DNA from: Brachyhypopomus gauderio
Taxonomy: Eukaryota > Chordata > Actinopteri > Gymnotiformes > Hypopomidae
Assembly: GCF_052324685.1 (NCBI RefSeq)
Contig: NC_135213.1
Location: 41,846,200-41,910,199 of the forward strand
DNA: 64,000 nucleotides
Reading direction: 5' to 3'
Shown one piece after another: positions 1-64,000 of this stretch (its first letter is position 1; each line of letters begins with the position of its first letter). The position numbers and the translations under genes are program-made. The notes under the pieces were generated by a model, which worked only from the letters and a program-made list of their open reading frames with translations, had not been told where the DNA came from and ran no database searches.

Positions 1-94
1 CATTTGCAACTCAGAAGCAATGACACTTGTGCACTCATCATTGAGCTTGAGGAAGTCCAAGGAATTGATCTCTATGTTACTCTCGCTCCGCCGA
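1..94. repeat. Partial unit (right end of the preceding repeat)
   Basis: This is the last 94 bases of the Met-to-Ser spacer of a unit that begins outside the window. It matches the bases just before every other tRNA-Ser. It shows that the array continues to the left. Confidence 0.97.
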
Positions 95-176
95 GCTGCG
101 ATGGCCGAGAGGTTAAGGCGTTGGACTTGAAATCCAATGGGGTTTCCCCGCGCAGGTTCGACTCCTGCTTGCAGCG
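95..176 (+). tRNA. tRNA-Ser(TGA), unit 1
   Basis: An 82-base class II tRNA that reads UCN serine codons, chiefly UCA. Acceptor arms 95-101 and 169-175 pair over seven positions (one G-U), with discriminator G at 176. The anticodon stem flanks a CTTGAAA loop with TGA at 128-130. The long variable arm is GGGG-TTT-CCCC. The T arm is 152-168 with loop TTCGACT. Box A is TGGCCGAGAGG at 102-112, with A where T or C is usual. Box B, GGTTCGACTCC (155-165), is canonical. There is no intron and no encoded CCA. Upstream I see no TATA box. The first T4 on this strand is at 233-236, an unusually long 56-base trailer. It converges with tRNA-Asp at 581-652. Confidence 0.98.
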
Positions 177-200
177 TGAGTGTCTTGTTGGGCGTGTGGA

Positions 201-220
201 AAGAGAGAGTGTGCTCTCTT
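201..220 (+). promoter_or_regulatory. Hairpin in the tRNA-Ser 3' trailer
   Basis: AAGAGAG (201-207) and CTCTCTT (214-220) are perfect complements around a 6-base loop. They lie 24 bases after the mature tRNA end and 12 bases before T4. Nearly every unit has it. Units 11 and 14 lose one GA but keep the whole 7-bp stem with a 4-base loop. Unit 2 has one mismatch. A role in trailer processing or termination is inference. Confidence 0.55.
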
Positions 221-232
221 CCTGCTAGCCAG

Positions 233-236
233 TTTT
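233..236 (+). terminator. Pol III T4 terminator of tRNA-Ser (unit 1)
   Basis: First run of four T on the + strand after tRNA-Ser, 56 bases past its 3' end. It recurs at the same offset in all units, minus 2 in units 11 and 14. Weaker stops inside the pyrimidine tract at 214-222 cannot be excluded. Confidence 0.7.
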
Positions 237-244
237 AAATATGC

Positions 245-320
245 TTCTCATGCCATTTGCAACTTTGTGCTGCCAAACTTTAGCAGTCCTAACTGATCCT
301 GAAATAGTCCCAGGAATTGA
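245..320. repeat. Diverged direct repeat, right copy (downstream of tRNA-Ser)
   Basis: Begins TTCTCATGCCATTTGCAACT and ends AGTCCCAGGAATTGA. It aligns along its length, with a 1-base length difference, to the segment before the next tRNA-Ser (1970-2046), which begins TTCTCAAGCCATTTGCAACT and ends AGTCCAAGGAATTGA. The ends match almost exactly and the middle is diverged. It recurs in every unit. Confidence 0.6.
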
Positions 321-570
321 GTTACAAATGGCTGCTTCGTCGTTACAATGTGTTGGCATGGAAATGCAGTGGGGTCTCTTGCAGCGTAGAGGATTAACTT
401 GCCTCTCTAATGTGATTTGTGATGAGACCTTATGCCACCAGTGGGGAGAGCTCGCACTCACAGGTGCTTCATCCAAAGATCTTCATGCAACATAGCGATG
501 TCTTGTTTCAGGTAAAAGAAAAAGTGCCACATTCTTTCATGGCCGGTCACTGGTTGCTCCGCCTTGCGCT

Positions 571-574
571 AAAA
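571..574 (-). terminator. Pol III T4 terminator of tRNA-Asp (unit 1)
   Basis: AAAA on the + strand is TTTT on the - strand, six bases after the tRNA-Asp 3' end at 581. It has the same offset in all 33 units. Confidence 0.85.
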
Positions 575-580
575 GAGGGT

Positions 581-652
581 CTCCCCGTCGGGGAATCGAA
601 CCCCGGTCTTCCGCGTGACAGGCGGAGATACTATCCACTATACTAACGAGGA
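581..652 (-). tRNA. tRNA-Asp(GTC), unit 1
   Basis: A 72-base tRNA on the - strand, reading GAU and GAC. The 5' arm TCCTCGT (652-646) pairs with ACGGGGA, with discriminator G at 581. The loop CTGTCAC carries GTC (617-619 on the + strand). The T arm is CGGGG-TTCGATT-CCCCG. Box A is TAGTATAGTGG and box B GGTTCGATTCC. Against the common metazoan gene (from memory), the 27-43 pair is T-A instead of C-G, a paired change that keeps the anticodon stem intact. T4 follows after six bases. The gene faces tRNA-Ser and diverges from tRNA-Met. Confidence 0.98.
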
Positions 653-692
653 CACGTGCTGTGTCTCGCAGTGATGCTGAGTCAGGTGACGT
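653..692. promoter_or_regulatory. Motif cluster abutting the tRNA-Asp 5' end
   Basis: Within 40 bp upstream of tRNA-Asp lie CACGTG (653-658, the E-box core, directly at the gene's 5' end), TGCTGAGTCA (675-684, exact NF-E2/AP-1-type core) and TGACGT (687-692, CRE half site). It is present in all units except unit 4, where the first motif reads CACGTA (5951-5956). Function is unproven, and short motifs can occur by chance. Confidence 0.35.
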
Positions 693-1149
693 GCACTTGT
701 CCCCTTGATTTTAAAGTACTCTGAATCATTGTGCCTGCAAGGAGGTGGTAAAAAGAACACATTGTGGTGATATTGACTCACTGTTGCCACTCCTCTTTTA
801 CCATCGTCAGTTTGTGGACTTATGATAGGAAAAACTCAAAGAATCTTGGTGACCTACAGGTTTGATTCATCTGCCTTCCTAGTTAAGTCATGCGAACCAT
901 TTGCTGCAAAATTGGCTTTAGCTACATTGGCAATTCATTTTGTCTTTGTATTCCAGTGCATTGTACCGAACTGCAATATCCATCTTAGATCAACTGAGAT
1001 TTTGCATTTCTCTCTTTCCCACATGCAAGTTCTGAATTTCTTGGCACACATTACTGCTTTGCATCTACTAAAAGCACTCCAGAGAAAGCTTCACTTCATA
1101 CCTTCATGAGGTAGCTGTCGTTTGTACTTGTATTTTGGTGGTATTTTTG

Positions 1150-1161
1150 TTTTTTTTTTTT
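1150..1161 (+). repeat. Polymorphic T-run (unit 1, 12 T)
   Basis: A homopolymer in the Asp-Met spacer whose length varies from 9 to 13 T among units. It accounts for most of the unit-length variation. In units 5, 7 and 8 the run is 13 T and the GTTT that follows elsewhere is missing. Confidence 0.9.
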
Positions 1162-1395
1162 GTTTGTGTGCGTTGTTTGTCTACTCTTGGAACATCCTGT
1201 GATTGGTTAGGGTAGGATTAGAGTTTAATTACGTTGGCCTCAGATTCTGGTTAATTCCAGGCTTCTTGTGCTAACCTTGTTGTTTGTTAGCTGTTGTTGG
1301 CAGTAATTAGTTGCTGCAGGTGCACTTGCCGCCATGCTCCAAGGAGTGAATTGGGGGCGGATACATTTTTTCTCCAGCTTTGTTAGTTCTTCCTC

Positions 1396-1422
1396 AGCCT
1401 CGCTTCTTCTTTCCTAGCCTCG
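1396..1422 (+). repeat. AGCCTCG direct repeat at the tRNA-Met 5' end
   Basis: AGCCTCG at 1396-1402 recurs 20 bp later at 1416-1422, where it forms the first bases of tRNA-Met plus the base before it. It is present in every unit, including the two short ones. It could be chance or a slip-duplication. Confidence 0.5.
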
Positions 1423-1489
1423 TTAGCACAGTAGGTAGCGCGTCAGTCTCATAATCTGAAGGTCGTGAGTTCGACCCTCACACGGGGCA
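1417..1489 (+). tRNA. Elongator tRNA-Met(CAT), unit 1, D-stem variant
   Basis: A 73-base tRNA inserting internal methionine. The acceptor arms are GCCTCGT and ACGGGGC with discriminator A. CAT is at 1450-1452 in the loop TCTCATAA. The T arm is GTGAG-TTCGACC-CTCAC. It is an elongator rather than an initiator: it starts G1-C72 and, from memory, differs from vertebrate elongator tRNA-Met only at position 59. This copy has G12 changed to A at 1428, giving an A-C mismatch in the D stem and altering box A. No other copy has this change. T5 follows at 1498-1502. Confidence 0.95.
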
Positions 1490-1497
1490 GCAGAAGC

Positions 1498-1502
1498 TTT
1501 TT
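1498..1502 (+). terminator. Pol III T5 terminator of tRNA-Met (unit 1)
   Basis: TTTTT eight bases after the discriminator base, inside GCAGAAGCTTTTT. It is unchanged in all 32 tRNA-Met copies. Confidence 0.9.
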
Positions 1503-1711
1503 GAAAAGATTGACGAGCCCCCAAAAGATGCTCAAACGCTCTTTCCTTATTCACTCGCATGCTGAGCACACCCCCTACCTGAAAATAGTATTGGCACATG
1601 ACTCTTACAGGTCATCCCTAGTTGATTCAAGCTGTGCTTTTTCTTTTGTAAATTCGCGTGTACACAGCAAGTTGTGTTGCATCCAATTCAATTCTCTCCA
1701 CTGACCGTTCA

Positions 1712-1740
1712 GTCAATACCTTGATGGCGTCTGTATTGAC
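1712..1740. repeat. Perfect 8-bp inverted repeat
   Basis: GTCAATAC (1712-1719) and GTATTGAC (1733-1740) around a 13-base loop, in every unit. In units 12, 18 and 19-26 the inner C is T (GTCAATAT), turning the closing C-G pair into a wobble. The role is unknown. Confidence 0.5.
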
Positions 1741-1840
1741 ACCTCTACTGAGACATCAAGCTGCCTCTTTGGAGCATGTTCGCTCCCAGATCAAACTGCA
1801 GTGTCGTGGTGCCAACACAGAATAATGGACCACGTCGGAC

Positions 1841-1890
1841 ACTTTTCACTTTTGATTCTTTTTGATTCACTTTTGATGACACGCTTTTGA
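1841..1890 (+). repeat. Short imperfect TTTTGA repeats
   Basis: CACTTTTGAT occurs at 1847-1856 and again at 1868-1877, with further TTTTTGATTC and CTTTTGAA copies between and after. This looks like old slippage, fixed in all units. Confidence 0.6.
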
Positions 1891-1969
1891 ATACCTGATC
1901 ACCTGGAATTGGTACCAGCTTGAAGTTAATAGTGAGTAGACTTATGGAGATTCATTTATTTGAATTTTC

Positions 1970-2046
1970 TTCTCAAGCCATTTGCAACTCAGAAGCAATG
2001 ACACTTGTGCACTCATCATTGAGCTTGAGGAAGTCCAAGGAATTGA
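1970..2046. repeat. Diverged direct repeat, left copy (upstream of tRNA-Ser)
   Basis: Partner of 245-320. Together the two copies bracket tRNA-Ser, this one ending 26 bp before the gene and the other starting 68 bp after it. An ancient duplication around the Ser gene is the simplest reading. Confidence 0.6.
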
Positions 2047-2072
2047 TCTCTATGTTACTCTCGCTCCGCCGA

Positions 2073-2154
2073 GCTGCGATGGCCGAGAGGTTAAGGCGTT
2101 GGACTTGAAATCCAATGGGGTTTCCCCGTGCAGGTTCGACTCCTGCTTGCAGCG
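2073..2154 (+). tRNA. tRNA-Ser(TGA), unit 2, position-48 variant
   Basis: Consensus except C to T at 2129, between the variable arm and the T stem (conventional position 48, the partner of G15). U48 still allows a weaker tertiary pair. Anticodon 2106-2108. Its trailer hairpin also has one mismatch. Confidence 0.96.
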
Positions 2155-2558
2155 TGAGTGTCTTGTTGGGCGTGTGGAAAGAAAGAGTGTGCTCTCTTCC
2201 TGCTAGCCAGTTTTAAATATGCTTCTCATGCCATTTGCAACTTTGTGCTGCCAAACTTTAACAGTCCTAACTGATCCTGAAATAGTCCCAGGAATTGAGT
2301 TACAAATGGCTGCTTCGTCGTTACAATGTGTTGGCATGGAAATGCAGTGGGGTCTCTTGCAGCTTAGAGGATTAACTTGCCTCTCTAATGTGATTTGTGA
2401 TGAGACCTTATGCCACCAGTGGGGAGAGCTTGCACTCACAGGTGCTTCATCCAAAGATCTTCATGCAACATAGTGATGTCTTGTTTCAGGTAAAAGAAAA
2501 AGTGCCACATTCTTTCATGGCCGGTCACTGGTTGCTCCGCCTTGCGCTAAAAGAGGGT

Positions 2559-2630
2559 CTCCCCGTCGGGGAATCGAACCCCGGTCTTCCGCGTGACAGG
2601 CGGAGATACTATCCACTATACTAACGAGGA
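2559..2630 (-). tRNA. tRNA-Asp(GTC), unit 2
   Basis: Matches the array consensus. Anticodon at 2595-2597 (+ strand). Confidence 0.98.
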
Positions 2631-3044
2631 CACGTGCTGTGTCTCGCAGTGATGCTGAGTCAGGTGACGTGCACTTGTCCCCTTGATTTTAAAGTACTCT
2701 GAATCATTGTGCCTGCAAGGAGGTGGTAAAAAGAACACATTGTGGTGATATTGACTCACTGTTGCCACTCCTCTTTTACCATCGTCAGTTTGTGGACTTA
2801 TGATAGGAAAAACTCAAAGAATCTTGGTGACCTACAAGTTTGATTCATCTGCCTTCCTAGTTAAGTTATGCAAACCATTTGCTGCAAAATTGGCTTTAGC
2901 TACATTGGCAATTCATTTTGTCTTTGTATTCCAGTGCATTGTACCGAACTGCAATATCCATCTTAGATCAACTGAGATTTTGCATTTCTCTCTTTCCCAC
3001 ATGCAAGTTCTGAATTTCTTGGCACACATTACTGCTTTGCATCT

Positions 3045-3046
3045 AG
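3045..3046. other. Deletion junction, unit 2
   Basis: GCATCTA joins GTTCTTCC directly. Full units have 318 bp between these points (1068-1385 in unit 1). The two breakpoints share TA, a 2-bp microhomology. The T-run is lost, and tRNA-Asp and tRNA-Met come within 446 bp. Confidence 0.95.
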
Positions 3047-3076
3047 TTCTTCCTCAGCCTCGCTTCTTCTTTCCTA

Positions 3077-3149
3077 GCCTCGTTAGCGCAGTAGGTAGCG
3101 CGTCAGTCTCATAATCTGAAGGTCGTGAGTTCGACCCTCACACGGGGTA
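3077..3149 (+). tRNA. Elongator tRNA-Met(CAT), unit 2, acceptor variant
   Basis: Anticodon 3110-3112. C72 is T at 3148, so the first acceptor pair is G-U instead of G-C. Only this copy has the change. It may weaken end processing or charging. Confidence 0.95.
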
Positions 3150-3732
3150 GCAGAAGCTTTTTGAAAAGATTGACGAGCCCCCAAAAGATGCTCAAACGCT
3201 CTTTCCTTATTCACTCGCATGCTGAGCACACCCCCTACCTGAAAATAGTATTGGCACATGACTCTTACAGGTCATCCCTAGTTGATTCAAGCTGTGCTTT
3301 TTCTTTTGTAAATTCGCGTGTACACAGCAAGTTGTGTTGCATCCAATTCAATTCTCTCCACTGACCGTTCAGTCAATACCTTGATGGCGTCTGTATTGAC
3401 ACCTCTACTGAGACATCAAGCTGCCTCTTTGGAGCATGTTCGCTCCCAGATCAAACTGCAGTGTCGTGGTGCCAACACAGAATAATGGACCACGTCGGAC
3501 ACTTTTCACTTTTGATTCTTTTTGATTCACTTTTGATGACACGCTTTTGAATACCTGATCACCTGGAATTGGTACCAGCTTGAAGTTAATAGTGAGTAGA
3601 CTTAAGGAGATTCATTTATTTGAATTTTCTTCTCAAGCCATTTGCAACTCAGAAGCAATGACACTTGTGCACTCATCATTGAGCTTGAGGAAGTCCAAGG
3701 AATTGATCTCTATGTTACTCTCGCTCCGCCGA

Positions 3733-3814
3733 GCTGCGATGGCCGAGAGGTTAAGGCGTTGGACTTGAAATCCAATGGGGTTTCCCCGCGCAGGTTCGAC
3801 TCCTGCTTGCAGCG
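3733..3814 (+). tRNA. tRNA-Ser(TGA), unit 3
   Basis: Consensus over all 82 bases. Anticodon 3766-3768. Confidence 0.98.
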
Positions 3815-4218
3815 TGAGTGTCTTGTTGGGCGTGTGGAAAGAGAGAGTGTGCTCTCTTCCTGCTAGCCAGTTTTAAATATGCTTCTCATGCCATTTGCAA
3901 CTTTGTGCTGCCAAACTTTAGCAGTCCTAACTGATCCTGAAATAGTCCCAGGAATTGAGTTACAAATGGCTGCTTCGTCGTTACAATGTGTTGGCATGGA
4001 AATGCAGTGGGGTCTCTTGCAGCGTAGAGGATTAACTTGCCTCTCTAATGTGATTTGTGATGAGACCTTATGCCACCAGTGGGGAGAGCTCGCACTCACA
4101 GGTGCTTCATCCAAAGATCTTCATGCAACATAGCGATGTCTTGTTTCAGGTAAAAGAAAAAGTGCCACATTCTTTCATGGCCGGTCACTGGTTGCTCCGC
4201 CTTGCGCTAAAAGAGGGT

Positions 4219-4290
4219 CTCCCCGTCGGGGAATCGAACCCCGGTCTTCCGCGTGACAGGCGGAGATACTATCCACTATACTAACGAGGA
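4219..4290 (-). tRNA. tRNA-Asp(GTC), unit 3
   Basis: Consensus. Anticodon 4255-4257 (+ strand). Confidence 0.98.
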
Positions 4291-4704
4291 CACGTGCTGT
4301 GTCTCGCAGTGATGCTGAGTCAGGTGACGTGCACTTGTCCCCTTGATTTTAAAGTACTCTGAATCATTGTGCCTGCAAGGAGGTGGTAAAAAGAACACAT
4401 TGTGGTGATATTGACTCACTGTTGCCACTCCTCTTTTACCATCGTCAGTTTGTGGACTTATGATAGGAAAAACTCAAAGAATCTTGGTGACCTACAGGTT
4501 TGATTCATCTGCCTTCCTAGTTAAGTCATGCGAACCATTTGCTGCAAAATTGGCTTTAGCTACATTGGCAATTCATTTTGTCTTTGTATTCCAGTGCATT
4601 GTACCGAACTGCAATATCCATCTTAGATCAACTGAGATTTTGCATTTCTCTCTTTCCCACATGCAAGTTCTGAATTTCTTGGCACACATTACTGCTTTGC
4701 ATCT

Positions 4705-4706
4705 AG
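4705..4706. other. Deletion junction, unit 3
   Basis: Base-for-base the same junction as in unit 2, so the two short units share one deletion event. Confidence 0.95.
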
Positions 4707-4736
4707 TTCTTCCTCAGCCTCGCTTCTTCTTTCCTA

Positions 4737-4809
4737 GCCTCGTTAGCGCAGTAGGTAGCGCGTCAGTCTCATAATCTGAAGGTCGTTAGTTCGACCCTCA
4801 CACGGGGCA
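4737..4809 (+). tRNA. Elongator tRNA-Met(CAT), unit 3, T-stem variant
   Basis: Anticodon 4770-4772. G51 is T at 4787, giving a T-C mismatch in the middle of the T stem. Only this copy has it. Probably destabilised. Confidence 0.94.
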
Positions 4810-5392
4810 GCAGAAGCTTTTTGAAAAGATTGACGAGCCCCCAAAAGATGCTCAAACGCTCTTTCCTTATTCACTCGCATGCTGAGCACACCCCCTACCT
4901 GAAAATAGTATTGGCACATGACTCTTACAGGTCATCCCTAGTTGATTCAAGCTGTGCTTTTTCTTTTGTAAATTCGCGTGTACACAGCAAGTTGTGTTGC
5001 ATCCAATTCAATTCTCTCCACTGACCGTTCAGTCAATACCTTGATGGCGTCTGTATTGACACCTCTACTGAGACATCAAGCTGCCTCTTTGGAGCATGTT
5101 CGCTCCCAGATCAAACTGCAGTGTCGTGGTGCCAACACAGAATAATGGACCACGTCGGACACTTTTCACTTTTGATTCTTTTTGATTCACTTTTGATGAC
5201 ACGCTTTTGAATACCTGATCACCTGGAATTGGTACCAGCTTGAAGTTAATAGTGAGTAGACTTATGGAGATTCATTTATTTGAATTTTCTTCTCAAGCCA
5301 TTTGCAACTCAGAAGCAATGACACTTGTGCACTCATCATTGAGCTTGAGTAAGTCCAAGGAATTGATCTCTATGTTACTCTCGCTCCGCCGA

Positions 5393-5474
5393 GCTGCGAT
5401 GGCCGAGAGGTTAAGGCGTTGGACTTGAAATCCAATGGGGTTTCCCCGCGCAGGTTCGACTCCTGCTTGCAGCG
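5393..5474 (+). tRNA. tRNA-Ser(TGA), unit 4
   Basis: Consensus. Anticodon 5426-5428. The preceding spacer has GAGTAAG instead of GAGGAAG, also seen in units 9, 10, 12, 15 and 16. Confidence 0.98.
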
Positions 5475-5878
5475 TGAGTGTCTTGTTGGGCGTGTGGAAA
5501 GAGAGAGTGTGCTCTCTTCCTGCTAGCCAGTTTTAAATATGCTTCTCATGCCATTTGCAACTTTGTGCTGCCAAACTTTAGCAGTCCTAACTGATCCTGA
5601 AATAGTCCCAGGAATTGAGTTACAAATGGCTGCTTCGTCGTTACAATGTGTTGGCATGGAAATGCAGTGGGGTCTCTTGCAGCGTAGAGGATTAACTTGC
5701 CTCTCTAATGTGATTTGTGATGAGACCTTATGCCACCAGTGGGGAGAGCTTGCACTCACAGGTCCTTCATCCAAAGATCTTCATGCAACATAGCGATGTC
5801 TTGTTTCAGGTAAAAGAAAAAGTGCCACATTCTTTCATGGCCGGTCACTGGTTGCTCCGCCTTGCGCTAAAAGAGGGT

Positions 5879-5950
5879 CTCCCCGTCGGGGAATCGAACC
5901 CCGGTCTTCCGCGTGACAGGCGGAGATACTATCCACTATACTAACGAGGA
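5879..5950 (-). tRNA. tRNA-Asp(GTC), unit 4
   Basis: Consensus gene. Anticodon 5915-5917 (+ strand). The only copy whose abutting CACGTG is broken (CACGTA, 5951-5956). Confidence 0.98.
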
Positions 5951-6712
5951 CACGTACTGTGTCTCGCAGTGATGCTGAGTCAGGTGACGTGCACTTGTCC
6001 CCTTGATTTTAAAGTACTCTGAATCATTGTGCCTGCAAGGAGATGGTAAAAAGAACACATTGTGGTGATATTGACTCACTGTTGCCACTCCTCTTTTACC
6101 ATCGTCAGTTTGTGGACTTATGATAGGAAAAACTCAAAGAATCTTGGTGACCTACAGGTTTGATTCATCTGCCTTCCTAGTTAAGTCATGCAAACCACTT
6201 GCTCCAAAATTGGCTTTAGCTACATTGGCAATTCATTTTGTCTTCGTATTCCAGTGCATTGTACCGAACTGCAATATCCATCTTAGATCAACTGAGATTT
6301 TGCATTTCTCTCTTTCCCACATGCAAGTTCTGAATTTCTTGGCACACATTACTGCTTTGCATCTACTAAAAGCACTCCAGAGAAAGCTTCACTTCATACC
6401 TTCATGAGGTAGGTGTCGTTTGTACTTGTATTTTGGTGGTATTTTTGTTTTTTTTTTGTTTGTGTGCGTTGTTTGTCTACTCTTGGAACATCCTGTGATT
6501 GGTTAGGGTAGGATTAGAGTTTAATTACGTTGGCCTCAGATTCTGGTTAATTCCAGGCTTCTTGTGCTAACCTTGTTGTTTGTTAGCTGTTGTTGGCAGT
6601 AATTAGTTGCTGCAGGTGCACTTGCCGCCATGCTCCAAGGAGTGAATTGGGGGCGGATACATTTTTTCTCCAGCTTTGTTAGTTCTTCCTCAGCCTCGCT
6701 TCTTCTTTCCTA

Positions 6713-6785
6713 GCCTCGTTAGCGCAGTAGGTAGCGCGTCAGTCTCATAATCTGAAGGTCGTGAGTTCGACCCTCACACGGGGCA
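6713..6785 (+). tRNA. Elongator tRNA-Met(CAT), unit 4
   Basis: First copy from the left with the consensus sequence: GCGC/GCGC D stem, GTGAG/CTCAC T stem and G1-C72. Anticodon 6746-6748. Confidence 0.98.
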
Positions 6786-7368
6786 GCAGAAGCTTTTTGA
6801 AAAGATTGACGAGCCCCCAAAAGATGCTCAAACGCTCTTTCCTTATTCACTCGCATGCTGAGCACACCCCCTACCTGAAAATAGTATTGGCACATGACTC
6901 TTACAGGTCATCCCTAGTTGATTCAAGCTGTGCTTTTTCTTTTGTAAATTCGCGTGTACACAGCAAGTTGTGTTGCATCCAATTCAATTCTCTCCACTGA
7001 CCGTTCAGTCAATACCTTGTTGGCGTCTGTATTGACACCTCTACTGAGACATCAAGCTGCCTCTTTGGAGCATGTTCGCTCCCAGATCAAACTGCAGTGT
7101 CGTGGTGCCAACACAGAATAATGGACCACGTCGGACACTTTTCACTTTTGATTCTTTTTGATTCACTTTTGATGACACGCTTTTGAATACCTGATCACTT
7201 GGAATTGGTACCAGCTTGAAGTTAATAGTGAGTAGACTTATGGAGATTCATTTATTTGAATTTTCTTCTCAAGCCATTTGCAACTCAGAAGCAATGACAC
7301 TTGTGCACTCATCATTGAGCTTGAGGAAGTCCAAGGAATTGATCTCTATGTTACTCTCGCTCCGCCGA

Positions 7369-7450
7369 GCTGCGATGGCCGAGAGGTTAAGGCGTTGGAC
7401 TTGAAATCCAATGGGGTTTCCCTGCGCAGGTTCGACTCCTGCTTGCAGCG
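7369..7450 (+). tRNA. tRNA-Ser(TGA), unit 5, variable-arm variant
   Basis: C to T at 7423 turns the outer G-C pair of the variable arm into G-U. Likely tolerated. Anticodon 7402-7404. Shared with units 7 and 8. Confidence 0.97.
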
Positions 7451-7854
7451 TGAGTGTCTTGTTGGGCGTGTGGAAAGAGAGAGTGTGCTCTCTTCCTGCT
7501 AGCCAGTTTTAAATATGCTTCTCATGCCATTTGCAACTTTGTGCTGCCAAACTTTAGCAGTCCTAACTGATCCTGAAATAGTCCCAGGAATTGAGTTACA
7601 AATGGCTGCTTCGTCGTTACAATGTGTTGGCATGGAAATGCAGTGGGGTCTCTTGCAGCGTAGAGGATTAACTTGCCTCTCTAATGTGATTTGTGATGAG
7701 ACCTTATGCCACCAGTGGGGAGAGCTCGCACTCACAGGTGCTTCATCCAAAGATCTTCATGCAACATAGCGATGTCTTGTTTCAGGTAAAAGAAAAAGTG
7801 CCACATTCTTTCATGGCCGGTCACTGGTTGCTCCGCCTTGCGCTAAAAGAGGGT

Positions 7855-7926
7855 CTCCCCGTCGGGTAATCGAACCCCGGTCTTCCGCGTGACAGGCGGA
7901 GATACTATCCACTATACTAACGAGGA
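7855..7926 (-). tRNA. tRNA-Asp(GTC), unit 5, C61A, probably impaired
   Basis: T at 7867 on the + strand makes C61 an A on the tRNA strand. The near-universal G53-C61 pair closing the T loop is lost and box B becomes GGTTCGATTAC. Both folding and TFIIIC binding are expected to suffer. Anticodon 7891-7893. Confidence 0.93.
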
Positions 7927-8687
7927 CACGTGCTGTGTCTCGCAGTGATGCTGAGTCAGGTGACGTGCACTTGTCCCCTTGATTTTAAAGTACTCTGAAT
8001 CATTGTGCCTGCAAGGAGGTGGTAAAAAGAACACATTGTGGTGATATTGACTCACTGTTGCCACTTCTCTTTTACCATCGTCAGTTTGTGGACTTATGAT
8101 AGGAAAAACTCAAAGAATCTTGGTGACCTACAGGTTTGATTCATCTGCCTTCCTAGTTAAGTCATGCAAACCATTTGCTGCAAAATTGGCTTTAGCTACA
8201 TTGGCAATTCATTTTGTCTTTGTATTCCAGTGCATTGTACCGAACTGCAATATCCATCTTAGATCAACTGAGATTTTGCATTTCTCTCTTTCCCACATGC
8301 AAGTTCTGAATTTCTTGGCACACATTACTGCTTTGCATCTACTAAAAGCACTCCAGAGAAAGCTTCACTTCATACCTTCATGAGGTAGGTGTCGTTTGTA
8401 CTTGTATTTTGGTGGTATTTTTGTTTTTTTTTTTTTGTGTGCGTTGTTTGTCTACTCTTGGAACATCCTGTGATTGGTTAGGGTAGGATTAGAGTTTAAT
8501 TACGTTGGCCTCAGATTCTGGTTAATTCCAGGCTTCTTGTGCTAACCTTGTTGTTTGTTAGCTGTTGTTGGCAGTAATTAGTTGCTGCAGGTGCACTTGC
8601 CGCCATGCTCCAAGGAGTGAATTGGGGGCGGATACATTTTTTCTCCAGCTTTGTTAGTTCTTCCTCAGCCTCGCTTCTTCTTTCCTA

Positions 8688-8760
8688 GCCTCGTTAGCGC
8701 AGTAGGTAGCGCGTCAGTCTCATAATCTGAAGGTCGTGAGTTCGACCCTCACACGGGGCA
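8688..8760 (+). tRNA. Elongator tRNA-Met(CAT), unit 5
   Basis: Consensus. Anticodon 8721-8723. Confidence 0.98.
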
Positions 8761-9343
8761 GCAGAAGCTTTTTGAAAAGATTGACGAGCCCCCAAAAGAT
8801 GCTCAAACGCTCTTTCCTTATTCACTCGCATGCTGAGCACACCCCCTACCTGAAAATAGTATTGGCACATGACTCTTACAGGTCATCCCTAGTTGATTCA
8901 AGCTGTGCTTTTTCTTTTGTAAATTCGCGTGTACACAGCAAGTTGTGTTGCATCCAATTCAATTCTCTCCACTGACCGTTCAGTCAATACCTTGATGGCG
9001 TCTGTATTGACACCTCTACTGAGACATCAAGCTGCCTCTTTGGAGCATGTTCGCTCCCAGATCAGACTGCAGTGTCGTGGTGCCAACACAGAATAATGGA
9101 CCACGTCGGACACTTTTCACTTTTGATTCTTTTTGATTCACTTTTGATGACACGCTTTTGAATACCTGATCACCTGGAATTGGTACCAGCTTGAAGTTAA
9201 TAGTGAGTAGACTTATGGAGATTCATTTATTTGAATTTTCTTCTCAAGCCATTTGCAACTCAGAAGCAATGACACTTGTGCACTCATCATTGAGCTTGAG
9301 GAAGTCCAAGGAATTGATCTCTATGTTACTCTCGCTCCGCCGA

Positions 9344-9425
9344 GCTGCGATGGCCGAGAGGTTAAGGCGTTGGACTTGAAATCCAATGGGGTTTCCCCGC
9401 GCAGGTTCGACTCCTGCTTGCAGCG
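9344..9425 (+). tRNA. tRNA-Ser(TGA), unit 6
   Basis: Consensus. Anticodon 9377-9379. Confidence 0.98.
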
Positions 9426-9829
9426 TGAGTGTCTTGTTGGGCGTGTGGAAAGAGAGAGTGTGCTCTCTTCCTGCTAGCCAGTTTTAAATATGCTTCTCAT
9501 GCCATTTGCAACTTTGTGCTGCCAAACTTTAGCAGTCCTAACTGATCCTGAAATAGTCCCAGGAATTGAGTTACAAATGGCTGCTTCGTCGTTACAATGT
9601 GTTGGCATGGAAATGCAGTGGGGTCTCTTGCAGCTTAGAGGATTAACTTGCCTCTCTAATGTGATTTGTGATGAGACCTTATGCCACCAGTGGGGAGAGC
9701 TTGCACTCACAGGTGCTTCATCCAAAGATCTTCATGCAACATAGTGATGTCTTGTTTCAGGTAAAAGAAAAAGTGCCACATTCTTTCATGGCCGGTCACT
9801 GGTTGCTCCGCCTTGCGCTAAAAGAGGGT

Positions 9830-9901
9830 CTCCCCGTCGGGGAATCGAACCCCGGTCTTCCGCGTGACAGGCGGAGATACTATCCACTATACTAACGAGG
9901 A
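9830..9901 (-). tRNA. tRNA-Asp(GTC), unit 6
   Basis: Consensus, with an intact G53-C61 pair unlike its neighbours in units 5 and 7. Anticodon 9866-9868 (+ strand). Confidence 0.98.
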
Positions 9902-10662
9902 CACGTGCTGTGTCTCGCAGTGATGCTGAGTCAGGTGACGTGCACTTGTCCCCTTGATTTTAAAGTACTCTGAATCATTGTGCCTGCAAGGAGGTGGTAA
10001 AAAGAACACATTGTGGTGATATTGACTCACTGTTGCCACTCCTCTTTTACCATCGTCAGTTTGTGGACTTATGATAGGAAAAACTCAAAGAATCTTGGTG
10101 ACCTACAGGTTTGATTCATCTGCCTTCCTAGTTAAGTCATGCGAACCATTTGCTGCAAAATTGGCTTTAGCTACATTGGCAATTCATTTTGTCTTCGTAT
10201 TCCAGTGCATTGTACCGAACTGCAATATCCATCTTAGATCAACTGAGATTTTGCATTTCTCTCTTTCCCACATGCAAGTTCTGAATTTCTTGGCACACAT
10301 TACTGCTTTGCATCTACTAAAAGCACTCCAGAGAAAGCTTCACTTCATACCTTCATGAGGTAGCTGTCGTTTGTACTTGTATTTTGGTGGTATTTTTGTT
10401 TTTTTTTGTTTGTGTGCGTTGTTTGTCTACTCTTGGAACATCCTGTGATTGGTTAGGGTAGGATTAGAGTTTAATTACGTTGGCCTCAGATTCTGGTTAA
10501 TTCCAGGCTTCTTGTGCTAACCTTGTTGTTTGTTAGCTGTTGTTGGCAGTAATTAGTTGCTGCAGGTGCACTTGCCGCCATGCTCCAAGGAGTGAATTGG
10601 GGGCGGATACATTTTTTCTCCAGCTTTGTTAGTTCTTCCTCAGCCTCGCTTCTTCTTTCCTA

Positions 10663-10735
10663 GCCTCGTTAGCGCAGTAGGTAGCGCGTCAGTCTCATAA
10701 TCTGAAGGTCGTGAGTTCGACCCTCACACGGGGCA
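10663..10735 (+). tRNA. Elongator tRNA-Met(CAT), unit 6
   Basis: Consensus. Anticodon 10696-10698. Confidence 0.98.
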
Positions 10736-11318
10736 GCAGAAGCTTTTTGAAAAGATTGACGAGCCCCCAAAAGATGCTCAAACGCTCTTTCCTTATTCAC
10801 TCGCATGCTGAGCACACCCCCTACCTGAAAATAGTATTGGCACATGACTCTTACAGGTCATCCCTAGTTGATTCAAGCTGTGCTTTTTCTTTTGTAAATT
10901 CGCGTGTACACAGCAAGTTGTGTTGCATCCAATTCAATTCTCTCCACTGACCGTTCAGTCAATACCTTGTTGGCGTCTGTATTGACACCTCTACTGAGAC
11001 ATCAAGCTGCCTCTTTGGAGCATGTTCGCTCCCAGATCAAACTGCAGTGTCGTGGTGCCAACACAGAATAATGGACCACGTCGGACACTTTTCACTTTTG
11101 ATTCTTTTTGATTCACTTTTGATGACACGCTTTTGAATACCTGATCACTTGGAATTGGTACCAGCTTGAAGTTAATAGTGAGTAGACTTATGGAGATTCA
11201 TTTATTTGAATTTTCTTCTCAAGCCATTTGCAACTCAGAAGCAATGACACTTGTGCACTCATCATTGAGCTTGAGGAAGTCCAAGGAATTGATCTCTATG
11301 TTACTCTCGCTCCGCCGA

Positions 11319-11400
11319 GCTGCGATGGCCGAGAGGTTAAGGCGTTGGACTTGAAATCCAATGGGGTTTCCCTGCGCAGGTTCGACTCCTGCTTGCAGCG
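11319..11400 (+). tRNA. tRNA-Ser(TGA), unit 7, variable-arm variant
   Basis: Same G-U variable-arm change as unit 5, at 11373. Anticodon 11352-11354. Confidence 0.97.
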
Positions 11401-11804
11401 TGAGTGTCTTGTTGGGCGTGTGGAAAGAGAGAGTGTGCTCTCTTCCTGCTAGCCAGTTTTAAATATGCTTCTCATGCCATTTGCAACTTTGTGCTGCCAA
11501 ACTTTAGCAGTCCTAACTGATCCTGAAATAGTCCCAGGAATTGAGTTACAAATGGCTGCTTCGTCGTTACAATGTGTTGGCATGGAAATGCAGTGGGGTC
11601 TCTTGCAGCGTAGAGGATTAACTTGCCTCTCTAATGTGATTTGTGATGAGACCTTATGCCACCAGTGGGGAGAGCTCGCACTCACAGGTGCTTCATCCAA
11701 AGATCTTCATGCAACATAGCGATGTCTTGTTTCAGGTAAAAGAAAAAGTGCCACATTCTTTCATGGCCGGTCACTGGTTGCTCCGCCTTGCGCTAAAAGA
11801 GGGT

Positions 11805-11876
11805 CTCCCCGTCGGGTAATCGAACCCCGGTCTTCCGCGTGACAGGCGGAGATACTATCCACTATACTAACGAGGA
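11805..11876 (-). tRNA. tRNA-Asp(GTC), unit 7, C61A, probably impaired
   Basis: T at 11817 breaks G53-C61 and box B as in unit 5. Anticodon 11841-11843. Confidence 0.93.
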
Positions 11877-12637
11877 CACGTGCTGTGTCTCGCAGTGATG
11901 CTGAGTCAGGTGACGTGCACTTGTCCCCTTGATTTTAAAGTACTCTGAATCATTGTGCCTGCAAGGAGGTGGTAAAAAGAACACATTGTGGTGATATTGA
12001 CTCACTGTTGCCACTTCTCTTTTACCATCGTCAGTTTGTGGACTTATGATAGGAAAAACTCAAAGAATCTTGGTGACCTACAGGTTTGATTCATCTGCCT
12101 TCCTAGTTAAGTCATGCAAACCATTTGCTGCAAAATTGGCTTTAGCTACATTGGCAATTCATTTTGTCTTTGTATTCCAGTGCATTGTACCGAACTGCAA
12201 TATCCATCTTAGATCAACTGAGATTTTGCATTTCTCTCTTTCCCACATGCAAGTTCTGAATTTCTTGGCACACATTACTGCTTTGCATCTACTAAAAGCA
12301 CTCCAGAGAAAGCTTCACTTCATACCTTCATGAGGTAGGTGTCGTTTGTACTTGTATTTTGGTGGTATTTTTGTTTTTTTTTTTTTGTGTGCGTTGTTTG
12401 TCTACTCTTGGAACATCCTGTGATTGGTTAGGGTAGGATTAGAGTTTAATTACGTTGGCCTCAGATTCTGGTTAATTCCAGGCTTCTTGTGCTAACCTTG
12501 TTGTTTGTTAGCTGTTGTTGGCAGTAATTAGTTGCTGCAGGTGCACTTGCCGCCATGCTCCAAGGAGTGAATTGGGGGCGGATACATTTTTTCTCCAGCT
12601 TTGTTAGTTCTTCCTCAGCCTCGCTTCTTCTTTCCTA

Positions 12638-12710
12638 GCCTCGTTAGCGCAGTAGGTAGCGCGTCAGTCTCATAATCTGAAGGTCGTGAGTTCGACCCTC
12701 ACACGGGGCA
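12638..12710 (+). tRNA. Elongator tRNA-Met(CAT), unit 7
   Basis: Consensus. Anticodon 12671-12673. Confidence 0.98.
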
Positions 12711-13293
12711 GCAGAAGCTTTTTGAAAAGATTGACGAGCCCCCAAAAGATGCTCAAACGCTCTTTCCTTATTCACTCGCATGCTGAGCACACCCCCTACC
12801 TGAAAATAGTATTGGCACATGACTCTTACAGGTCATCCCTAGTTGATTCAAGCTGTGCTTTTTCTTTTGTAAATTCGCGTGTACACAGCAAGTTGTGTTG
12901 CATCCAATTCAATTCTCTCCACTGACCGTTCAGTCAATACCTTGTTGGCGTCTGTATTGACACCTCTACTGAGACATCAAGCTGCCTCTTTGGAGCATGT
13001 TCGCTCCCAGATCAAACTGCAGTGTCGTGGTGCCAACACAGAATAATGGACCACGTCGGACACTTTTCACTTTTGATTCTTTTTGATTCACTTTTGATGA
13101 CACGCTTTTGAATACCTGATCACTTGGAATTGGTACCAGCTTGAAGTTAATAGTGAGTAGACTTATGGAGATTCATTTATTTGAATTTTCTTCTCAAGCC
13201 ATTTGCAACTCAGAAGCAATGACACTTGTGCACTCATCATTGAGCTTGAGGAAGTCCAAGGAATTGATCTCTATGTTACTCTCGCTCCGCCGA

Positions 13294-13375
13294 GCTGCGA
13301 TGGCCGAGAGGTTAAGGCGTTGGACTTGAAATCCAATGGGGTTTCCCTGCGCAGGTTCGACTCCTGCTTGCAGCG
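13294..13375 (+). tRNA. tRNA-Ser(TGA), unit 8, variable-arm variant
   Basis: Variable-arm G-U at 13348. Anticodon 13327-13329. Confidence 0.97.
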
Positions 13376-13779
13376 TGAGTGTCTTGTTGGGCGTGTGGAA
13401 AGAGAGAGTGTGCTCTCTTCCTGCTAGCCAGTTTTAAATATGCTTCTCATGCCATTTGCAACTTTGTGCTGCCAAACTTTAGCAGTCCTAACTGATCCTG
13501 AAATAGTCCCAGGAATTGAGTTACAAATGGCTGCTTCGTCGTTACAATGTGTTGGCATGGAAATGCAGTGGGGTCTCTTGCAGCGTAGAGGATTAACTTG
13601 CCTCTCTAATGTGATTTGTGATGAGACCTTATGCCACCAGTGGGGAGAGCTCGCACTCACAGGTGCTTCATCCAAAGATCTTCATGCAACATAGCGATGT
13701 CTTGTTTCAGGTAAAAGAAAAAGTGCCACATTCTTTCATGGCCGGTCACTGGTTGCTCCGCCTTGCGCTAAAAGAGGGT

Positions 13780-13851
13780 CTCCCCGTCGGGTAATCGAAC
13801 CCCGGTCTTCCGCGTGACAGGCGGAGATACTATCCACTATACTAACGAGGA
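13780..13851 (-). tRNA. tRNA-Asp(GTC), unit 8, C61A, probably impaired
   Basis: T at 13792 breaks G53-C61. Third and last copy with this change. Anticodon 13816-13818. Confidence 0.93.
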
Positions 13852-14612
13852 CACGTGCTGTGTCTCGCAGTGATGCTGAGTCAGGTGACGTGCACTTGTC
13901 CCCTTGATTTTAAAGTACTCTGAATCATTGTGCCTGCAAGGAGGTGGTAAAAAGAACACATTGTGGTGATATTGACTCACTGTTGCCACTTCTCTTTTAC
14001 CATCGTCAGTTTGTGGACTTATGATAGGAAAAACTCAAAGAATCTTGGTGACCTACAGGTTTGATTCATCTGCCTTCCTAGTTAAGTCATGCAAACCATT
14101 TGCTGCAAAATTGGCTTTAGCTACATTGGCAATTCATTTTGTCTTTGTATTCCAGTGCATTGTACCGAACTGCAATATCCATCTTAGATCAACTGAGATT
14201 TTGCATTTCTCTCTTTCCCACATGCAAGTTCTGAATTTCTTGGCACACATTACTGCTTTGCATCTACTAAAAGCACTCCAGAGAAAGCTTCACTTCATAC
14301 CTTCATGAGGTAGGTGTCGTTTGTACTTGTATTTTGGTGGTATTTTTGTTTTTTTTTTTTTGTGTGCGTTGTTTGTCTACTCTTGGAACATCCTGTGATT
14401 GGTTAGGGTAGGATTAGAGTTTAATTACGTTGGCCTCAGATTCTGGTTAATTCCAGGCTTCTTGTGCTAACCTTGTTGTTTGTTAGCTGTTGTTGGCAGT
14501 AATTAGTTGCTGCAGGTGCACTTGCCGCCATGCTCCAAGGAGTGAATTGGGGGCGGATACATTTTTTCTCCAGCTTTGTTAGTTCTTCCTCAGCCTCGCT
14601 TCTTCTTTCCTA

Positions 14613-14685
14613 GCCTCGTTAGCGCAGTAGGTAGCGCGTCAGTCTCATAATCTGAAGGTCGTGAGTTCGACCCTCACACGGGGCA
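14613..14685 (+). tRNA. Elongator tRNA-Met(CAT), unit 8
   Basis: Consensus. Anticodon 14646-14648. Confidence 0.98.
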
Positions 14686-15268
14686 GCAGAAGCTTTTTGA
14701 AAAGATTGACGAGCCCCCAAAAGATGCTCAAACGCTCTTTCCTTATTCACTCGCATGCTGAGCACACCCCCTACCTGAAAATAGTATTGGCACATGACTC
14801 TTACAGGTCATCCCTAGTTGATTCAAGCTGTGCTTTTTCTTTTGTAAATTCGCGTGTACACAGCAAGTTGTGTTGCATCCAATTCAATTCTCTCCACTGA
14901 CCGTTCAGTCAATACCTTGATGGCGTCTGTATTGACACCTCTACTGAGACATCAAGCTGCCTCTTTGGAGCATGTTCGCTCCCAGATCAAACTGCAGTGT
15001 CGTGGTGCCAACACAGAATAATGGACCACGTCGGACACTTTTCACTTTTGATTCTTTTTGATTCACTTTTGATGACACGCTTTTGAATACCTGATCACCT
15101 GGAATTGGTACCAGCTTGAAGTTAATAGTGAGTAGACTTATGGAGATTCATTTATTTGAATTTTCTTCTCAAGCCATTTGCAACTCAGAAGCAATGACAC
15201 TTGTGCACTCATCATTGAGCTTGAGTAAGTCCAAGGAATTGATCTCTATGTTACTCTCGCTCCGCCGA

Positions 15269-15350
15269 GCTGCGATGGCTGAGAGGTTAAGGCGTTGGAC
15301 TTGAAATCCAATGGGGTTTCCCCGCGCAGGTTCGACTCCTGCTTGCAGCG
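15269..15350 (+). tRNA. tRNA-Ser(TGA), unit 9, D-stem C12T
   Basis: T at 15280 makes a U-G wobble with G23 in the D stem. Tolerable. Shared with units 12 and 15. Anticodon 15302-15304. Confidence 0.97.
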
Positions 15351-15754
15351 TGAGTGTCTTGTTGGGCGTGTGGAAAGAGAGAGTGTGCTCTCTTCCTGCT
15401 AGCCAGTTTTAAATATGCTTCTCATGCCATTTGCAACTTTGTGCTGCCAAACTTTAGCAGTCCTAACTGATCCTGAAATAGTCCCAGGAATTGAGTTACA
15501 AATGGCTGCTTCGTCGTTACAATGTGTTGGCATGGAAATGCAGTGGGGTCTCTTGCAGCGTAGAGGATTAACTTGCCTCTCTAATGTGATTTGTGATGAG
15601 ACCTTATGCCACCAGTGGGGAGAGCTTGCACTCACAGGTGCTTCATCCAAAGATCTTCATGCAACATAGCGATGTCTTGTTTCAGGTAAAAGAAAAAGTG
15701 CCACATTCTTTCATGGCCGGTCACTGGTTGCTCCGCCTTGCGCTAAAAGAGGGT

Positions 15755-15826
15755 CTCCCCGTCGGGGAATCGAACCCCGGTCTTCCGCGTGACAGGCGGA
15801 GATACTATCCACTATACTAACGAGGA
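15755..15826 (-). tRNA. tRNA-Asp(GTC), unit 9
   Basis: Consensus. Anticodon 15791-15793 (+ strand). Confidence 0.98.
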
Positions 15827-16588
15827 CACGTGCTGTGTCTCGCAGTGATGCTGAGTCAGGTGACGTGCACTTGTCCCCTTGATTTTAAAGTACTCTGAAT
15901 CATTGTGCCTGCAAGGAGGTGGTAAAAAGAACACATTGTGGTGATATTGACTCACTGTTGCCACTCCTCTTTTACCATCGTCAGTTTGTGGACTTATGAT
16001 AGGAAAAACTCAAAGAATCTTGGTGACCTACAGGTTTGATTCATCTGCCTTCCTAGTTAAGTCATGCGAACCATTTGCTGCAAAATTGGCTTTAGCTACA
16101 TTGGCAATTCATTTTGTCTTCGTATTCCAGTGCATTGTACCGAACTGCAATATCCATCTTAGATCAACTGAGATTTTGCATTTCTCTCTTTCCCACATGC
16201 AAGTTCTGAATTTCTTGGCACACATTACTGCTTTGCATCTACTAAAAGCACTCCAGAGAAAGCTTCACTTCATACCTTCATGAGGTAGCTGTCGTTTGTA
16301 CTTGTATTTTGGTGGTATTTTTGTTTTTTTTTTGTTTGTGTGCGTTGTTTGTCTACTCTTGGAACATCCTGTGATTGGTTAGGGTAGGATTAGAGTTTAA
16401 TTACGTTGGCCTCAGATTCTGGTTAATTCCAGGCTTCTTGTGCTAACCTTGTTGTTTGTTAGCTGTTGTTGGCAGTAATTAGTTGCTGCAGGTGCACTTG
16501 CCGCCATGCTCCAAGGAGTGAATTGGGGGCGGATACATTTTTTCTCCAGCTTTGTTAGTTCTTCCTCAGCCTCGCTTCTTCTTTCCTA

Positions 16589-16661
16589 GCCTCGTTAGCG
16601 CAGTAGGTAGCGCGTCAGTCTCATAATCTGAAGGTCGTGAGTTCGACCCTCACACGGGGCA
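16589..16661 (+). tRNA. Elongator tRNA-Met(CAT), unit 9
   Basis: Consensus. Anticodon 16622-16624. Confidence 0.98.
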
Positions 16662-17244
16662 GCAGAAGCTTTTTGAAAAGATTGACGAGCCCCCAAAAGA
16701 TGCTCAAACGCTCTTTCCTTATTCACTCGCATGCTGAGCACACCCCCTACCTGAAAATAGTATTGGCACATGACTCTTACAGGTCATCCCTAGTTGATTC
16801 AAGCTGTGCTTTTTCTTTTGTAAATTCGCGTGTACACAGCAAGTTGTGTTGCATCCAATTCAATTCTCTCCACTGACCGTTCAGTCAATACCTTGATGGC
16901 GTCTGTATTGACACCTCTACTGAGACATCAAGCTGCCTCTTTGGAGCATGTTCGCTCCCAGATCAAACTGCAGTGTCGTGGTGCCAACACAGAATAATGG
17001 ACCACGTCGGACACTTTTCACTTTTGATTCTTTTTGATTCACTTTTGATGACACGCTTTTGAATACCTGATCACCTGGAATTGGTACCAGCTTGAAGTTA
17101 ATAGTGAGTAGACTTATGGAGATTCATTTATTTGAATTTTCTTCTCAAGCCATTTGCAACTCAGAAGCAATGACACTTGTGCACTCATCATTGAGCTTGA
17201 GTAAGTCCAAGGAATTGATCTCTATGTTACTCTCGCTCCGCCGA

Positions 17245-17326
17245 GCTGCGATGGCCGAGAGGTTAAGGCGTTGGACTTGAAATCCAATGGGGTTTCCCCG
17301 CGCAGGTTCGACTCCTGCTTGCAGCG
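17245..17326 (+). tRNA. tRNA-Ser(TGA), unit 10
   Basis: Consensus. Anticodon 17278-17280. Confidence 0.98.
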
Positions 17327-17730
17327 TGAGTGTCTTGTTGGGCGTGTGGAAAGAGAGAGTGTGCTCTCTTCCTGCTAGCCAGTTTTAAATATGCTTCTCA
17401 TGCCATTTGCAACTTTGTGCTGCCAAACTTTAGCAGTCCTAACTGATCCTGAAATAGTCCCAGGAATTGAGTTACAAATGGCTGCTTCGTCGTTACAATG
17501 TGTTGGCATGGAAATGCAGTGGGGTCTCTTGCAGCGTAGAGGATTAACTTGCCTCTCTAATGTGATTTGTGATGAGACCTTATGCCACCAGTGGGGAGAG
17601 CTTGCACTCACAGGTGCTTCATCCAAAGATCTTCATGCAACATAGCGATGTCTTGTTTCAGGTAAAAGAAAAAGTGCCACATTCTTTCATGGCCGGTCAC
17701 TGGTTGCTCCGCCTTGCGCTAAAAGAGGGT

Positions 17731-17802
17731 CTCCCCGTCGGGGAATCGAACCCCGGTCTTCCGCGTGACAGGCGGAGATACTATCCACTATACTAACGAG
17801 GA
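17731..17802 (-). tRNA. tRNA-Asp(GTC), unit 10
   Basis: Consensus. Anticodon 17767-17769 (+ strand). Confidence 0.98.
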
Positions 17803-18564
17803 CACGTGCTGTGTCTCGCAGTGATGCTGAGTCAGGTGACGTGCACTTGTCCCCTTGATTTTAAAGTACTCTGAATCATTGTGCCTGCAAGGAGGTGGTA
17901 AAAAGAACACATTGTGGTGATATTGACTCACTGTTGCCACTCCTCTTTTACCATCGTCAGTTTGTGGACTTATGATAGGAAAAACTCAAAGAATCTTGGT
18001 GACCTACAGGTTTGATTCATCTGCCTTCCTAGTTAAGTCATGCGAACCATTTGCTGCAAAATTGGCTTTAGCTACATTGGCAATTCATTTTGTCTTCGTA
18101 TTCCAGTGCATTGTACCGAACTGCAATATCCATCTTAGATCAACTGAGATTTTGCATTTCTCTCTTTCCCACATGCAAGTTCTGAATTTCTTGGCACACA
18201 TTACTGCTTTGCATCTACTAAAAGCACTCCAGAGAAAGCTTCACTTCATACCTTCATGAGGTAGCTGTCGTTTGTACTTGTATTTTGGTGGTATTTTTGT
18301 TTTTTTTTTGTTTGTGTGCGTTGTTTGTCTACTCTTGGAACATCCTGTGATTGGTTAGGGTAGGATTAGAGTTTAATTACGTTGGCCTCAGATTCTGGTT
18401 AATTCCAGGCTTCTTGTGCTAACCTTGTTGTTTGTTAGCTGTTGTTGGCAGTAATTAGTTGCTGCAGGTGCACTTGCCGCCATGCTCCAAGGAGTGAATT
18501 GGGGGCGGATACATTTTTTCTCCAGCTTTGTTAGTTCTTCCTCAGCCTCGCTTCTTCTTTCCTA

Positions 18565-18637
18565 GCCTCGTTAGCGCAGTAGGTAGCGCGTCAGTCTCAT
18601 AATCTGAAGGTCGTGAGTTCGACCCTCACACGGGGCA
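18565..18637 (+). tRNA. Elongator tRNA-Met(CAT), unit 10
   Basis: Consensus. Anticodon 18598-18600. Confidence 0.98.
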
Positions 18638-19220
18638 GCAGAAGCTTTTTGAAAAGATTGACGAGCCCCCAAAAGATGCTCAAACGCTCTTTCCTTATTC
18701 ACTCGCATGCTGAGCACACCCCCTACCTGAAAATAGTATTGGCACATGACTCTTACAGGTCATCCCTAGTTGATTCAAGCTGTGCTTTTTCTTTTGTAAA
18801 TTCGCGTGTACACAGCAAGTTGTGTTGCATCCAATTCAATTCTCTCCACTGACCGTTCAGTCAATACCTTGATGGCGTCTGTATTGACACCTCTACTGAG
18901 ACATCAAGCTGCCTCTTTGGAGCATGTTCGCTCCCAGATCAAACTGCAGTGTCGTGGTGCCAACACAGAATAATGGACCACGTCGGACACTTTTCACTTT
19001 TGATTCTTTTTGATTCACTTTTGATGACACGCTTTTGAATACCTGATCACCTGGAATTGGTACCAGCTTGAAGTTAATAGTGAGTAGACTTATGGAGATT
19101 CATTTATTTGAATTTTCTTCTCAAGCCATTTGCAACTCAGAAGCAATGACACTTGTGCACTCATCATTGAGCTTGAGGAAGTCCAAGGAATTGATCTCTA
19201 TGTTACTCTCGCTCCGCCGA

Positions 19221-19302
19221 GCTGCGATGGCCGAGAGGTTAAGGCGTTGGACTTGAAATCCAATGGGGTTTCCCCGCGCAGGTTCGACTCCTGCTTGCAG
19301 CG
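19221..19302 (+). tRNA. tRNA-Ser(TGA), unit 11
   Basis: Consensus gene with a 2-bp shorter trailer. The hairpin stem (19327-19333 with 19338-19344) is kept with a 4-base loop. Anticodon 19254-19256. Confidence 0.98.
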
Positions 19303-19704
19303 TGAGTGTCTTGTTGGGCGTGTGGAAAGAGAGTGTGCTCTCTTCCTGCTAGCCAGTTTTAAATATGCTTCTCATGCCATTTGCAACTTTGTGCTGCCAA
19401 ACTTTAGCAGTCCTAACTGATCCTGAAATAGTCCCAGGAATTGAGTTACAAATGGCTGCTTCGTCGTTACAATGTGTTGGCATGGAAATGCAGTGGGGTC
19501 TCTTGCAGCTTAGAGGATTAACTTGCCTCTCTAATGTGATTTGTGATGAGACCTTATGCCACCAGTGGGGAGAGCTTGCACTCACAGGTGCTTCATCCAA
19601 AGATCTTCATGCAACATAGTGATGTCTTGTTTCAGGTAAAAGAAAAAGTGCCACATTCTTTCATGGCCGGTCACTGGTTGCTCCGCCTTGCGCTAAAAGA
19701 GGGT

Positions 19705-19776
19705 CTCCCCGTCGGGGAATCGAACCCCGGTCTTCCGCGTGACAGGCGGAGATACTATCCACTATACTAACGAGGA
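19705..19776 (-). tRNA. tRNA-Asp(GTC), unit 11
   Basis: Consensus. Anticodon 19741-19743 (+ strand). Confidence 0.98.
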
Positions 19777-20538
19777 CACGTGCTGTGTCTCGCAGTGATG
19801 CTGAGTCAGGTGACGTGCACTTGTCCCCTTGATTTTAAAGTACTCTAAATCATTGTGCCTGCAAGGAGGTGGTAAAAAGAACACATTGTGGTGATATTGA
19901 CTCACTGTTGCCACTCCTCTTTTACCATCGTCAGTTTGTGGACTTATGATAGGAAAAACTCAAAGAATCTTGGTGACCTACAAGTTTGATTCATCTGCCT
20001 TCCTAGTTAAGTCATGCAAACCATTTGCTGCAAAATTGGCTTTAGCTACATTGGCAATTCATTTTGTCTTCGTATTCCAGTGCATTGTACCGAACTGCAA
20101 TATCCATCTTAGATCAACTGAGATTTTGCATTTCTCTCTTTCCCACATGCAAGTTCTGAATTTCTTGGCACACATTACTGCTTTGCATCTACTAAAAGCA
20201 CTCCAGAGAAAGCTTCACTTCATACCTTCATGAGGTAGGTGTCGTTTGTACTTGTATTTTGGTGGTATTTTTGTTTTTTTTTTGTTTGTGTGCGTTGTTT
20301 GTCTACTCTTGGAACATCCTGTGATTGGTTAGGGTAGGATTAGAGTTTAATTACGTTGGCCTCAGATTCTGGTTAATTCCAGGCTTCTTGTGCTAACCTT
20401 GTTGTTTGTTAGCTGTTGTTGGCAGTAATTAGTTGCTGCAGGTGCACTTGCCGCCATGCTCCAAGGAGTGAATTGGGGGCGGATACATTTTTTCTCCAGC
20501 TTTGTTAGTTCTTCCTCAGCCTCGCTTCTTCTTTCCTA

Positions 20539-20611
20539 GCCTCGTTAGCGCAGTAGGTAGCGCGTCAGTCTCATAATCTGAAGGTCGTGAGTTCGACCCT
20601 CACACGGGGCA
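20539..20611 (+). tRNA. Elongator tRNA-Met(CAT), unit 11
   Basis: Consensus. Anticodon 20572-20574. Confidence 0.98.
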
Positions 20612-21194
20612 GCAGAAGCTTTTTGAAAAGATTGACGAGCCCCCAAAAGATGCTCAAACGCTCTTTCCTTATTCACTCGCATGCTGAGCACACCCCCTAC
20701 CTGAAAATAGTATTGGCACATGACTCTTACAGGTCATCCCTAGTTGATTCAAGCTGTGCTTTTTCTTTTGTAAATTCGCGTGTACACAGCAAGTTGTGTT
20801 GCATCCAATTCAATTCTCTCCACTGACCGTTCAGTCAATACCTTGATGGCGTCTGTATTGACACCTCTACTGAGACATCAAGCTGCCTCTTTGGAGCATG
20901 TTCGCTCCCAGATCAAACTGCAGTGTCGTGGTGCCAACACAGAATAATGGACCACGTCGGACACTTTTCACTTTTGATTCTTTTTGATTCACTTTTGATG
21001 ACACGCTTTTGAATACCTGATCACCTGGAATTGGTACCAGCTTGAAGTTAATAGTGAGTAGACTTATGGAGATTCATTTATTTGAATTTTCTTCTCAAGC
21101 CATTTGCAACTCAGAAGCAATGACACTTGTGCACTCATCATTGAGCTTGAGTAAGTCCAAGGAATTGATCTCTATGTTACTCTCGCTCCGCCGA

Positions 21195-21276
21195 GCTGCG
21201 ATGGCTGAGAGGTTAAGGCGTTGGACTTGAAATCCAATGGGGTTTCCCCGCGCAGGTTCGACTCCTGCTTGCAGCG
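21195..21276 (+). tRNA. tRNA-Ser(TGA), unit 12, D-stem C12T
   Basis: U-G wobble in the D stem from T at 21206. Anticodon 21228-21230. Confidence 0.97.
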
Positions 21277-21680
21277 TGAGTGTCTTGTTGGGCGTGTGGA
21301 AAGAGAGAGTGTGCTCTCTTCCTGCTAGCCAGTTTTAAATATGCTTCTCATGCCATTTGCAACTTTGTGCTGCCAAACTTTAGCAGTCCTAACTGATCCT
21401 GAAATAGTCCCAGGAATTGAGTTACAAATGGCTGCTTCGTCGTTACAATGTGTTGGCATGGAAATGCAGTGGGGTCTCTTGCAGCGTAGAGGATTAACTT
21501 GCCTCTCTAATGTGATTTGTGATGAGACCTTATGCCACCAGTGGGGAGAGCTTGCACTCACAGGTGCTTCATCCAAAGATCTTCATGCAACATAGCGATG
21601 TCTTGTTTCAGGTAAAAGAAAAAGTGCCACATTCTTTCATGGCCGGTCACTGGTTGCTCCGCCTTGCGCTAAAAGAGGGT

Positions 21681-21752
21681 CTCCCCGTCGGGGAATCGAA
21701 CCCCGGTCTTCCGCGTGACAGGCGGAGATACTATCCACTATACTAACGAGGA
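21681..21752 (-). tRNA. tRNA-Asp(GTC), unit 12
   Basis: Consensus. Anticodon 21717-21719 (+ strand). Confidence 0.98.
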
Positions 21753-22515
21753 CACGTGCTGTGTCTCGCAGTGATGCTGAGTCAGGTGACGTGCACTTGT
21801 CCCCTTGATTTTAAAGTACTCTGAATCATTGTGCCTGCAAGGAGGTGGTAAAAAGAACACATTGTGGTGATATTGACTCACTGTTGCCACTCCTCTTTTA
21901 CCATCGTCAGTTTGTGGACTTATGATAGGAAAAACTCAAAGAATCTTGGTGACCTACAGGTTTGATTCATCTGCCTTCCTAGTTAAGTCATGCAAACCAT
22001 TTGCTGCAAAATTGGCTTTAGCTACATTGGCAATTCATTTTGTCTTCGTATTCCAGTGCATTGTACCGAACTGCAATATCCATCTTAGATCAACTGAGAT
22101 TTTGCATTTCTCTCTTTCCCACATGCAAGTTCTGAATTTCTTGGCACACATTACTGCTTTGCATCTACTAAAAGCACTCCAGAGAAAGCTTCACTTCATA
22201 CCTTCATGAGGTAGGTGTCGTTTGTCCTTGTATTTTGGTGGTATTTTTGTTTTTTTTTTTGTTTGTGTGCGTTGTTTGTCTACTCTTGGAACATCCTGTG
22301 ATTGGTTAGGGTAGGATTAGAGTTTAATTACGTTGGCCTCAGATTCTGGTTAATTCCAGGCTTCTTGTGCTAACCTTGTTGTTTGTTAGCTGTTGTTGGC
22401 AGTAATTAGTTGCTGCAGGTGCACTTGCCGCCATGCTCCAAGGAGTGAATTGGGGGCGGATACATTTTTTCTCCAGCTTTGTTAGTTCTTCCTCAGCCTC
22501 GCTTCTTCTTTCCTA

Positions 22516-22588
22516 GCCTCGTTAGCGCAGTAGGTAGCGCGTCAGTCTCATAATCTGAAGGTCGTGAGTTCGACCCTCACACGGGGCA
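22516..22588 (+). tRNA. Elongator tRNA-Met(CAT), unit 12
   Basis: Consensus. Anticodon 22549-22551. Confidence 0.98.
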
Positions 22589-23171
22589 GCAGAAGCTTTT
22601 TGAAAAGATTGACGAGCCCCCAAAAGATGCTCAAACGCTCTTTCCTTATTCACTCGCATGCTGAGCACACCCCCTACCTGAAAATAGTATTGGCACATGA
22701 CTCTTACAGGTCATCCCTAGTTGATTCAAGCTGTGCTTTTTCTTTTGTAAATTCGCGTGTACACAGCAAGTTGTGTTGCATCCAATTCAATTCTCTCCAC
22801 TGACCGTTCAGTCAATATCTTGATGGCGTCTGTATTGACACCTCTACTGAGACATCAAGCTGCCTCTTTGGAGCATGTTCGCTCCCAGATCAAACTGCAG
22901 TGTCGTGGTGCCAACACAGAATAATGGACCACGTCGGACACTTTTCACTTTTGATTCTTTTTGATTCACTTTTGATGACACGCTTTTGAATACCTGATCA
23001 CCTGGAATTGGTACCAGCTTGAAGTTAATAGTGAGTAGACTTATGGAGATTCATTTATTTGAATTTTCTTCTCAAGCCATTTGCAACTCAGAAGCAATGA
23101 CACTTGTGCACTCATCATTGAGCTTGAGGAAGTCCAAGGAATTGATCTCTATGTTACTCTCGCTCCGCCGA

Positions 23172-23253
23172 GCTGCGAAGGCCGAGAGGTTAAGGCGTTG
23201 GACTTGAAATCCAATGGGGTTTCCCCGCGCAGGTTCGACTCCTGCTTGCAGCG
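23172..23253 (+). tRNA. tRNA-Ser(TGA), unit 13, U8A, possibly impaired
   Basis: A at 23179 replaces the near-invariant U8, which normally pairs with A14 in the tRNA core. It is also the first base of box A (AGGCCGAGAGG). Anticodon 23205-23207. Only unit 20 shares it. Confidence 0.94.
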
Positions 23254-23657
23254 TGAGTGTCTTGTTGGGCGTGTGGAAAGAGAGAGTGTGCTCTCTTCCT
23301 GCTAGCCAGTTTTAAATATGCTTCTCATGCCATTTGCAACTTTGTGCTGCCAAACTTTAGCAGTCCTAACTGATCCTGAAATAGTCCCAGGAATTGAGTT
23401 ACAAATGGCTGCTTCGTCGTTACAATGTGTTGGCATGGAAATGCAGTGGGGTCTCTTGCAGCGTAGAGGATTAACTTGCCTCTCTAATGTGATTTGTGAT
23501 GAGACCTTATGCCACCAGTGGGGAGAGCTCGCACTCACAGGTGCTTCATCCAAAGATCTTCATGCAACATAGCGATGTCTTGTTTCAGGTAAAAGAAAAA
23601 GTGCCACATTCTTTCATGGCCGGTCACTGGTTGCTCCGCCTTGCGCTAAAAGAGGGT

Positions 23658-23729
23658 CTCCCCGTCGGGGAATCGAACCCCGGTCTTCCGCGTGACAGGC
23701 GGAGATACTATCCACTATACTAACGAGGA
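23658..23729 (-). tRNA. tRNA-Asp(GTC), unit 13
   Basis: Consensus. Anticodon 23694-23696 (+ strand). Confidence 0.98.
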
Positions 23730-24491
23730 CACGTGCTGTGTCTCGCAGTGATGCTGAGTCAGGTGACGTGCACTTGTCCCCTTGATTTTAAAGTACTCTG
23801 AATCATTGTGCCTGCAAGGAGGTGGTAAAAAGAACACATTGTGGTGATATTGACTCACTGTTGCCACTCCTCTTTTACCATCGTCAGTTTGTGGACTTAT
23901 GATAGGAAAAACTCAAAGAATCTTGGTGACCTACAGGTTTGATTCATCTGCCTTCCTAGTTAAGTCATGCGAACCATTTGCTGCAAAATTGGCTTTAGCT
24001 ACATTGGCAATTCATTTTGTCTTCGTATTCCAGTGCATTGTACCGAACTGCAATATCCATCTTAGATCAACTGAGATTTTGCATTTCTCTCTTTCCCACA
24101 TGCAAGTTCTGAATTTCTTGGCACACATTACTGCTTTGCATCTACTAAAAGCACTCCAGAGAAAGCTTCACTTCATACCTTCATGAGGTAGCTGTCGTTT
24201 GTACTTGTATTTTGGTGGTATTTTTGTTTTTTTTTTGTTTGTGTGCGTTGTTTGTCTACTCTTGGAACATCCTGTGATTGGTTAGGGTAGGATTAGAGTT
24301 TAATTACGTTGGCCTCAGATTCTGGTTAATTCCAGGCTTCTTGTGCTAACCTTGTTGTTTGTTAGCTGTTGTTGGCAGTAATTAGTTGCTGCAGGTGCAC
24401 TTGCCGCCATGCTCCAAGGAGTGAATTGGGGGCGGATACATTTTTTCTCCAGCTTTGTTAGTTCTTCCTCAGCCTCGCTTCTTCTTTCCTA

Positions 24492-24564
24492 GCCTCGTTA
24501 GCGCAGTAGGTAGCGCGTCAGTCTCATAATCTGAAGGTCGTGAGTTCGACCCTCACACGGGGCA
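24492..24564 (+). tRNA. Elongator tRNA-Met(CAT), unit 13
   Basis: Consensus. Anticodon 24525-24527. Confidence 0.98.
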
Positions 24565-25147
24565 GCAGAAGCTTTTTGAAAAGATTGACGAGCCCCCAAA
24601 AGATGCTCAAACGCTCTTTCCTTATTCACTCGCATGCTGAGCACACCCCCTACCTGAAAATAGTATTGGCACATGACTCTTACAGGTCATCCCTAGTTGA
24701 TTCAAGCTGTGCTTTTTCTTTTGTAAATTCGCGTGTACACAGCAAGTTGTGTTGCATCCAATTCAATTCTCTCCACTGACCGTTCAGTCAATACCTTGAT
24801 GGCGTCTGTATTGACACCTCTACTGAGACATCAAGCTGCCTCTTTGGAGCATGTTCGCTCCCAGATCAAACTGCAGTGTCGTGGTGCCAACACAGAATAA
24901 TGGACCACGTCGGACACTTTTCACTTTTGATTCTTTTTGATTCACTTTTGATGACACGCTTTTGAATACCTGATCACCTGGAATTGGTACCAGCTTGAAG
25001 TTAATAGTGAGTAGACTTATGGAGATTCATTTATTTGAATTTTCTTCTCAAGCCATTTGCAACTCAGAAGCAATGACACTTGTGCACTCATCATTGAGCT
25101 TGAGGAAGTCCAAGGAATTGATCTCTATGTTACTCTCGCTCCGCCGA

Positions 25148-25229
25148 GCTGCGATGGCCGAGAGGTTAAGGCGTTGGACTTGAAATCCAATGGGGTTTCC
25201 CCGCGCAGGTTCGACTCCTGCTTGCAGCG
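25148..25229 (+). tRNA. tRNA-Ser(TGA), unit 14
   Basis: Consensus. Anticodon 25181-25183. Trailer shortened by GA with the hairpin stem intact (25254-25271). Confidence 0.98.
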
Positions 25230-25631
25230 TGAGTGTCTTGTTGGGCGTGTGGAAAGAGAGTGTGCTCTCTTCCTGCTAGCCAGTTTTAAATATGCTTCTC
25301 ATGCCATTTGCAACTTTGTGCTGCCAAACTTTAGCAGTCCTAACTGATCCTGAAATAGTCCCAGGAATTGAGTTACAAATGGCTGCTTCGTCGTTACAAT
25401 GTGTTGGCATGGAAATGCAGTGGGGTCTCTTGCAGCTTAGAGGATTAACTTGCCTCTCTAATGTGATTTGTGATGAGACCTTATGCCACCAGTGGGGAGA
25501 GCTTGCACTCACAGGTGCTTCATCCAAAGATCTTCATGCAACATAGTGATGTCTTGTTTCAGGTAAAAGAAAAAGTGCCACATTCTTTCATGGCCGGTCA
25601 CTGGTTGCTCCGCCTTGCGCTAAAAGAGGGT

Positions 25632-25703
25632 CTCCCCGTCGGGGAATCGAACCCCGGTCTTCCGCGTGACAGGCGGAGATACTATCCACTATACTAACGA
25701 GGA
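25632..25703 (-). tRNA. tRNA-Asp(GTC), unit 14
   Basis: Consensus. Anticodon 25668-25670 (+ strand). Confidence 0.98.
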
Positions 25704-26465
25704 CACGTGCTGTGTCTCGCAGTGATGCTGAGTCAGGTGACGTGCACTTGTCCCCTTGATTTTAAAGTACTCTAAATCATTGTGCCTGCAAGGAGGTGGT
25801 AAAAAGAACACATTGTGGTGATATTGACTCACTGTTGCCACTCCTCTTTTACCATCGTCAGTTTGTGGACTTATGATAGGAAAAACTCAAAGAATCTTGG
25901 TGACCTACAAGTTTGATTCATCTGCCTTCCTAGTTAAGTCATGCAAACCATTTGCTGCAAAATTGGCTTTAGCTACATTGGCAATTCATTTTGTCTTCGT
26001 ATTCCAGTGCATTGTACCGAACTGCAATATCCATCTTAGATCAACTGAGATTTTGCATTTCTCTCTTTCCCACATGCAAGTTCTGAATTTCTTGGCACAC
26101 ATTACTGCTTTGCATCTACTAAAAGCACTCCAGAGAAAGCTTCACTTCATACCTTCATGAGGTAGGTGTCGTTTGTACTTGTATTTTGGTGGTATTTTTG
26201 TTTTTTTTTTGTTTGTGTGCGTTGTTTGTCTACTCTTGGAACATCCTGTGATTGGTTAGGGTAGGATTAGAGTTTAATTACGTTGGCCTCAGATTCTGGT
26301 TAATTCCAGGCTTCTTGTGCTAACCTTGTTGTTTGTTAGCTGTTGTTGGCAGTAATTAGTTGCTGCAGGTGCACTTGCCGCCATGCTCCAAGGAGTGAAT
26401 TGGGGGCGGATACATTTTTTCTCCAGCTTTGTTAGTTCTTCCTCAGCCTCGCTTCTTCTTTCCTA

Positions 26466-26538
26466 GCCTCGTTAGCGCAGTAGGTAGCGCGTCAGTCTCA
26501 TAATCTGAAGGTCGTGAGTTCGACCCTCACACGGGGCA
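26466..26538 (+). tRNA. Elongator tRNA-Met(CAT), unit 14
   Basis: Consensus. Anticodon 26499-26501. Confidence 0.98.
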
Positions 26539-27121
26539 GCAGAAGCTTTTTGAAAAGATTGACGAGCCCCCAAAAGATGCTCAAACGCTCTTTCCTTATT
26601 CACTCGCATGCTGAGCACACCCCCTACCTGAAAATAGTATTGGCACATGACTCTTACAGGTCATCCCTAGTTGATTCAAGCTGTGCTTTTTCTTTTGTAA
26701 ATTCGCGTGTACACAGCAAGTTGTGTTGCATCCAATTCAATTCTCTCCACTGACCGTTCAGTCAATACCTTGATGGCGTCTGTATTGACACCTCTACTGA
26801 GACATCAAGCTGCCTCTTTGGAGCATGTTCGCTCCCAGATCAAACTGCAGTGTCGTGGTGCCAACACAGAATAATGGACCACGTCGGACACTTTTCACTT
26901 TTGATTCTTTTTGATTCACTTTTGATGACACGCTTTTGAATACCTGATCACCTGGAATTGGTACCAGCTTGAAGTTAATAGTGAGTAGACTTATGGAGAT
27001 TCATTTATTTGAATTTTCTTCTCAAGCCATTTGCAACTCAGAAGCAATGACACTTGTGCACTCATCATTGAGCTTGAGTAAGTCCAAGGAATTGATCTCT
27101 ATGTTACTCTCGCTCCGCCGA

Positions 27122-27203
27122 GCTGCGATGGCTGAGAGGTTAAGGCGTTGGACTTGAAATCCAATGGGGTTTCCCCGCGCAGGTTCGACTCCTGCTTGCA
27201 GCG
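27122..27203 (+). tRNA. tRNA-Ser(TGA), unit 15, D-stem C12T
   Basis: Wobble-preserving T at 27133. Anticodon 27155-27157. Confidence 0.97.
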
Positions 27204-27607
27204 TGAGTGTCTTGTTGGGCGTGTGGAAAGAGAGAGTGTGCTCTCTTCCTGCTAGCCAGTTTTAAATATGCTTCTCATGCCATTTGCAACTTTGTGCTGC
27301 CAAACTTTAGCAGTCCTAACTGATCCTGAAATAGTCCCAGGAATTGAGTTACAAATGGCTGCTTCGTCGTTACAATGTGTTGGCATGGAAATGCAGTGGG
27401 GTCTCTTGCAGCGTAGAGGATTAACTTGCCTCTCTAATGTGATTTGTGATGAGACCTTATGCCACCAGTGGGGAGAGCTTGCACTCACAGGTGCTTCATC
27501 CAAAGATCTTCATGCAACATAGCGATGTCTTGTTTCAGGTAAAAGAAAAAGTGCCACATTCTTTCATGGCCGGTCACTGGTTGCTCCGCCTTGCGCTAAA
27601 AGAGGGT

Positions 27608-27679
27608 CTCCCCGTCGGGGAATCGAACCCCGGTCTTCCGCGTGACAGGCGGAGATACTATCCACTATACTAACGAGGA
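27608..27679 (-). tRNA. tRNA-Asp(GTC), unit 15
   Basis: Consensus. Anticodon 27644-27646 (+ strand). Confidence 0.98.
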
Positions 27680-28441
27680 CACGTGCTGTGTCTCGCAGTG
27701 ATGCTGAGTCAGGTGACGTGCACTTGTCCCCTTGATTTTAAAGTACTCTGAATCATTGTGCCTGCAAGGAGGTGGTAAAAAGAACACATTGTGGTGATAT
27801 TGACTCACTGTTGCCACTCCTCTTTTACCATCGTCAGTTTGTGGACTTATGATAGGAAAAACTCAAAGAATCTTGGTGACCTACAGGTTTGATTCATCTG
27901 CCTTCCTAATTAAGTCATGCGAACCATTTGCTGCAAAATTGGCTTTAGCTACATTGGCAATTCATTTTGTCTTCGTATTCCAGTGCATTGTACCGAACTG
28001 CAATATCCATCTTAGATCAACTGAGATTTTGCATTTCTCTCTTTCCCACATGCAAGTTCTGAATTTCTTGGCACACATTACTGCTTTGCATCTACTAAAA
28101 GCACTCCAGAGAAAGCTTCACTTCATACCTTCATGAGGTAGGTGTCGTTTGTACTTGTATTTTGGTGGTATTTTTGTTTTTTTTTTGTTTGTGTGCGTTG
28201 TTTGTCTACTCTTGGAACATCCTGTGATTGGTTAGGGTAGGATTAGAGTTTAATTACGTTGGCCTCAGATTCTGGTTAATTCCAGGCTTCTTGTGCTAAC
28301 CTTGTTGTTTGTTAGCTGTTGTTGGCAGTAATTAGTTGCTGCAGGTGCACTTGCCGCCATGCTCCAAGGAGTGAATTGGGGGCGGATACATTTTTTCTCC
28401 AGCTTTGTTAGTTCTTCCTCAGCCTCGCTTCTTCTTTCCTA

Positions 28442-28514
28442 GCCTCGTTAGCGCAGTAGGTAGCGCGTCAGTCTCATAATCTGAAGGTCGTGAGTTCGAC
28501 CCTCACACGGGGCA
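28442..28514 (+). tRNA. Elongator tRNA-Met(CAT), unit 15
   Basis: Consensus. Anticodon 28475-28477. Confidence 0.98.
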
Positions 28515-29097
28515 GCAGAAGCTTTTTGAAAAGATTGACGAGCCCCCAAAAGATGCTCAAACGCTCTTTCCTTATTCACTCGCATGCTGAGCACACCCCC
28601 TACCTGAAAATAGTATTGGCACATGACTCTTACAGGTCATCCCTAGTTGATTCAAGCTGTGCTTTTTCTTTTGTAAATTCGCGTGTACACAGCAAGTTGT
28701 GTTGCATCCAATTCAATTCTCTCCACTGACCGTTCAGTCAATACCTTGTTGGCGTCTGTATTGACACCTCTACTGAGACATCAAGCTGCCTCTTTGGAGC
28801 ATGTTCGCTCCCAGATCAAACTGCAGTGTCGTGGTGCCAACACAGAATAATGGACCACGTCGGACACTTTTCACTTTTGATTCTTTTTGATTCACTTTTG
28901 ATGACACGCTTTTGAATACCTGATCACCTGGAATTGGTACCAGCTTGAAGTTAATAGTGAGTAGACTTATGGAGATTCATTTATTTGAATTTTCTTCTCA
29001 AGCCATTTGCAACTCAGAAGCAATGACACTTGTGCACTCATCATTGAGCTTGAGTAAGTCCAAGGAATTGATCTCTATGTTACTCTCGCTCCGCCGA

Positions 29098-29179
29098 GCT
29101 GCGATGGCCGAGAGGTTAAGGCGTTGGACTTGAAATCCAATGGGGTTTCCCCGCGCAGGTTCGACTCCTGCTTGCAGCG
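29098..29179 (+). tRNA. tRNA-Ser(TGA), unit 16
   Basis: Consensus. Anticodon 29131-29133. Confidence 0.98.
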
Positions 29180-29583
29180 TGAGTGTCTTGTTGGGCGTGT
29201 GGAAAGAGAGAGTGTGCTCTCTTCCTGCTAGCCAGTTTTAAATATGCTTCTCATGCCATTTGCAACTTTGTGCTGCCAAACTTTAGCAGTCCTAACTGAT
29301 CCTGAAATAGTCCCAGGAATTGAGTTACAAATGGCTGCTTCGTCGTTACAATGTGTTGGCATGGAAATGCAGTGGGGTCTCTTGCAGCGTAGAGGATTAA
29401 CTTGCCTCTCTAATGTGATTTGTGATGAGACCTTATGCCACCAGTGGGGAGAGCTCGCACTCACAGGTGCTTCATCCAAAGATCTTCATGCAACATAGCG
29501 ATGTCTTGTTTCAGGTAAAAGAAAAAGTGCCACATTCTGTCATGGCCGGTCACTGGTTGCTCCGCCTTGCGCTAAAAGAGGGT

Positions 29584-29655
29584 CTCCCCGTCGGGGAATC
29601 GAACCCCGGTCTTCCGCGTGACAGGCGGAGATACTATCCACTATACTAACGAGGA
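29584..29655 (-). tRNA. tRNA-Asp(GTC), unit 16
   Basis: Consensus. Anticodon 29620-29622 (+ strand). Confidence 0.98.
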
Positions 29656-30418
29656 CACGTGCTGTGTCTCGCAGTGATGCTGAGTCAGGTGACGTGCACT
29701 TGTCCCCTTGATTTTAAAGTACTCTGAATCATTGTGCCTGCAAGGAGGTGGTAAAAAGAACACATTGTGGTGATATTGACTCACTGTTGCCACTCCTCTT
29801 TTACCATCGTCAGTTTGTGGACTTATGATAGGAAAAACTCAAAGAATCTTGGTGACCTACAGGTTTGATTCATCTGCCTTCCTAGTTAAGTCATGCGAAC
29901 CATTTGCTGCAAAATTGGCTTTAGCTACATTGGCAATTCATTTTGTCTTCGTATTCCAGTGCATTGTACCGAACTGCAATATCCATCTTAGATCAACTGA
30001 GATTTTGCATTTCTCTCTTTCCCACATGCAAGTTCTGAATTTCTTGGCACACATTACTGCTTTGCATCTACTAAAAGCACTCCAGAGAAAGCTTCACTTC
30101 ATACCTTCATGAGGTAGGTGTCGTTTGTACTTGTAGTTTGGTGGTATTTTTGTTTTTTTTTTTGTTTGTGTGCGTTGTTTGTCTACTCTTGGAACATCCT
30201 GTGATTGGTTAGGGTAGGATTAGAGTTTAATTACGTTGGCCTCAGATTCTGGTTAATTCCAGGCTTCTTGTGCTAACCTTGTTGTTTGTTAGCTGTTGTT
30301 GGCAGTAATTAGTTGCTGCAGGTGCACTTGCCGCCATGCTCCAAGGAGTGAATTGGGGGCGGATACATTTTTTCTCCAGCTTTGTTAGTTCTTCCTCAGC
30401 CTCGCTTCTTCTTTCCTA

Positions 30419-30491
30419 GCCTCGTTAGCGCAGTAGGTAGCGCGTCAGTCTCATAATCTGAAGGTCGTGAGTTCGACCCTCACACGGGGCA
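30419..30491 (+). tRNA. Elongator tRNA-Met(CAT), unit 16
   Basis: Consensus. Anticodon 30452-30454. Confidence 0.98.
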
Positions 30492-31074
30492 GCAGAAGCT
30501 TTTTGAAAAGATTGACGAGCCCCCAAAAGATGCTCAAACGCTCTTTCCTTATTCACTCGCATGCTGAGCACACCCCCTACCTGAAAATAGTATTGGCACA
30601 TGACTCTTACAGGTCATCCCTAGTTGATTCAAGCTGTGCTTTTTCTTTTGTAAATTCGCGTGTACACAGCAAGTTGTGTTGCATCCAATTCAATTCTCTC
30701 CACTGACCGTTCAGTCAATACCTTGATGGCGTCTGTATTGACACCTCTACTGAGACATCAAGCTGCCTCTTTGGAGCATGTTCGCTCCCAGATCAAACTG
30801 CAGTGTCGTGGTGCCAACACAGAATAATGGACCACGTCGGACACTTTTCACTTTTGATTCTTTTTGATTCACTTTTGATGACACGCTTTTGAATACCTGA
30901 TCACCTGGAATTGGTACCAGCATGAAGTTAATAGTGAGTAGACTTATGGAGATTCATTTATTTGAATTTTCTTCTCAAGCCATTTGCAACTCAGAAGCAA
31001 TGACACTTGTGCACTCATCATTGAGCTTGAGGAAGTCCAAGGAATTGATCTCTATGTTACTCTCGCTCCGCCGA

Positions 31075-31156
31075 GCTGCGATGGCCGAGAGGTTAAGGCG
31101 TTGGACTTGAAATCCAATGGGGTTTCCCCGCGCAGGTTCGACTCCTGCTTGCAGCG
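31075..31156 (+). tRNA. tRNA-Ser(TGA), unit 17
   Basis: Consensus. Anticodon 31108-31110. Confidence 0.98.
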
Positions 31157-31560
31157 TGAGTGTCTTGTTGGGCGTGTGGAAAGAGAGAGTGTGCTCTCTT
31201 CCTGCTAGCCAGTTTTAAATATGCTTCTCATGCCATTTGCAACTTTGTGCTGCCAAACTTTAGCAGTCCTAACTGATCCTGAAATAGTCCCAGGAATTGA
31301 GTTACAAATGGCTGCTTCGTCGTTACAATGTGTTGGCATGGAAATGCAGTGGGGTCTCTTGCAGCGTAGAGGATTAACTTGCCTCTCTAATGTGATTTGT
31401 GATGAGACCTTATGCCACCAGTGGGGAGAGCTCGCACTCACAGGTGCTTCATCCAAAGATCTTCATGCAACATAGCGATGTCTTGTTTCAGGTAAAAGAA
31501 AAAGTGCCACATTCTGTCATGGCCGGTCACTGGTTGCTCCGCCTTGCGCTAAAAGAGGGT

Positions 31561-31632
31561 CTCCCCGTCGGGGAATCGAACCCCGGTCTTCCGCGTGACA
31601 GGCGGAGATACTATCCACTATACTAACGAGGA
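31561..31632 (-). tRNA. tRNA-Asp(GTC), unit 17
   Basis: Consensus. Anticodon 31597-31599 (+ strand). Confidence 0.98.
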
Positions 31633-32396
31633 CACGTGCTGTGTCTCGCAGTGATGCTGAGTCAGGTGACGTGCACTTGTCCCCTTGATTTTAAAGTACT
31701 CTGAATCATTGTGCCTGCAAGGAGGTGGTAAAAAGAACACATTGTGGTGATATTGACTCACTGTTGCCACTCCTCTTTTACCATCGTCAGTTTGTGGACT
31801 TATGATAGGAAAAACTCAAAGAATCTTGGTGACCTACAGGTTTGATTCATCTGCCTTCCTAGTTAAGTCATGCGAACCATTTGCTGCAAAATTGGCTTTA
31901 GCTACATTGGCAATTCATTTTGTCTTCGTATTCCAGTGCATTGTACCGAACTGCAATATCCATCTTAGATCAACTGAGATTTTGCATTTCTCTCTTTCCC
32001 ACATGCAAGTTCTGAATTTCTTGGCACACATTACTGCTTTGCATCTACTAAAAGCACTCCAGAGAAAGCTTCACTTCATACCTTCATGAGGTAGGTGTCG
32101 TTTGTACTTGTATTTTGGTGGTATTTTTGTTTTTTTTTTTTGTTTGTGTGCGTTGTTTGTCTACTCTTGGAACATCCTGTGATTGGTTAGGGTAGGATTA
32201 GAGTTTAATTACGTTGGCCTCAGATTCTGGTTAATTCCAGGCTTCTTGTGCTAACCTTGTTGTTTGTTAGCTGTTGTTGGCAGTAATTAGTTGCTGCAGG
32301 TGCACTTGCCGCCATGCTCCAAGGAGTGAATTGGGGGCGGATACATTTTTTCTCCAGCTTTGTTAGTTCTTCCTCAGCCTCGCTTCTTCTTTCCTA

Positions 32397-32469
32397 GCCT
32401 CGTTAGCGCAGTAGGTAGCGCGTCAGTCTCATAATCTGAAGGTCGTGAGTTCGACCCTCACACGGGGCA
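32397..32469 (+). tRNA. Elongator tRNA-Met(CAT), unit 17
   Basis: Consensus. Anticodon 32430-32432. A private A-to-T lies in the downstream spacer near 32539. Confidence 0.98.
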
Positions 32470-33052
32470 GCAGAAGCTTTTTGAAAAGATTGACGAGCCC
32501 CCAAAAGATGCTCAAACGCTCTTTCCTTATTCACTCGCTTGCTGAGCACACCCCCTACCTGAAAATAGTATTGGCACATGACTCTTACAGGTCATCCCTA
32601 GTTGATTCAAGCTGTGCTTTTTCTTTTGTAAATTCGCGTGTACACAGCAAGTTGTGTTGCATCCAATTCAATTCTCTCCACTGACCGTTCAGTCAATACC
32701 TTGTTGGCGTCTGTATTGACACCTCTACTGAGACATCAAGCTGCCTCTTTGGAGCATGTTCGCTCCCAGATCAAACTGCAGTGTCGTGGTGCCAACACAG
32801 AATAATGGACCACGTCGGACACTTTTCACTTTTGATTCTTTTTGATTCACTTTTGATGACACGCTTTTGAATACCTGATCACTTGGAATTGGTACCAGCT
32901 TGAAGTTAATAGTGAGTAGACTTATGGAGATTCATTTATTTGAATTTTCTTCTCAAGCCATTTGCAACTCAGAAGCAATGACACTTGTGCACTCATCATT
33001 GAGCTTGAGGAAGTCCAAGGAATTGATCTCTATGTTACTCTCGCTCCGCCGA

Positions 33053-33134
33053 GCTGCGATGGCCGAGAGGTTAAGGCGTTGGACTTGAAATCCAATGGGG
33101 TTTCCCCGCGCAGGTTCGACTCCTGCTTGCAGCG
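33053..33134 (+). tRNA. tRNA-Ser(TGA), unit 18
   Basis: Consensus. Anticodon 33086-33088. Confidence 0.98.
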
Positions 33135-33538
33135 TGAGTGTCTTGTTGGGCGTGTGGAAAGAGAGAGTGTGCTCTCTTCCTGCTAGCCAGTTTTAAATAT
33201 GCTTCTCATGCCATTTGCAACTTTGTGCTGCCAAACTTTAGCAGTCCTAACTGATCCTGAAATAGTCCCAGGAATTGAGTTACAAATGGCTGCTTCGTCG
33301 TTACAATGTGTTGGCATGGAAATGCAGTGGGGTCTCTTGCAGAGTAGAGGATTAACTTGCCTCTCTAATGTGATTTGTGATGAGACCTTATGCCACCAGT
33401 GGGGAGAGCTTGCACTCACAGGTGCTTCATCCAAAGATCTTCATGCAACATAGCGATGTCTTGTTTCAGGTAAAAGAAAAAGTGCCACATTCTTTCATGG
33501 CCGGTCACTGGTTGCTCCGCCTTGAGCTAAAAGAGGGT

Positions 33539-33610
33539 CTCCCCGTCGGGGAATCGAACCCCGGTCTTCCGCGTGACAGGCGGAGATACTATCCACTATA
33601 CTAACGAGGA
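33539..33610 (-). tRNA. tRNA-Asp(GTC), unit 18
   Basis: Consensus. Anticodon 33575-33577 (+ strand). The private G-to-A-type spacer changes nearby leave the T4 stop intact. Confidence 0.98.
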
Positions 33611-34373
33611 CACGTGCTGTGTCTCGCAGTGATGCTGAGTCAGGTGACGTGCACTTGTCCCCTTGATTTTAAAGTACTCTGAATCATTGTGCCTGCAAGG
33701 AGGTGGTAAAAAGAACACATTGTGGTGATATTGACTCACTGTTGCCACTCCTCTTTTACCATCATCAGTTTGTGGACTTATGATAGGAAAAACTCAAAGA
33801 ATCTTGGTGACCTACAGGTTTGATTCATCTGCCTTCCTAGTTAAGTCATGCGAACCATTTGCTGCAAAATTGGCTTTAGCTACATTGGGAATTCATTTTG
33901 TCTTCGTATTCCAGTGCATTGTACCGAACTGCAATATCCATCTTAGATCAACTGAGATTTTGCATTTCTCTCTTTCCCACATGCAAGTTCTGAATTTCTT
34001 GGCACACATTACTGCTTTGCATCTACTAAAAGCACTCCAGAGAAAGCTTCACTTCATACCTTCATGAGGTAGGTGTCGTTTGTACTTGTATTTTGGTGGT
34101 ATTTTTGTTTTTTTTTTTGTTTGTGTGCGTTGTTTGTCTACTCTTGGAACATCCTGTGATTGGTTAGGGTAGGATTAGAGTTTAATTACGTTGGCCTCAG
34201 ATTCTGGTTAATTCCAGGCTTCTTGTGCTAACCTTGTTGTTTGTTAGCTGTTGTTGGCAGTAATTAGTTGCTGCAGGTGCACTTGCCGCCATGCTCCAAG
34301 GAGTGAATTGGGGGCGGATACATTTTTTCTCCAGCTTTGTTAGTTCTTCCTCAGCCTCGCTTCTTCTTTCCTA

Positions 34374-34446
34374 GCCTCGTTAGCGCAGTAGGTAGCGCGT
34401 CAGTCTCATAATCTGAAGGTCGTGAGTTCGACCCTCACACGGGGCA
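34374..34446 (+). tRNA. Elongator tRNA-Met(CAT), unit 18
   Basis: Consensus. Anticodon 34407-34409. Confidence 0.98.
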
Positions 34447-35029
34447 GCAGAAGCTTTTTGAAAAGATTGACGAGCCCCCAAAAGATGCTCAAACGCTCTT
34501 TCCTTATTCACTCGCATGCTGAGCACACCCCCTACCTGAAAATAGTATTGGCACATGACTCTTACAGGTCATCCCTAGTTGATTCAAGCTGTGCTTTTTC
34601 TTTTGTAAATTCGCGTGTACACAGCAAGTTGTGTTGCATCCAATTCAATTCTCTCCACTGACCGTTCAGTCAATATCTTGATGGCGTCTGTATTGACACC
34701 TCTACTGAGACATCAAGCTGCCTCTTTGGAGCATGTTCGCTCCCAGATCAAACTGCAGTGTCGTGGTGCCAACACAGAATAATGGACCACGTCGGACACT
34801 TTTCACTTTTGATTCTTTTTGATTCACTTTTGATGACACGCTTTTGAATACCTGATCACCTGGAATTGGTACCAGCTTGAAGTTAATAGTGAGTAGACTT
34901 ATGGAGATTCATTTATTTGAATTTTCTTCTCAAGCCATTTGCAACTCAGAAGCAATGACACTTGTGCACTCATCATTGAGCTTGAGGAAGTCCAAGGAAT
35001 TGATCTCTATGTTACTCTCGCTCCGCCGA

Positions 35030-35111
35030 GCTGCGATGGCCGAGAGGTTAAGGCGTTGGACTTGAAATCCAATGGGGTTTCCCCGCGCAGGTTCGACTCC
35101 TGCTTGCAGCG
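35030..35111 (+). tRNA. tRNA-Ser(TGA), unit 19
   Basis: Consensus. Anticodon 35063-35065. Confidence 0.98.
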
Positions 35112-35515
35112 TGAGTGTCTTGTTGGGCGTGTGGAAAGAGAGAGTGTGCTCTCTTCCTGCTAGCCAGTTTTAAATATGCTTCTCATGCCATTTGCAACTT
35201 TGTGCTGCCAAACTTTAGCAGTCCTAACTGATCCTGAAATAGTCCCAGGAATTGAGTTACAAATGGCTGCTTCGTCGTTACAATGTGTTGGCATGGAAAT
35301 GCAGTGGGGTCTCTTGCAGCGTAGAGGATTAACTTGCCTCTCTAATGTGATTTGTGATGAGACCTTATGCCACCAGTGGGGAGAGCTCGCACTCACAGGT
35401 GCTTCATCCAAAGATCTTCATGCAACATAGCGATGTCTTGTTTCAGGTAAAAGAAAAAGTGCCACATTCTTTCATGGCCGGTCACTGGTTGCTCCGCCTT
35501 GCGCTAAAAGAGGGT

Positions 35516-35587
35516 CTCCCCGTCGGGGAATCGAACCCCGGTCTTCCGCGTGACAGGCGGAGATACTATCCACTATACTAACGAGGA
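35516..35587 (-). tRNA. tRNA-Asp(GTC), unit 19
   Basis: Consensus. Anticodon 35552-35554 (+ strand). Confidence 0.98.
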
Positions 35588-36350
35588 CACGTGCTGTGTC
35601 TCGCAGTGATGCTGAGTCAGGTGACGTGCACTTGTCCCCTTGATTTTAAAGTACTCTGAATCATTGTGCCTGCAAGGAGGTGGTAAAAAGAACACATTGT
35701 GGTGATATTGACTCACTGTTGCCACTCCTCTTTTACCATCGTCAGTTTGTGGACTTATGATAGGAAAAACTCAAAGAATCTTGGTGACCTACAGGTTTGA
35801 TTCATCTGCCTTCCTAGTTAAGTCATGCAAACCATTTGCTGCAAAATTGGCTTTAGCTACATTGGCAATTCATTTTGTCTTTGTATTCCAGTGCATTGTA
35901 CCGAACTGCAATATCCATCTTAGATCAACTGAGATTTTGCATTTCTCTCTTTCCCACATGCAAGTTCTGAATTTCTTGGCACACATTACTGCTTTGCATC
36001 TACTAAAAGCACTCCAGAGAAAGCTTCACTTCATACCTTCATGAGGTAGGTGTCGTTTGTCCTTGTATTTTGGTGGTATTTTTGTTTTTTTTTTTGTTTG
36101 TGTGCGTTGTTTGTCTACTCTTGGAACATCCTGTGATTGGTTAGGGTAGGATTAGAGTTTAATTACGTTGGCCTCAGATTCTGGTTAATTCCAGGCTTCT
36201 TGTGCTAACCTTGTTGTTTGTTAGCTGTTGTTGGCAGTAATTAGTTGCTGCAGGTGCACTTGCCGCCATGCTCCAAGGAGTGAATTGGGGGCGGATACAT
36301 TTTTTCTCCAGCTTTGTTAGTTCTTCCTCAGCCTCGCTTCTTCTTTCCTA

Positions 36351-36423
36351 GCCTCGTTAGCGCAGTAGGTAGCGCGTCAGTCTCATAATCTGAAGGTCGT
36401 GAGTTCGACCCTCACACGGGGCA
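36351..36423 (+). tRNA. Elongator tRNA-Met(CAT), unit 19
   Basis: Consensus. Anticodon 36384-36386. Confidence 0.98.
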
Positions 36424-37006
36424 GCAGAAGCTTTTTGAAAAGATTGACGAGCCCCCAAAAGATGCTCAAACGCTCTTTCCTTATTCACTCGCATGCTGAG
36501 CACACCCCCTACCTGAAAATAGTATTGGCACATGACTCTTACAGGTCATCCCTAGTTGATTCAAGCTGTGCTTTTTCTTTTGTAAATTCGCGTGTACACA
36601 GCAAGTTGTGTTGCATCCAATTCAATTCTCTCCACTGACCGTTCAGTCAATATCTTGATGGCGTCTGTATTGACACCTCTACTGAGACATCAAGCTGCCT
36701 CTTTGGAGCATGTTCGCTCCCAGATCAAACTGCAGTGTCGTGGTGCCAACACAGAATAATGGACCACGTCGGACACTTTTCACTTTTGATTCTTTTTGAT
36801 TCACTTTTGATGACACGCTTTTGAATACCTGATCACCTGGAATTGGTACCAGCTTGAAGTTAATAGTGAGTAGACTTATGGAGATTCATTTATTTGAATT
36901 TTCTTCTCAAGCCATTTGCAACTCAGAAGCAATGACACTTGTGCACTCATCATTGAGCTTGAGGAAGTCCAAGGAATTGATCTCTATGTTACTCTCGCTC
37001 CGCCGA

Positions 37007-37088
37007 GCTGCGAAGGCCGAGAGGTTAAGGCGTTGGACTTGAAATCCAATGGGGTTTCCCCGCGCAGGTTCGACTCCTGCTTGCAGCG
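37007..37088 (+). tRNA. tRNA-Ser(TGA), unit 20, U8A, possibly impaired
   Basis: A at 37014 replaces U8, as in unit 13, 13835 bp (seven units) to the left. Anticodon 37040-37042. Confidence 0.94.
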
Positions 37089-37492
37089 TGAGTGTCTTGT
37101 TGGGCGTGTGGAAAGAGAGAGTGTGCTCTCTTCCTGCTAGCCAGTTTTAAATATGCTTCTCATGCCATTTGCAACTTTGTGCTGCCAAACTTTAGCAGTC
37201 CTAACTGATCCTGAAATAGTCCCAGGAATTGAGTTACAAATGGCTGCTTCGTCGTTACAATGTGTTGGCATGGAAATGCAGTGGGGTCTCTTGCAGCGTA
37301 GAGGATTAACTTGCCTCTCTAATGTGATTTGTGATGAGACCTTATGCCACCAGTGGGGAGAGCTCGCACTCACAGGTGCTTCATCCAAAGATCTTCATGC
37401 AACATAGCGATGTCTTGTTTCAGGTAAAAGAAAAAGTGCCACATTCTTTCATGGCCGGTCACTGGTTGCTCCGCCTTGCGCTAAAAGAGGGT

Positions 37493-37564
37493 CTCCCCGT
37501 CGGGGAATCGAACCCCGGTCTTCCGCGTGACAGGCGGAGATACTATCCACTATACTAACGAGGA
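37493..37564 (-). tRNA. tRNA-Asp(GTC), unit 20
   Basis: Consensus. Anticodon 37529-37531 (+ strand). Confidence 0.98.
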
Positions 37565-38325
37565 CACGTGCTGTGTCTCGCAGTGATGCTGAGTCAGGTG
37601 ACGTGCACTTGTCCCCTTGATTTTAAAGTACTCTGAATCATTGTGCCTGCAAGGAGGTGGTAAAAAGAACACATTGTGGTGATATTGACTCACTGTTGCC
37701 ACTCCTCTTTTACCATCGTCAGTTTGTGGACTTATGATAGGAAAAACTCAAAGAATCTTGGTGACCTACAAGTTTGATTCATCTGCCTTCCTAGTTAAGT
37801 CATGCAAACCATTTGCTGCAAAATTGGCTTTAGCTACATTGGCAATTCATTTTGTCTTCGTATTCCAGTGCATTGTACCGAACTGCAATATCCATCTTAG
37901 ATCAACTGAGATTTTGCATTTCTCTCTTTCCCACATGCAAGTTCTGAATTTCTTGGCACACATTACTGCTTTGCATCTACTAAAAGCACTCCAGAGAAAG
38001 CTTCACTTCATACCTTCATGAGGTAGCTGTCGTTTGTACTTGTATTTTGGTGGTATTTTTGTTTTTTTTTGTTTGTGTGCGTTGTTTGTCTACTCTTGGA
38101 ACATCCTGTGATTGGTTAGGGTAGGATTAGAGTTTAATTACGTTGGCCTCAGATTCTGGTTAATTCCAGGCTTCTTGTGCTAACCTTGTTGTTTGTTAGC
38201 TGTTGTTGGCAGTAATTAGTTGCTGCAGGTGCACTTGCCGCCATGCTCCAAGGAGTGAATTGGGGGCGGATACATTTTTTCTCCAGCTTTGTTAGTTCTT
38301 CCTCAGCCTCGCTTCTTCTTTCCTA

Positions 38326-38398
38326 GCCTCGTTAGCGCAGTAGGTAGCGCGTCAGTCTCATAATCTGAAGGTCGTGAGTTCGACCCTCACACGGGGCA
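38326..38398 (+). tRNA. Elongator tRNA-Met(CAT), unit 20
   Basis: Consensus. Anticodon 38359-38361. Confidence 0.98.
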
Positions 38399-38981
38399 GC
38401 AGAAGCTTTTTGAAAAGATTGACGAGCCCCCAAAAGATGCTCAAACGCTCTTTCCTTATTCACTCGCATGCTGAGCACACCCCCTACCTGAAAATAGTAT
38501 TGGCACATGACTCTTACAGGTCATCCCTAGTTGATTCAAGCTGTGCTTTTTCTTTTGTAAATTCGCGTGTACACAGCAAGTTGTGTTGCATCCAATTCAA
38601 TTCTCTCCACTGACCGTTCAGTCAATATCTTGATGGCGTCTGTATTGACACCTCTACTGAGACATCAAGCTGCCTCTTTGGAGCATGTTCGCTCCCAGAT
38701 CAAACTGCAGTGTCGTGGTGCCAACACAGAATAATGGACCACGTCGGACACTTTTCACTTTTGATTCTTTTTGATTCACTTTTGATGACACGCTTTTGAA
38801 TACCTGATCACCTGGAATTGGTACCAGCTTGAAGTTAATAGTGAGTAGACTTATGGAGATTCATTTATTTGAATTTTCTTCTCAAGCCATTTGCAACTCA
38901 GAAGCAATGACACTTGTGCACTCATCATTGAGCTTGAGGAAGTCCAAGGAATTGATCTCTATGTTACTCTCGCTCCGCCGA

Positions 38982-39063
38982 GCTGCGATGGCCGAGAGGT
39001 TAAGGCGTTGGACTTGAAATCCAATGGGGTTTCCCCGCGCAGGTTCGACTCCTGCTTGCAGCG
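38982..39063 (+). tRNA. tRNA-Ser(TGA), unit 21
   Basis: Consensus. Anticodon 39015-39017. Confidence 0.98.
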
Positions 39064-39467
39064 TGAGTGTCTTGTTGGGCGTGTGGAAAGAGAGAGTGTG
39101 CTCTCTTCCTGCTAGCCAGTTTTAAATATGCTTCTCATGCCATTTGCAACTTTGTGCTGCCAAACTTTAGCAGTCCTAACTGATCCTGAAATAGTCCCAG
39201 GAATTGAGTTACAAATGGCTGCTTCGTCGTTACAATGTGTTGGCATGGAAATGCAGTGGGGTCTCTTGCAGCGTAGAGGATTAACTTGCCTCTCTAATGT
39301 GATTTGTGATGAGACCTTATGCCACCAGTGGGGAGAGCTCGCACTCACAGGTGCTTCATCCAAAGATCTTCATGCAACATAGCGATGTCTTGTTTCAGGT
39401 AAAAGAAAAAGTGCCACATTCTTTCATGGCCGGTCACTGGTTGCTCCGCCTTGCGCTAAAAGAGGGT

Positions 39468-39539
39468 CTCCCCGTCGGGGAATCGAACCCCGGTCTTCCG
39501 CGTGACAGGCGGAGATACTATCCACTATACTAACGAGGA
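39468..39539 (-). tRNA. tRNA-Asp(GTC), unit 21
   Basis: Consensus. Anticodon 39504-39506 (+ strand). Confidence 0.98.
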
Positions 39540-40300
39540 CACGTGCTGTGTCTCGCAGTGATGCTGAGTCAGGTGACGTGCACTTGTCCCCTTGATTTTA
39601 AAGTACTCTGAATCATTGTGCCTGCAAGGAGGTGGTAAAAAGAACACATTGTGGTGATATTGACTCACTGTTGCCACTCCTCTTTTACCATCGTCAGTTT
39701 GTGGACTTATGATAGGAAAAACTCAAAGAATCTTGGTGACCTACAAGTTTGATTCATCTGCCTTCCTAGTTAAGTCATGCAAACCATTTGCTGCAAAATT
39801 GGCTTTAGCTACATTGGCAATTCATTTTGTCTTCGTATTCCAGTGCATTGTACCGAACTGCAATATCCATCTTAGATCAACTGAGATTTTGCATTTCTCT
39901 CTTTCCCACATGCAAGTTCTGAATTTCTTGGCACACATTACTGCTTTGCATCTACTAAAAGCACTCCAGAGAAAGCTTCACTTCATACCTTCATGAGGTA
40001 GCTGTCGTTTGTACTTGTATTTTGGTGGTATTTTTGTTTTTTTTTGTTTGTGTGCGTTGTTTGTCTACTCTTGGAACATCCTGTGATTGGTTAGGGTAGG
40101 ATTAGAGTTTAATTACGTTGGCCTCAGATTCTGGTTAATTCCAGGCTTCTTGTGCTAACCTTGTTGTTTGTTAGCTGTTGTTGGCAGTAATTAGTTGCTG
40201 CAGGTGCACTTGCCGCCATGCTCCAAGGAGTGAATTGGGGGCGGATACATTTTTTCTCCAGCTTTGTTAGTTCTTCCTCAGCCTCGCTTCTTCTTTCCTA

Positions 40301-40373
40301 GCCTCGTTAGCGCAGTAGGTAGCGCGTCAGTCTCATAATCTGAAGGTCGTGAGTTCGACCCTCACACGGGGCA
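40301..40373 (+). tRNA. Elongator tRNA-Met(CAT), unit 21
   Basis: Consensus. Anticodon 40334-40336. Confidence 0.98.
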
Positions 40374-40956
40374 GCAGAAGCTTTTTGAAAAGATTGACGA
40401 GCCCCCAAAAGATGCTCAAACGCTCTTTCCTTATTCACTCGCATGCTGAGCACACCCCCTACCTGAAAATAGTATTGGCACATGACTCTTACAGGTCATC
40501 CCTAGTTGATTCAAGCTGTGCTTTTTCTTTTGTAAATTCGCGTGTACACAGCAAGTTGTGTTGCATCCAATTCAATTCTCTCCACTGACCGTTCAGTCAA
40601 TATCTTGATGGCGTCTGTATTGACACCTCTACTGAGACATCAAGCTGCCTCTTTGGAGCATGTTCGCTCCCAGATCAAACTGCAGTGTCGTGGTGCCAAC
40701 ACAGAATAATGGACCACGTCGGACACTTTTCACTTTTGATTCTTTTTGATTCACTTTTGATGACACGCTTTTGAATACCTGATCACCTGGAATTGGTACC
40801 AGCTTGAAGTTAATAGTGAGTAGACTTATGGAGATTCATTTATTTGAATTTTCTTCTCAAGCCATTTGCAACTCAGAAGCAATGACACTTGTGCACTCAT
40901 CATTGAGCTTGAGGAAGTCCAAGGAATTGATCTCTATGTTACTCTCGCTCCGCCGA

Positions 40957-41038
40957 GCTGCGATGGCCGAGAGGTTAAGGCGTTGGACTTGAAATCCAAT
41001 GGGGTTTCCCCGCGCAGGTTCGACTCCTGCTTGCAGCG
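40957..41038 (+). tRNA. tRNA-Ser(TGA), unit 22
   Basis: Consensus. Anticodon 40990-40992. Confidence 0.98.
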
Positions 41039-41442
41039 TGAGTGTCTTGTTGGGCGTGTGGAAAGAGAGAGTGTGCTCTCTTCCTGCTAGCCAGTTTTAA
41101 ATATGCTTCTCATGCCATTTGCAACTTTGTGCTGCCAAACTTTAGCAGTCCTAACTGATCCTGAAATAGTCCCAGGAATTGAGTTACAAATGGCTGCTTC
41201 GTCGTTACAATGTGTTGGCATGGAAATGCAGTGGGGTCTCTTGCAGCGTAGAGGATTAACTTGCCTCTCTAATGTGATTTGTGATGAGACCTTATGCCAC
41301 CAGTGGGGAGAGCTCGCACTCACAGGTGCTTCATCCAAAGATCTTCATGCAACATAGCGATGTCTTGTTTCAGGTAAAAGAAAAAGTGCCACATTCTTTC
41401 ATGGCCGGTCACTGGTTGCTCCGCCTTGCGCTAAAAGAGGGT

Positions 41443-41514
41443 CTCCCCGTCGGGGAATCGAACCCCGGTCTTCCGCGTGACAGGCGGAGATACTATCCAC
41501 TATACTAACGAGGA
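41443..41514 (-). tRNA. tRNA-Asp(GTC), unit 22
   Basis: Consensus. Anticodon 41479-41481 (+ strand). Confidence 0.98.
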
Positions 41515-42275
41515 CACGTGCTGTGTCTCGCAGTGATGCTGAGTCAGGTGACGTGCACTTGTCCCCTTGATTTTAAAGTACTCTGAATCATTGTGCCTGC
41601 AAGGAGGTGGTAAAAAGAACACATTGTGGTGATATTGACTCACTGTTGCCACTCCTCTTTTACCATCGTCAGTTTGTGGACTTATGATAGGAAAAACTCA
41701 AAGAATCTTGGTGACCTACAAGTTTGATTCATCTGCCTTCCTAGTTAAGTCATGCAAACCATTTGCTGCAAAATTGGCTTTAGCTACATTGGCAATTCAT
41801 TTTGTCTTCGTATTCCAGTGCATTGTACCGAACTGCAATATCCATCTTAGATCAACTGAGATTTTGCATTTCTCTCTTTCCCACATGCAAGTTCTGAATT
41901 TCTTGGCACACATTACTGCTTTGCATCTACTAAAAGCACTCCAGAGAAAGCTTCACTTCATACCTTCATGAGGTAGCTGTCGTTTGTACTTGTATTTTGG
42001 TGGTATTTTTGTTTTTTTTTGTTTGTGTGCGTTGTTTGTCTACTCTTGGAACATCCTGTGATTGGTTAGGGTAGGATTAGAGTTTAATTACGTTGGCCTC
42101 AGATTCTGGTTAATTCCAGGCTTCTTGTGCTAACCTTGTTGTTTGTTAGCTGTTGTTGGCAGTAATTAGTTGCTGCAGGTGCACTTGCCGCCATGCTCCA
42201 AGGAGTGAATTGGGGGCGGATACATTTTTTCTCCAGCTTTGTTAGTTCTTCCTCAGCCTCGCTTCTTCTTTCCTA

Positions 42276-42348
42276 GCCTCGTTAGCGCAGTAGGTAGCGC
42301 GTCAGTCTCATAATCTGAAGGTCGTGAGTTCGACCCTCACACGGGGCA
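42276..42348 (+). tRNA. Elongator tRNA-Met(CAT), unit 22
   Basis: Consensus. Anticodon 42309-42311. Confidence 0.98.
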
Positions 42349-42931
42349 GCAGAAGCTTTTTGAAAAGATTGACGAGCCCCCAAAAGATGCTCAAACGCTC
42401 TTTCCTTATTCACTCGCATGCTGAGCACACCCCCTACCTGAAAATAGTATTGGCACATGACTCTTACAGGTCATCCCTAGTTGATTCAAGCTGTGCTTTT
42501 TCTTTTGTAAATTCGCGTGTACACAGCAAGTTGTGTTGCATCCAATTCAATTCTCTCCACTGACCGTTCAGTCAATATCTTGATGGCGTCTGTATTGACA
42601 CCTCTACTGAGACATCAAGCTGCCTCTTTGGAGCATGTTCGCTCCCAGATCAAACTGCAGTGTCGTGGTGCCAACACAGAATAATGGACCACGTCGGACA
42701 CTTTTCACTTTTGATTCTTTTTGATTCACTTTTGATGACACGCTTTTGAATACCTGATCACCTGGAATTGGTACCAGCTTGAAGTTAATAGTGAGTAGAC
42801 TTATGGAGATTCATTTATTTGAATTTTCTTCTCAAGCCATTTGCAACTCAGAAGCAATGACACTTGTGCACTCATCATTGAGCTTGAGGAAGTCCAAGGA
42901 ATTGATCTCTATGTTACTCTCGCTCCGCCGA

Positions 42932-43013
42932 GCTGCGATGGCCGAGAGGTTAAGGCGTTGGACTTGAAATCCAATGGGGTTTCCCCGCGCAGGTTCGACT
43001 CCTGCTTGCAGCG
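42932..43013 (+). tRNA. tRNA-Ser(TGA), unit 23
   Basis: Consensus. Anticodon 42965-42967. Confidence 0.98.
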
Positions 43014-43417
43014 TGAGTGTCTTGTTGGGCGTGTGGAAAGAGAGAGTGTGCTCTCTTCCTGCTAGCCAGTTTTAAATATGCTTCTCATGCCATTTGCAAC
43101 TTTGTGCTGCCAAACTTTAGCAGTCCTAACTGATCCTGAAATAGTCCCAGGAATTGAGTTACAAATGGCTGCTTCGTCGTTACAATGTGTTGGCATGGAA
43201 ATGCAGTGGGGTCTCTTGCAGCGTAGAGGATTAACTTGCCTCTCTAATGTGATTTGTGATGAGACCTTATGCCACCAGTGGGGAGAGCTCGCACTCACAG
43301 GTGCTTCATCCAAAGATCTTCATGCAACATAGCGATGTCTTGTTTCAGGTAAAAGAAAAAGTGCCACATTCTTTCATGGCCGGTCACTGGTTGCTCCGCC
43401 TTGCGCTAAAAGAGGGT

Positions 43418-43489
43418 CTCCCCGTCGGGGAATCGAACCCCGGTCTTCCGCGTGACAGGCGGAGATACTATCCACTATACTAACGAGGA
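43418..43489 (-). tRNA. tRNA-Asp(GTC), unit 23
   Basis: Consensus. Anticodon 43454-43456 (+ strand). Confidence 0.98.
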
Positions 43490-44250
43490 CACGTGCTGTG
43501 TCTCGCAGTGATGCTGAGTCAGGTGACGTGCACTTGTCCCCTTGATTTTAAAGTACTCTGAATCATTGTGCCTGCAAGGAGGTGGTAAAAAGAACACATT
43601 GTGGTGATATTGACTCACTGTTGCCACTCCTCTTTTACCATCGTCAGTTTGTGGACTTATGATAGGAAAAACTCAAAGAATCTTGGTGACCTACAAGTTT
43701 GATTCATCTGCCTTCCTAGTTAAGTCATGCAAACCATTTGCTGCAAAATTGGCTTTAGCTACATTGGCAATTCATTTTGTCTTCGTATTCCAGTGCATTG
43801 TACCGAACTGCAATATCCATCTTAGATCAACTGAGATTTTGCATTTCTCTCTTTCCCACATGCAAGTTCTGAATTTCTTGGCACACATTACTGCTTTGCA
43901 TCTACTAAAAGCACTCCAGAGAAAGCTTCACTTCATACCTTCATGAGGTAGCTGTCGTTTGTACTTGTATTTTGGTGGTATTTTTGTTTTTTTTTGTTTG
44001 TGTGCGTTGTTTGTCTACTCTTGGAACATCCTGTGATTGGTTAGGGTAGGATTAGAGTTTAATTACGTTGGCCTCAGATTCTGGTTAATTCCAGGCTTCT
44101 TGTGCTAACCTTGTTGTTTGTTAGCTGTTGTTGGCAGTAATTAGTTGCTGCAGGTGCACTTGCCGCCATGCTCCAAGGAGTGAATTGGGGGCGGATACAT
44201 TTTTTCTCCAGCTTTGTTAGTTCTTCCTCAGCCTCGCTTCTTCTTTCCTA

Positions 44251-44323
44251 GCCTCGTTAGCGCAGTAGGTAGCGCGTCAGTCTCATAATCTGAAGGTCGT
44301 GAGTTCGACCCTCACACGGGGCA
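44251..44323 (+). tRNA. Elongator tRNA-Met(CAT), unit 23
   Basis: Consensus. Anticodon 44284-44286. Confidence 0.98.
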
Positions 44324-44906
44324 GCAGAAGCTTTTTGAAAAGATTGACGAGCCCCCAAAAGATGCTCAAACGCTCTTTCCTTATTCACTCGCATGCTGAG
44401 CACACCCCCTACCTGAAAATAGTATTGGCACATGACTCTTACAGGTCATCCCTAGTTGATTCAAGCTGTGCTTTTTCTTTTGTAAATTCGCGTGTACACA
44501 GCAAGTTGTGTTGCATCCAATTCAATTCTCTCCACTGACCGTTCAGTCAATATCTTGATGGCGTCTGTATTGACACCTCTACTGAGACATCAAGCTGCCT
44601 CTTTGGAGCATGTTCGCTCCCAGATCAAACTGCAGTGTCGTGGTGCCAACACAGAATAATGGACCACGTCGGACACTTTTCACTTTTGATTCTTTTTGAT
44701 TCACTTTTGATGACACGCTTTTGAATACCTGATCACCTGGAATTGGTACCAGCTTGAAGTTAATAGTGAGTAGACTTATGGAGATTCATTTATTTGAATT
44801 TTCTTCTCAAGCCATTTGCAACTCAGAAGCAATGACACTTGTGCACTCATCATTGAGCTTGAGGAAGTCCAAGGAATTGATCTCTATGTTACTCTCGCTC
44901 CGCCGA

Positions 44907-44988
44907 GCTGCGATGGCCGAGAGGTTAAGGCGTTGGACTTGAAATCCAATGGGGTTTCCCCGCGCAGGTTCGACTCCTGCTTGCAGCG
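44907..44988 (+). tRNA. tRNA-Ser(TGA), unit 24
   Basis: Consensus. Anticodon 44940-44942. Confidence 0.98.
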
Positions 44989-45392
44989 TGAGTGTCTTGT
45001 TGGGCGTGTGGAAAGAGAGAGTGTGCTCTCTTCCTGCTAGCCAGTTTTAAATATGCTTCTCATGCCATTTGCAACTTTGTGCTGCCAAACTTTAGCAGTC
45101 CTAACTGATCCTGAAATAGTCCCAGGAATTGAGTTACAAATGGCTGCTTCGTCGTTACAATGTGTTGGCATGGAAATGCAGTGGGGTCTCTTGCAGCGTA
45201 GAGGATTAACTTGCCTCTCTAATGTGATTTGTGATGAGACCTTATGCCACCAGTGGGGAGAGCTCGCACTCACAGGTGCTTCATCCAAAGATCTTCATGC
45301 AACATAGCGATGTCTTGTTTCAGGTAAAAGAAAAAGTGCCACATTCTTTCATGGCCGGTCACTGGTTGCTCCGCCTTGCGCTAAAAGAGGGT

Positions 45393-45464
45393 CTCCCCGT
45401 CGGGGAATCGAACCCCGGTCTTCCGCGTGACAGGCGGAGATACTATCCACTATACTAACGAGGA
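45393..45464 (-). tRNA. tRNA-Asp(GTC), unit 24
   Basis: Consensus. Anticodon 45429-45431 (+ strand). Confidence 0.98.
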
Positions 45465-46225
45465 CACGTGCTGTGTCTCGCAGTGATGCTGAGTCAGGTG
45501 ACGTGCACTTGTCCCCTTGATTTTAAAGTACTCTGAATCATTGTGCCTGCAAGGAGGTGGTAAAAAGAACACATTGTGGTGATATTGACTCACTGTTGCC
45601 ACTCCTCTTTTACCATCGTCAGTTTGTGGACTTATGATAGGAAAAACTCAAAGAATCTTGGTGACCTACAAGTTTGATTCATCTGCCTTCCTAGTTAAGT
45701 CATGCAAACCATTTGCTGCAAAATTGGCTTTAGCTACATTGGCAATTCATTTTGTCTTCGTATTCCAGTGCATTGTACCGAACTGCAATATCCATCTTAG
45801 ATCAACTGAGATTTTGCATTTCTCTCTTTCCCACATGCAAGTTCTGAATTTCTTGGCACACATTACTGCTTTGCATCTACTAAAAGCACTCCAGAGAAAG
45901 CTTCACTTCATACCTTCATGAGGTAGCTGTCGTTTGTACTTGTATTTTGGTGGTATTTTTGTTTTTTTTTGTTTGTGTGCGTTGTTTGTCTACTCTTGGA
46001 ACATCCTGTGATTGGTTAGGGTAGGATTAGAGTTTAATTACGTTGGCCTCAGATTCTGGTTAATTCCAGGCTTCTTGTGCTAACCTTGTTGTTTGTTAGC
46101 TGTTGTTGGCAGTAATTAGTTGCTGCAGGTGCACTTGCCGCCATGCTCCAAGGAGTGAATTGGGGGCGGATACATTTTTTCTCCAGCTTTGTTAGTTCTT
46201 CCTCAGCCTCGCTTCTTCTTTCCTA

Positions 46226-46298
46226 GCCTCGTTAGCGCAGTAGGTAGCGCGTCAGTCTCATAATCTGAAGGTCGTGAGTTCGACCCTCACACGGGGCA
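46226..46298 (+). tRNA. Elongator tRNA-Met(CAT), unit 24
   Basis: Consensus. Anticodon 46259-46261. Confidence 0.98.
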
Positions 46299-46881
46299 GC
46301 AGAAGCTTTTTGAAAAGATTGACGAGCCCCCAAAAGATGCTCAAACGCTCTTTCCTTATTCACTCGCATGCTGAGCACACCCCCTACCTGAAAATAGTAT
46401 TGGCACATGACTCTTACAGGTCATCCCTAGTTGATTCAAGCTGTGCTTTTTCTTTTGTAAATTCGCGTGTACACAGCAAGTTGTGTTGCATCCAATTCAA
46501 TTCTCTCCACTGACCGTTCAGTCAATATCTTGATGGCGTCTGTATTGACACCTCTACTGAGACATCAAGCTGCCTCTTTGGAGCATGTTCGCTCCCAGAT
46601 CAAACTGCAGTGTCGTGGTGCCAACACAGAATAATGGACCACGTCGGACACTTTTCACTTTTGATTCTTTTTGATTCACTTTTGATGACACGCTTTTGAA
46701 TACCTGATCACCTGGAATTGGTACCAGCTTGAAGTTAATAGTGAGTAGACTTATGGAGATTCATTTATTTGAATTTTCTTCTCAAGCCATTTGCAACTCA
46801 GAAGCAATGACACTTGTGCACTCATCATTGAGCTTGAGGAAGTCCAAGGAATTGATCTCTATGTTACTCTCGCTCCGCCGA

Positions 46882-46963
46882 GCTGCGATGGCCGAGAGGT
46901 TAAGGCGTTGGACTTGAAATCCAATGGGGTTTCCCCGCGCAGGTTCGACTCCTGCTTGCAGCG
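46882..46963 (+). tRNA. tRNA-Ser(TGA), unit 25
   Basis: Consensus. Anticodon 46915-46917. Confidence 0.98.
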
Positions 46964-47367
46964 TGAGTGTCTTGTTGGGCGTGTGGAAAGAGAGAGTGTG
47001 CTCTCTTCCTGCTAGCCAGTTTTAAATATGCTTCTCATGCCATTTGCAACTTTGTGCTGCCAAACTTTAGCAGTCCTAACTGATCCTGAAATAGTCCCAG
47101 GAATTGAGTTACAAATGGCTGCTTCGTCGTTACAATGTGTTGGCATGGAAATGCAGTGGGGTCTCTTGCAGCGTAGAGGATTAACTTGCCTCTCTAATGT
47201 GATTTGTGATGAGACCTTATGCCACCAGTGGGGAGAGCTCGCACTCACAGGTGCTTCATCCAAAGATCTTCATGCAACATAGCGATGTCTTGTTTCAGGT
47301 AAAAGAAAAAGTGCCACATTCTTTCATGGCCGGTCACTGGTTGCTCCGCCTTGCGCTAAAAGAGGGT

Positions 47368-47439
47368 CTCCCCGTCGGGGAATCGAACCCCGGTCTTCCG
47401 CGTGACAGGCGGAGATACTATCCACTATACTAACGAGGA
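47368..47439 (-). tRNA. tRNA-Asp(GTC), unit 25
   Basis: Consensus. Anticodon 47404-47406 (+ strand). Confidence 0.98.
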
Positions 47440-48200
47440 CACGTGCTGTGTCTCGCAGTGATGCTGAGTCAGGTGACGTGCACTTGTCCCCTTGATTTTA
47501 AAGTACTCTGAATCATTGTGCCTGCAAGGAGGTGGTAAAAAGAACACATTGTGGTGATATTGACTCACTGTTGCCACTCCTCTTTTACCATCGTCAGTTT
47601 GTGGACTTATGATAGGAAAAACTCAAAGAATCTTGGTGACCTACAAGTTTGATTCATCTGCCTTCCTAGTTAAGTCATGCAAACCATTTGCTGCAAAATT
47701 GGCTTTAGCTACATTGGCAATTCATTTTGTCTTCGTATTCCAGTGCATTGTACCGAACTGCAATATCCATCTTAGATCAACTGAGATTTTGCATTTCTCT
47801 CTTTCCCACATGCAAGTTCTGAATTTCTTGGCACACATTACTGCTTTGCATCTACTAAAAGCACTCCAGAGAAAGCTTCACTTCATACCTTCATGAGGTA
47901 GCTGTCGTTTGTACTTGTATTTTGGTGGTATTTTTGTTTTTTTTTGTTTGTGTGCGTTGTTTGTCTACTCTTGGAACATCCTGTGATTGGTTAGGGTAGG
48001 ATTAGAGTTTAATTACGTTGGCCTCAGATTCTGGTTAATTCCAGGCTTCTTGTGCTAACCTTGTTGTTTGTTAGCTGTTGTTGGCAGTAATTAGTTGCTG
48101 CAGGTGCACTTGCCGCCATGCTCCAAGGAGTGAATTGGGGGCGGATACATTTTTTCTCCAGCTTTGTTAGTTCTTCCTCAGCCTCGCTTCTTCTTTCCTA

Positions 48201-48273
48201 GCCTCGTTAGCGCAGTAGGTAGCGCGTCAGTCTCATAATCTGAAGGTCGTGAGTTCGACCCTCACACGGGGCA
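48201..48273 (+). tRNA. Elongator tRNA-Met(CAT), unit 25
   Basis: Consensus. Anticodon 48234-48236. Confidence 0.98.
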
Positions 48274-48856
48274 GCAGAAGCTTTTTGAAAAGATTGACGA
48301 GCCCCCAAAAGATGCTCAAACGCTCTTTCCTTATTCACTCGCATGCTGAGCACACCCCCTACCTGAAAATAGTATTGGCACATGACTCTTACAGGTCATC
48401 CCTAGTTGATTCAAGCTGTGCTTTTTCTTTTGTAAATTCGCGTGTACACAGCAAGTTGTGTTGCATCCAATTCAATTCTCTCCACTGACCGTTCAGTCAA
48501 TATCTTGATGGCGTCTGTATTGACACCTCTACTGAGACATCAAGCTGCCTCTTTGGAGCATGTTCGCTCCCAGATCAAACTGCAGTGTCGTGGTGCCAAC
48601 ACAGAATAATGGACCACGTCGGACACTTTTCACTTTTGATTCTTTTTGATTCACTTTTGATGACACGCTTTTGAATACCTGATCACCTGGAATTGGTACC
48701 AGCTTGAAGTTAATAGTGAGTAGACTTATGGAGATTCATTTATTTGAATTTTCTTCTCAAGCCATTTGCAACTCAGAAGCAATGACACTTGTGCACTCAT
48801 CATTGAGCTTGAGGAAGTCCAAGGAATTGATCTCTATGTTACTCTCGCTCCGCCGA

Positions 48857-48938
48857 GCTGCGATGGCCGAGAGGTTAAGGCGTTGGACTTGAAATCCAAT
48901 GGGGTTTCCCCGCGCAGGTTCGACTCCTGCTTGCAGCG
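48857..48938 (+). tRNA. tRNA-Ser(TGA), unit 26
   Basis: Consensus. Anticodon 48890-48892. Confidence 0.98.
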
Positions 48939-49342
48939 TGAGTGTCTTGTTGGGCGTGTGGAAAGAGAGAGTGTGCTCTCTTCCTGCTAGCCAGTTTTAA
49001 ATATGCTTCTCATGCCATTTGCAACTTTGTGCTGCCAAACTTTAGCAGTCCTAACTGATCCTGAAATAGTCCCAGGAATTGAGTTACAAATGGCTGCTTC
49101 GTCGTTACAATGTGTTGGCATGGAAATGCAGTGGGGTCTCTTGCAGCGTAGAGGATTAACTTGCCTCTCTAATGTGATTTGTGATGAGACCTTATGCCAC
49201 CAGTGGGGAGAGCTCGCACTCACAGGTGCTTCATCCAAAGATCTTCATGCAACATAGCGATGTCTTGTTTCAGGTAAAAGAAAAAGTGCCACATTCTTTC
49301 ATGGCCGGTCACTGGTTGCTCCGCCTTGCGCTAAAAGAGGGT

Positions 49343-49414
49343 CTCCCCGTCGGGGAATCGAACCCCGGTCTTCCGCGTGACAGGCGGAGATACTATCCAC
49401 TATACTAACGAGGA
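49343..49414 (-). tRNA. tRNA-Asp(GTC), unit 26
   Basis: Consensus. Anticodon 49379-49381 (+ strand). Confidence 0.98.
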
Positions 49415-50175
49415 CACGTGCTGTGTCTCGCAGTGATGCTGAGTCAGGTGACGTGCACTTGTCCCCTTGATTTTAAAGTACTCTGAATCATTGTGCCTGC
49501 AAGGAGGTGGTAAAAAGAACACATTGTGGTGATATTGACTCACTGTTGCCACTCCTCTTTTACCATCGTCAGTTTGTGGACTTATGATAGGAAAAACTCA
49601 AAGAATCTTGGTGACCTACAAGTTTGATTCATCTGCCTTCCTAGTTAAGTCATGCAAACCATTTGCTGCAAAATTGGCTTTAGCTACATTGGCAATTCAT
49701 TTTGTCTTCGTATTCCAGTGCATTGTACCGAACTGCAATATCCATCTTAGATCAACTGAGATTTTGCATTTCTCTCTTTCCCACATGCAAGTTCTGAATT
49801 TCTTGGCACACATTACTGCTTTGCATCTACTAAAAGCACTCCAGAGAAAGCTTCACTTCATACCTTCATGAGGTAGCTGTCGTTTGTACTTGTATTTTGG
49901 TGGTATTTTTGTTTTTTTTTGTTTGTGTGCGTTGTTTGTCTACTCTTGGAACATCCTGTGATTGGTTAGGGTAGGATTAGAGTTTAATTACGTTGGCCTC
50001 AGATTCTGGTTAATTCCAGGCTTCTTGTGCTAACCTTGTTGTTTGTTAGCTGTTGTTGGCAGTAATTAGTTGCTGCAGGTGCACTTGCCGCCATGCTCCA
50101 AGGAGTGAATTGGGGGCGGATACATTTTTTCTCCAGCTTTGTTAGTTCTTCCTCAGCCTCGCTTCTTCTTTCCTA

Positions 50176-50248
50176 GCCTCGTTAGCGCAGTAGGTAGCGC
50201 GTCAGTCTCATAATCTGAAGGTCGTGAGTTCGACCCTCACACGGGGCA
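50176..50248 (+). tRNA. Elongator tRNA-Met(CAT), unit 26
   Basis: Consensus. Anticodon 50209-50211. Confidence 0.98.
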
Positions 50249-50831
50249 GCAGAAGCTTTTTGAAAAGATTGACGAGCCCCCAAAAGATGCTCAAACGCTC
50301 TTTCCTTATTCACTCGCATGCTGAGCACACCCCCTACCTGAAAATAGTATTGGCACATGACTCTTACAGGTCATCCCTAGTTGATTCAAGCTGTGCTTTT
50401 TCTTTTGTAAATTCGCGTGTACACAGCAAGTTGTGTTGCATCCAATTCAATTCTCTCCACTGACCGTTCAGTCAATATCTTGATGGCGTCTGTATTGACA
50501 CCTCTACTGAGACATCAAGCTGCCTCTTTGGAGCATGTTCGCTCCCAGATCAAACTGCAGTGTCGTGGTGCCAACACAGAATAATGGACCACGTCGGACA
50601 CTTTTCACTTTTGATTCTTTTTGATTCACTTTTGATGACACGCTTTTGAATACCTGATCACCTGGAATTGGTACCAGCTTGAAGTTAATAGTGAGTAGAC
50701 TTATGGAGATTCATTTATTTGAATTTTCTTCTCAAGCCATTTGCAACTCAGAAGCAATGACACTTGTGCACTCATCATTGAGCTTGAGGAAGTCCAAGGA
50801 ATTGATCTCTATGTTACTCTCGCTCCGCCGA

Positions 50832-50913
50832 GCTGCGATGGCCGAGAGGTTAAGGCGTTGGACTTGAAATCCAATGGGGTTTCCCCGCGCAGGTTCGACT
50901 CCTGCTTGCAGCG
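50832..50913 (+). tRNA. tRNA-Ser(TGA), unit 27
   Basis: Consensus. Anticodon 50865-50867. Confidence 0.98.
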
Positions 50914-51317
50914 TGAGTGTCTTGTTGGGCGTGTGGAAAGAGAGAGTGTGCTCTCTTCCTGCTAGCCAGTTTTAAATATGCTTCTCATGCCATTTGCAAC
51001 TTTGTGCTGCCAAACTTTAGCAGTCCTAACTGATCCTGAAATAGTCCCAGGAATTGAGTTACAAATGGCTGCTTCGTCGTTACAATGTGTTGGCATGGAA
51101 ATGCAGTGGGGTCTCTTGCAGCGTAGAGGATTAACTTGCCTCTCTAATGTGATTTGTGATGAGACCTTATGCCACCAGTGGGGAGAGCTCGCACTCACAG
51201 GTGCTTCATCCAAAGATCTTCATGCAACATAGCGATGTCTTGTTTCAGGTAAAAGAAAAAGTGCCACATTCTGTCATGGCCGGTCACTGGTTGCTCCGCC
51301 TTGCGCTAAAAGAGGGT

Positions 51318-51389
51318 CTCCCCGTCGGGGAATCGAACCCCGGTCTTCCGCGTGACAGGCGGAGATACTATCCACTATACTAACGAGGA
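51318..51389 (-). tRNA. tRNA-Asp(GTC), unit 27
   Basis: Consensus. Anticodon 51354-51356 (+ strand). Confidence 0.98.
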
Positions 51390-52152
51390 CACGTGCTGTG
51401 TCTCGCAGTGATGCTGAGTCAGGTGACGTGCACTTGTCCCCTTGATTTTAAAGTACTCTGAATCATTGTGCCTGCAAGGAGGTGGTAAAAAGAACACATT
51501 GTGGTGATATTGACTCACTGTTGCCACTCCTCTTTTACCATCGTCAGTTTGTGGACTTATGATAGGAAAAACTCAAAGAATCTTGGTGACCTACAGGTTT
51601 GATTCATCTGCCTTCCTAGTTAAGTCATGCGAACCATTTGCTGCAAAATTGGCTTTAGCTACATTGGCAATTCATTTTGTCTTCGTATTCCAGTGCATTG
51701 TACCGAACTGCAATATCCATCTTAGATCAACTGAGATTTTGCATTTCTCTCTTTCCCACATGCAAGTTCTGAATTTCTTGGCACACATTACTGCTTTGCA
51801 TCTACTAAAAGCACTCCAGAGAAAGCTTCACTTCATACCTTCATGAGGTAGGTGTCGTTTGTACTTGTAGTTTGGTGGTATTTTTGTTTTTTTTTTTGTT
51901 TGTGTGCGTTGTTTGTCTACTCTTGGAACATCCTGTGATTGGTTAGGGTAGGATTAGAGTTTAATTACGTTGGCCTCAGATTCTGGTTAATTCCAGGCTT
52001 CTTGTGCTAACCTTGTTGTTTGTTAGCTGTTGTTGGCAGTAATTAGTTGCTGCAGGTGCACTTGCCGCCATGCTCCAAGGAGTGAATTGGGGGCGGATAC
52101 ATTTTTTCTCCAGCTTTGTTAGTTCTTCCTCAGCCTCGCTTCTTCTTTCCTA

Positions 52153-52225
52153 GCCTCGTTAGCGCAGTAGGTAGCGCGTCAGTCTCATAATCTGAAGGTC
52201 GTGAGTTCGACCCTCACACGGGGCA
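52153..52225 (+). tRNA. Elongator tRNA-Met(CAT), unit 27
   Basis: Consensus. Anticodon 52186-52188. Confidence 0.98.
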
Positions 52226-52808
52226 GCAGAAGCTTTTTGAAAAGATTGACGAGCCCCCAAAAGATGCTCAAACGCTCTTTCCTTATTCACTCGCATGCTG
52301 AGCACACCCCCTACCTGAAAATAGTATTGGCACATGACTCTTACAGGTCATCCCTAGTTGATTCAAGCTGTGCTTTTTCTTTTGTAAATTCGCGTGTACA
52401 CAGCAAGTTGTGTTGCATCCAATTCAATTCTCTCCACTGACCGTTCAGTCAATACCTTGATGGCGTCTGTATTGACACCTCTACTGAGACATCAAGCTGC
52501 CTCTTTGGAGCATGTTCGCTCCCAGATCAAACTGCAGTGTCGTGGTGCCAACACAGAATAATGGACCACGTCGGACACTTTTCACTTTTGATTCTTTTTG
52601 ATTCACTTTTGATGACACGCTTTTGAATACCTGATCACCTGGAATTGGTACCAGCATGAAGTTAATAGTGAGTAGACTTATGGAGATTCATTTATTTGAA
52701 TTTTCTTCTCAAGCCATTTGCAACTCAGAAGCAATGACACTTGTGCACTCATCATTGAGCTTGAGGAAGTCCAAGGAATTGATCTCTATGTTACTCTCGC
52801 TCCGCCGA

Positions 52809-52890
52809 GCTGCGATGGCCGAGAGGTTAAGGCGTTGGACTTGAAATCCAATGGGGTTTCCCCGCGCAGGTTCGACTCCTGCTTGCAGCG
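52809..52890 (+). tRNA. tRNA-Ser(TGA), unit 28
   Basis: Consensus. Anticodon 52842-52844. Confidence 0.98.
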
Positions 52891-53294
52891 TGAGTGTCTT
52901 GTTGGGCGTGTGGAAAGAGAGAGTGTGCTCTCTTCCTGCTAGCCAGTTTTAAATATGCTTCTCATGCCATTTGCAACTTTGTGCTGCCAAACTTTAGCAG
53001 TCCTAACTGATCCTGAAATAGTCCCAGGAATTGAGTTACAAATGGCTGCTTCGTCGTTACAATGTGTTGGCATGGAAATGCAGTGGGGTCTCTTGCAGCG
53101 TAGAGGATTAACTTGCCTCTCTAATGTGATTTGTGATGAGACCTTATGCCACCAGTGGGGAGAGCTCGCACTCACAGGTGCTTCATCCAAAGATCTTCAT
53201 GCAACATAGCGATGTCTTGTTTCAGGTAAAAGAAAAAGTGCCACATTCTGTCATGGCCGGTCACTGGTTGCTCCGCCTTGCGCTAAAAGAGGGT

Positions 53295-53366
53295 CTCCCC
53301 GTCGGGGAATCGAACCCCGGTCTTCCGCGTGACAGGCGGAGATACTATCCACTATACTAACGAGGA
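53295..53366 (-). tRNA. tRNA-Asp(GTC), unit 28
   Basis: Consensus. Anticodon 53331-53333 (+ strand). Confidence 0.98.
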
Positions 53367-54129
53367 CACGTGCTGTGTCTCGCAGTGATGCTGAGTCAGG
53401 TGACGTGCACTTGTCCCCTTGATTTTAAAGTACTCTGAATCATTGTGCCTGCAAGGAGGTGGTAAAAAGAACACATTGTGGTGATATTGACTCACTGTTG
53501 CCACTCCTCTTTTACCATCGTCAGTTTGTGGACTTATGATAGGAAAAACTCAAAGAATCTTGGTGACCTACAGGTTTGATTCATCTGCCTTCCTAGTTAA
53601 GTCATGCGAACCATTTGCTGCAAAATTGGCTTTAGCTACATTGGCAATTCATTTTGTCTTCGTATTCCCGTGCATTGTACCGAACTGCAATATCCATCTT
53701 AGATCAACTGAGATTTTGCATTTCTCTCTTTCCCACATGCAAGTTCTGAATTTCTTGGCACACATTACTGCTTTGCATCTACTAAAAGCACTCCAGAGAA
53801 AGCTTCACTTCATACCTTCATGAGGTAGGTGTCGTTTGTACTTGTAGTTTGGTGGTATTTTTGTTTTTTTTTTTGTTTGTGTGCGTTGTTTGTCTACTCT
53901 TGGAACATCCTGTGATTGGTTAGGGTAGGATTAGAGTTTAATTACGTTGGCCTCAGATTCTGGTTAATTCCAGGCTTCTTGTGCTAACCTTGTTGTTTGT
54001 TAGCTGTTGTTGGCAGTAATTAGTTGCTGCAGGTGCACTTGCCGCCATGCTCCAAGGAGTGAATTGGGGGCGGATACATTTTTTCTCCAGCTTTGTTAGT
54101 TCTTCCTCAGCCTCGCTTCTTCTTTCCTA

Positions 54130-54202
54130 GCCTCGTTAGCGCAGTAGGTAGCGCGTCAGTCTCATAATCTGAAGGTCGTGAGTTCGACCCTCACACGGGG
54201 CA
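54130..54202 (+). tRNA. Elongator tRNA-Met(CAT), unit 28
   Basis: Consensus. Anticodon 54163-54165. Confidence 0.98.
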
Positions 54203-54785
54203 GCAGAAGCTTTTTGAAAAGATTGACGAGCCCCCAAAAGATGCTCAAACGCTCTTTCCTTATTCACTCGCATGCTGAGCACACCCCCTACCTGAAAATA
54301 GTATTGGCACATGACTCTTACAGGTCATCCCTAGTTGATTCAAGCTGTGCTTTTTCTTTTGTAAATTCGCGTGTACACAGCAAGTTGTGTTGCATCCAAT
54401 TCAATTCTCTCCACTGACCGTTCAGTCAATACCTTGATGGCGTCTGTATTGACACCTCTACTGAGACATCAAGCTGCCTCTTTGGAGCATGTTCGCTCCC
54501 AGATCAAACTGCAGTGTTGTGGTGCCAACACAGAATAATGGACCACGTCGGACACTTTTCACTTTTGATTCTTTTTGATTCACTTTTGATGACACGCTTT
54601 TGAATACCTGATCACCTGGAATTGGTACCAGCATGAAGTTAATAGTGAGTAGACTTATGGAGATTCATTTATTTGAATTTTCTTCTCAAGCCATTTGCAA
54701 CTCAGAAGCAATGACACTTGTGCACTCATCATTGAGCTTGAGGAAGTCCAAGGAATTGATCTCTATGTTACTCTCGCTCCGCCGA

Positions 54786-54867
54786 GCTGCGATGGCCGAG
54801 AGGTTAAGGCGTTGGACTTGAAATCCAATGGGGTTTCCCCGCGCAGGTTCGACTCCTGCTTGCAGCG
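54786..54867 (+). tRNA. tRNA-Ser(TGA), unit 29
   Basis: Consensus. Anticodon 54819-54821. Confidence 0.98.
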
Positions 54868-55271
54868 TGAGTGTCTTGTTGGGCGTGTGGAAAGAGAGAG
54901 TGTGCTCTCTTCCTGCTAGCCAGTTTTAAATATGCTTCTCATGCCATTTGCAACTTTGTGCTGACAAACTTTAGCAGTCCTAACTGATCCTGAAATAGTC
55001 CCAGGAATTGAGTTACAAATGGCTGCTTCGTCGTTACAATGTGTTGGCATGGAAATGCAGTGGGGTCTCTTGCAGCGTAGAGGATTAACTTGCCTCTCTA
55101 ATGTGATTTGTGATGAGACCTTATGCCACCAGTGGGGAGAGCTCGCACTCACAGGTGCTTCATCCAAAGATCTTCATGCAACATAGCGATGTCTTGTTTC
55201 AGGTAAAAGAAAAAGTGCCACATTCTGTCATGGCCGGTCACTGGTTGCTCCGCCTTGCGCTAAAAGAGGGT

Positions 55272-55343
55272 CTCCCCGTCGGGGAATTGAACCCCGGTCT
55301 TCCGCGTGACAGGCGGAGATACTATCCACTATACTAACGAGGA
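55272..55343 (-). tRNA. tRNA-Asp(GTC), unit 29, G57A
   Basis: T at 55288 (+ strand) gives A57 in the T loop (TTCAATT). Position 57 is a purine in tRNAs, so this should be tolerated. Box B becomes GGTTCAATTCC, a common variant. Anticodon 55308-55310. Confidence 0.97.
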
Positions 55344-56106
55344 CACGTGCTGTGTCTCGCAGTGATGCTGAGTCAGGTGACGTGCACTTGTCCCCTTGAT
55401 TTTAAAGTACTCTGAATCATTGTGCCTGCAAGGAGGTGGTAAAAAGAACACATTGTGGTGATATTGACTCACTGTTGCCACTCCTCTTTTACCATCGTCA
55501 GTTTGTGGACTTATGATAGGAAAAACTCAAAGAATCTTGGTGACCTACAGGTTTGATTCATCTGCCTTCCTAGTTAAGTCATGCGAACCATTTGCTGCAA
55601 AATTGGCTTTAGCTACATTGGCAATTCATTTTGTCTTCGTATTCCAGTGCATTGTACCGAACTGCAATATCCATCTTAGATCAACTGAGATTTTGCATTT
55701 CTCTCTTTCCCACATGCAAGTTCTGAATTTCTTGGCACACATTACTGCTTTGCATCTACTAAAAGCACTCCAGAGAAAGCTTCACTTCATACCTTCATGA
55801 GGTAGGTGTCGTTTGTACTTGTAGTTTGGTGGTATTTTTGTTTTTTTTTTTGTTTGTGTGCGTTGTTTGTCTACTCTTGGAACATCCTGTGATTGGTTAG
55901 GGTAGGATTAGAGTTTAATTACGTTGGCCTCAGATTCTGGTTAATTCCAGGCTTCTTGTGCTAACCTTGTTGTTTGTTAGCTGTTGTTGGCAGTAATTAG
56001 TTGCTGCAGGTGCACTTGCCGCCATGCTCCAAGGAGTGAATTGGGGGCGGATACATTTTTTCTCCAGCTTTGTTAGTTCTTCCTCAGCCTCGCTTCTTCT
56101 TTCCTA

Positions 56107-56179
56107 GCCTCGTTAGCGCAGTAGGTAGCGCGTCAGTCTCATAATCTGAAGGTCGTGAGTTCGACCCTCACACGGGGCA
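56107..56179 (+). tRNA. Elongator tRNA-Met(CAT), unit 29
   Basis: Consensus. Anticodon 56140-56142. Confidence 0.98.
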
Positions 56180-56762
56180 GCAGAAGCTTTTTGAAAAGAT
56201 TGACGAGCCCCCAAAAGATGCTCAAACGCTCTTTCCTTATTCACTCGCATGCTGAGCACACCCCCTACCTGAAAATAGTATTGGCACATGACTCTTACAG
56301 GTCATCCCTAGTTGATTCAAGCTGTGCTTTTTCTTTTGTAAATTCGCGTGTACACAGCAAGTTGTGTTGCATCCAATTCAATTCTCTCCACTGACCGTTC
56401 AGTCAATACCTTGATGGCGTCTGTATTGACACCTCTACTGAGACATCAAGCTGCCTCTTTGGAGCATGTTCGCTCCCAGATCAAACTGCAGTGTCGTGGT
56501 GCCAACACAGAATAATGGACCACGTCGGACACTTTTCACTTTTGATTCTTTTTGATTCACTTTTGATGACACGCTTTTGAATACCTGATCACCTGGAATT
56601 GGTACCAGCATGAAGTTAATAGTGAGTAGACTTATGGAGATTCATTTATTTGAATTTTCTTCTCAAGCCATTTGCAACTCAGAAGCAATGACACTTGTGC
56701 ACTCATCATTGAGCTTGAGGAAGTCCAAGGAATTGATCTCTATGTTACTCTCGCTCCGCCGA

Positions 56763-56844
56763 GCTGCGATGGCCGAGAGGTTAAGGCGTTGGACTTGAAA
56801 TCCAATGGGGTTTCCCCGCGCAGGTTCGACTCCTGCTTGCAGCG
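56763..56844 (+). tRNA. tRNA-Ser(TGA), unit 30
   Basis: Consensus. Anticodon 56796-56798. Confidence 0.98.
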
Positions 56845-57248
56845 TGAGTGTCTTGTTGGGCGTGTGGAAAGAGAGAGTGTGCTCTCTTCCTGCTAGCCAG
56901 TTTTAAATATGCTTCTCATGCCATTTGCAACTTTGTGCTGCCAAACTTTAGCAGTCCTAACTGATCCTGAAATAGTCCCAGGAATTGAGTTACAAATGGC
57001 TGCTTCGTCGTTACAATGTGTTGGCATGGAAATGCAGTGGGGTCTCTTGCAGCGTAGAGGATTAACTTGCCTCTCTAATGTGATTTGTGATGAGACCTTA
57101 TGCCACCAGTGGGGAGAGCTCGCACTCACAGGTGCTTCATCCAAAGATCTTCATGCAACATAGCGATGTCTTGTTTCAGGTAAAAGAAAAAGTGCCACAT
57201 TCTGTCATGGCCGGTCACTGGTTGCTCCGCCTTGCGCTAAAAGAGGGT

Positions 57249-57320
57249 CTCCCCGTCGGGGAATCGAACCCCAGTCTTCCGCGTGACAGGCGGAGATACT
57301 ATCCACTATACTAACGAGGA
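57249..57320 (-). tRNA. tRNA-Asp(GTC), unit 30, C49T
   Basis: A at 57273 (+ strand) makes the outer T-stem pair U49-G65, a wobble. Private to this copy and likely tolerated. Anticodon 57285-57287. Confidence 0.97.
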
Positions 57321-58083
57321 CACGTGCTGTGTCTCGCAGTGATGCTGAGTCAGGTGACGTGCACTTGTCCCCTTGATTTTAAAGTACTCTGAATCATTGT
57401 GCCTGCAAGGAGGTGGTAAAAAGAACACATTGTGGTGATATTGACTCACTGTTGCCACTCCTCTTTTACCATCGTCAGTTTGTGGACTTATGATAGGAAA
57501 AACTCAAAGAATCTTGGTGACCTACAGGTTTGATTCATCTGCCTTCCTAGTTAAGTCATGCGAACCATTTGCTGCAAAATTGGCTTTAGCTACATTGGCA
57601 ATTCATTTTGTCTTCGTATTCCAGTGCATTGTACCGAACTGCAATATCCATCTTAGATCAACTGAGATTTTGCATTTCTCTCTTTCCCACATGCAAGTTC
57701 TGAATTTCTTGGCACACATTACTGCTTTGCATCTACTAAAAGCACTCCAGAGAAAGCTTCACTTCATACCTTCATGAGGTAGGTGTCGTTTGTACTTGTA
57801 GTTTGGTGGTATTTTTGTTTTTTTTTTTGTTTGTGTGCGTTGTTTGTCTACTCTTGGAACATCCTGTGATTGGTTAGGGTAGGATTAGAGTTTAATTACG
57901 TTGGCCTCAGATTCTGGTTAATTCCAGGCTTCTTGTGCTAACCTTGTTGTTTGTTAGCTGTTGTTGGCAGTAATTAGTTGCTGCAGGTGCACTTGCCGCC
58001 ATGCTCCAAGGAGTGAATTGGGGGCGGATACATTTTTTCTCCAGCTTTGTTAGTTCTTCCTCAGCCTCGCTTCTTCTTTCCTA

Positions 58084-58156
58084 GCCTCGTTAGCGCAGTA
58101 GGTAGCGCGTCAGTCTCATAATCTGAAGGTCGTGAGTTCGACCCTCACACGGGGCA
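58084..58156 (+). tRNA. Elongator tRNA-Met(CAT), unit 30
   Basis: Consensus. Anticodon 58117-58119. Confidence 0.98.
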
Positions 58157-58739
58157 GCAGAAGCTTTTTGAAAAGATTGACGAGCCCCCAAAAGATGCTC
58201 AAACGCTCTTTCCTTATTCACTCGCATGCTGAGCACACCCCCTACCTGAAAATAGTATTGGCACATGACTCTTACAGGTCATCCCTAGTTGATTCAAGCT
58301 GTGCTTTTTCTTTTGTAAATTCGCGTGTACACAGCAAGTTGTGTTGCATCCAATTCAATTCTCTCCACTGACCGTTCAGTCAATACCTTGATGGCGTCTG
58401 TATTGACACCTCTACTGAGACATCAAGCTGCCTCTTTGGAGCATGTTCGCTCCCAGATCAAACTGCAGTGTTGTGGTGCCAACACAGAATAATGGACCAC
58501 GTCGGACACTTTTCACTTTTGATTCTTTTTGATTCACTTTTGATGACACGCTTTTGAATACCTGATCACCTGGAATTGGTACCAGCATGAAGTTAATAGT
58601 GAGTAGACTTATGGAGATTCATTTATTTGAATTTTCTTCTCAAGCCATTTGCAACTCAGAAGCAATGACACTTGTGCACTCATCATTGAGCTTGAGGAAG
58701 TCCAAGGAATTGATCTCTATGTTACTCTCGCTCCGCCGA

Positions 58740-58821
58740 GCTGCGATGGCCGAGAGGTTAAGGCGTTGGACTTGAAATCCAATGGGGTTTCCCCGCGCAG
58801 GTTCGACTCCTGCTTGCAGCG
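58740..58821 (+). tRNA. tRNA-Ser(TGA), unit 31
   Basis: Consensus. Anticodon 58773-58775. Confidence 0.98.
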
Positions 58822-59225
58822 TGAGTGTCTTGTTGGGCGTGTGGAAAGAGAGAGTGTGCTCTCTTCCTGCTAGCCAGTTTTAAATATGCTTCTCATGCCA
58901 TTTGCAACTTTGTGCTGACAAACTTTAGCAGTCCTAACTGATCCTGAAATAGTCCCAGGAATTGAGTTACAAATGGCTGCTTCGTCGTTACAATGTGTTG
59001 GCATGGAAATGCAGTGGGGTCTCTTGCAGCGTAGAGGATTAACTTGCCTCTCTAATGTGATTTGTGATGAGACCTTATGCCACCAGTGGGGAGAGCTCGC
59101 ACTCACAGGTGCTTCATCCAAAGATCTTCATGCAACATAGCGATGTCTTGTTTCAGGTAAAAGAAAAAGTGCCACATTCTGTCATGGCCGGTCACTGGTT
59201 GCTCCGCCTTGCGCTAAAAGAGGGT

Positions 59226-59297
59226 CTCCCCGTCGGGGAATTGAACCCCGGTCTTCCGCGTGACAGGCGGAGATACTATCCACTATACTAACGAGGA
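59226..59297 (-). tRNA. tRNA-Asp(GTC), unit 31, G57A
   Basis: Same T-loop change as unit 29, at 59242. Anticodon 59262-59264 (+ strand). Confidence 0.97.
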
Positions 59298-60060
59298 CAC
59301 GTGCTGTGTCTCGCAGTGATGCTGAGTCAGGTGACGTGCACTTGTCCCCTTGATTTTAAAGTACTCTGAATCATTGTGCCTGCAAGGAGGTGGTAAAAAG
59401 AACACATTGTGGTGATATTGACTCACTGTTGCCACTCCTCTTTTACCATCGTCAGTTTGTGGACTTATGATAGGAAAAACTCAAAGAATCTTGGTGACCT
59501 ACAGGTTTGATTCATCTGCCTTCCTAGTTAAGTCATGCGAACCATTTGCTGCAAAATTGGCTTTAGCTACATTGGCAATTCATTTTGTCTTCGTATTCCA
59601 GTGCATTGTACCGAACTGCAATATCCATCTTAGATCAACTGAGATTTTGCATTTCTCTCTTTCCCACATGCAAGTTCTGAATTTCTTGGCACACATTACT
59701 GCTTTGCATCTACTAAAAGCACTCCAGAGAAAGCTTCACTTCATACCTTCATGAGGTAGGTGTCGTTTGTACTTGTAGTTTGGTGGTATTTTTGTTTTTT
59801 TTTTTGTTTGTGTGCGTTGTTTGTCTACTCTTGGAACATCCTGTGATTGGTTAGGGTAGGATTAGAGTTTAATTACGTTGGCCTCAGATTCTGGTTAATT
59901 CCAGGCTTCTTGTGCTAACCTTGTTGTTTGTTAGCTGTTGTTGGCAGTAATTAGTTGCTGCAGGTGCACTTGCCGCCATGCTCCAAGGAGTGAATTGGGG
60001 GCGGATACATTTTTTCTCCAGCTTTGTTAGTTCTTCCTCAGCCTCGCTTCTTCTTTCCTA

Positions 60061-60133
60061 GCCTCGTTAGCGCAGTAGGTAGCGCGTCAGTCTCATAATC
60101 TGAAGGTCGTGAGTTCGACCCTCACACGGGGCA
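60061..60133 (+). tRNA. Elongator tRNA-Met(CAT), unit 31
   Basis: Consensus. Anticodon 60094-60096. Confidence 0.98.
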
Positions 60134-60716
60134 GCAGAAGCTTTTTGAAAAGATTGACGAGCCCCCAAAAGATGCTCAAACGCTCTTTCCTTATTCACTC
60201 GCATGCTGAGCACACCCCCTACCTGAAAATAGTATTGGCACATGACTCTTACAGGTCATCCCTAGTTGATTCAAGCTGTGCTTTTTCTTTTGTAAATTCG
60301 CGTGTACACAGCAAGTTGTGTTGCATCCAATTCAATTCTCTCCACTGACCGTTCAGTCAATACCTTGATGGCGTCTGTATTGACACCTCTACTGAGACAT
60401 CAAGCTGCCTCTTTGGAGCATGTTCGCTCCCAGATCAAACTGCAGTGTCGTGGTGCCAACACAGAATAATGGACCACGTCGGACACTTTTCACTTTTGAT
60501 TCTTTTTGATTCACTTTTGATGACACGCTTTTGAATACCTGATCACCTGGAATTGGTACCAGCATGAAGTTAATAGTGAGTAGACTTATGGAGATTCATT
60601 TATTTGAATTTTCTTCTCAAGCCATTTGCAACTCAGAAGCAATGACACTTGTGCACTCATCATTGAGCTTGAGGAAGTCCAAGGAATTGATCTCTATGTT
60701 ACTCTCGCTCCGCCGA

Positions 60717-60798
60717 GCTGCGATGGCCGAGAGGTTAAGGCGTTGGACTTGAAATCCAATGGGGTTTCCCCGCGCAGGTTCGACTCCTGCTTGCAGCG
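60717..60798 (+). tRNA. tRNA-Ser(TGA), unit 32
   Basis: Consensus. Anticodon 60750-60752. Confidence 0.98.
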
Positions 60799-61202
60799 TG
60801 AGTGTCTTGTTGGGCGTGTGGAAAGAGAGAGTGTGCTCTCTTCCTGCTAGCCAGTTTTAAATATGCTTCTCATGCCATTTGCAACTTTGTGCTGACAAAC
60901 TTTAGCAGTCCTAACTGATCCTGAAATAGTCCCAGGAATTGAGTTACAAATGGCTGCTTCGTCGTTACAATGTGTTGGCATGGAAATGCAGTGGGGTCTC
61001 TTGCAGCGTAGAGGATTAACTTGCCTCTCTAATGTGATTTGTGATGAGACCTTATGCCACCAGTGGGGAGAGCTCGCACTCACAGGTGCTTCATCCAAAG
61101 ATCTTCATGCAACATAGCGATGTCTTGTTTCAGGTAAAAGAAAAAGTGCCACATTCTTTCATGGCCAGTCACTGGTTGCTCCGCCTTGCGCTAAAAGAGG
61201 GT

Positions 61203-61274
61203 CTCCCCGTCGGGGAATCGAACCCCGGTCTTCCGCGTGACAGGCGGAGATACTATCCACTATACTAACGAGGA
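61203..61274 (-). tRNA. tRNA-Asp(GTC), unit 32
   Basis: Consensus. Anticodon 61239-61241 (+ strand). Confidence 0.98.
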
Positions 61275-62036
61275 CACGTGCTGTGTCTCGCAGTGATGCT
61301 GAGTCAGGTGACGTGCACTTGTCCCCTTGATTTTAAAGTACTCTGAATCATTGTGCCTGCAAGGAGGTGGTAAAAAGAACACATTGTGGTGATATTGACT
61401 CACTGTTGCCACTCCTCTTTTACCATCGTCAGTTTGTGGACTTATGATAGGAAAAACTCAAAGAATCTTGGTGACCTACAGGTTTGATTCATCTGCCTTC
61501 CTAGTTAAGTCATGCAAACCATTTGCTGCAAAATTGGCTTTAGCTACATTGGCAATTCATTTTGTCTTTGTATTCCAGTGCATTGTACCGAACTGCAATA
61601 TCCATCTTAGATCAACTGAGATTTTGCATTTCTCTCTTTCCCACATGCAAGTTCTAAATTTCTTGGCACACATTACTGCTTTGCATCTACTAAAAGCACT
61701 CCAGAGAAAGCTTCACTTCATACCTTCATGAGGTAGGTGTCGTTTGTACTTGTATTTTGGTGGTATTTTTGTTTTTTTTTTGTTTGTGTGCGTTGTTTGT
61801 CTACTCTTGGAACATCCTGTGATTGGTTAGGGTAGGATTAGAGTTTAATTACGTTGGCCTCAGATTCTGGTTAATTCCAGGCTTCTTGTGCTAACCTTGT
61901 TGTTTGTTAGCTGTTGTTGGCAGTAATTAGTTGCTGCAGGTGCACTTGCCGCCATGCTCCAAGGAGTGAATTGGGGGCGGATACATTTTTTCTCCAGCTT
62001 TGTTAGTTCTTCCTCAGCCTCGCTTCTTCTTTCCTA

Positions 62037-62109
62037 GCCTCGTTAGCGCAGTAGGTAGCGCGTCAGTCTCATAATCTGAAGGTCGTGAGTTCGACCCTCA
62101 CACGGGGCA
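62037..62109 (+). tRNA. Elongator tRNA-Met(CAT), unit 32
   Basis: Consensus. Last complete Met gene in the window. Anticodon 62070-62072. Confidence 0.98.
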
Positions 62110-62692
62110 GCAGAAGCTTTTTGAAAAGATTGACGAGCCCCCAAAAGATGCTCAAACGCTCTTTCCTTATTCACTCGCATGCTGAGCACACCCCCTACCT
62201 GAAAATAGTATTGGCACATGACTCTTACAGGTCATCCCTAGTTGATTCAAGCTGTGCTTTTTCTTTTGTAAATTCGCGTGTACACAGCAAGTTGTGTTGC
62301 ATCCAATTCAATTCTCTCCACTGACCGTTCAGTCAATACCTTGATGGCGTCTGTATTGACACCTCTACTGAGACATCAAGCTGCCTCTTTGGAGCATGTT
62401 CGCTCCCAGATCAAACTGCAGTGTCGTGGTGCCAACACAGAATAATGGACCACGTCGGACACTTTTCACTTTTGATTCTTTTTGATTCACTTTTGATGAC
62501 ACGCTTTTGAATACCTGATCACCTGGAATTGGTACCAGCATGAAGTTAATAGTGAGTAGACTTATGGAGATTCATTTATTTGAATTTTCTTCTCAAGCCA
62601 TTTGCAACTCAGAAGCAATGACACTTGTGCACTCATCATTGAGCTTGAGGAAGTCCAAGGAATTGATCTCTATGTTACTCTCGCTCCGCCGA

Positions 62693-62774
62693 GCTGCGAT
62701 GGCCGAGAGGTTAAGGCGTTGGACTTGAAATCCAATGGGGTTTCCCCGCGCAGGTTCGACTCCTGCTTGCAGCG
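62693..62774 (+). tRNA. tRNA-Ser(TGA), unit 33
   Basis: Consensus. Anticodon 62726-62728. Confidence 0.98.
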
Positions 62775-63178
62775 TGAGTGTCTTGTTGGGCGTGTGGAAA
62801 GAGAGAGTGTGCTCTCTTCCTGCTAGCCAGTTTTAAATATGCTTCTCATGCCATTTGCAACTTTGTGCTGACAAACTTTAGCAGTCCTAACTGATCCTGA
62901 AATAGTCCCAGGAATTGAGTTACAAATGGCTGCTTCGTCGTTACAATGTGTTGGCATGGAAATGCAGTGGGGTCTCTTGCAGCGTAGAGGATTAACTTGC
63001 CTCTCTAATGTGATTTGTGATGAGACCTTATGCCACCAGTGGGGAGAGCTCGCACTCACAGGTGCTTCATCCAAAGATCTTCATGCAACATAGCGATGTC
63101 TTGTTTCAGGTAAAAGAAAAAGTGCCACATTCTTTCATGGCCAGTCACTGGTTGCTCCGCCTTGCGCTAAAAGAGGGT

Positions 63179-63250
63179 CTCCCCGTCGGGGAATCGAACC
63201 CCGGTCTTCCGCGTGACAGGCGGAGATACTATCCACTATACTAACGAGGA
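63179..63250 (-). tRNA. tRNA-Asp(GTC), unit 33
   Basis: Consensus. Anticodon 63215-63217 (+ strand). Confidence 0.98.
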
Positions 63251-64000
63251 CACGTGCTGTGTCTCGCAGTGATGCTGAGTCAGGTGACGTGCACTTGTCC
63301 CCTTGATTTTAAAGTACTCTGAATCATTGTGCCTGCAAGGAGGTGGTAAAAAGAACACATTGTGGTGATATTGACTCACTGTTGCCACTCCTCTTTTACC
63401 ATCGTCAGTTTGTGGACTTATGATAGGAAAAACTCAAAGAATCTTGGTGACCTACAGGTTTGATTCATCTGCCTTCCTAGTTAAGTCATGCAAACCATTT
63501 GCTGCAAAATTGGCTTTAGCTACATTGGCAATTCATTTTGTCTTTGTATTCCAGTGCATTGTACCGAACTGCAATATCCATCTTAGATCAACTGAGATTT
63601 TGCATTTCTCTCTTTCCCACATGCAAGTTCTAAATTTCTTGGCACACATTACTGCTTTGCATCTACTAAAAGCACTCCAGAGAAAGCTTCACTTCATACC
63701 TTCATGAGGTAGGTGTCGTTTGTACTTGTATTTTGGTGGTATTTTTGTTTTTTTTTTGTTTGTGTGCGTTGTTTGTCTACTCTTGGAACATCCTGTGATT
63801 GGTTAGGGTAGGATTAGAGTTTAATTACGTTGGCCTCAGATTCTGGTTAATTCCAGGCTTCTTGTGCTAACCTTGTTGTTTGTTAGCTGTTGTTGGCAGT
63901 AATTAGTTGCTGCAGGTGCACTTGCCGCCATGCTCCAAGGAGTGAATTGGGGGCGGATACATTTTTTCTCCAGCTTTGTTAGTTCTTCCTCAGCCTCGCT

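What the first reader, a model, noticed from the sequence alone, without database searches (positions are those of the whole stretch)
1..64000. At least 33 tandem copies of a three-tRNA unit (Ser-UGA, Asp-GUC, elongator Met)
98 tRNA genes fill 64 kb with nothing else, and both edges lie inside the array. Tandem tDNA arrays are known, as in Xenopus laevis and Entamoeba. I do not recognise this gene trio and 1.98-kb unit from memory. The copy number is far above what three isoacceptors usually need, which raises the question of bulk expression, a structural or insulator role, or selfish amplification.
Basis: partly seen in the sequence, partly recalled or inferred. Interest (0 to 1): 0.75.

Follow-up and report, generated by a model that had tools for sequence, protein, structure and literature searches.

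The report
Giant tandem tRNA gene array, fish
A genome that looks like a fish's holds hundreds of near-identical copies of a small DNA unit carrying three transfer-RNA genes, probably a bulk supply of protein-making parts for eggs and embryos; such arrays are known from zebrafish and frogs, but here the array's aspartate tRNA differs by one letter from a few scattered genes, so its use can be tested directly.

Summary
Confirmed. The window holds 98 tRNA genes (33 Ser-UGA, 33 Asp-GUC on the minus strand, 32 elongator Met) in 32 complete units (30 of about 1,976 bp, 2 of 1,660 bp), 99.0-100% alike. It is a slice of a 316-kb array reaching the end of a 42-Mb scaffold in a 797-Mb genome, probably a bony fish. 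A spacer tag matches 392 places genome-wide. Differences between units look like real, CpG-driven mutation, not an assembler's copies. Three other tandem tRNA arrays were sampled, one a diverged Ser/Asp sister.

Two results sharpen it. All 86 array Asp genes counted carry T at D-loop position 20a; a 45-mer with C there has 10 exact matches, none on C3, C57, C134 or C212. No intact elongator-Met gene was seen outside the array, in listings capped at 100 places.

Best reading: an oocyte/maternal-type high-copy tRNA supply, as in zebrafish and Xenopus, kept alike by concerted evolution; its Met and Ser-UGA genes probably also serve the body. Expression was not tested. The kind is known; this member and its testable mark appear new.

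The parts
1..64000 (+). inner slice of the tandem tRNA array (32 complete units plus partial units at both ends); the array spans about C3:41,665,328 to the scaffold end 41,981,624, with interruptions; parts between the fetched stretches are known only from pattern matches
95..2072 (+). first complete unit (1,978 bp), Ser start to next Ser start
95..176 (+). tRNA-Ser(UGA), first of 33 copies
   Evidence: Rfam tRNA 62.9-63.1 bits in the three other copies scanned
177..236 (+). long Ser 3' trailer: first TTTT is 56 nt downstream in 60 of 64 units (54 or 58 nt in the other 4), preceded by a predicted hairpin (about 191-230)
   Evidence: a predicted fold only
581..652 (-). tRNA-Asp(GUC), first of 33 copies, array isodecoder (T at position 20a); TTTT 6 nt downstream in 64 of 64 units
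1068..1385 (+). block missing from the short (1,660-bp) units
1417..1489 (+). elongator tRNA-Met(CAU), first of 32 copies; TTTT 8 nt downstream in 62 of 64 units
2073..5392 (+). two short units of 1,660 bp
38982..50831 (+). six consecutive units (21-26) with identical sequence: recent local amplification

Best explanation
It is a tandem array of RNA polymerase III tRNA genes, one of several in this (probably fish) genome, that supplies Ser-UGA, Asp and elongator-Met tRNA in bulk. Most likely it is the high-copy, oocyte/maternal-type set: active in growing oocytes and early embryos, where tRNA is stockpiled, and largely methylated and quiet elsewhere, while a handful of scattered genes supply Asp tRNA later. 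Unequal crossing-over and conversion keep the units alike, so selection acts on the array as a whole and single copies drift. Shown here: array structure, copy number by pattern, other arrays, the Asp difference, CpG-type decay, no detectable selection on single copies, conserved gene bodies between sister arrays. Inferred: transcription, germline methylation, oocyte timing. Because no intact elongator-Met gene and no standard Ser-UGA gene was found elsewhere, some units are probably active in somatic cells as well.
For: Gene integrity: each of 32 complete units keeps all three genes; Pol III T-runs at +6 (Asp, 64 of 64 units) and +8 (Met, 62 of 64). Isodecoder split: Asp position 20a is T in 86 of 86 distinct array genes counted (73 of the window array, 13 of the C57 array, among these one cut by a locus end and one that ARAGORN does not call) and C in 8 of 8 scattered genes read; a 45-mer of the C type has 10 exact matches genome-wide, on C9 (7), C17, C18 and C119, none on C3, C57, C134 or C212. 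Zebrafish shows this arrangement with expression data: isodecoders present in eggs come from repetitive regions, late ones from scattered genes, and Asp-GTC is a named switching example with two isodecoders told apart by northern blot (PMC11417395, section 20 and passages). Xenopus has a dual oocyte/somatic tRNA gene system (PMC3565088 citing Stutz 1989, passages) and 5-formylcytosine on oocyte-specific tandem tRNA genes (PMC11500080, a commentary, passages). CpG positions vary in 31 of 116, other G/C in 43 of 774, as methylated DNA would; after correcting for this, tRNA bodies vary as the rest does (19 seen, 18.9 expected). Between sister arrays the Asp body is identical in the unit compared (one difference in the consensus of the UGA units) and the Ser body 80/82, while aligned stretches that include spacer are 84-86%. 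Neighbouring units are more alike (7.3 against 8.6 differences, 0 of 5,000 shuffles). The one off-array Met copy seen (C2) is an 82-bp copy of gene plus trailer up to the T-run, joined to a tRNA-like SINE: what a reverse-transcribed array transcript would leave.
Against: No expression, methylation or read-depth data. For Met and Ser-UGA no scattered partner was found, so the dual system is seen for Asp only; a purely maternal array could not feed the body with Met tRNA. Within the array, tRNA bodies show no purifying selection, which equally fits many silent copies; one of the two window Asp copies scanned with Rfam scores lower than the other (47.1 against 57.5 bits). Ser has no T-run nearer than 54-58 nt. 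In zebrafish some isodecoders expressed at all stages have copies in both contexts, so array position alone does not prove maternal use. The species is unidentified, so zebrafish and frog are analogies.
Confidence: 0.6

Rival explanations
1. Constitutive bulk supply: the array is the ordinary, body-wide source of these three tRNAs, with copy number drifting upward and no special germline role.
For: No intact elongator Met seen outside the array (capped listings) and no match to the recalled standard Ser-UGA (0), so somatic cells probably use array genes; gene bodies conserved between sister arrays.
Against: Ten scattered Asp genes of a different isodecoder persist, which suggests a division of labour; CpG decay suggests heavy methylation; in zebrafish isodecoders encoded only in repetitive regions are the early ones.
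Confidence: 0.25
2. Selfish or passive satellite-like amplification: most units are silent passengers spread by unequal crossing-over.
For: No selection visible on single copies; six identical neighbouring units; transposons sit in the array; 392 spacer matches.
Against: Ser and Asp bodies are conserved between sister arrays while spacers diverge; terminators for Asp and Met kept in 64 and 62 of 64 units; no gene missing from the 32 window units.
Confidence: 0.1
3. Boundary or insulator element of the human 1q23.3 type.
For: tRNA genes can act as barriers (recalled); the array reaches a scaffold end.
Against: No CTCF core within 1 mismatch in 64 kb, below chance; GC 45%, CpG o/e 0.58, not a CpG-rich island.
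Confidence: 0.03
4. Assembly artefact: a few true units expanded by the assembler.
For: Scaffold C3 ends inside the array and C134 has a round length of 370,000 bp, so the layout beyond C3 is uncertain; no read depth.
Against: 24 distinct sequences among 32 units, similarity that falls with distance, CpG-type variants, different transposons inside the array.
Confidence: 0.02

Closest known systems
Zebrafish chromosome 4 long-arm tRNA clusters (PMC11417395, one section and passages; PMC11075544, passages)
   Same: Vertebrate; most tRNA genes in repetitive clusters; isodecoders present in eggs come from repetitive regions, later ones from scattered genes; Asp-GTC is one of the switching tRNAs.
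   Different: Here arrays were seen on several contigs (C3, C7, C57, C71), not one chromosome arm; the Ser-UGA/Asp/Met trio is not mentioned in what I read; no expression data here.
Xenopus oocyte-type tandem tRNA genes (PMC3565088, PMC11500080, passages; unit details recalled)
   Same: Tandem high-copy genes, separate somatic genes, association with modified cytosines.
   Different: Xenopus unit is about 3.2 kb with eight tRNA genes (recalled); different set of tRNAs.
Human 1q23.3 tRNA tandem repeat (PMC4041453, passages)
   Same: Vertebrate head-to-tail unit with tRNAs on both strands, including Asp on the antisense strand; 98% unit identity.
   Different: 7.3-kb GC-rich unit with five tRNAs, CTCF-bound, 9-43 copies per allele; here about 2 kb, 45% GC, no CTCF motif, 392 spacer matches.
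Entamoeba tRNA arrays (PMC2652664, abstract in a search listing only)
   Same: Multi-tRNA tandem units.
   Different: Protist; 25 array types holding almost all tRNA genes, with short tandem repeats between genes.
Hydractinia and Nippostrongylus tandem tRNA arrays (PMC11067881, PMC5765664, passages)
   Same: Tens to hundreds of near-identical tRNA units seen in genome assemblies.
   Different: Hydractinia: arrays for all 20 amino acids; Nippostrongylus: single-gene units (Trp, Ser).
Arabidopsis SYY cluster (PMC12308677, abstract and outline)
   Same: Tandem tRNA-Ser/Tyr cluster, methylated, silent in most tissues, used in particular cells.
   Different: Plant, different tRNAs, root cap rather than oocyte.

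Membership tests
Dual (oocyte/somatic) tRNA gene system | One isoacceptor encoded by a high-copy tandem family | tested here: met
   392 spacer matches; Asp core 638 matches genome-wide
Dual (oocyte/somatic) tRNA gene system | A second, small, dispersed family with a distinguishable sequence | tested here: inconclusive
   Met for Asp: 10 exact C20a matches, none on C3, C57, C134, C212. Not found for elongator Met (1 apparent pseudogene; capped listings) or Ser-UGA (0, recalled pattern)
Dual (oocyte/somatic) tRNA gene system | Array type expressed in oocyte/early embryo, dispersed type later | not testable with these tools
   No RNA data for this species
Dual (oocyte/somatic) tRNA gene system | Modified cytosines on the array | tested here: inconclusive
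   Only indirect: CpG hypervariability and spacer CpG o/e 0.36
Functional Pol III tRNA genes | Cloverleaf recognised by a tRNA model | tested here: met
   All three genes: ARAGORN, Rfam 47.1-66.8 bits for 7 copies
Functional Pol III tRNA genes | T-run close downstream | tested here: inconclusive
   Asp +6 in 64 of 64 and Met +8 in 62 of 64 units; Ser only at +54 to +58
CTCF-bound tRNA boundary repeat (human 1q23.3 type) | CTCF motif in each unit | tested here: not met
   0 matches of the recalled core within 1 mismatch
CTCF-bound tRNA boundary repeat (human 1q23.3 type) | GC-rich, CpG-dense unit | tested here: not met
   GC 0.45; CpG o/e 0.58 for the unit, 0.36 for spacer
Satellite without gene function | No more conservation of gene bodies than of spacer | tested here: inconclusive
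   Within the array equal, as a satellite would be; between sister arrays bodies conserved and spacers not
Entamoeba-type arrays | Nearly all tRNA genes of the genome lie in arrays | not tested
   The genome-wide survey scored only 63 of 74,024 candidates

The most novel reading that the evidence does not exclude
In this vertebrate the only working genes for elongator tRNA-Met (and perhaps Ser-UGA) lie in one methylated, satellite-like array family: an essential tRNA with no dispersed backup, whose supply depends on array-level homogenisation and is coupled copy for copy to Ser and Asp. The T20a/C20a Asp mark would then let one read array output against dispersed output in any cell.
Probability: 0.35. 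Interest if true: 0.65.

Novelty: new member of a known kind. Interest (0 to 1): 0.45.

Why it matters
Whether giant tRNA arrays are a germline stockpile, an ordinary supply or genomic freight is open in most animals; for zebrafish the authors write that how the different tRNA genes are selectively activated is not known (PMC11417395, passages). This genome offers a natural label: one base separates ten scattered Asp genes from the array type (628 core matches remain once the ten are set aside, of which 86 array genes were read and all had the array base), beside genes (elongator Met) that seem to have no intact scattered copy. One tRNA-seq series would tell how much of the tRNA comes from arrays and when.

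Tried and rejected
Other RNA genes in the unit: Rfam at E<=1 on two units finds tRNA only; so does Rfam at gathering scores on eleven fetched loci. CTCF core (recalled) absent. The excess of variable sites in tRNA bodies (19 of 227 against 80 of 1,749, Fisher p 0.022) first looked like transcription-associated mutation; it disappears after stratifying by CpG, other G/C and A/T, so that reading was dropped. The Ser trailer hairpin as a small-RNA precursor: fold only, no further evidence. Species: not identified; a fish by COX1/ND2 translation (compared with recalled sequences), an Ig V-set domain gene and a SINE that looks like a teleost V-SINE (recalled). Type-2 elongator Met (recalled): only one match, a mutated array unit. 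A PDB search of COX1 failed on coordinates and was not repeated; a first script failed on file names and was redone. Papers on this gene trio: searches show none in the titles and abstract starts listed; several lists were capped (20 of 307, 15 of 17, 12 of 79, 40 of 140, 10 of 18).
Full report
OBSERVATION. ARAGORN tRNA genes in the window: 33 Ser(TGA), 33 Asp(GTC, minus strand), 32 Met(CAT). Cut at Ser starts there are 32 complete units: 30 of 1,974-1,978 bp and 2 of 1,660 bp. Pairwise identity is 0.990-1.000, median 0.996; 24 sequences are distinct, and units 21-26 are identical to one another.

EXTENT. The window is C3:41,846,200-41,910,199 of a 796.5-Mb assembly in 840 contigs. The array begins near C3:41,665,328 and runs to the last base of scaffold C3, 41,981,624, about 316 kb with interruptions; stretches between the fetched loci are known from pattern matches only. 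A spacer 37-mer matches 391 places forward and 1 reverse within 3 mismatches, on C3 and C134 in the places listed; a 501-bp piece of C212 is also array, 99.6%. The tool's note calls counts of repeats lower bounds, though pattern counts are given as whole.

ORGANISM. Not named. COX1 reads through 13 TGA codons; COX1 and ND2 translations look like those of bony fish (compared with recalled sequences only). A gene 0.24 Mb left of the array edge has an Ig V-set domain. I treat it as a bony fish.

NOT AN ARTEFACT. I aligned 64 units cut from the stretches fetched around and including the window; units from C134, C212 and most of the left part of the array were not included. Variable sites: CpG 12 of 44 in tRNA, 7 of 24 in 40-bp flanks, 12 of 48 in spacer; other G/C 5 of 89, 6 of 100, 32 of 585; A/T 2 of 94, 3 of 116, 20 of 876. 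A CpG excess of this size is a mark of real mutation in methylated DNA. Neighbouring units differ by 7.3 sites on average against 8.6 in shuffled order (0 of 5,000 shuffles as low; 52 contiguous units), as expected from local unequal exchange.

SELECTION. Variable sites are denser in tRNA bodies (19 of 227) than in the rest (80 of 1,749), but stratified by CpG class the count equals expectation (19 against 18.9; odds ratio 1.01). So single copies are not visibly protected and are not extra-mutable. One of two Asp copies scanned with Rfam scores 47.1 bits against 57.5. Between arrays it is different: see next paragraph.

OTHER ARRAYS. The Ser core has 625 matches, more than the 392 units, at least partly because a second array lies on C57: 662-bp units with Ser and Asp(-), the Ser mostly alternating UGA and CGA (11 units compared). 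Stretches around the genes align to the window unit at 83.9% and 85.9%; the Asp body is identical in the unit compared (one difference in the UGA-unit consensus) and the Ser body 80 of 82. The window unit looks like such a Ser-Asp pair with extra DNA, about 1.1 kb of it holding the Met gene, which has no match in the C57 unit. A tRNA family survey scored only 63 of 74,024 candidates but shows further series on C7 and C71; samples hold Thr(TGT) in 1,219-bp units and Lys(TTT)/Leu(TAG)/Glu(CTC) in roughly 0.97-kb steps. Apart from a weak match between the C71 Lys and the Met gene (74-76%), blastn at E 0.001 finds nothing shared with the window unit.

DISPERSED COUNTERPARTS. Asp: 638 core matches, 4 forward and 634 reverse. 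Eight of the nine listed outside the arrays were read; all have C at position 20a and flanks unrelated to the arrays. In 86 distinct array genes (73 of the window array, 13 of C57) the base is T without exception; further loci that overlap one another were dropped from the count and show T too. An exact search for a 45-mer of the C type gives 10 genes, 7 on C9 and one each on C17, C18, C119; a C-type gene with another change in the 45-mer would be missed. Met: the standard 73-mer finds 390 within 3 mismatches, none exact among those listed, where fewest mismatches come first; two shorter cores find 400 and 399. The listings show only C3, C134, C212 and one copy on C2, but each shows 100 places at most, so copies with 2-3 mismatches, or on later contigs, could hide. 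In the 39-mer search 1 of 399 is on the reverse strand, that C2 copy; scattered genes should be about half reverse, so few others are likely. The C2 copy differs at acceptor position 2 and at A58, ends after the trailer where the T-run begins, and joins a tRNA-like SINE: probably a retrocopy of an array transcript. Ser-UGA of the recalled standard sequence: 0; a scattered Ser-UGA with another sequence is not excluded.

ANATOMY. T-runs follow Asp at +6 (64 of 64 units) and Met at +8 (62 of 64); Ser has TTTT only at +56 in 60 of 64 units, after a predicted hairpin. The C57 Ser has a T-run closer in. No CTCF core. No RNA family but tRNA in the unit or in eleven loci.

MECHANISM. Zebrafish gives the best model: isodecoders present in eggs are encoded in repetitive regions, late ones by scattered genes, with Asp-GTC switching from one isodecoder to another (PMC11417395, section 20 read in full). 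Wilson and Postlethwait hypothesised the same for chromosome 4 tRNA genes (PMC11075544, passages). In Xenopus there is a dual tRNA gene system (PMC3565088, passages), and 5-formylcytosine marks oocyte-specific tandem tRNA genes at zygotic activation (PMC11500080, passages). The CpG decay seen here fits arrays that carry methylcytosine in the germline. I infer an oocyte/maternal-type supply for Asp and, because Met and Ser-UGA seem to lack partners, a body-wide supply for these.

NOVELTY. Tandem or clustered repetitive tRNA genes are known in Entamoeba, human, Hydractinia, Nippostrongylus, Arabidopsis, Xenopus and zebrafish (papers named in Closest known systems); 65% and 87% of tRNA genes and pseudogenes lie in clusters in zebrafish and stickleback (PMC2888827, passages). 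I found no paper on this trio in seven searches (listings only, several capped). It is a new member of a known kind, of moderate interest, raised by the Asp mark and the apparent lack of other Met genes.

Noticed in passing
L005 43-2919 (C3, left part of the array): A 2.9-kb element with inverted ends CACTAGAAGTCCC and a TTAA target duplication (piggyBac-like by recall) sits in the TTTTAA after a tRNA-Ser.
   Followed up: partly
L005 from 4119, L004 before 2900, L017 before 7129: Related transposon stretches (96-99% alike where they align; a DUF6729 domain found in the L005 frame, none in the L017 frames scanned) meet the array at the same point inside a tRNA-Met gene, with a 7-bp sequence TTGGCGC or TTAGCGC at the junctions; the array's left edge is one of these junctions. 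Possible tRNA-gene-targeting transposon, or one insertion spread by exchange.
   Followed up: partly
L032 (C57): Mostly alternating Ser-UGA and Ser-CGA units; the consensus of the UGA units has T at position 1 opposite C72, a mismatch in the acceptor stem.
   Followed up: partly
L020 (C134 1-3000) and L019: C134 starts with a satellite of roughly 200 bp; the tRNA array of that contig is seen from about 73.9 kb; the stretch between was not read.
   Followed up: no
L044 (C7) and L045 (C71): Tandem Thr-UGU array and a Lys/Leu/Glu array in the same genome.
   Followed up: partly
L021-L024 (C777, C790, C811, C812): Four contigs hold COX1 twice, the second copy mostly partial or split into pieces: probably concatenated mtDNA assemblies.
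   Followed up: no
L043 2646-2805 (C2): A tRNA-Met copy joined to a SINE head; suggests that array Met transcripts were present in the germline.
   Followed up: yes
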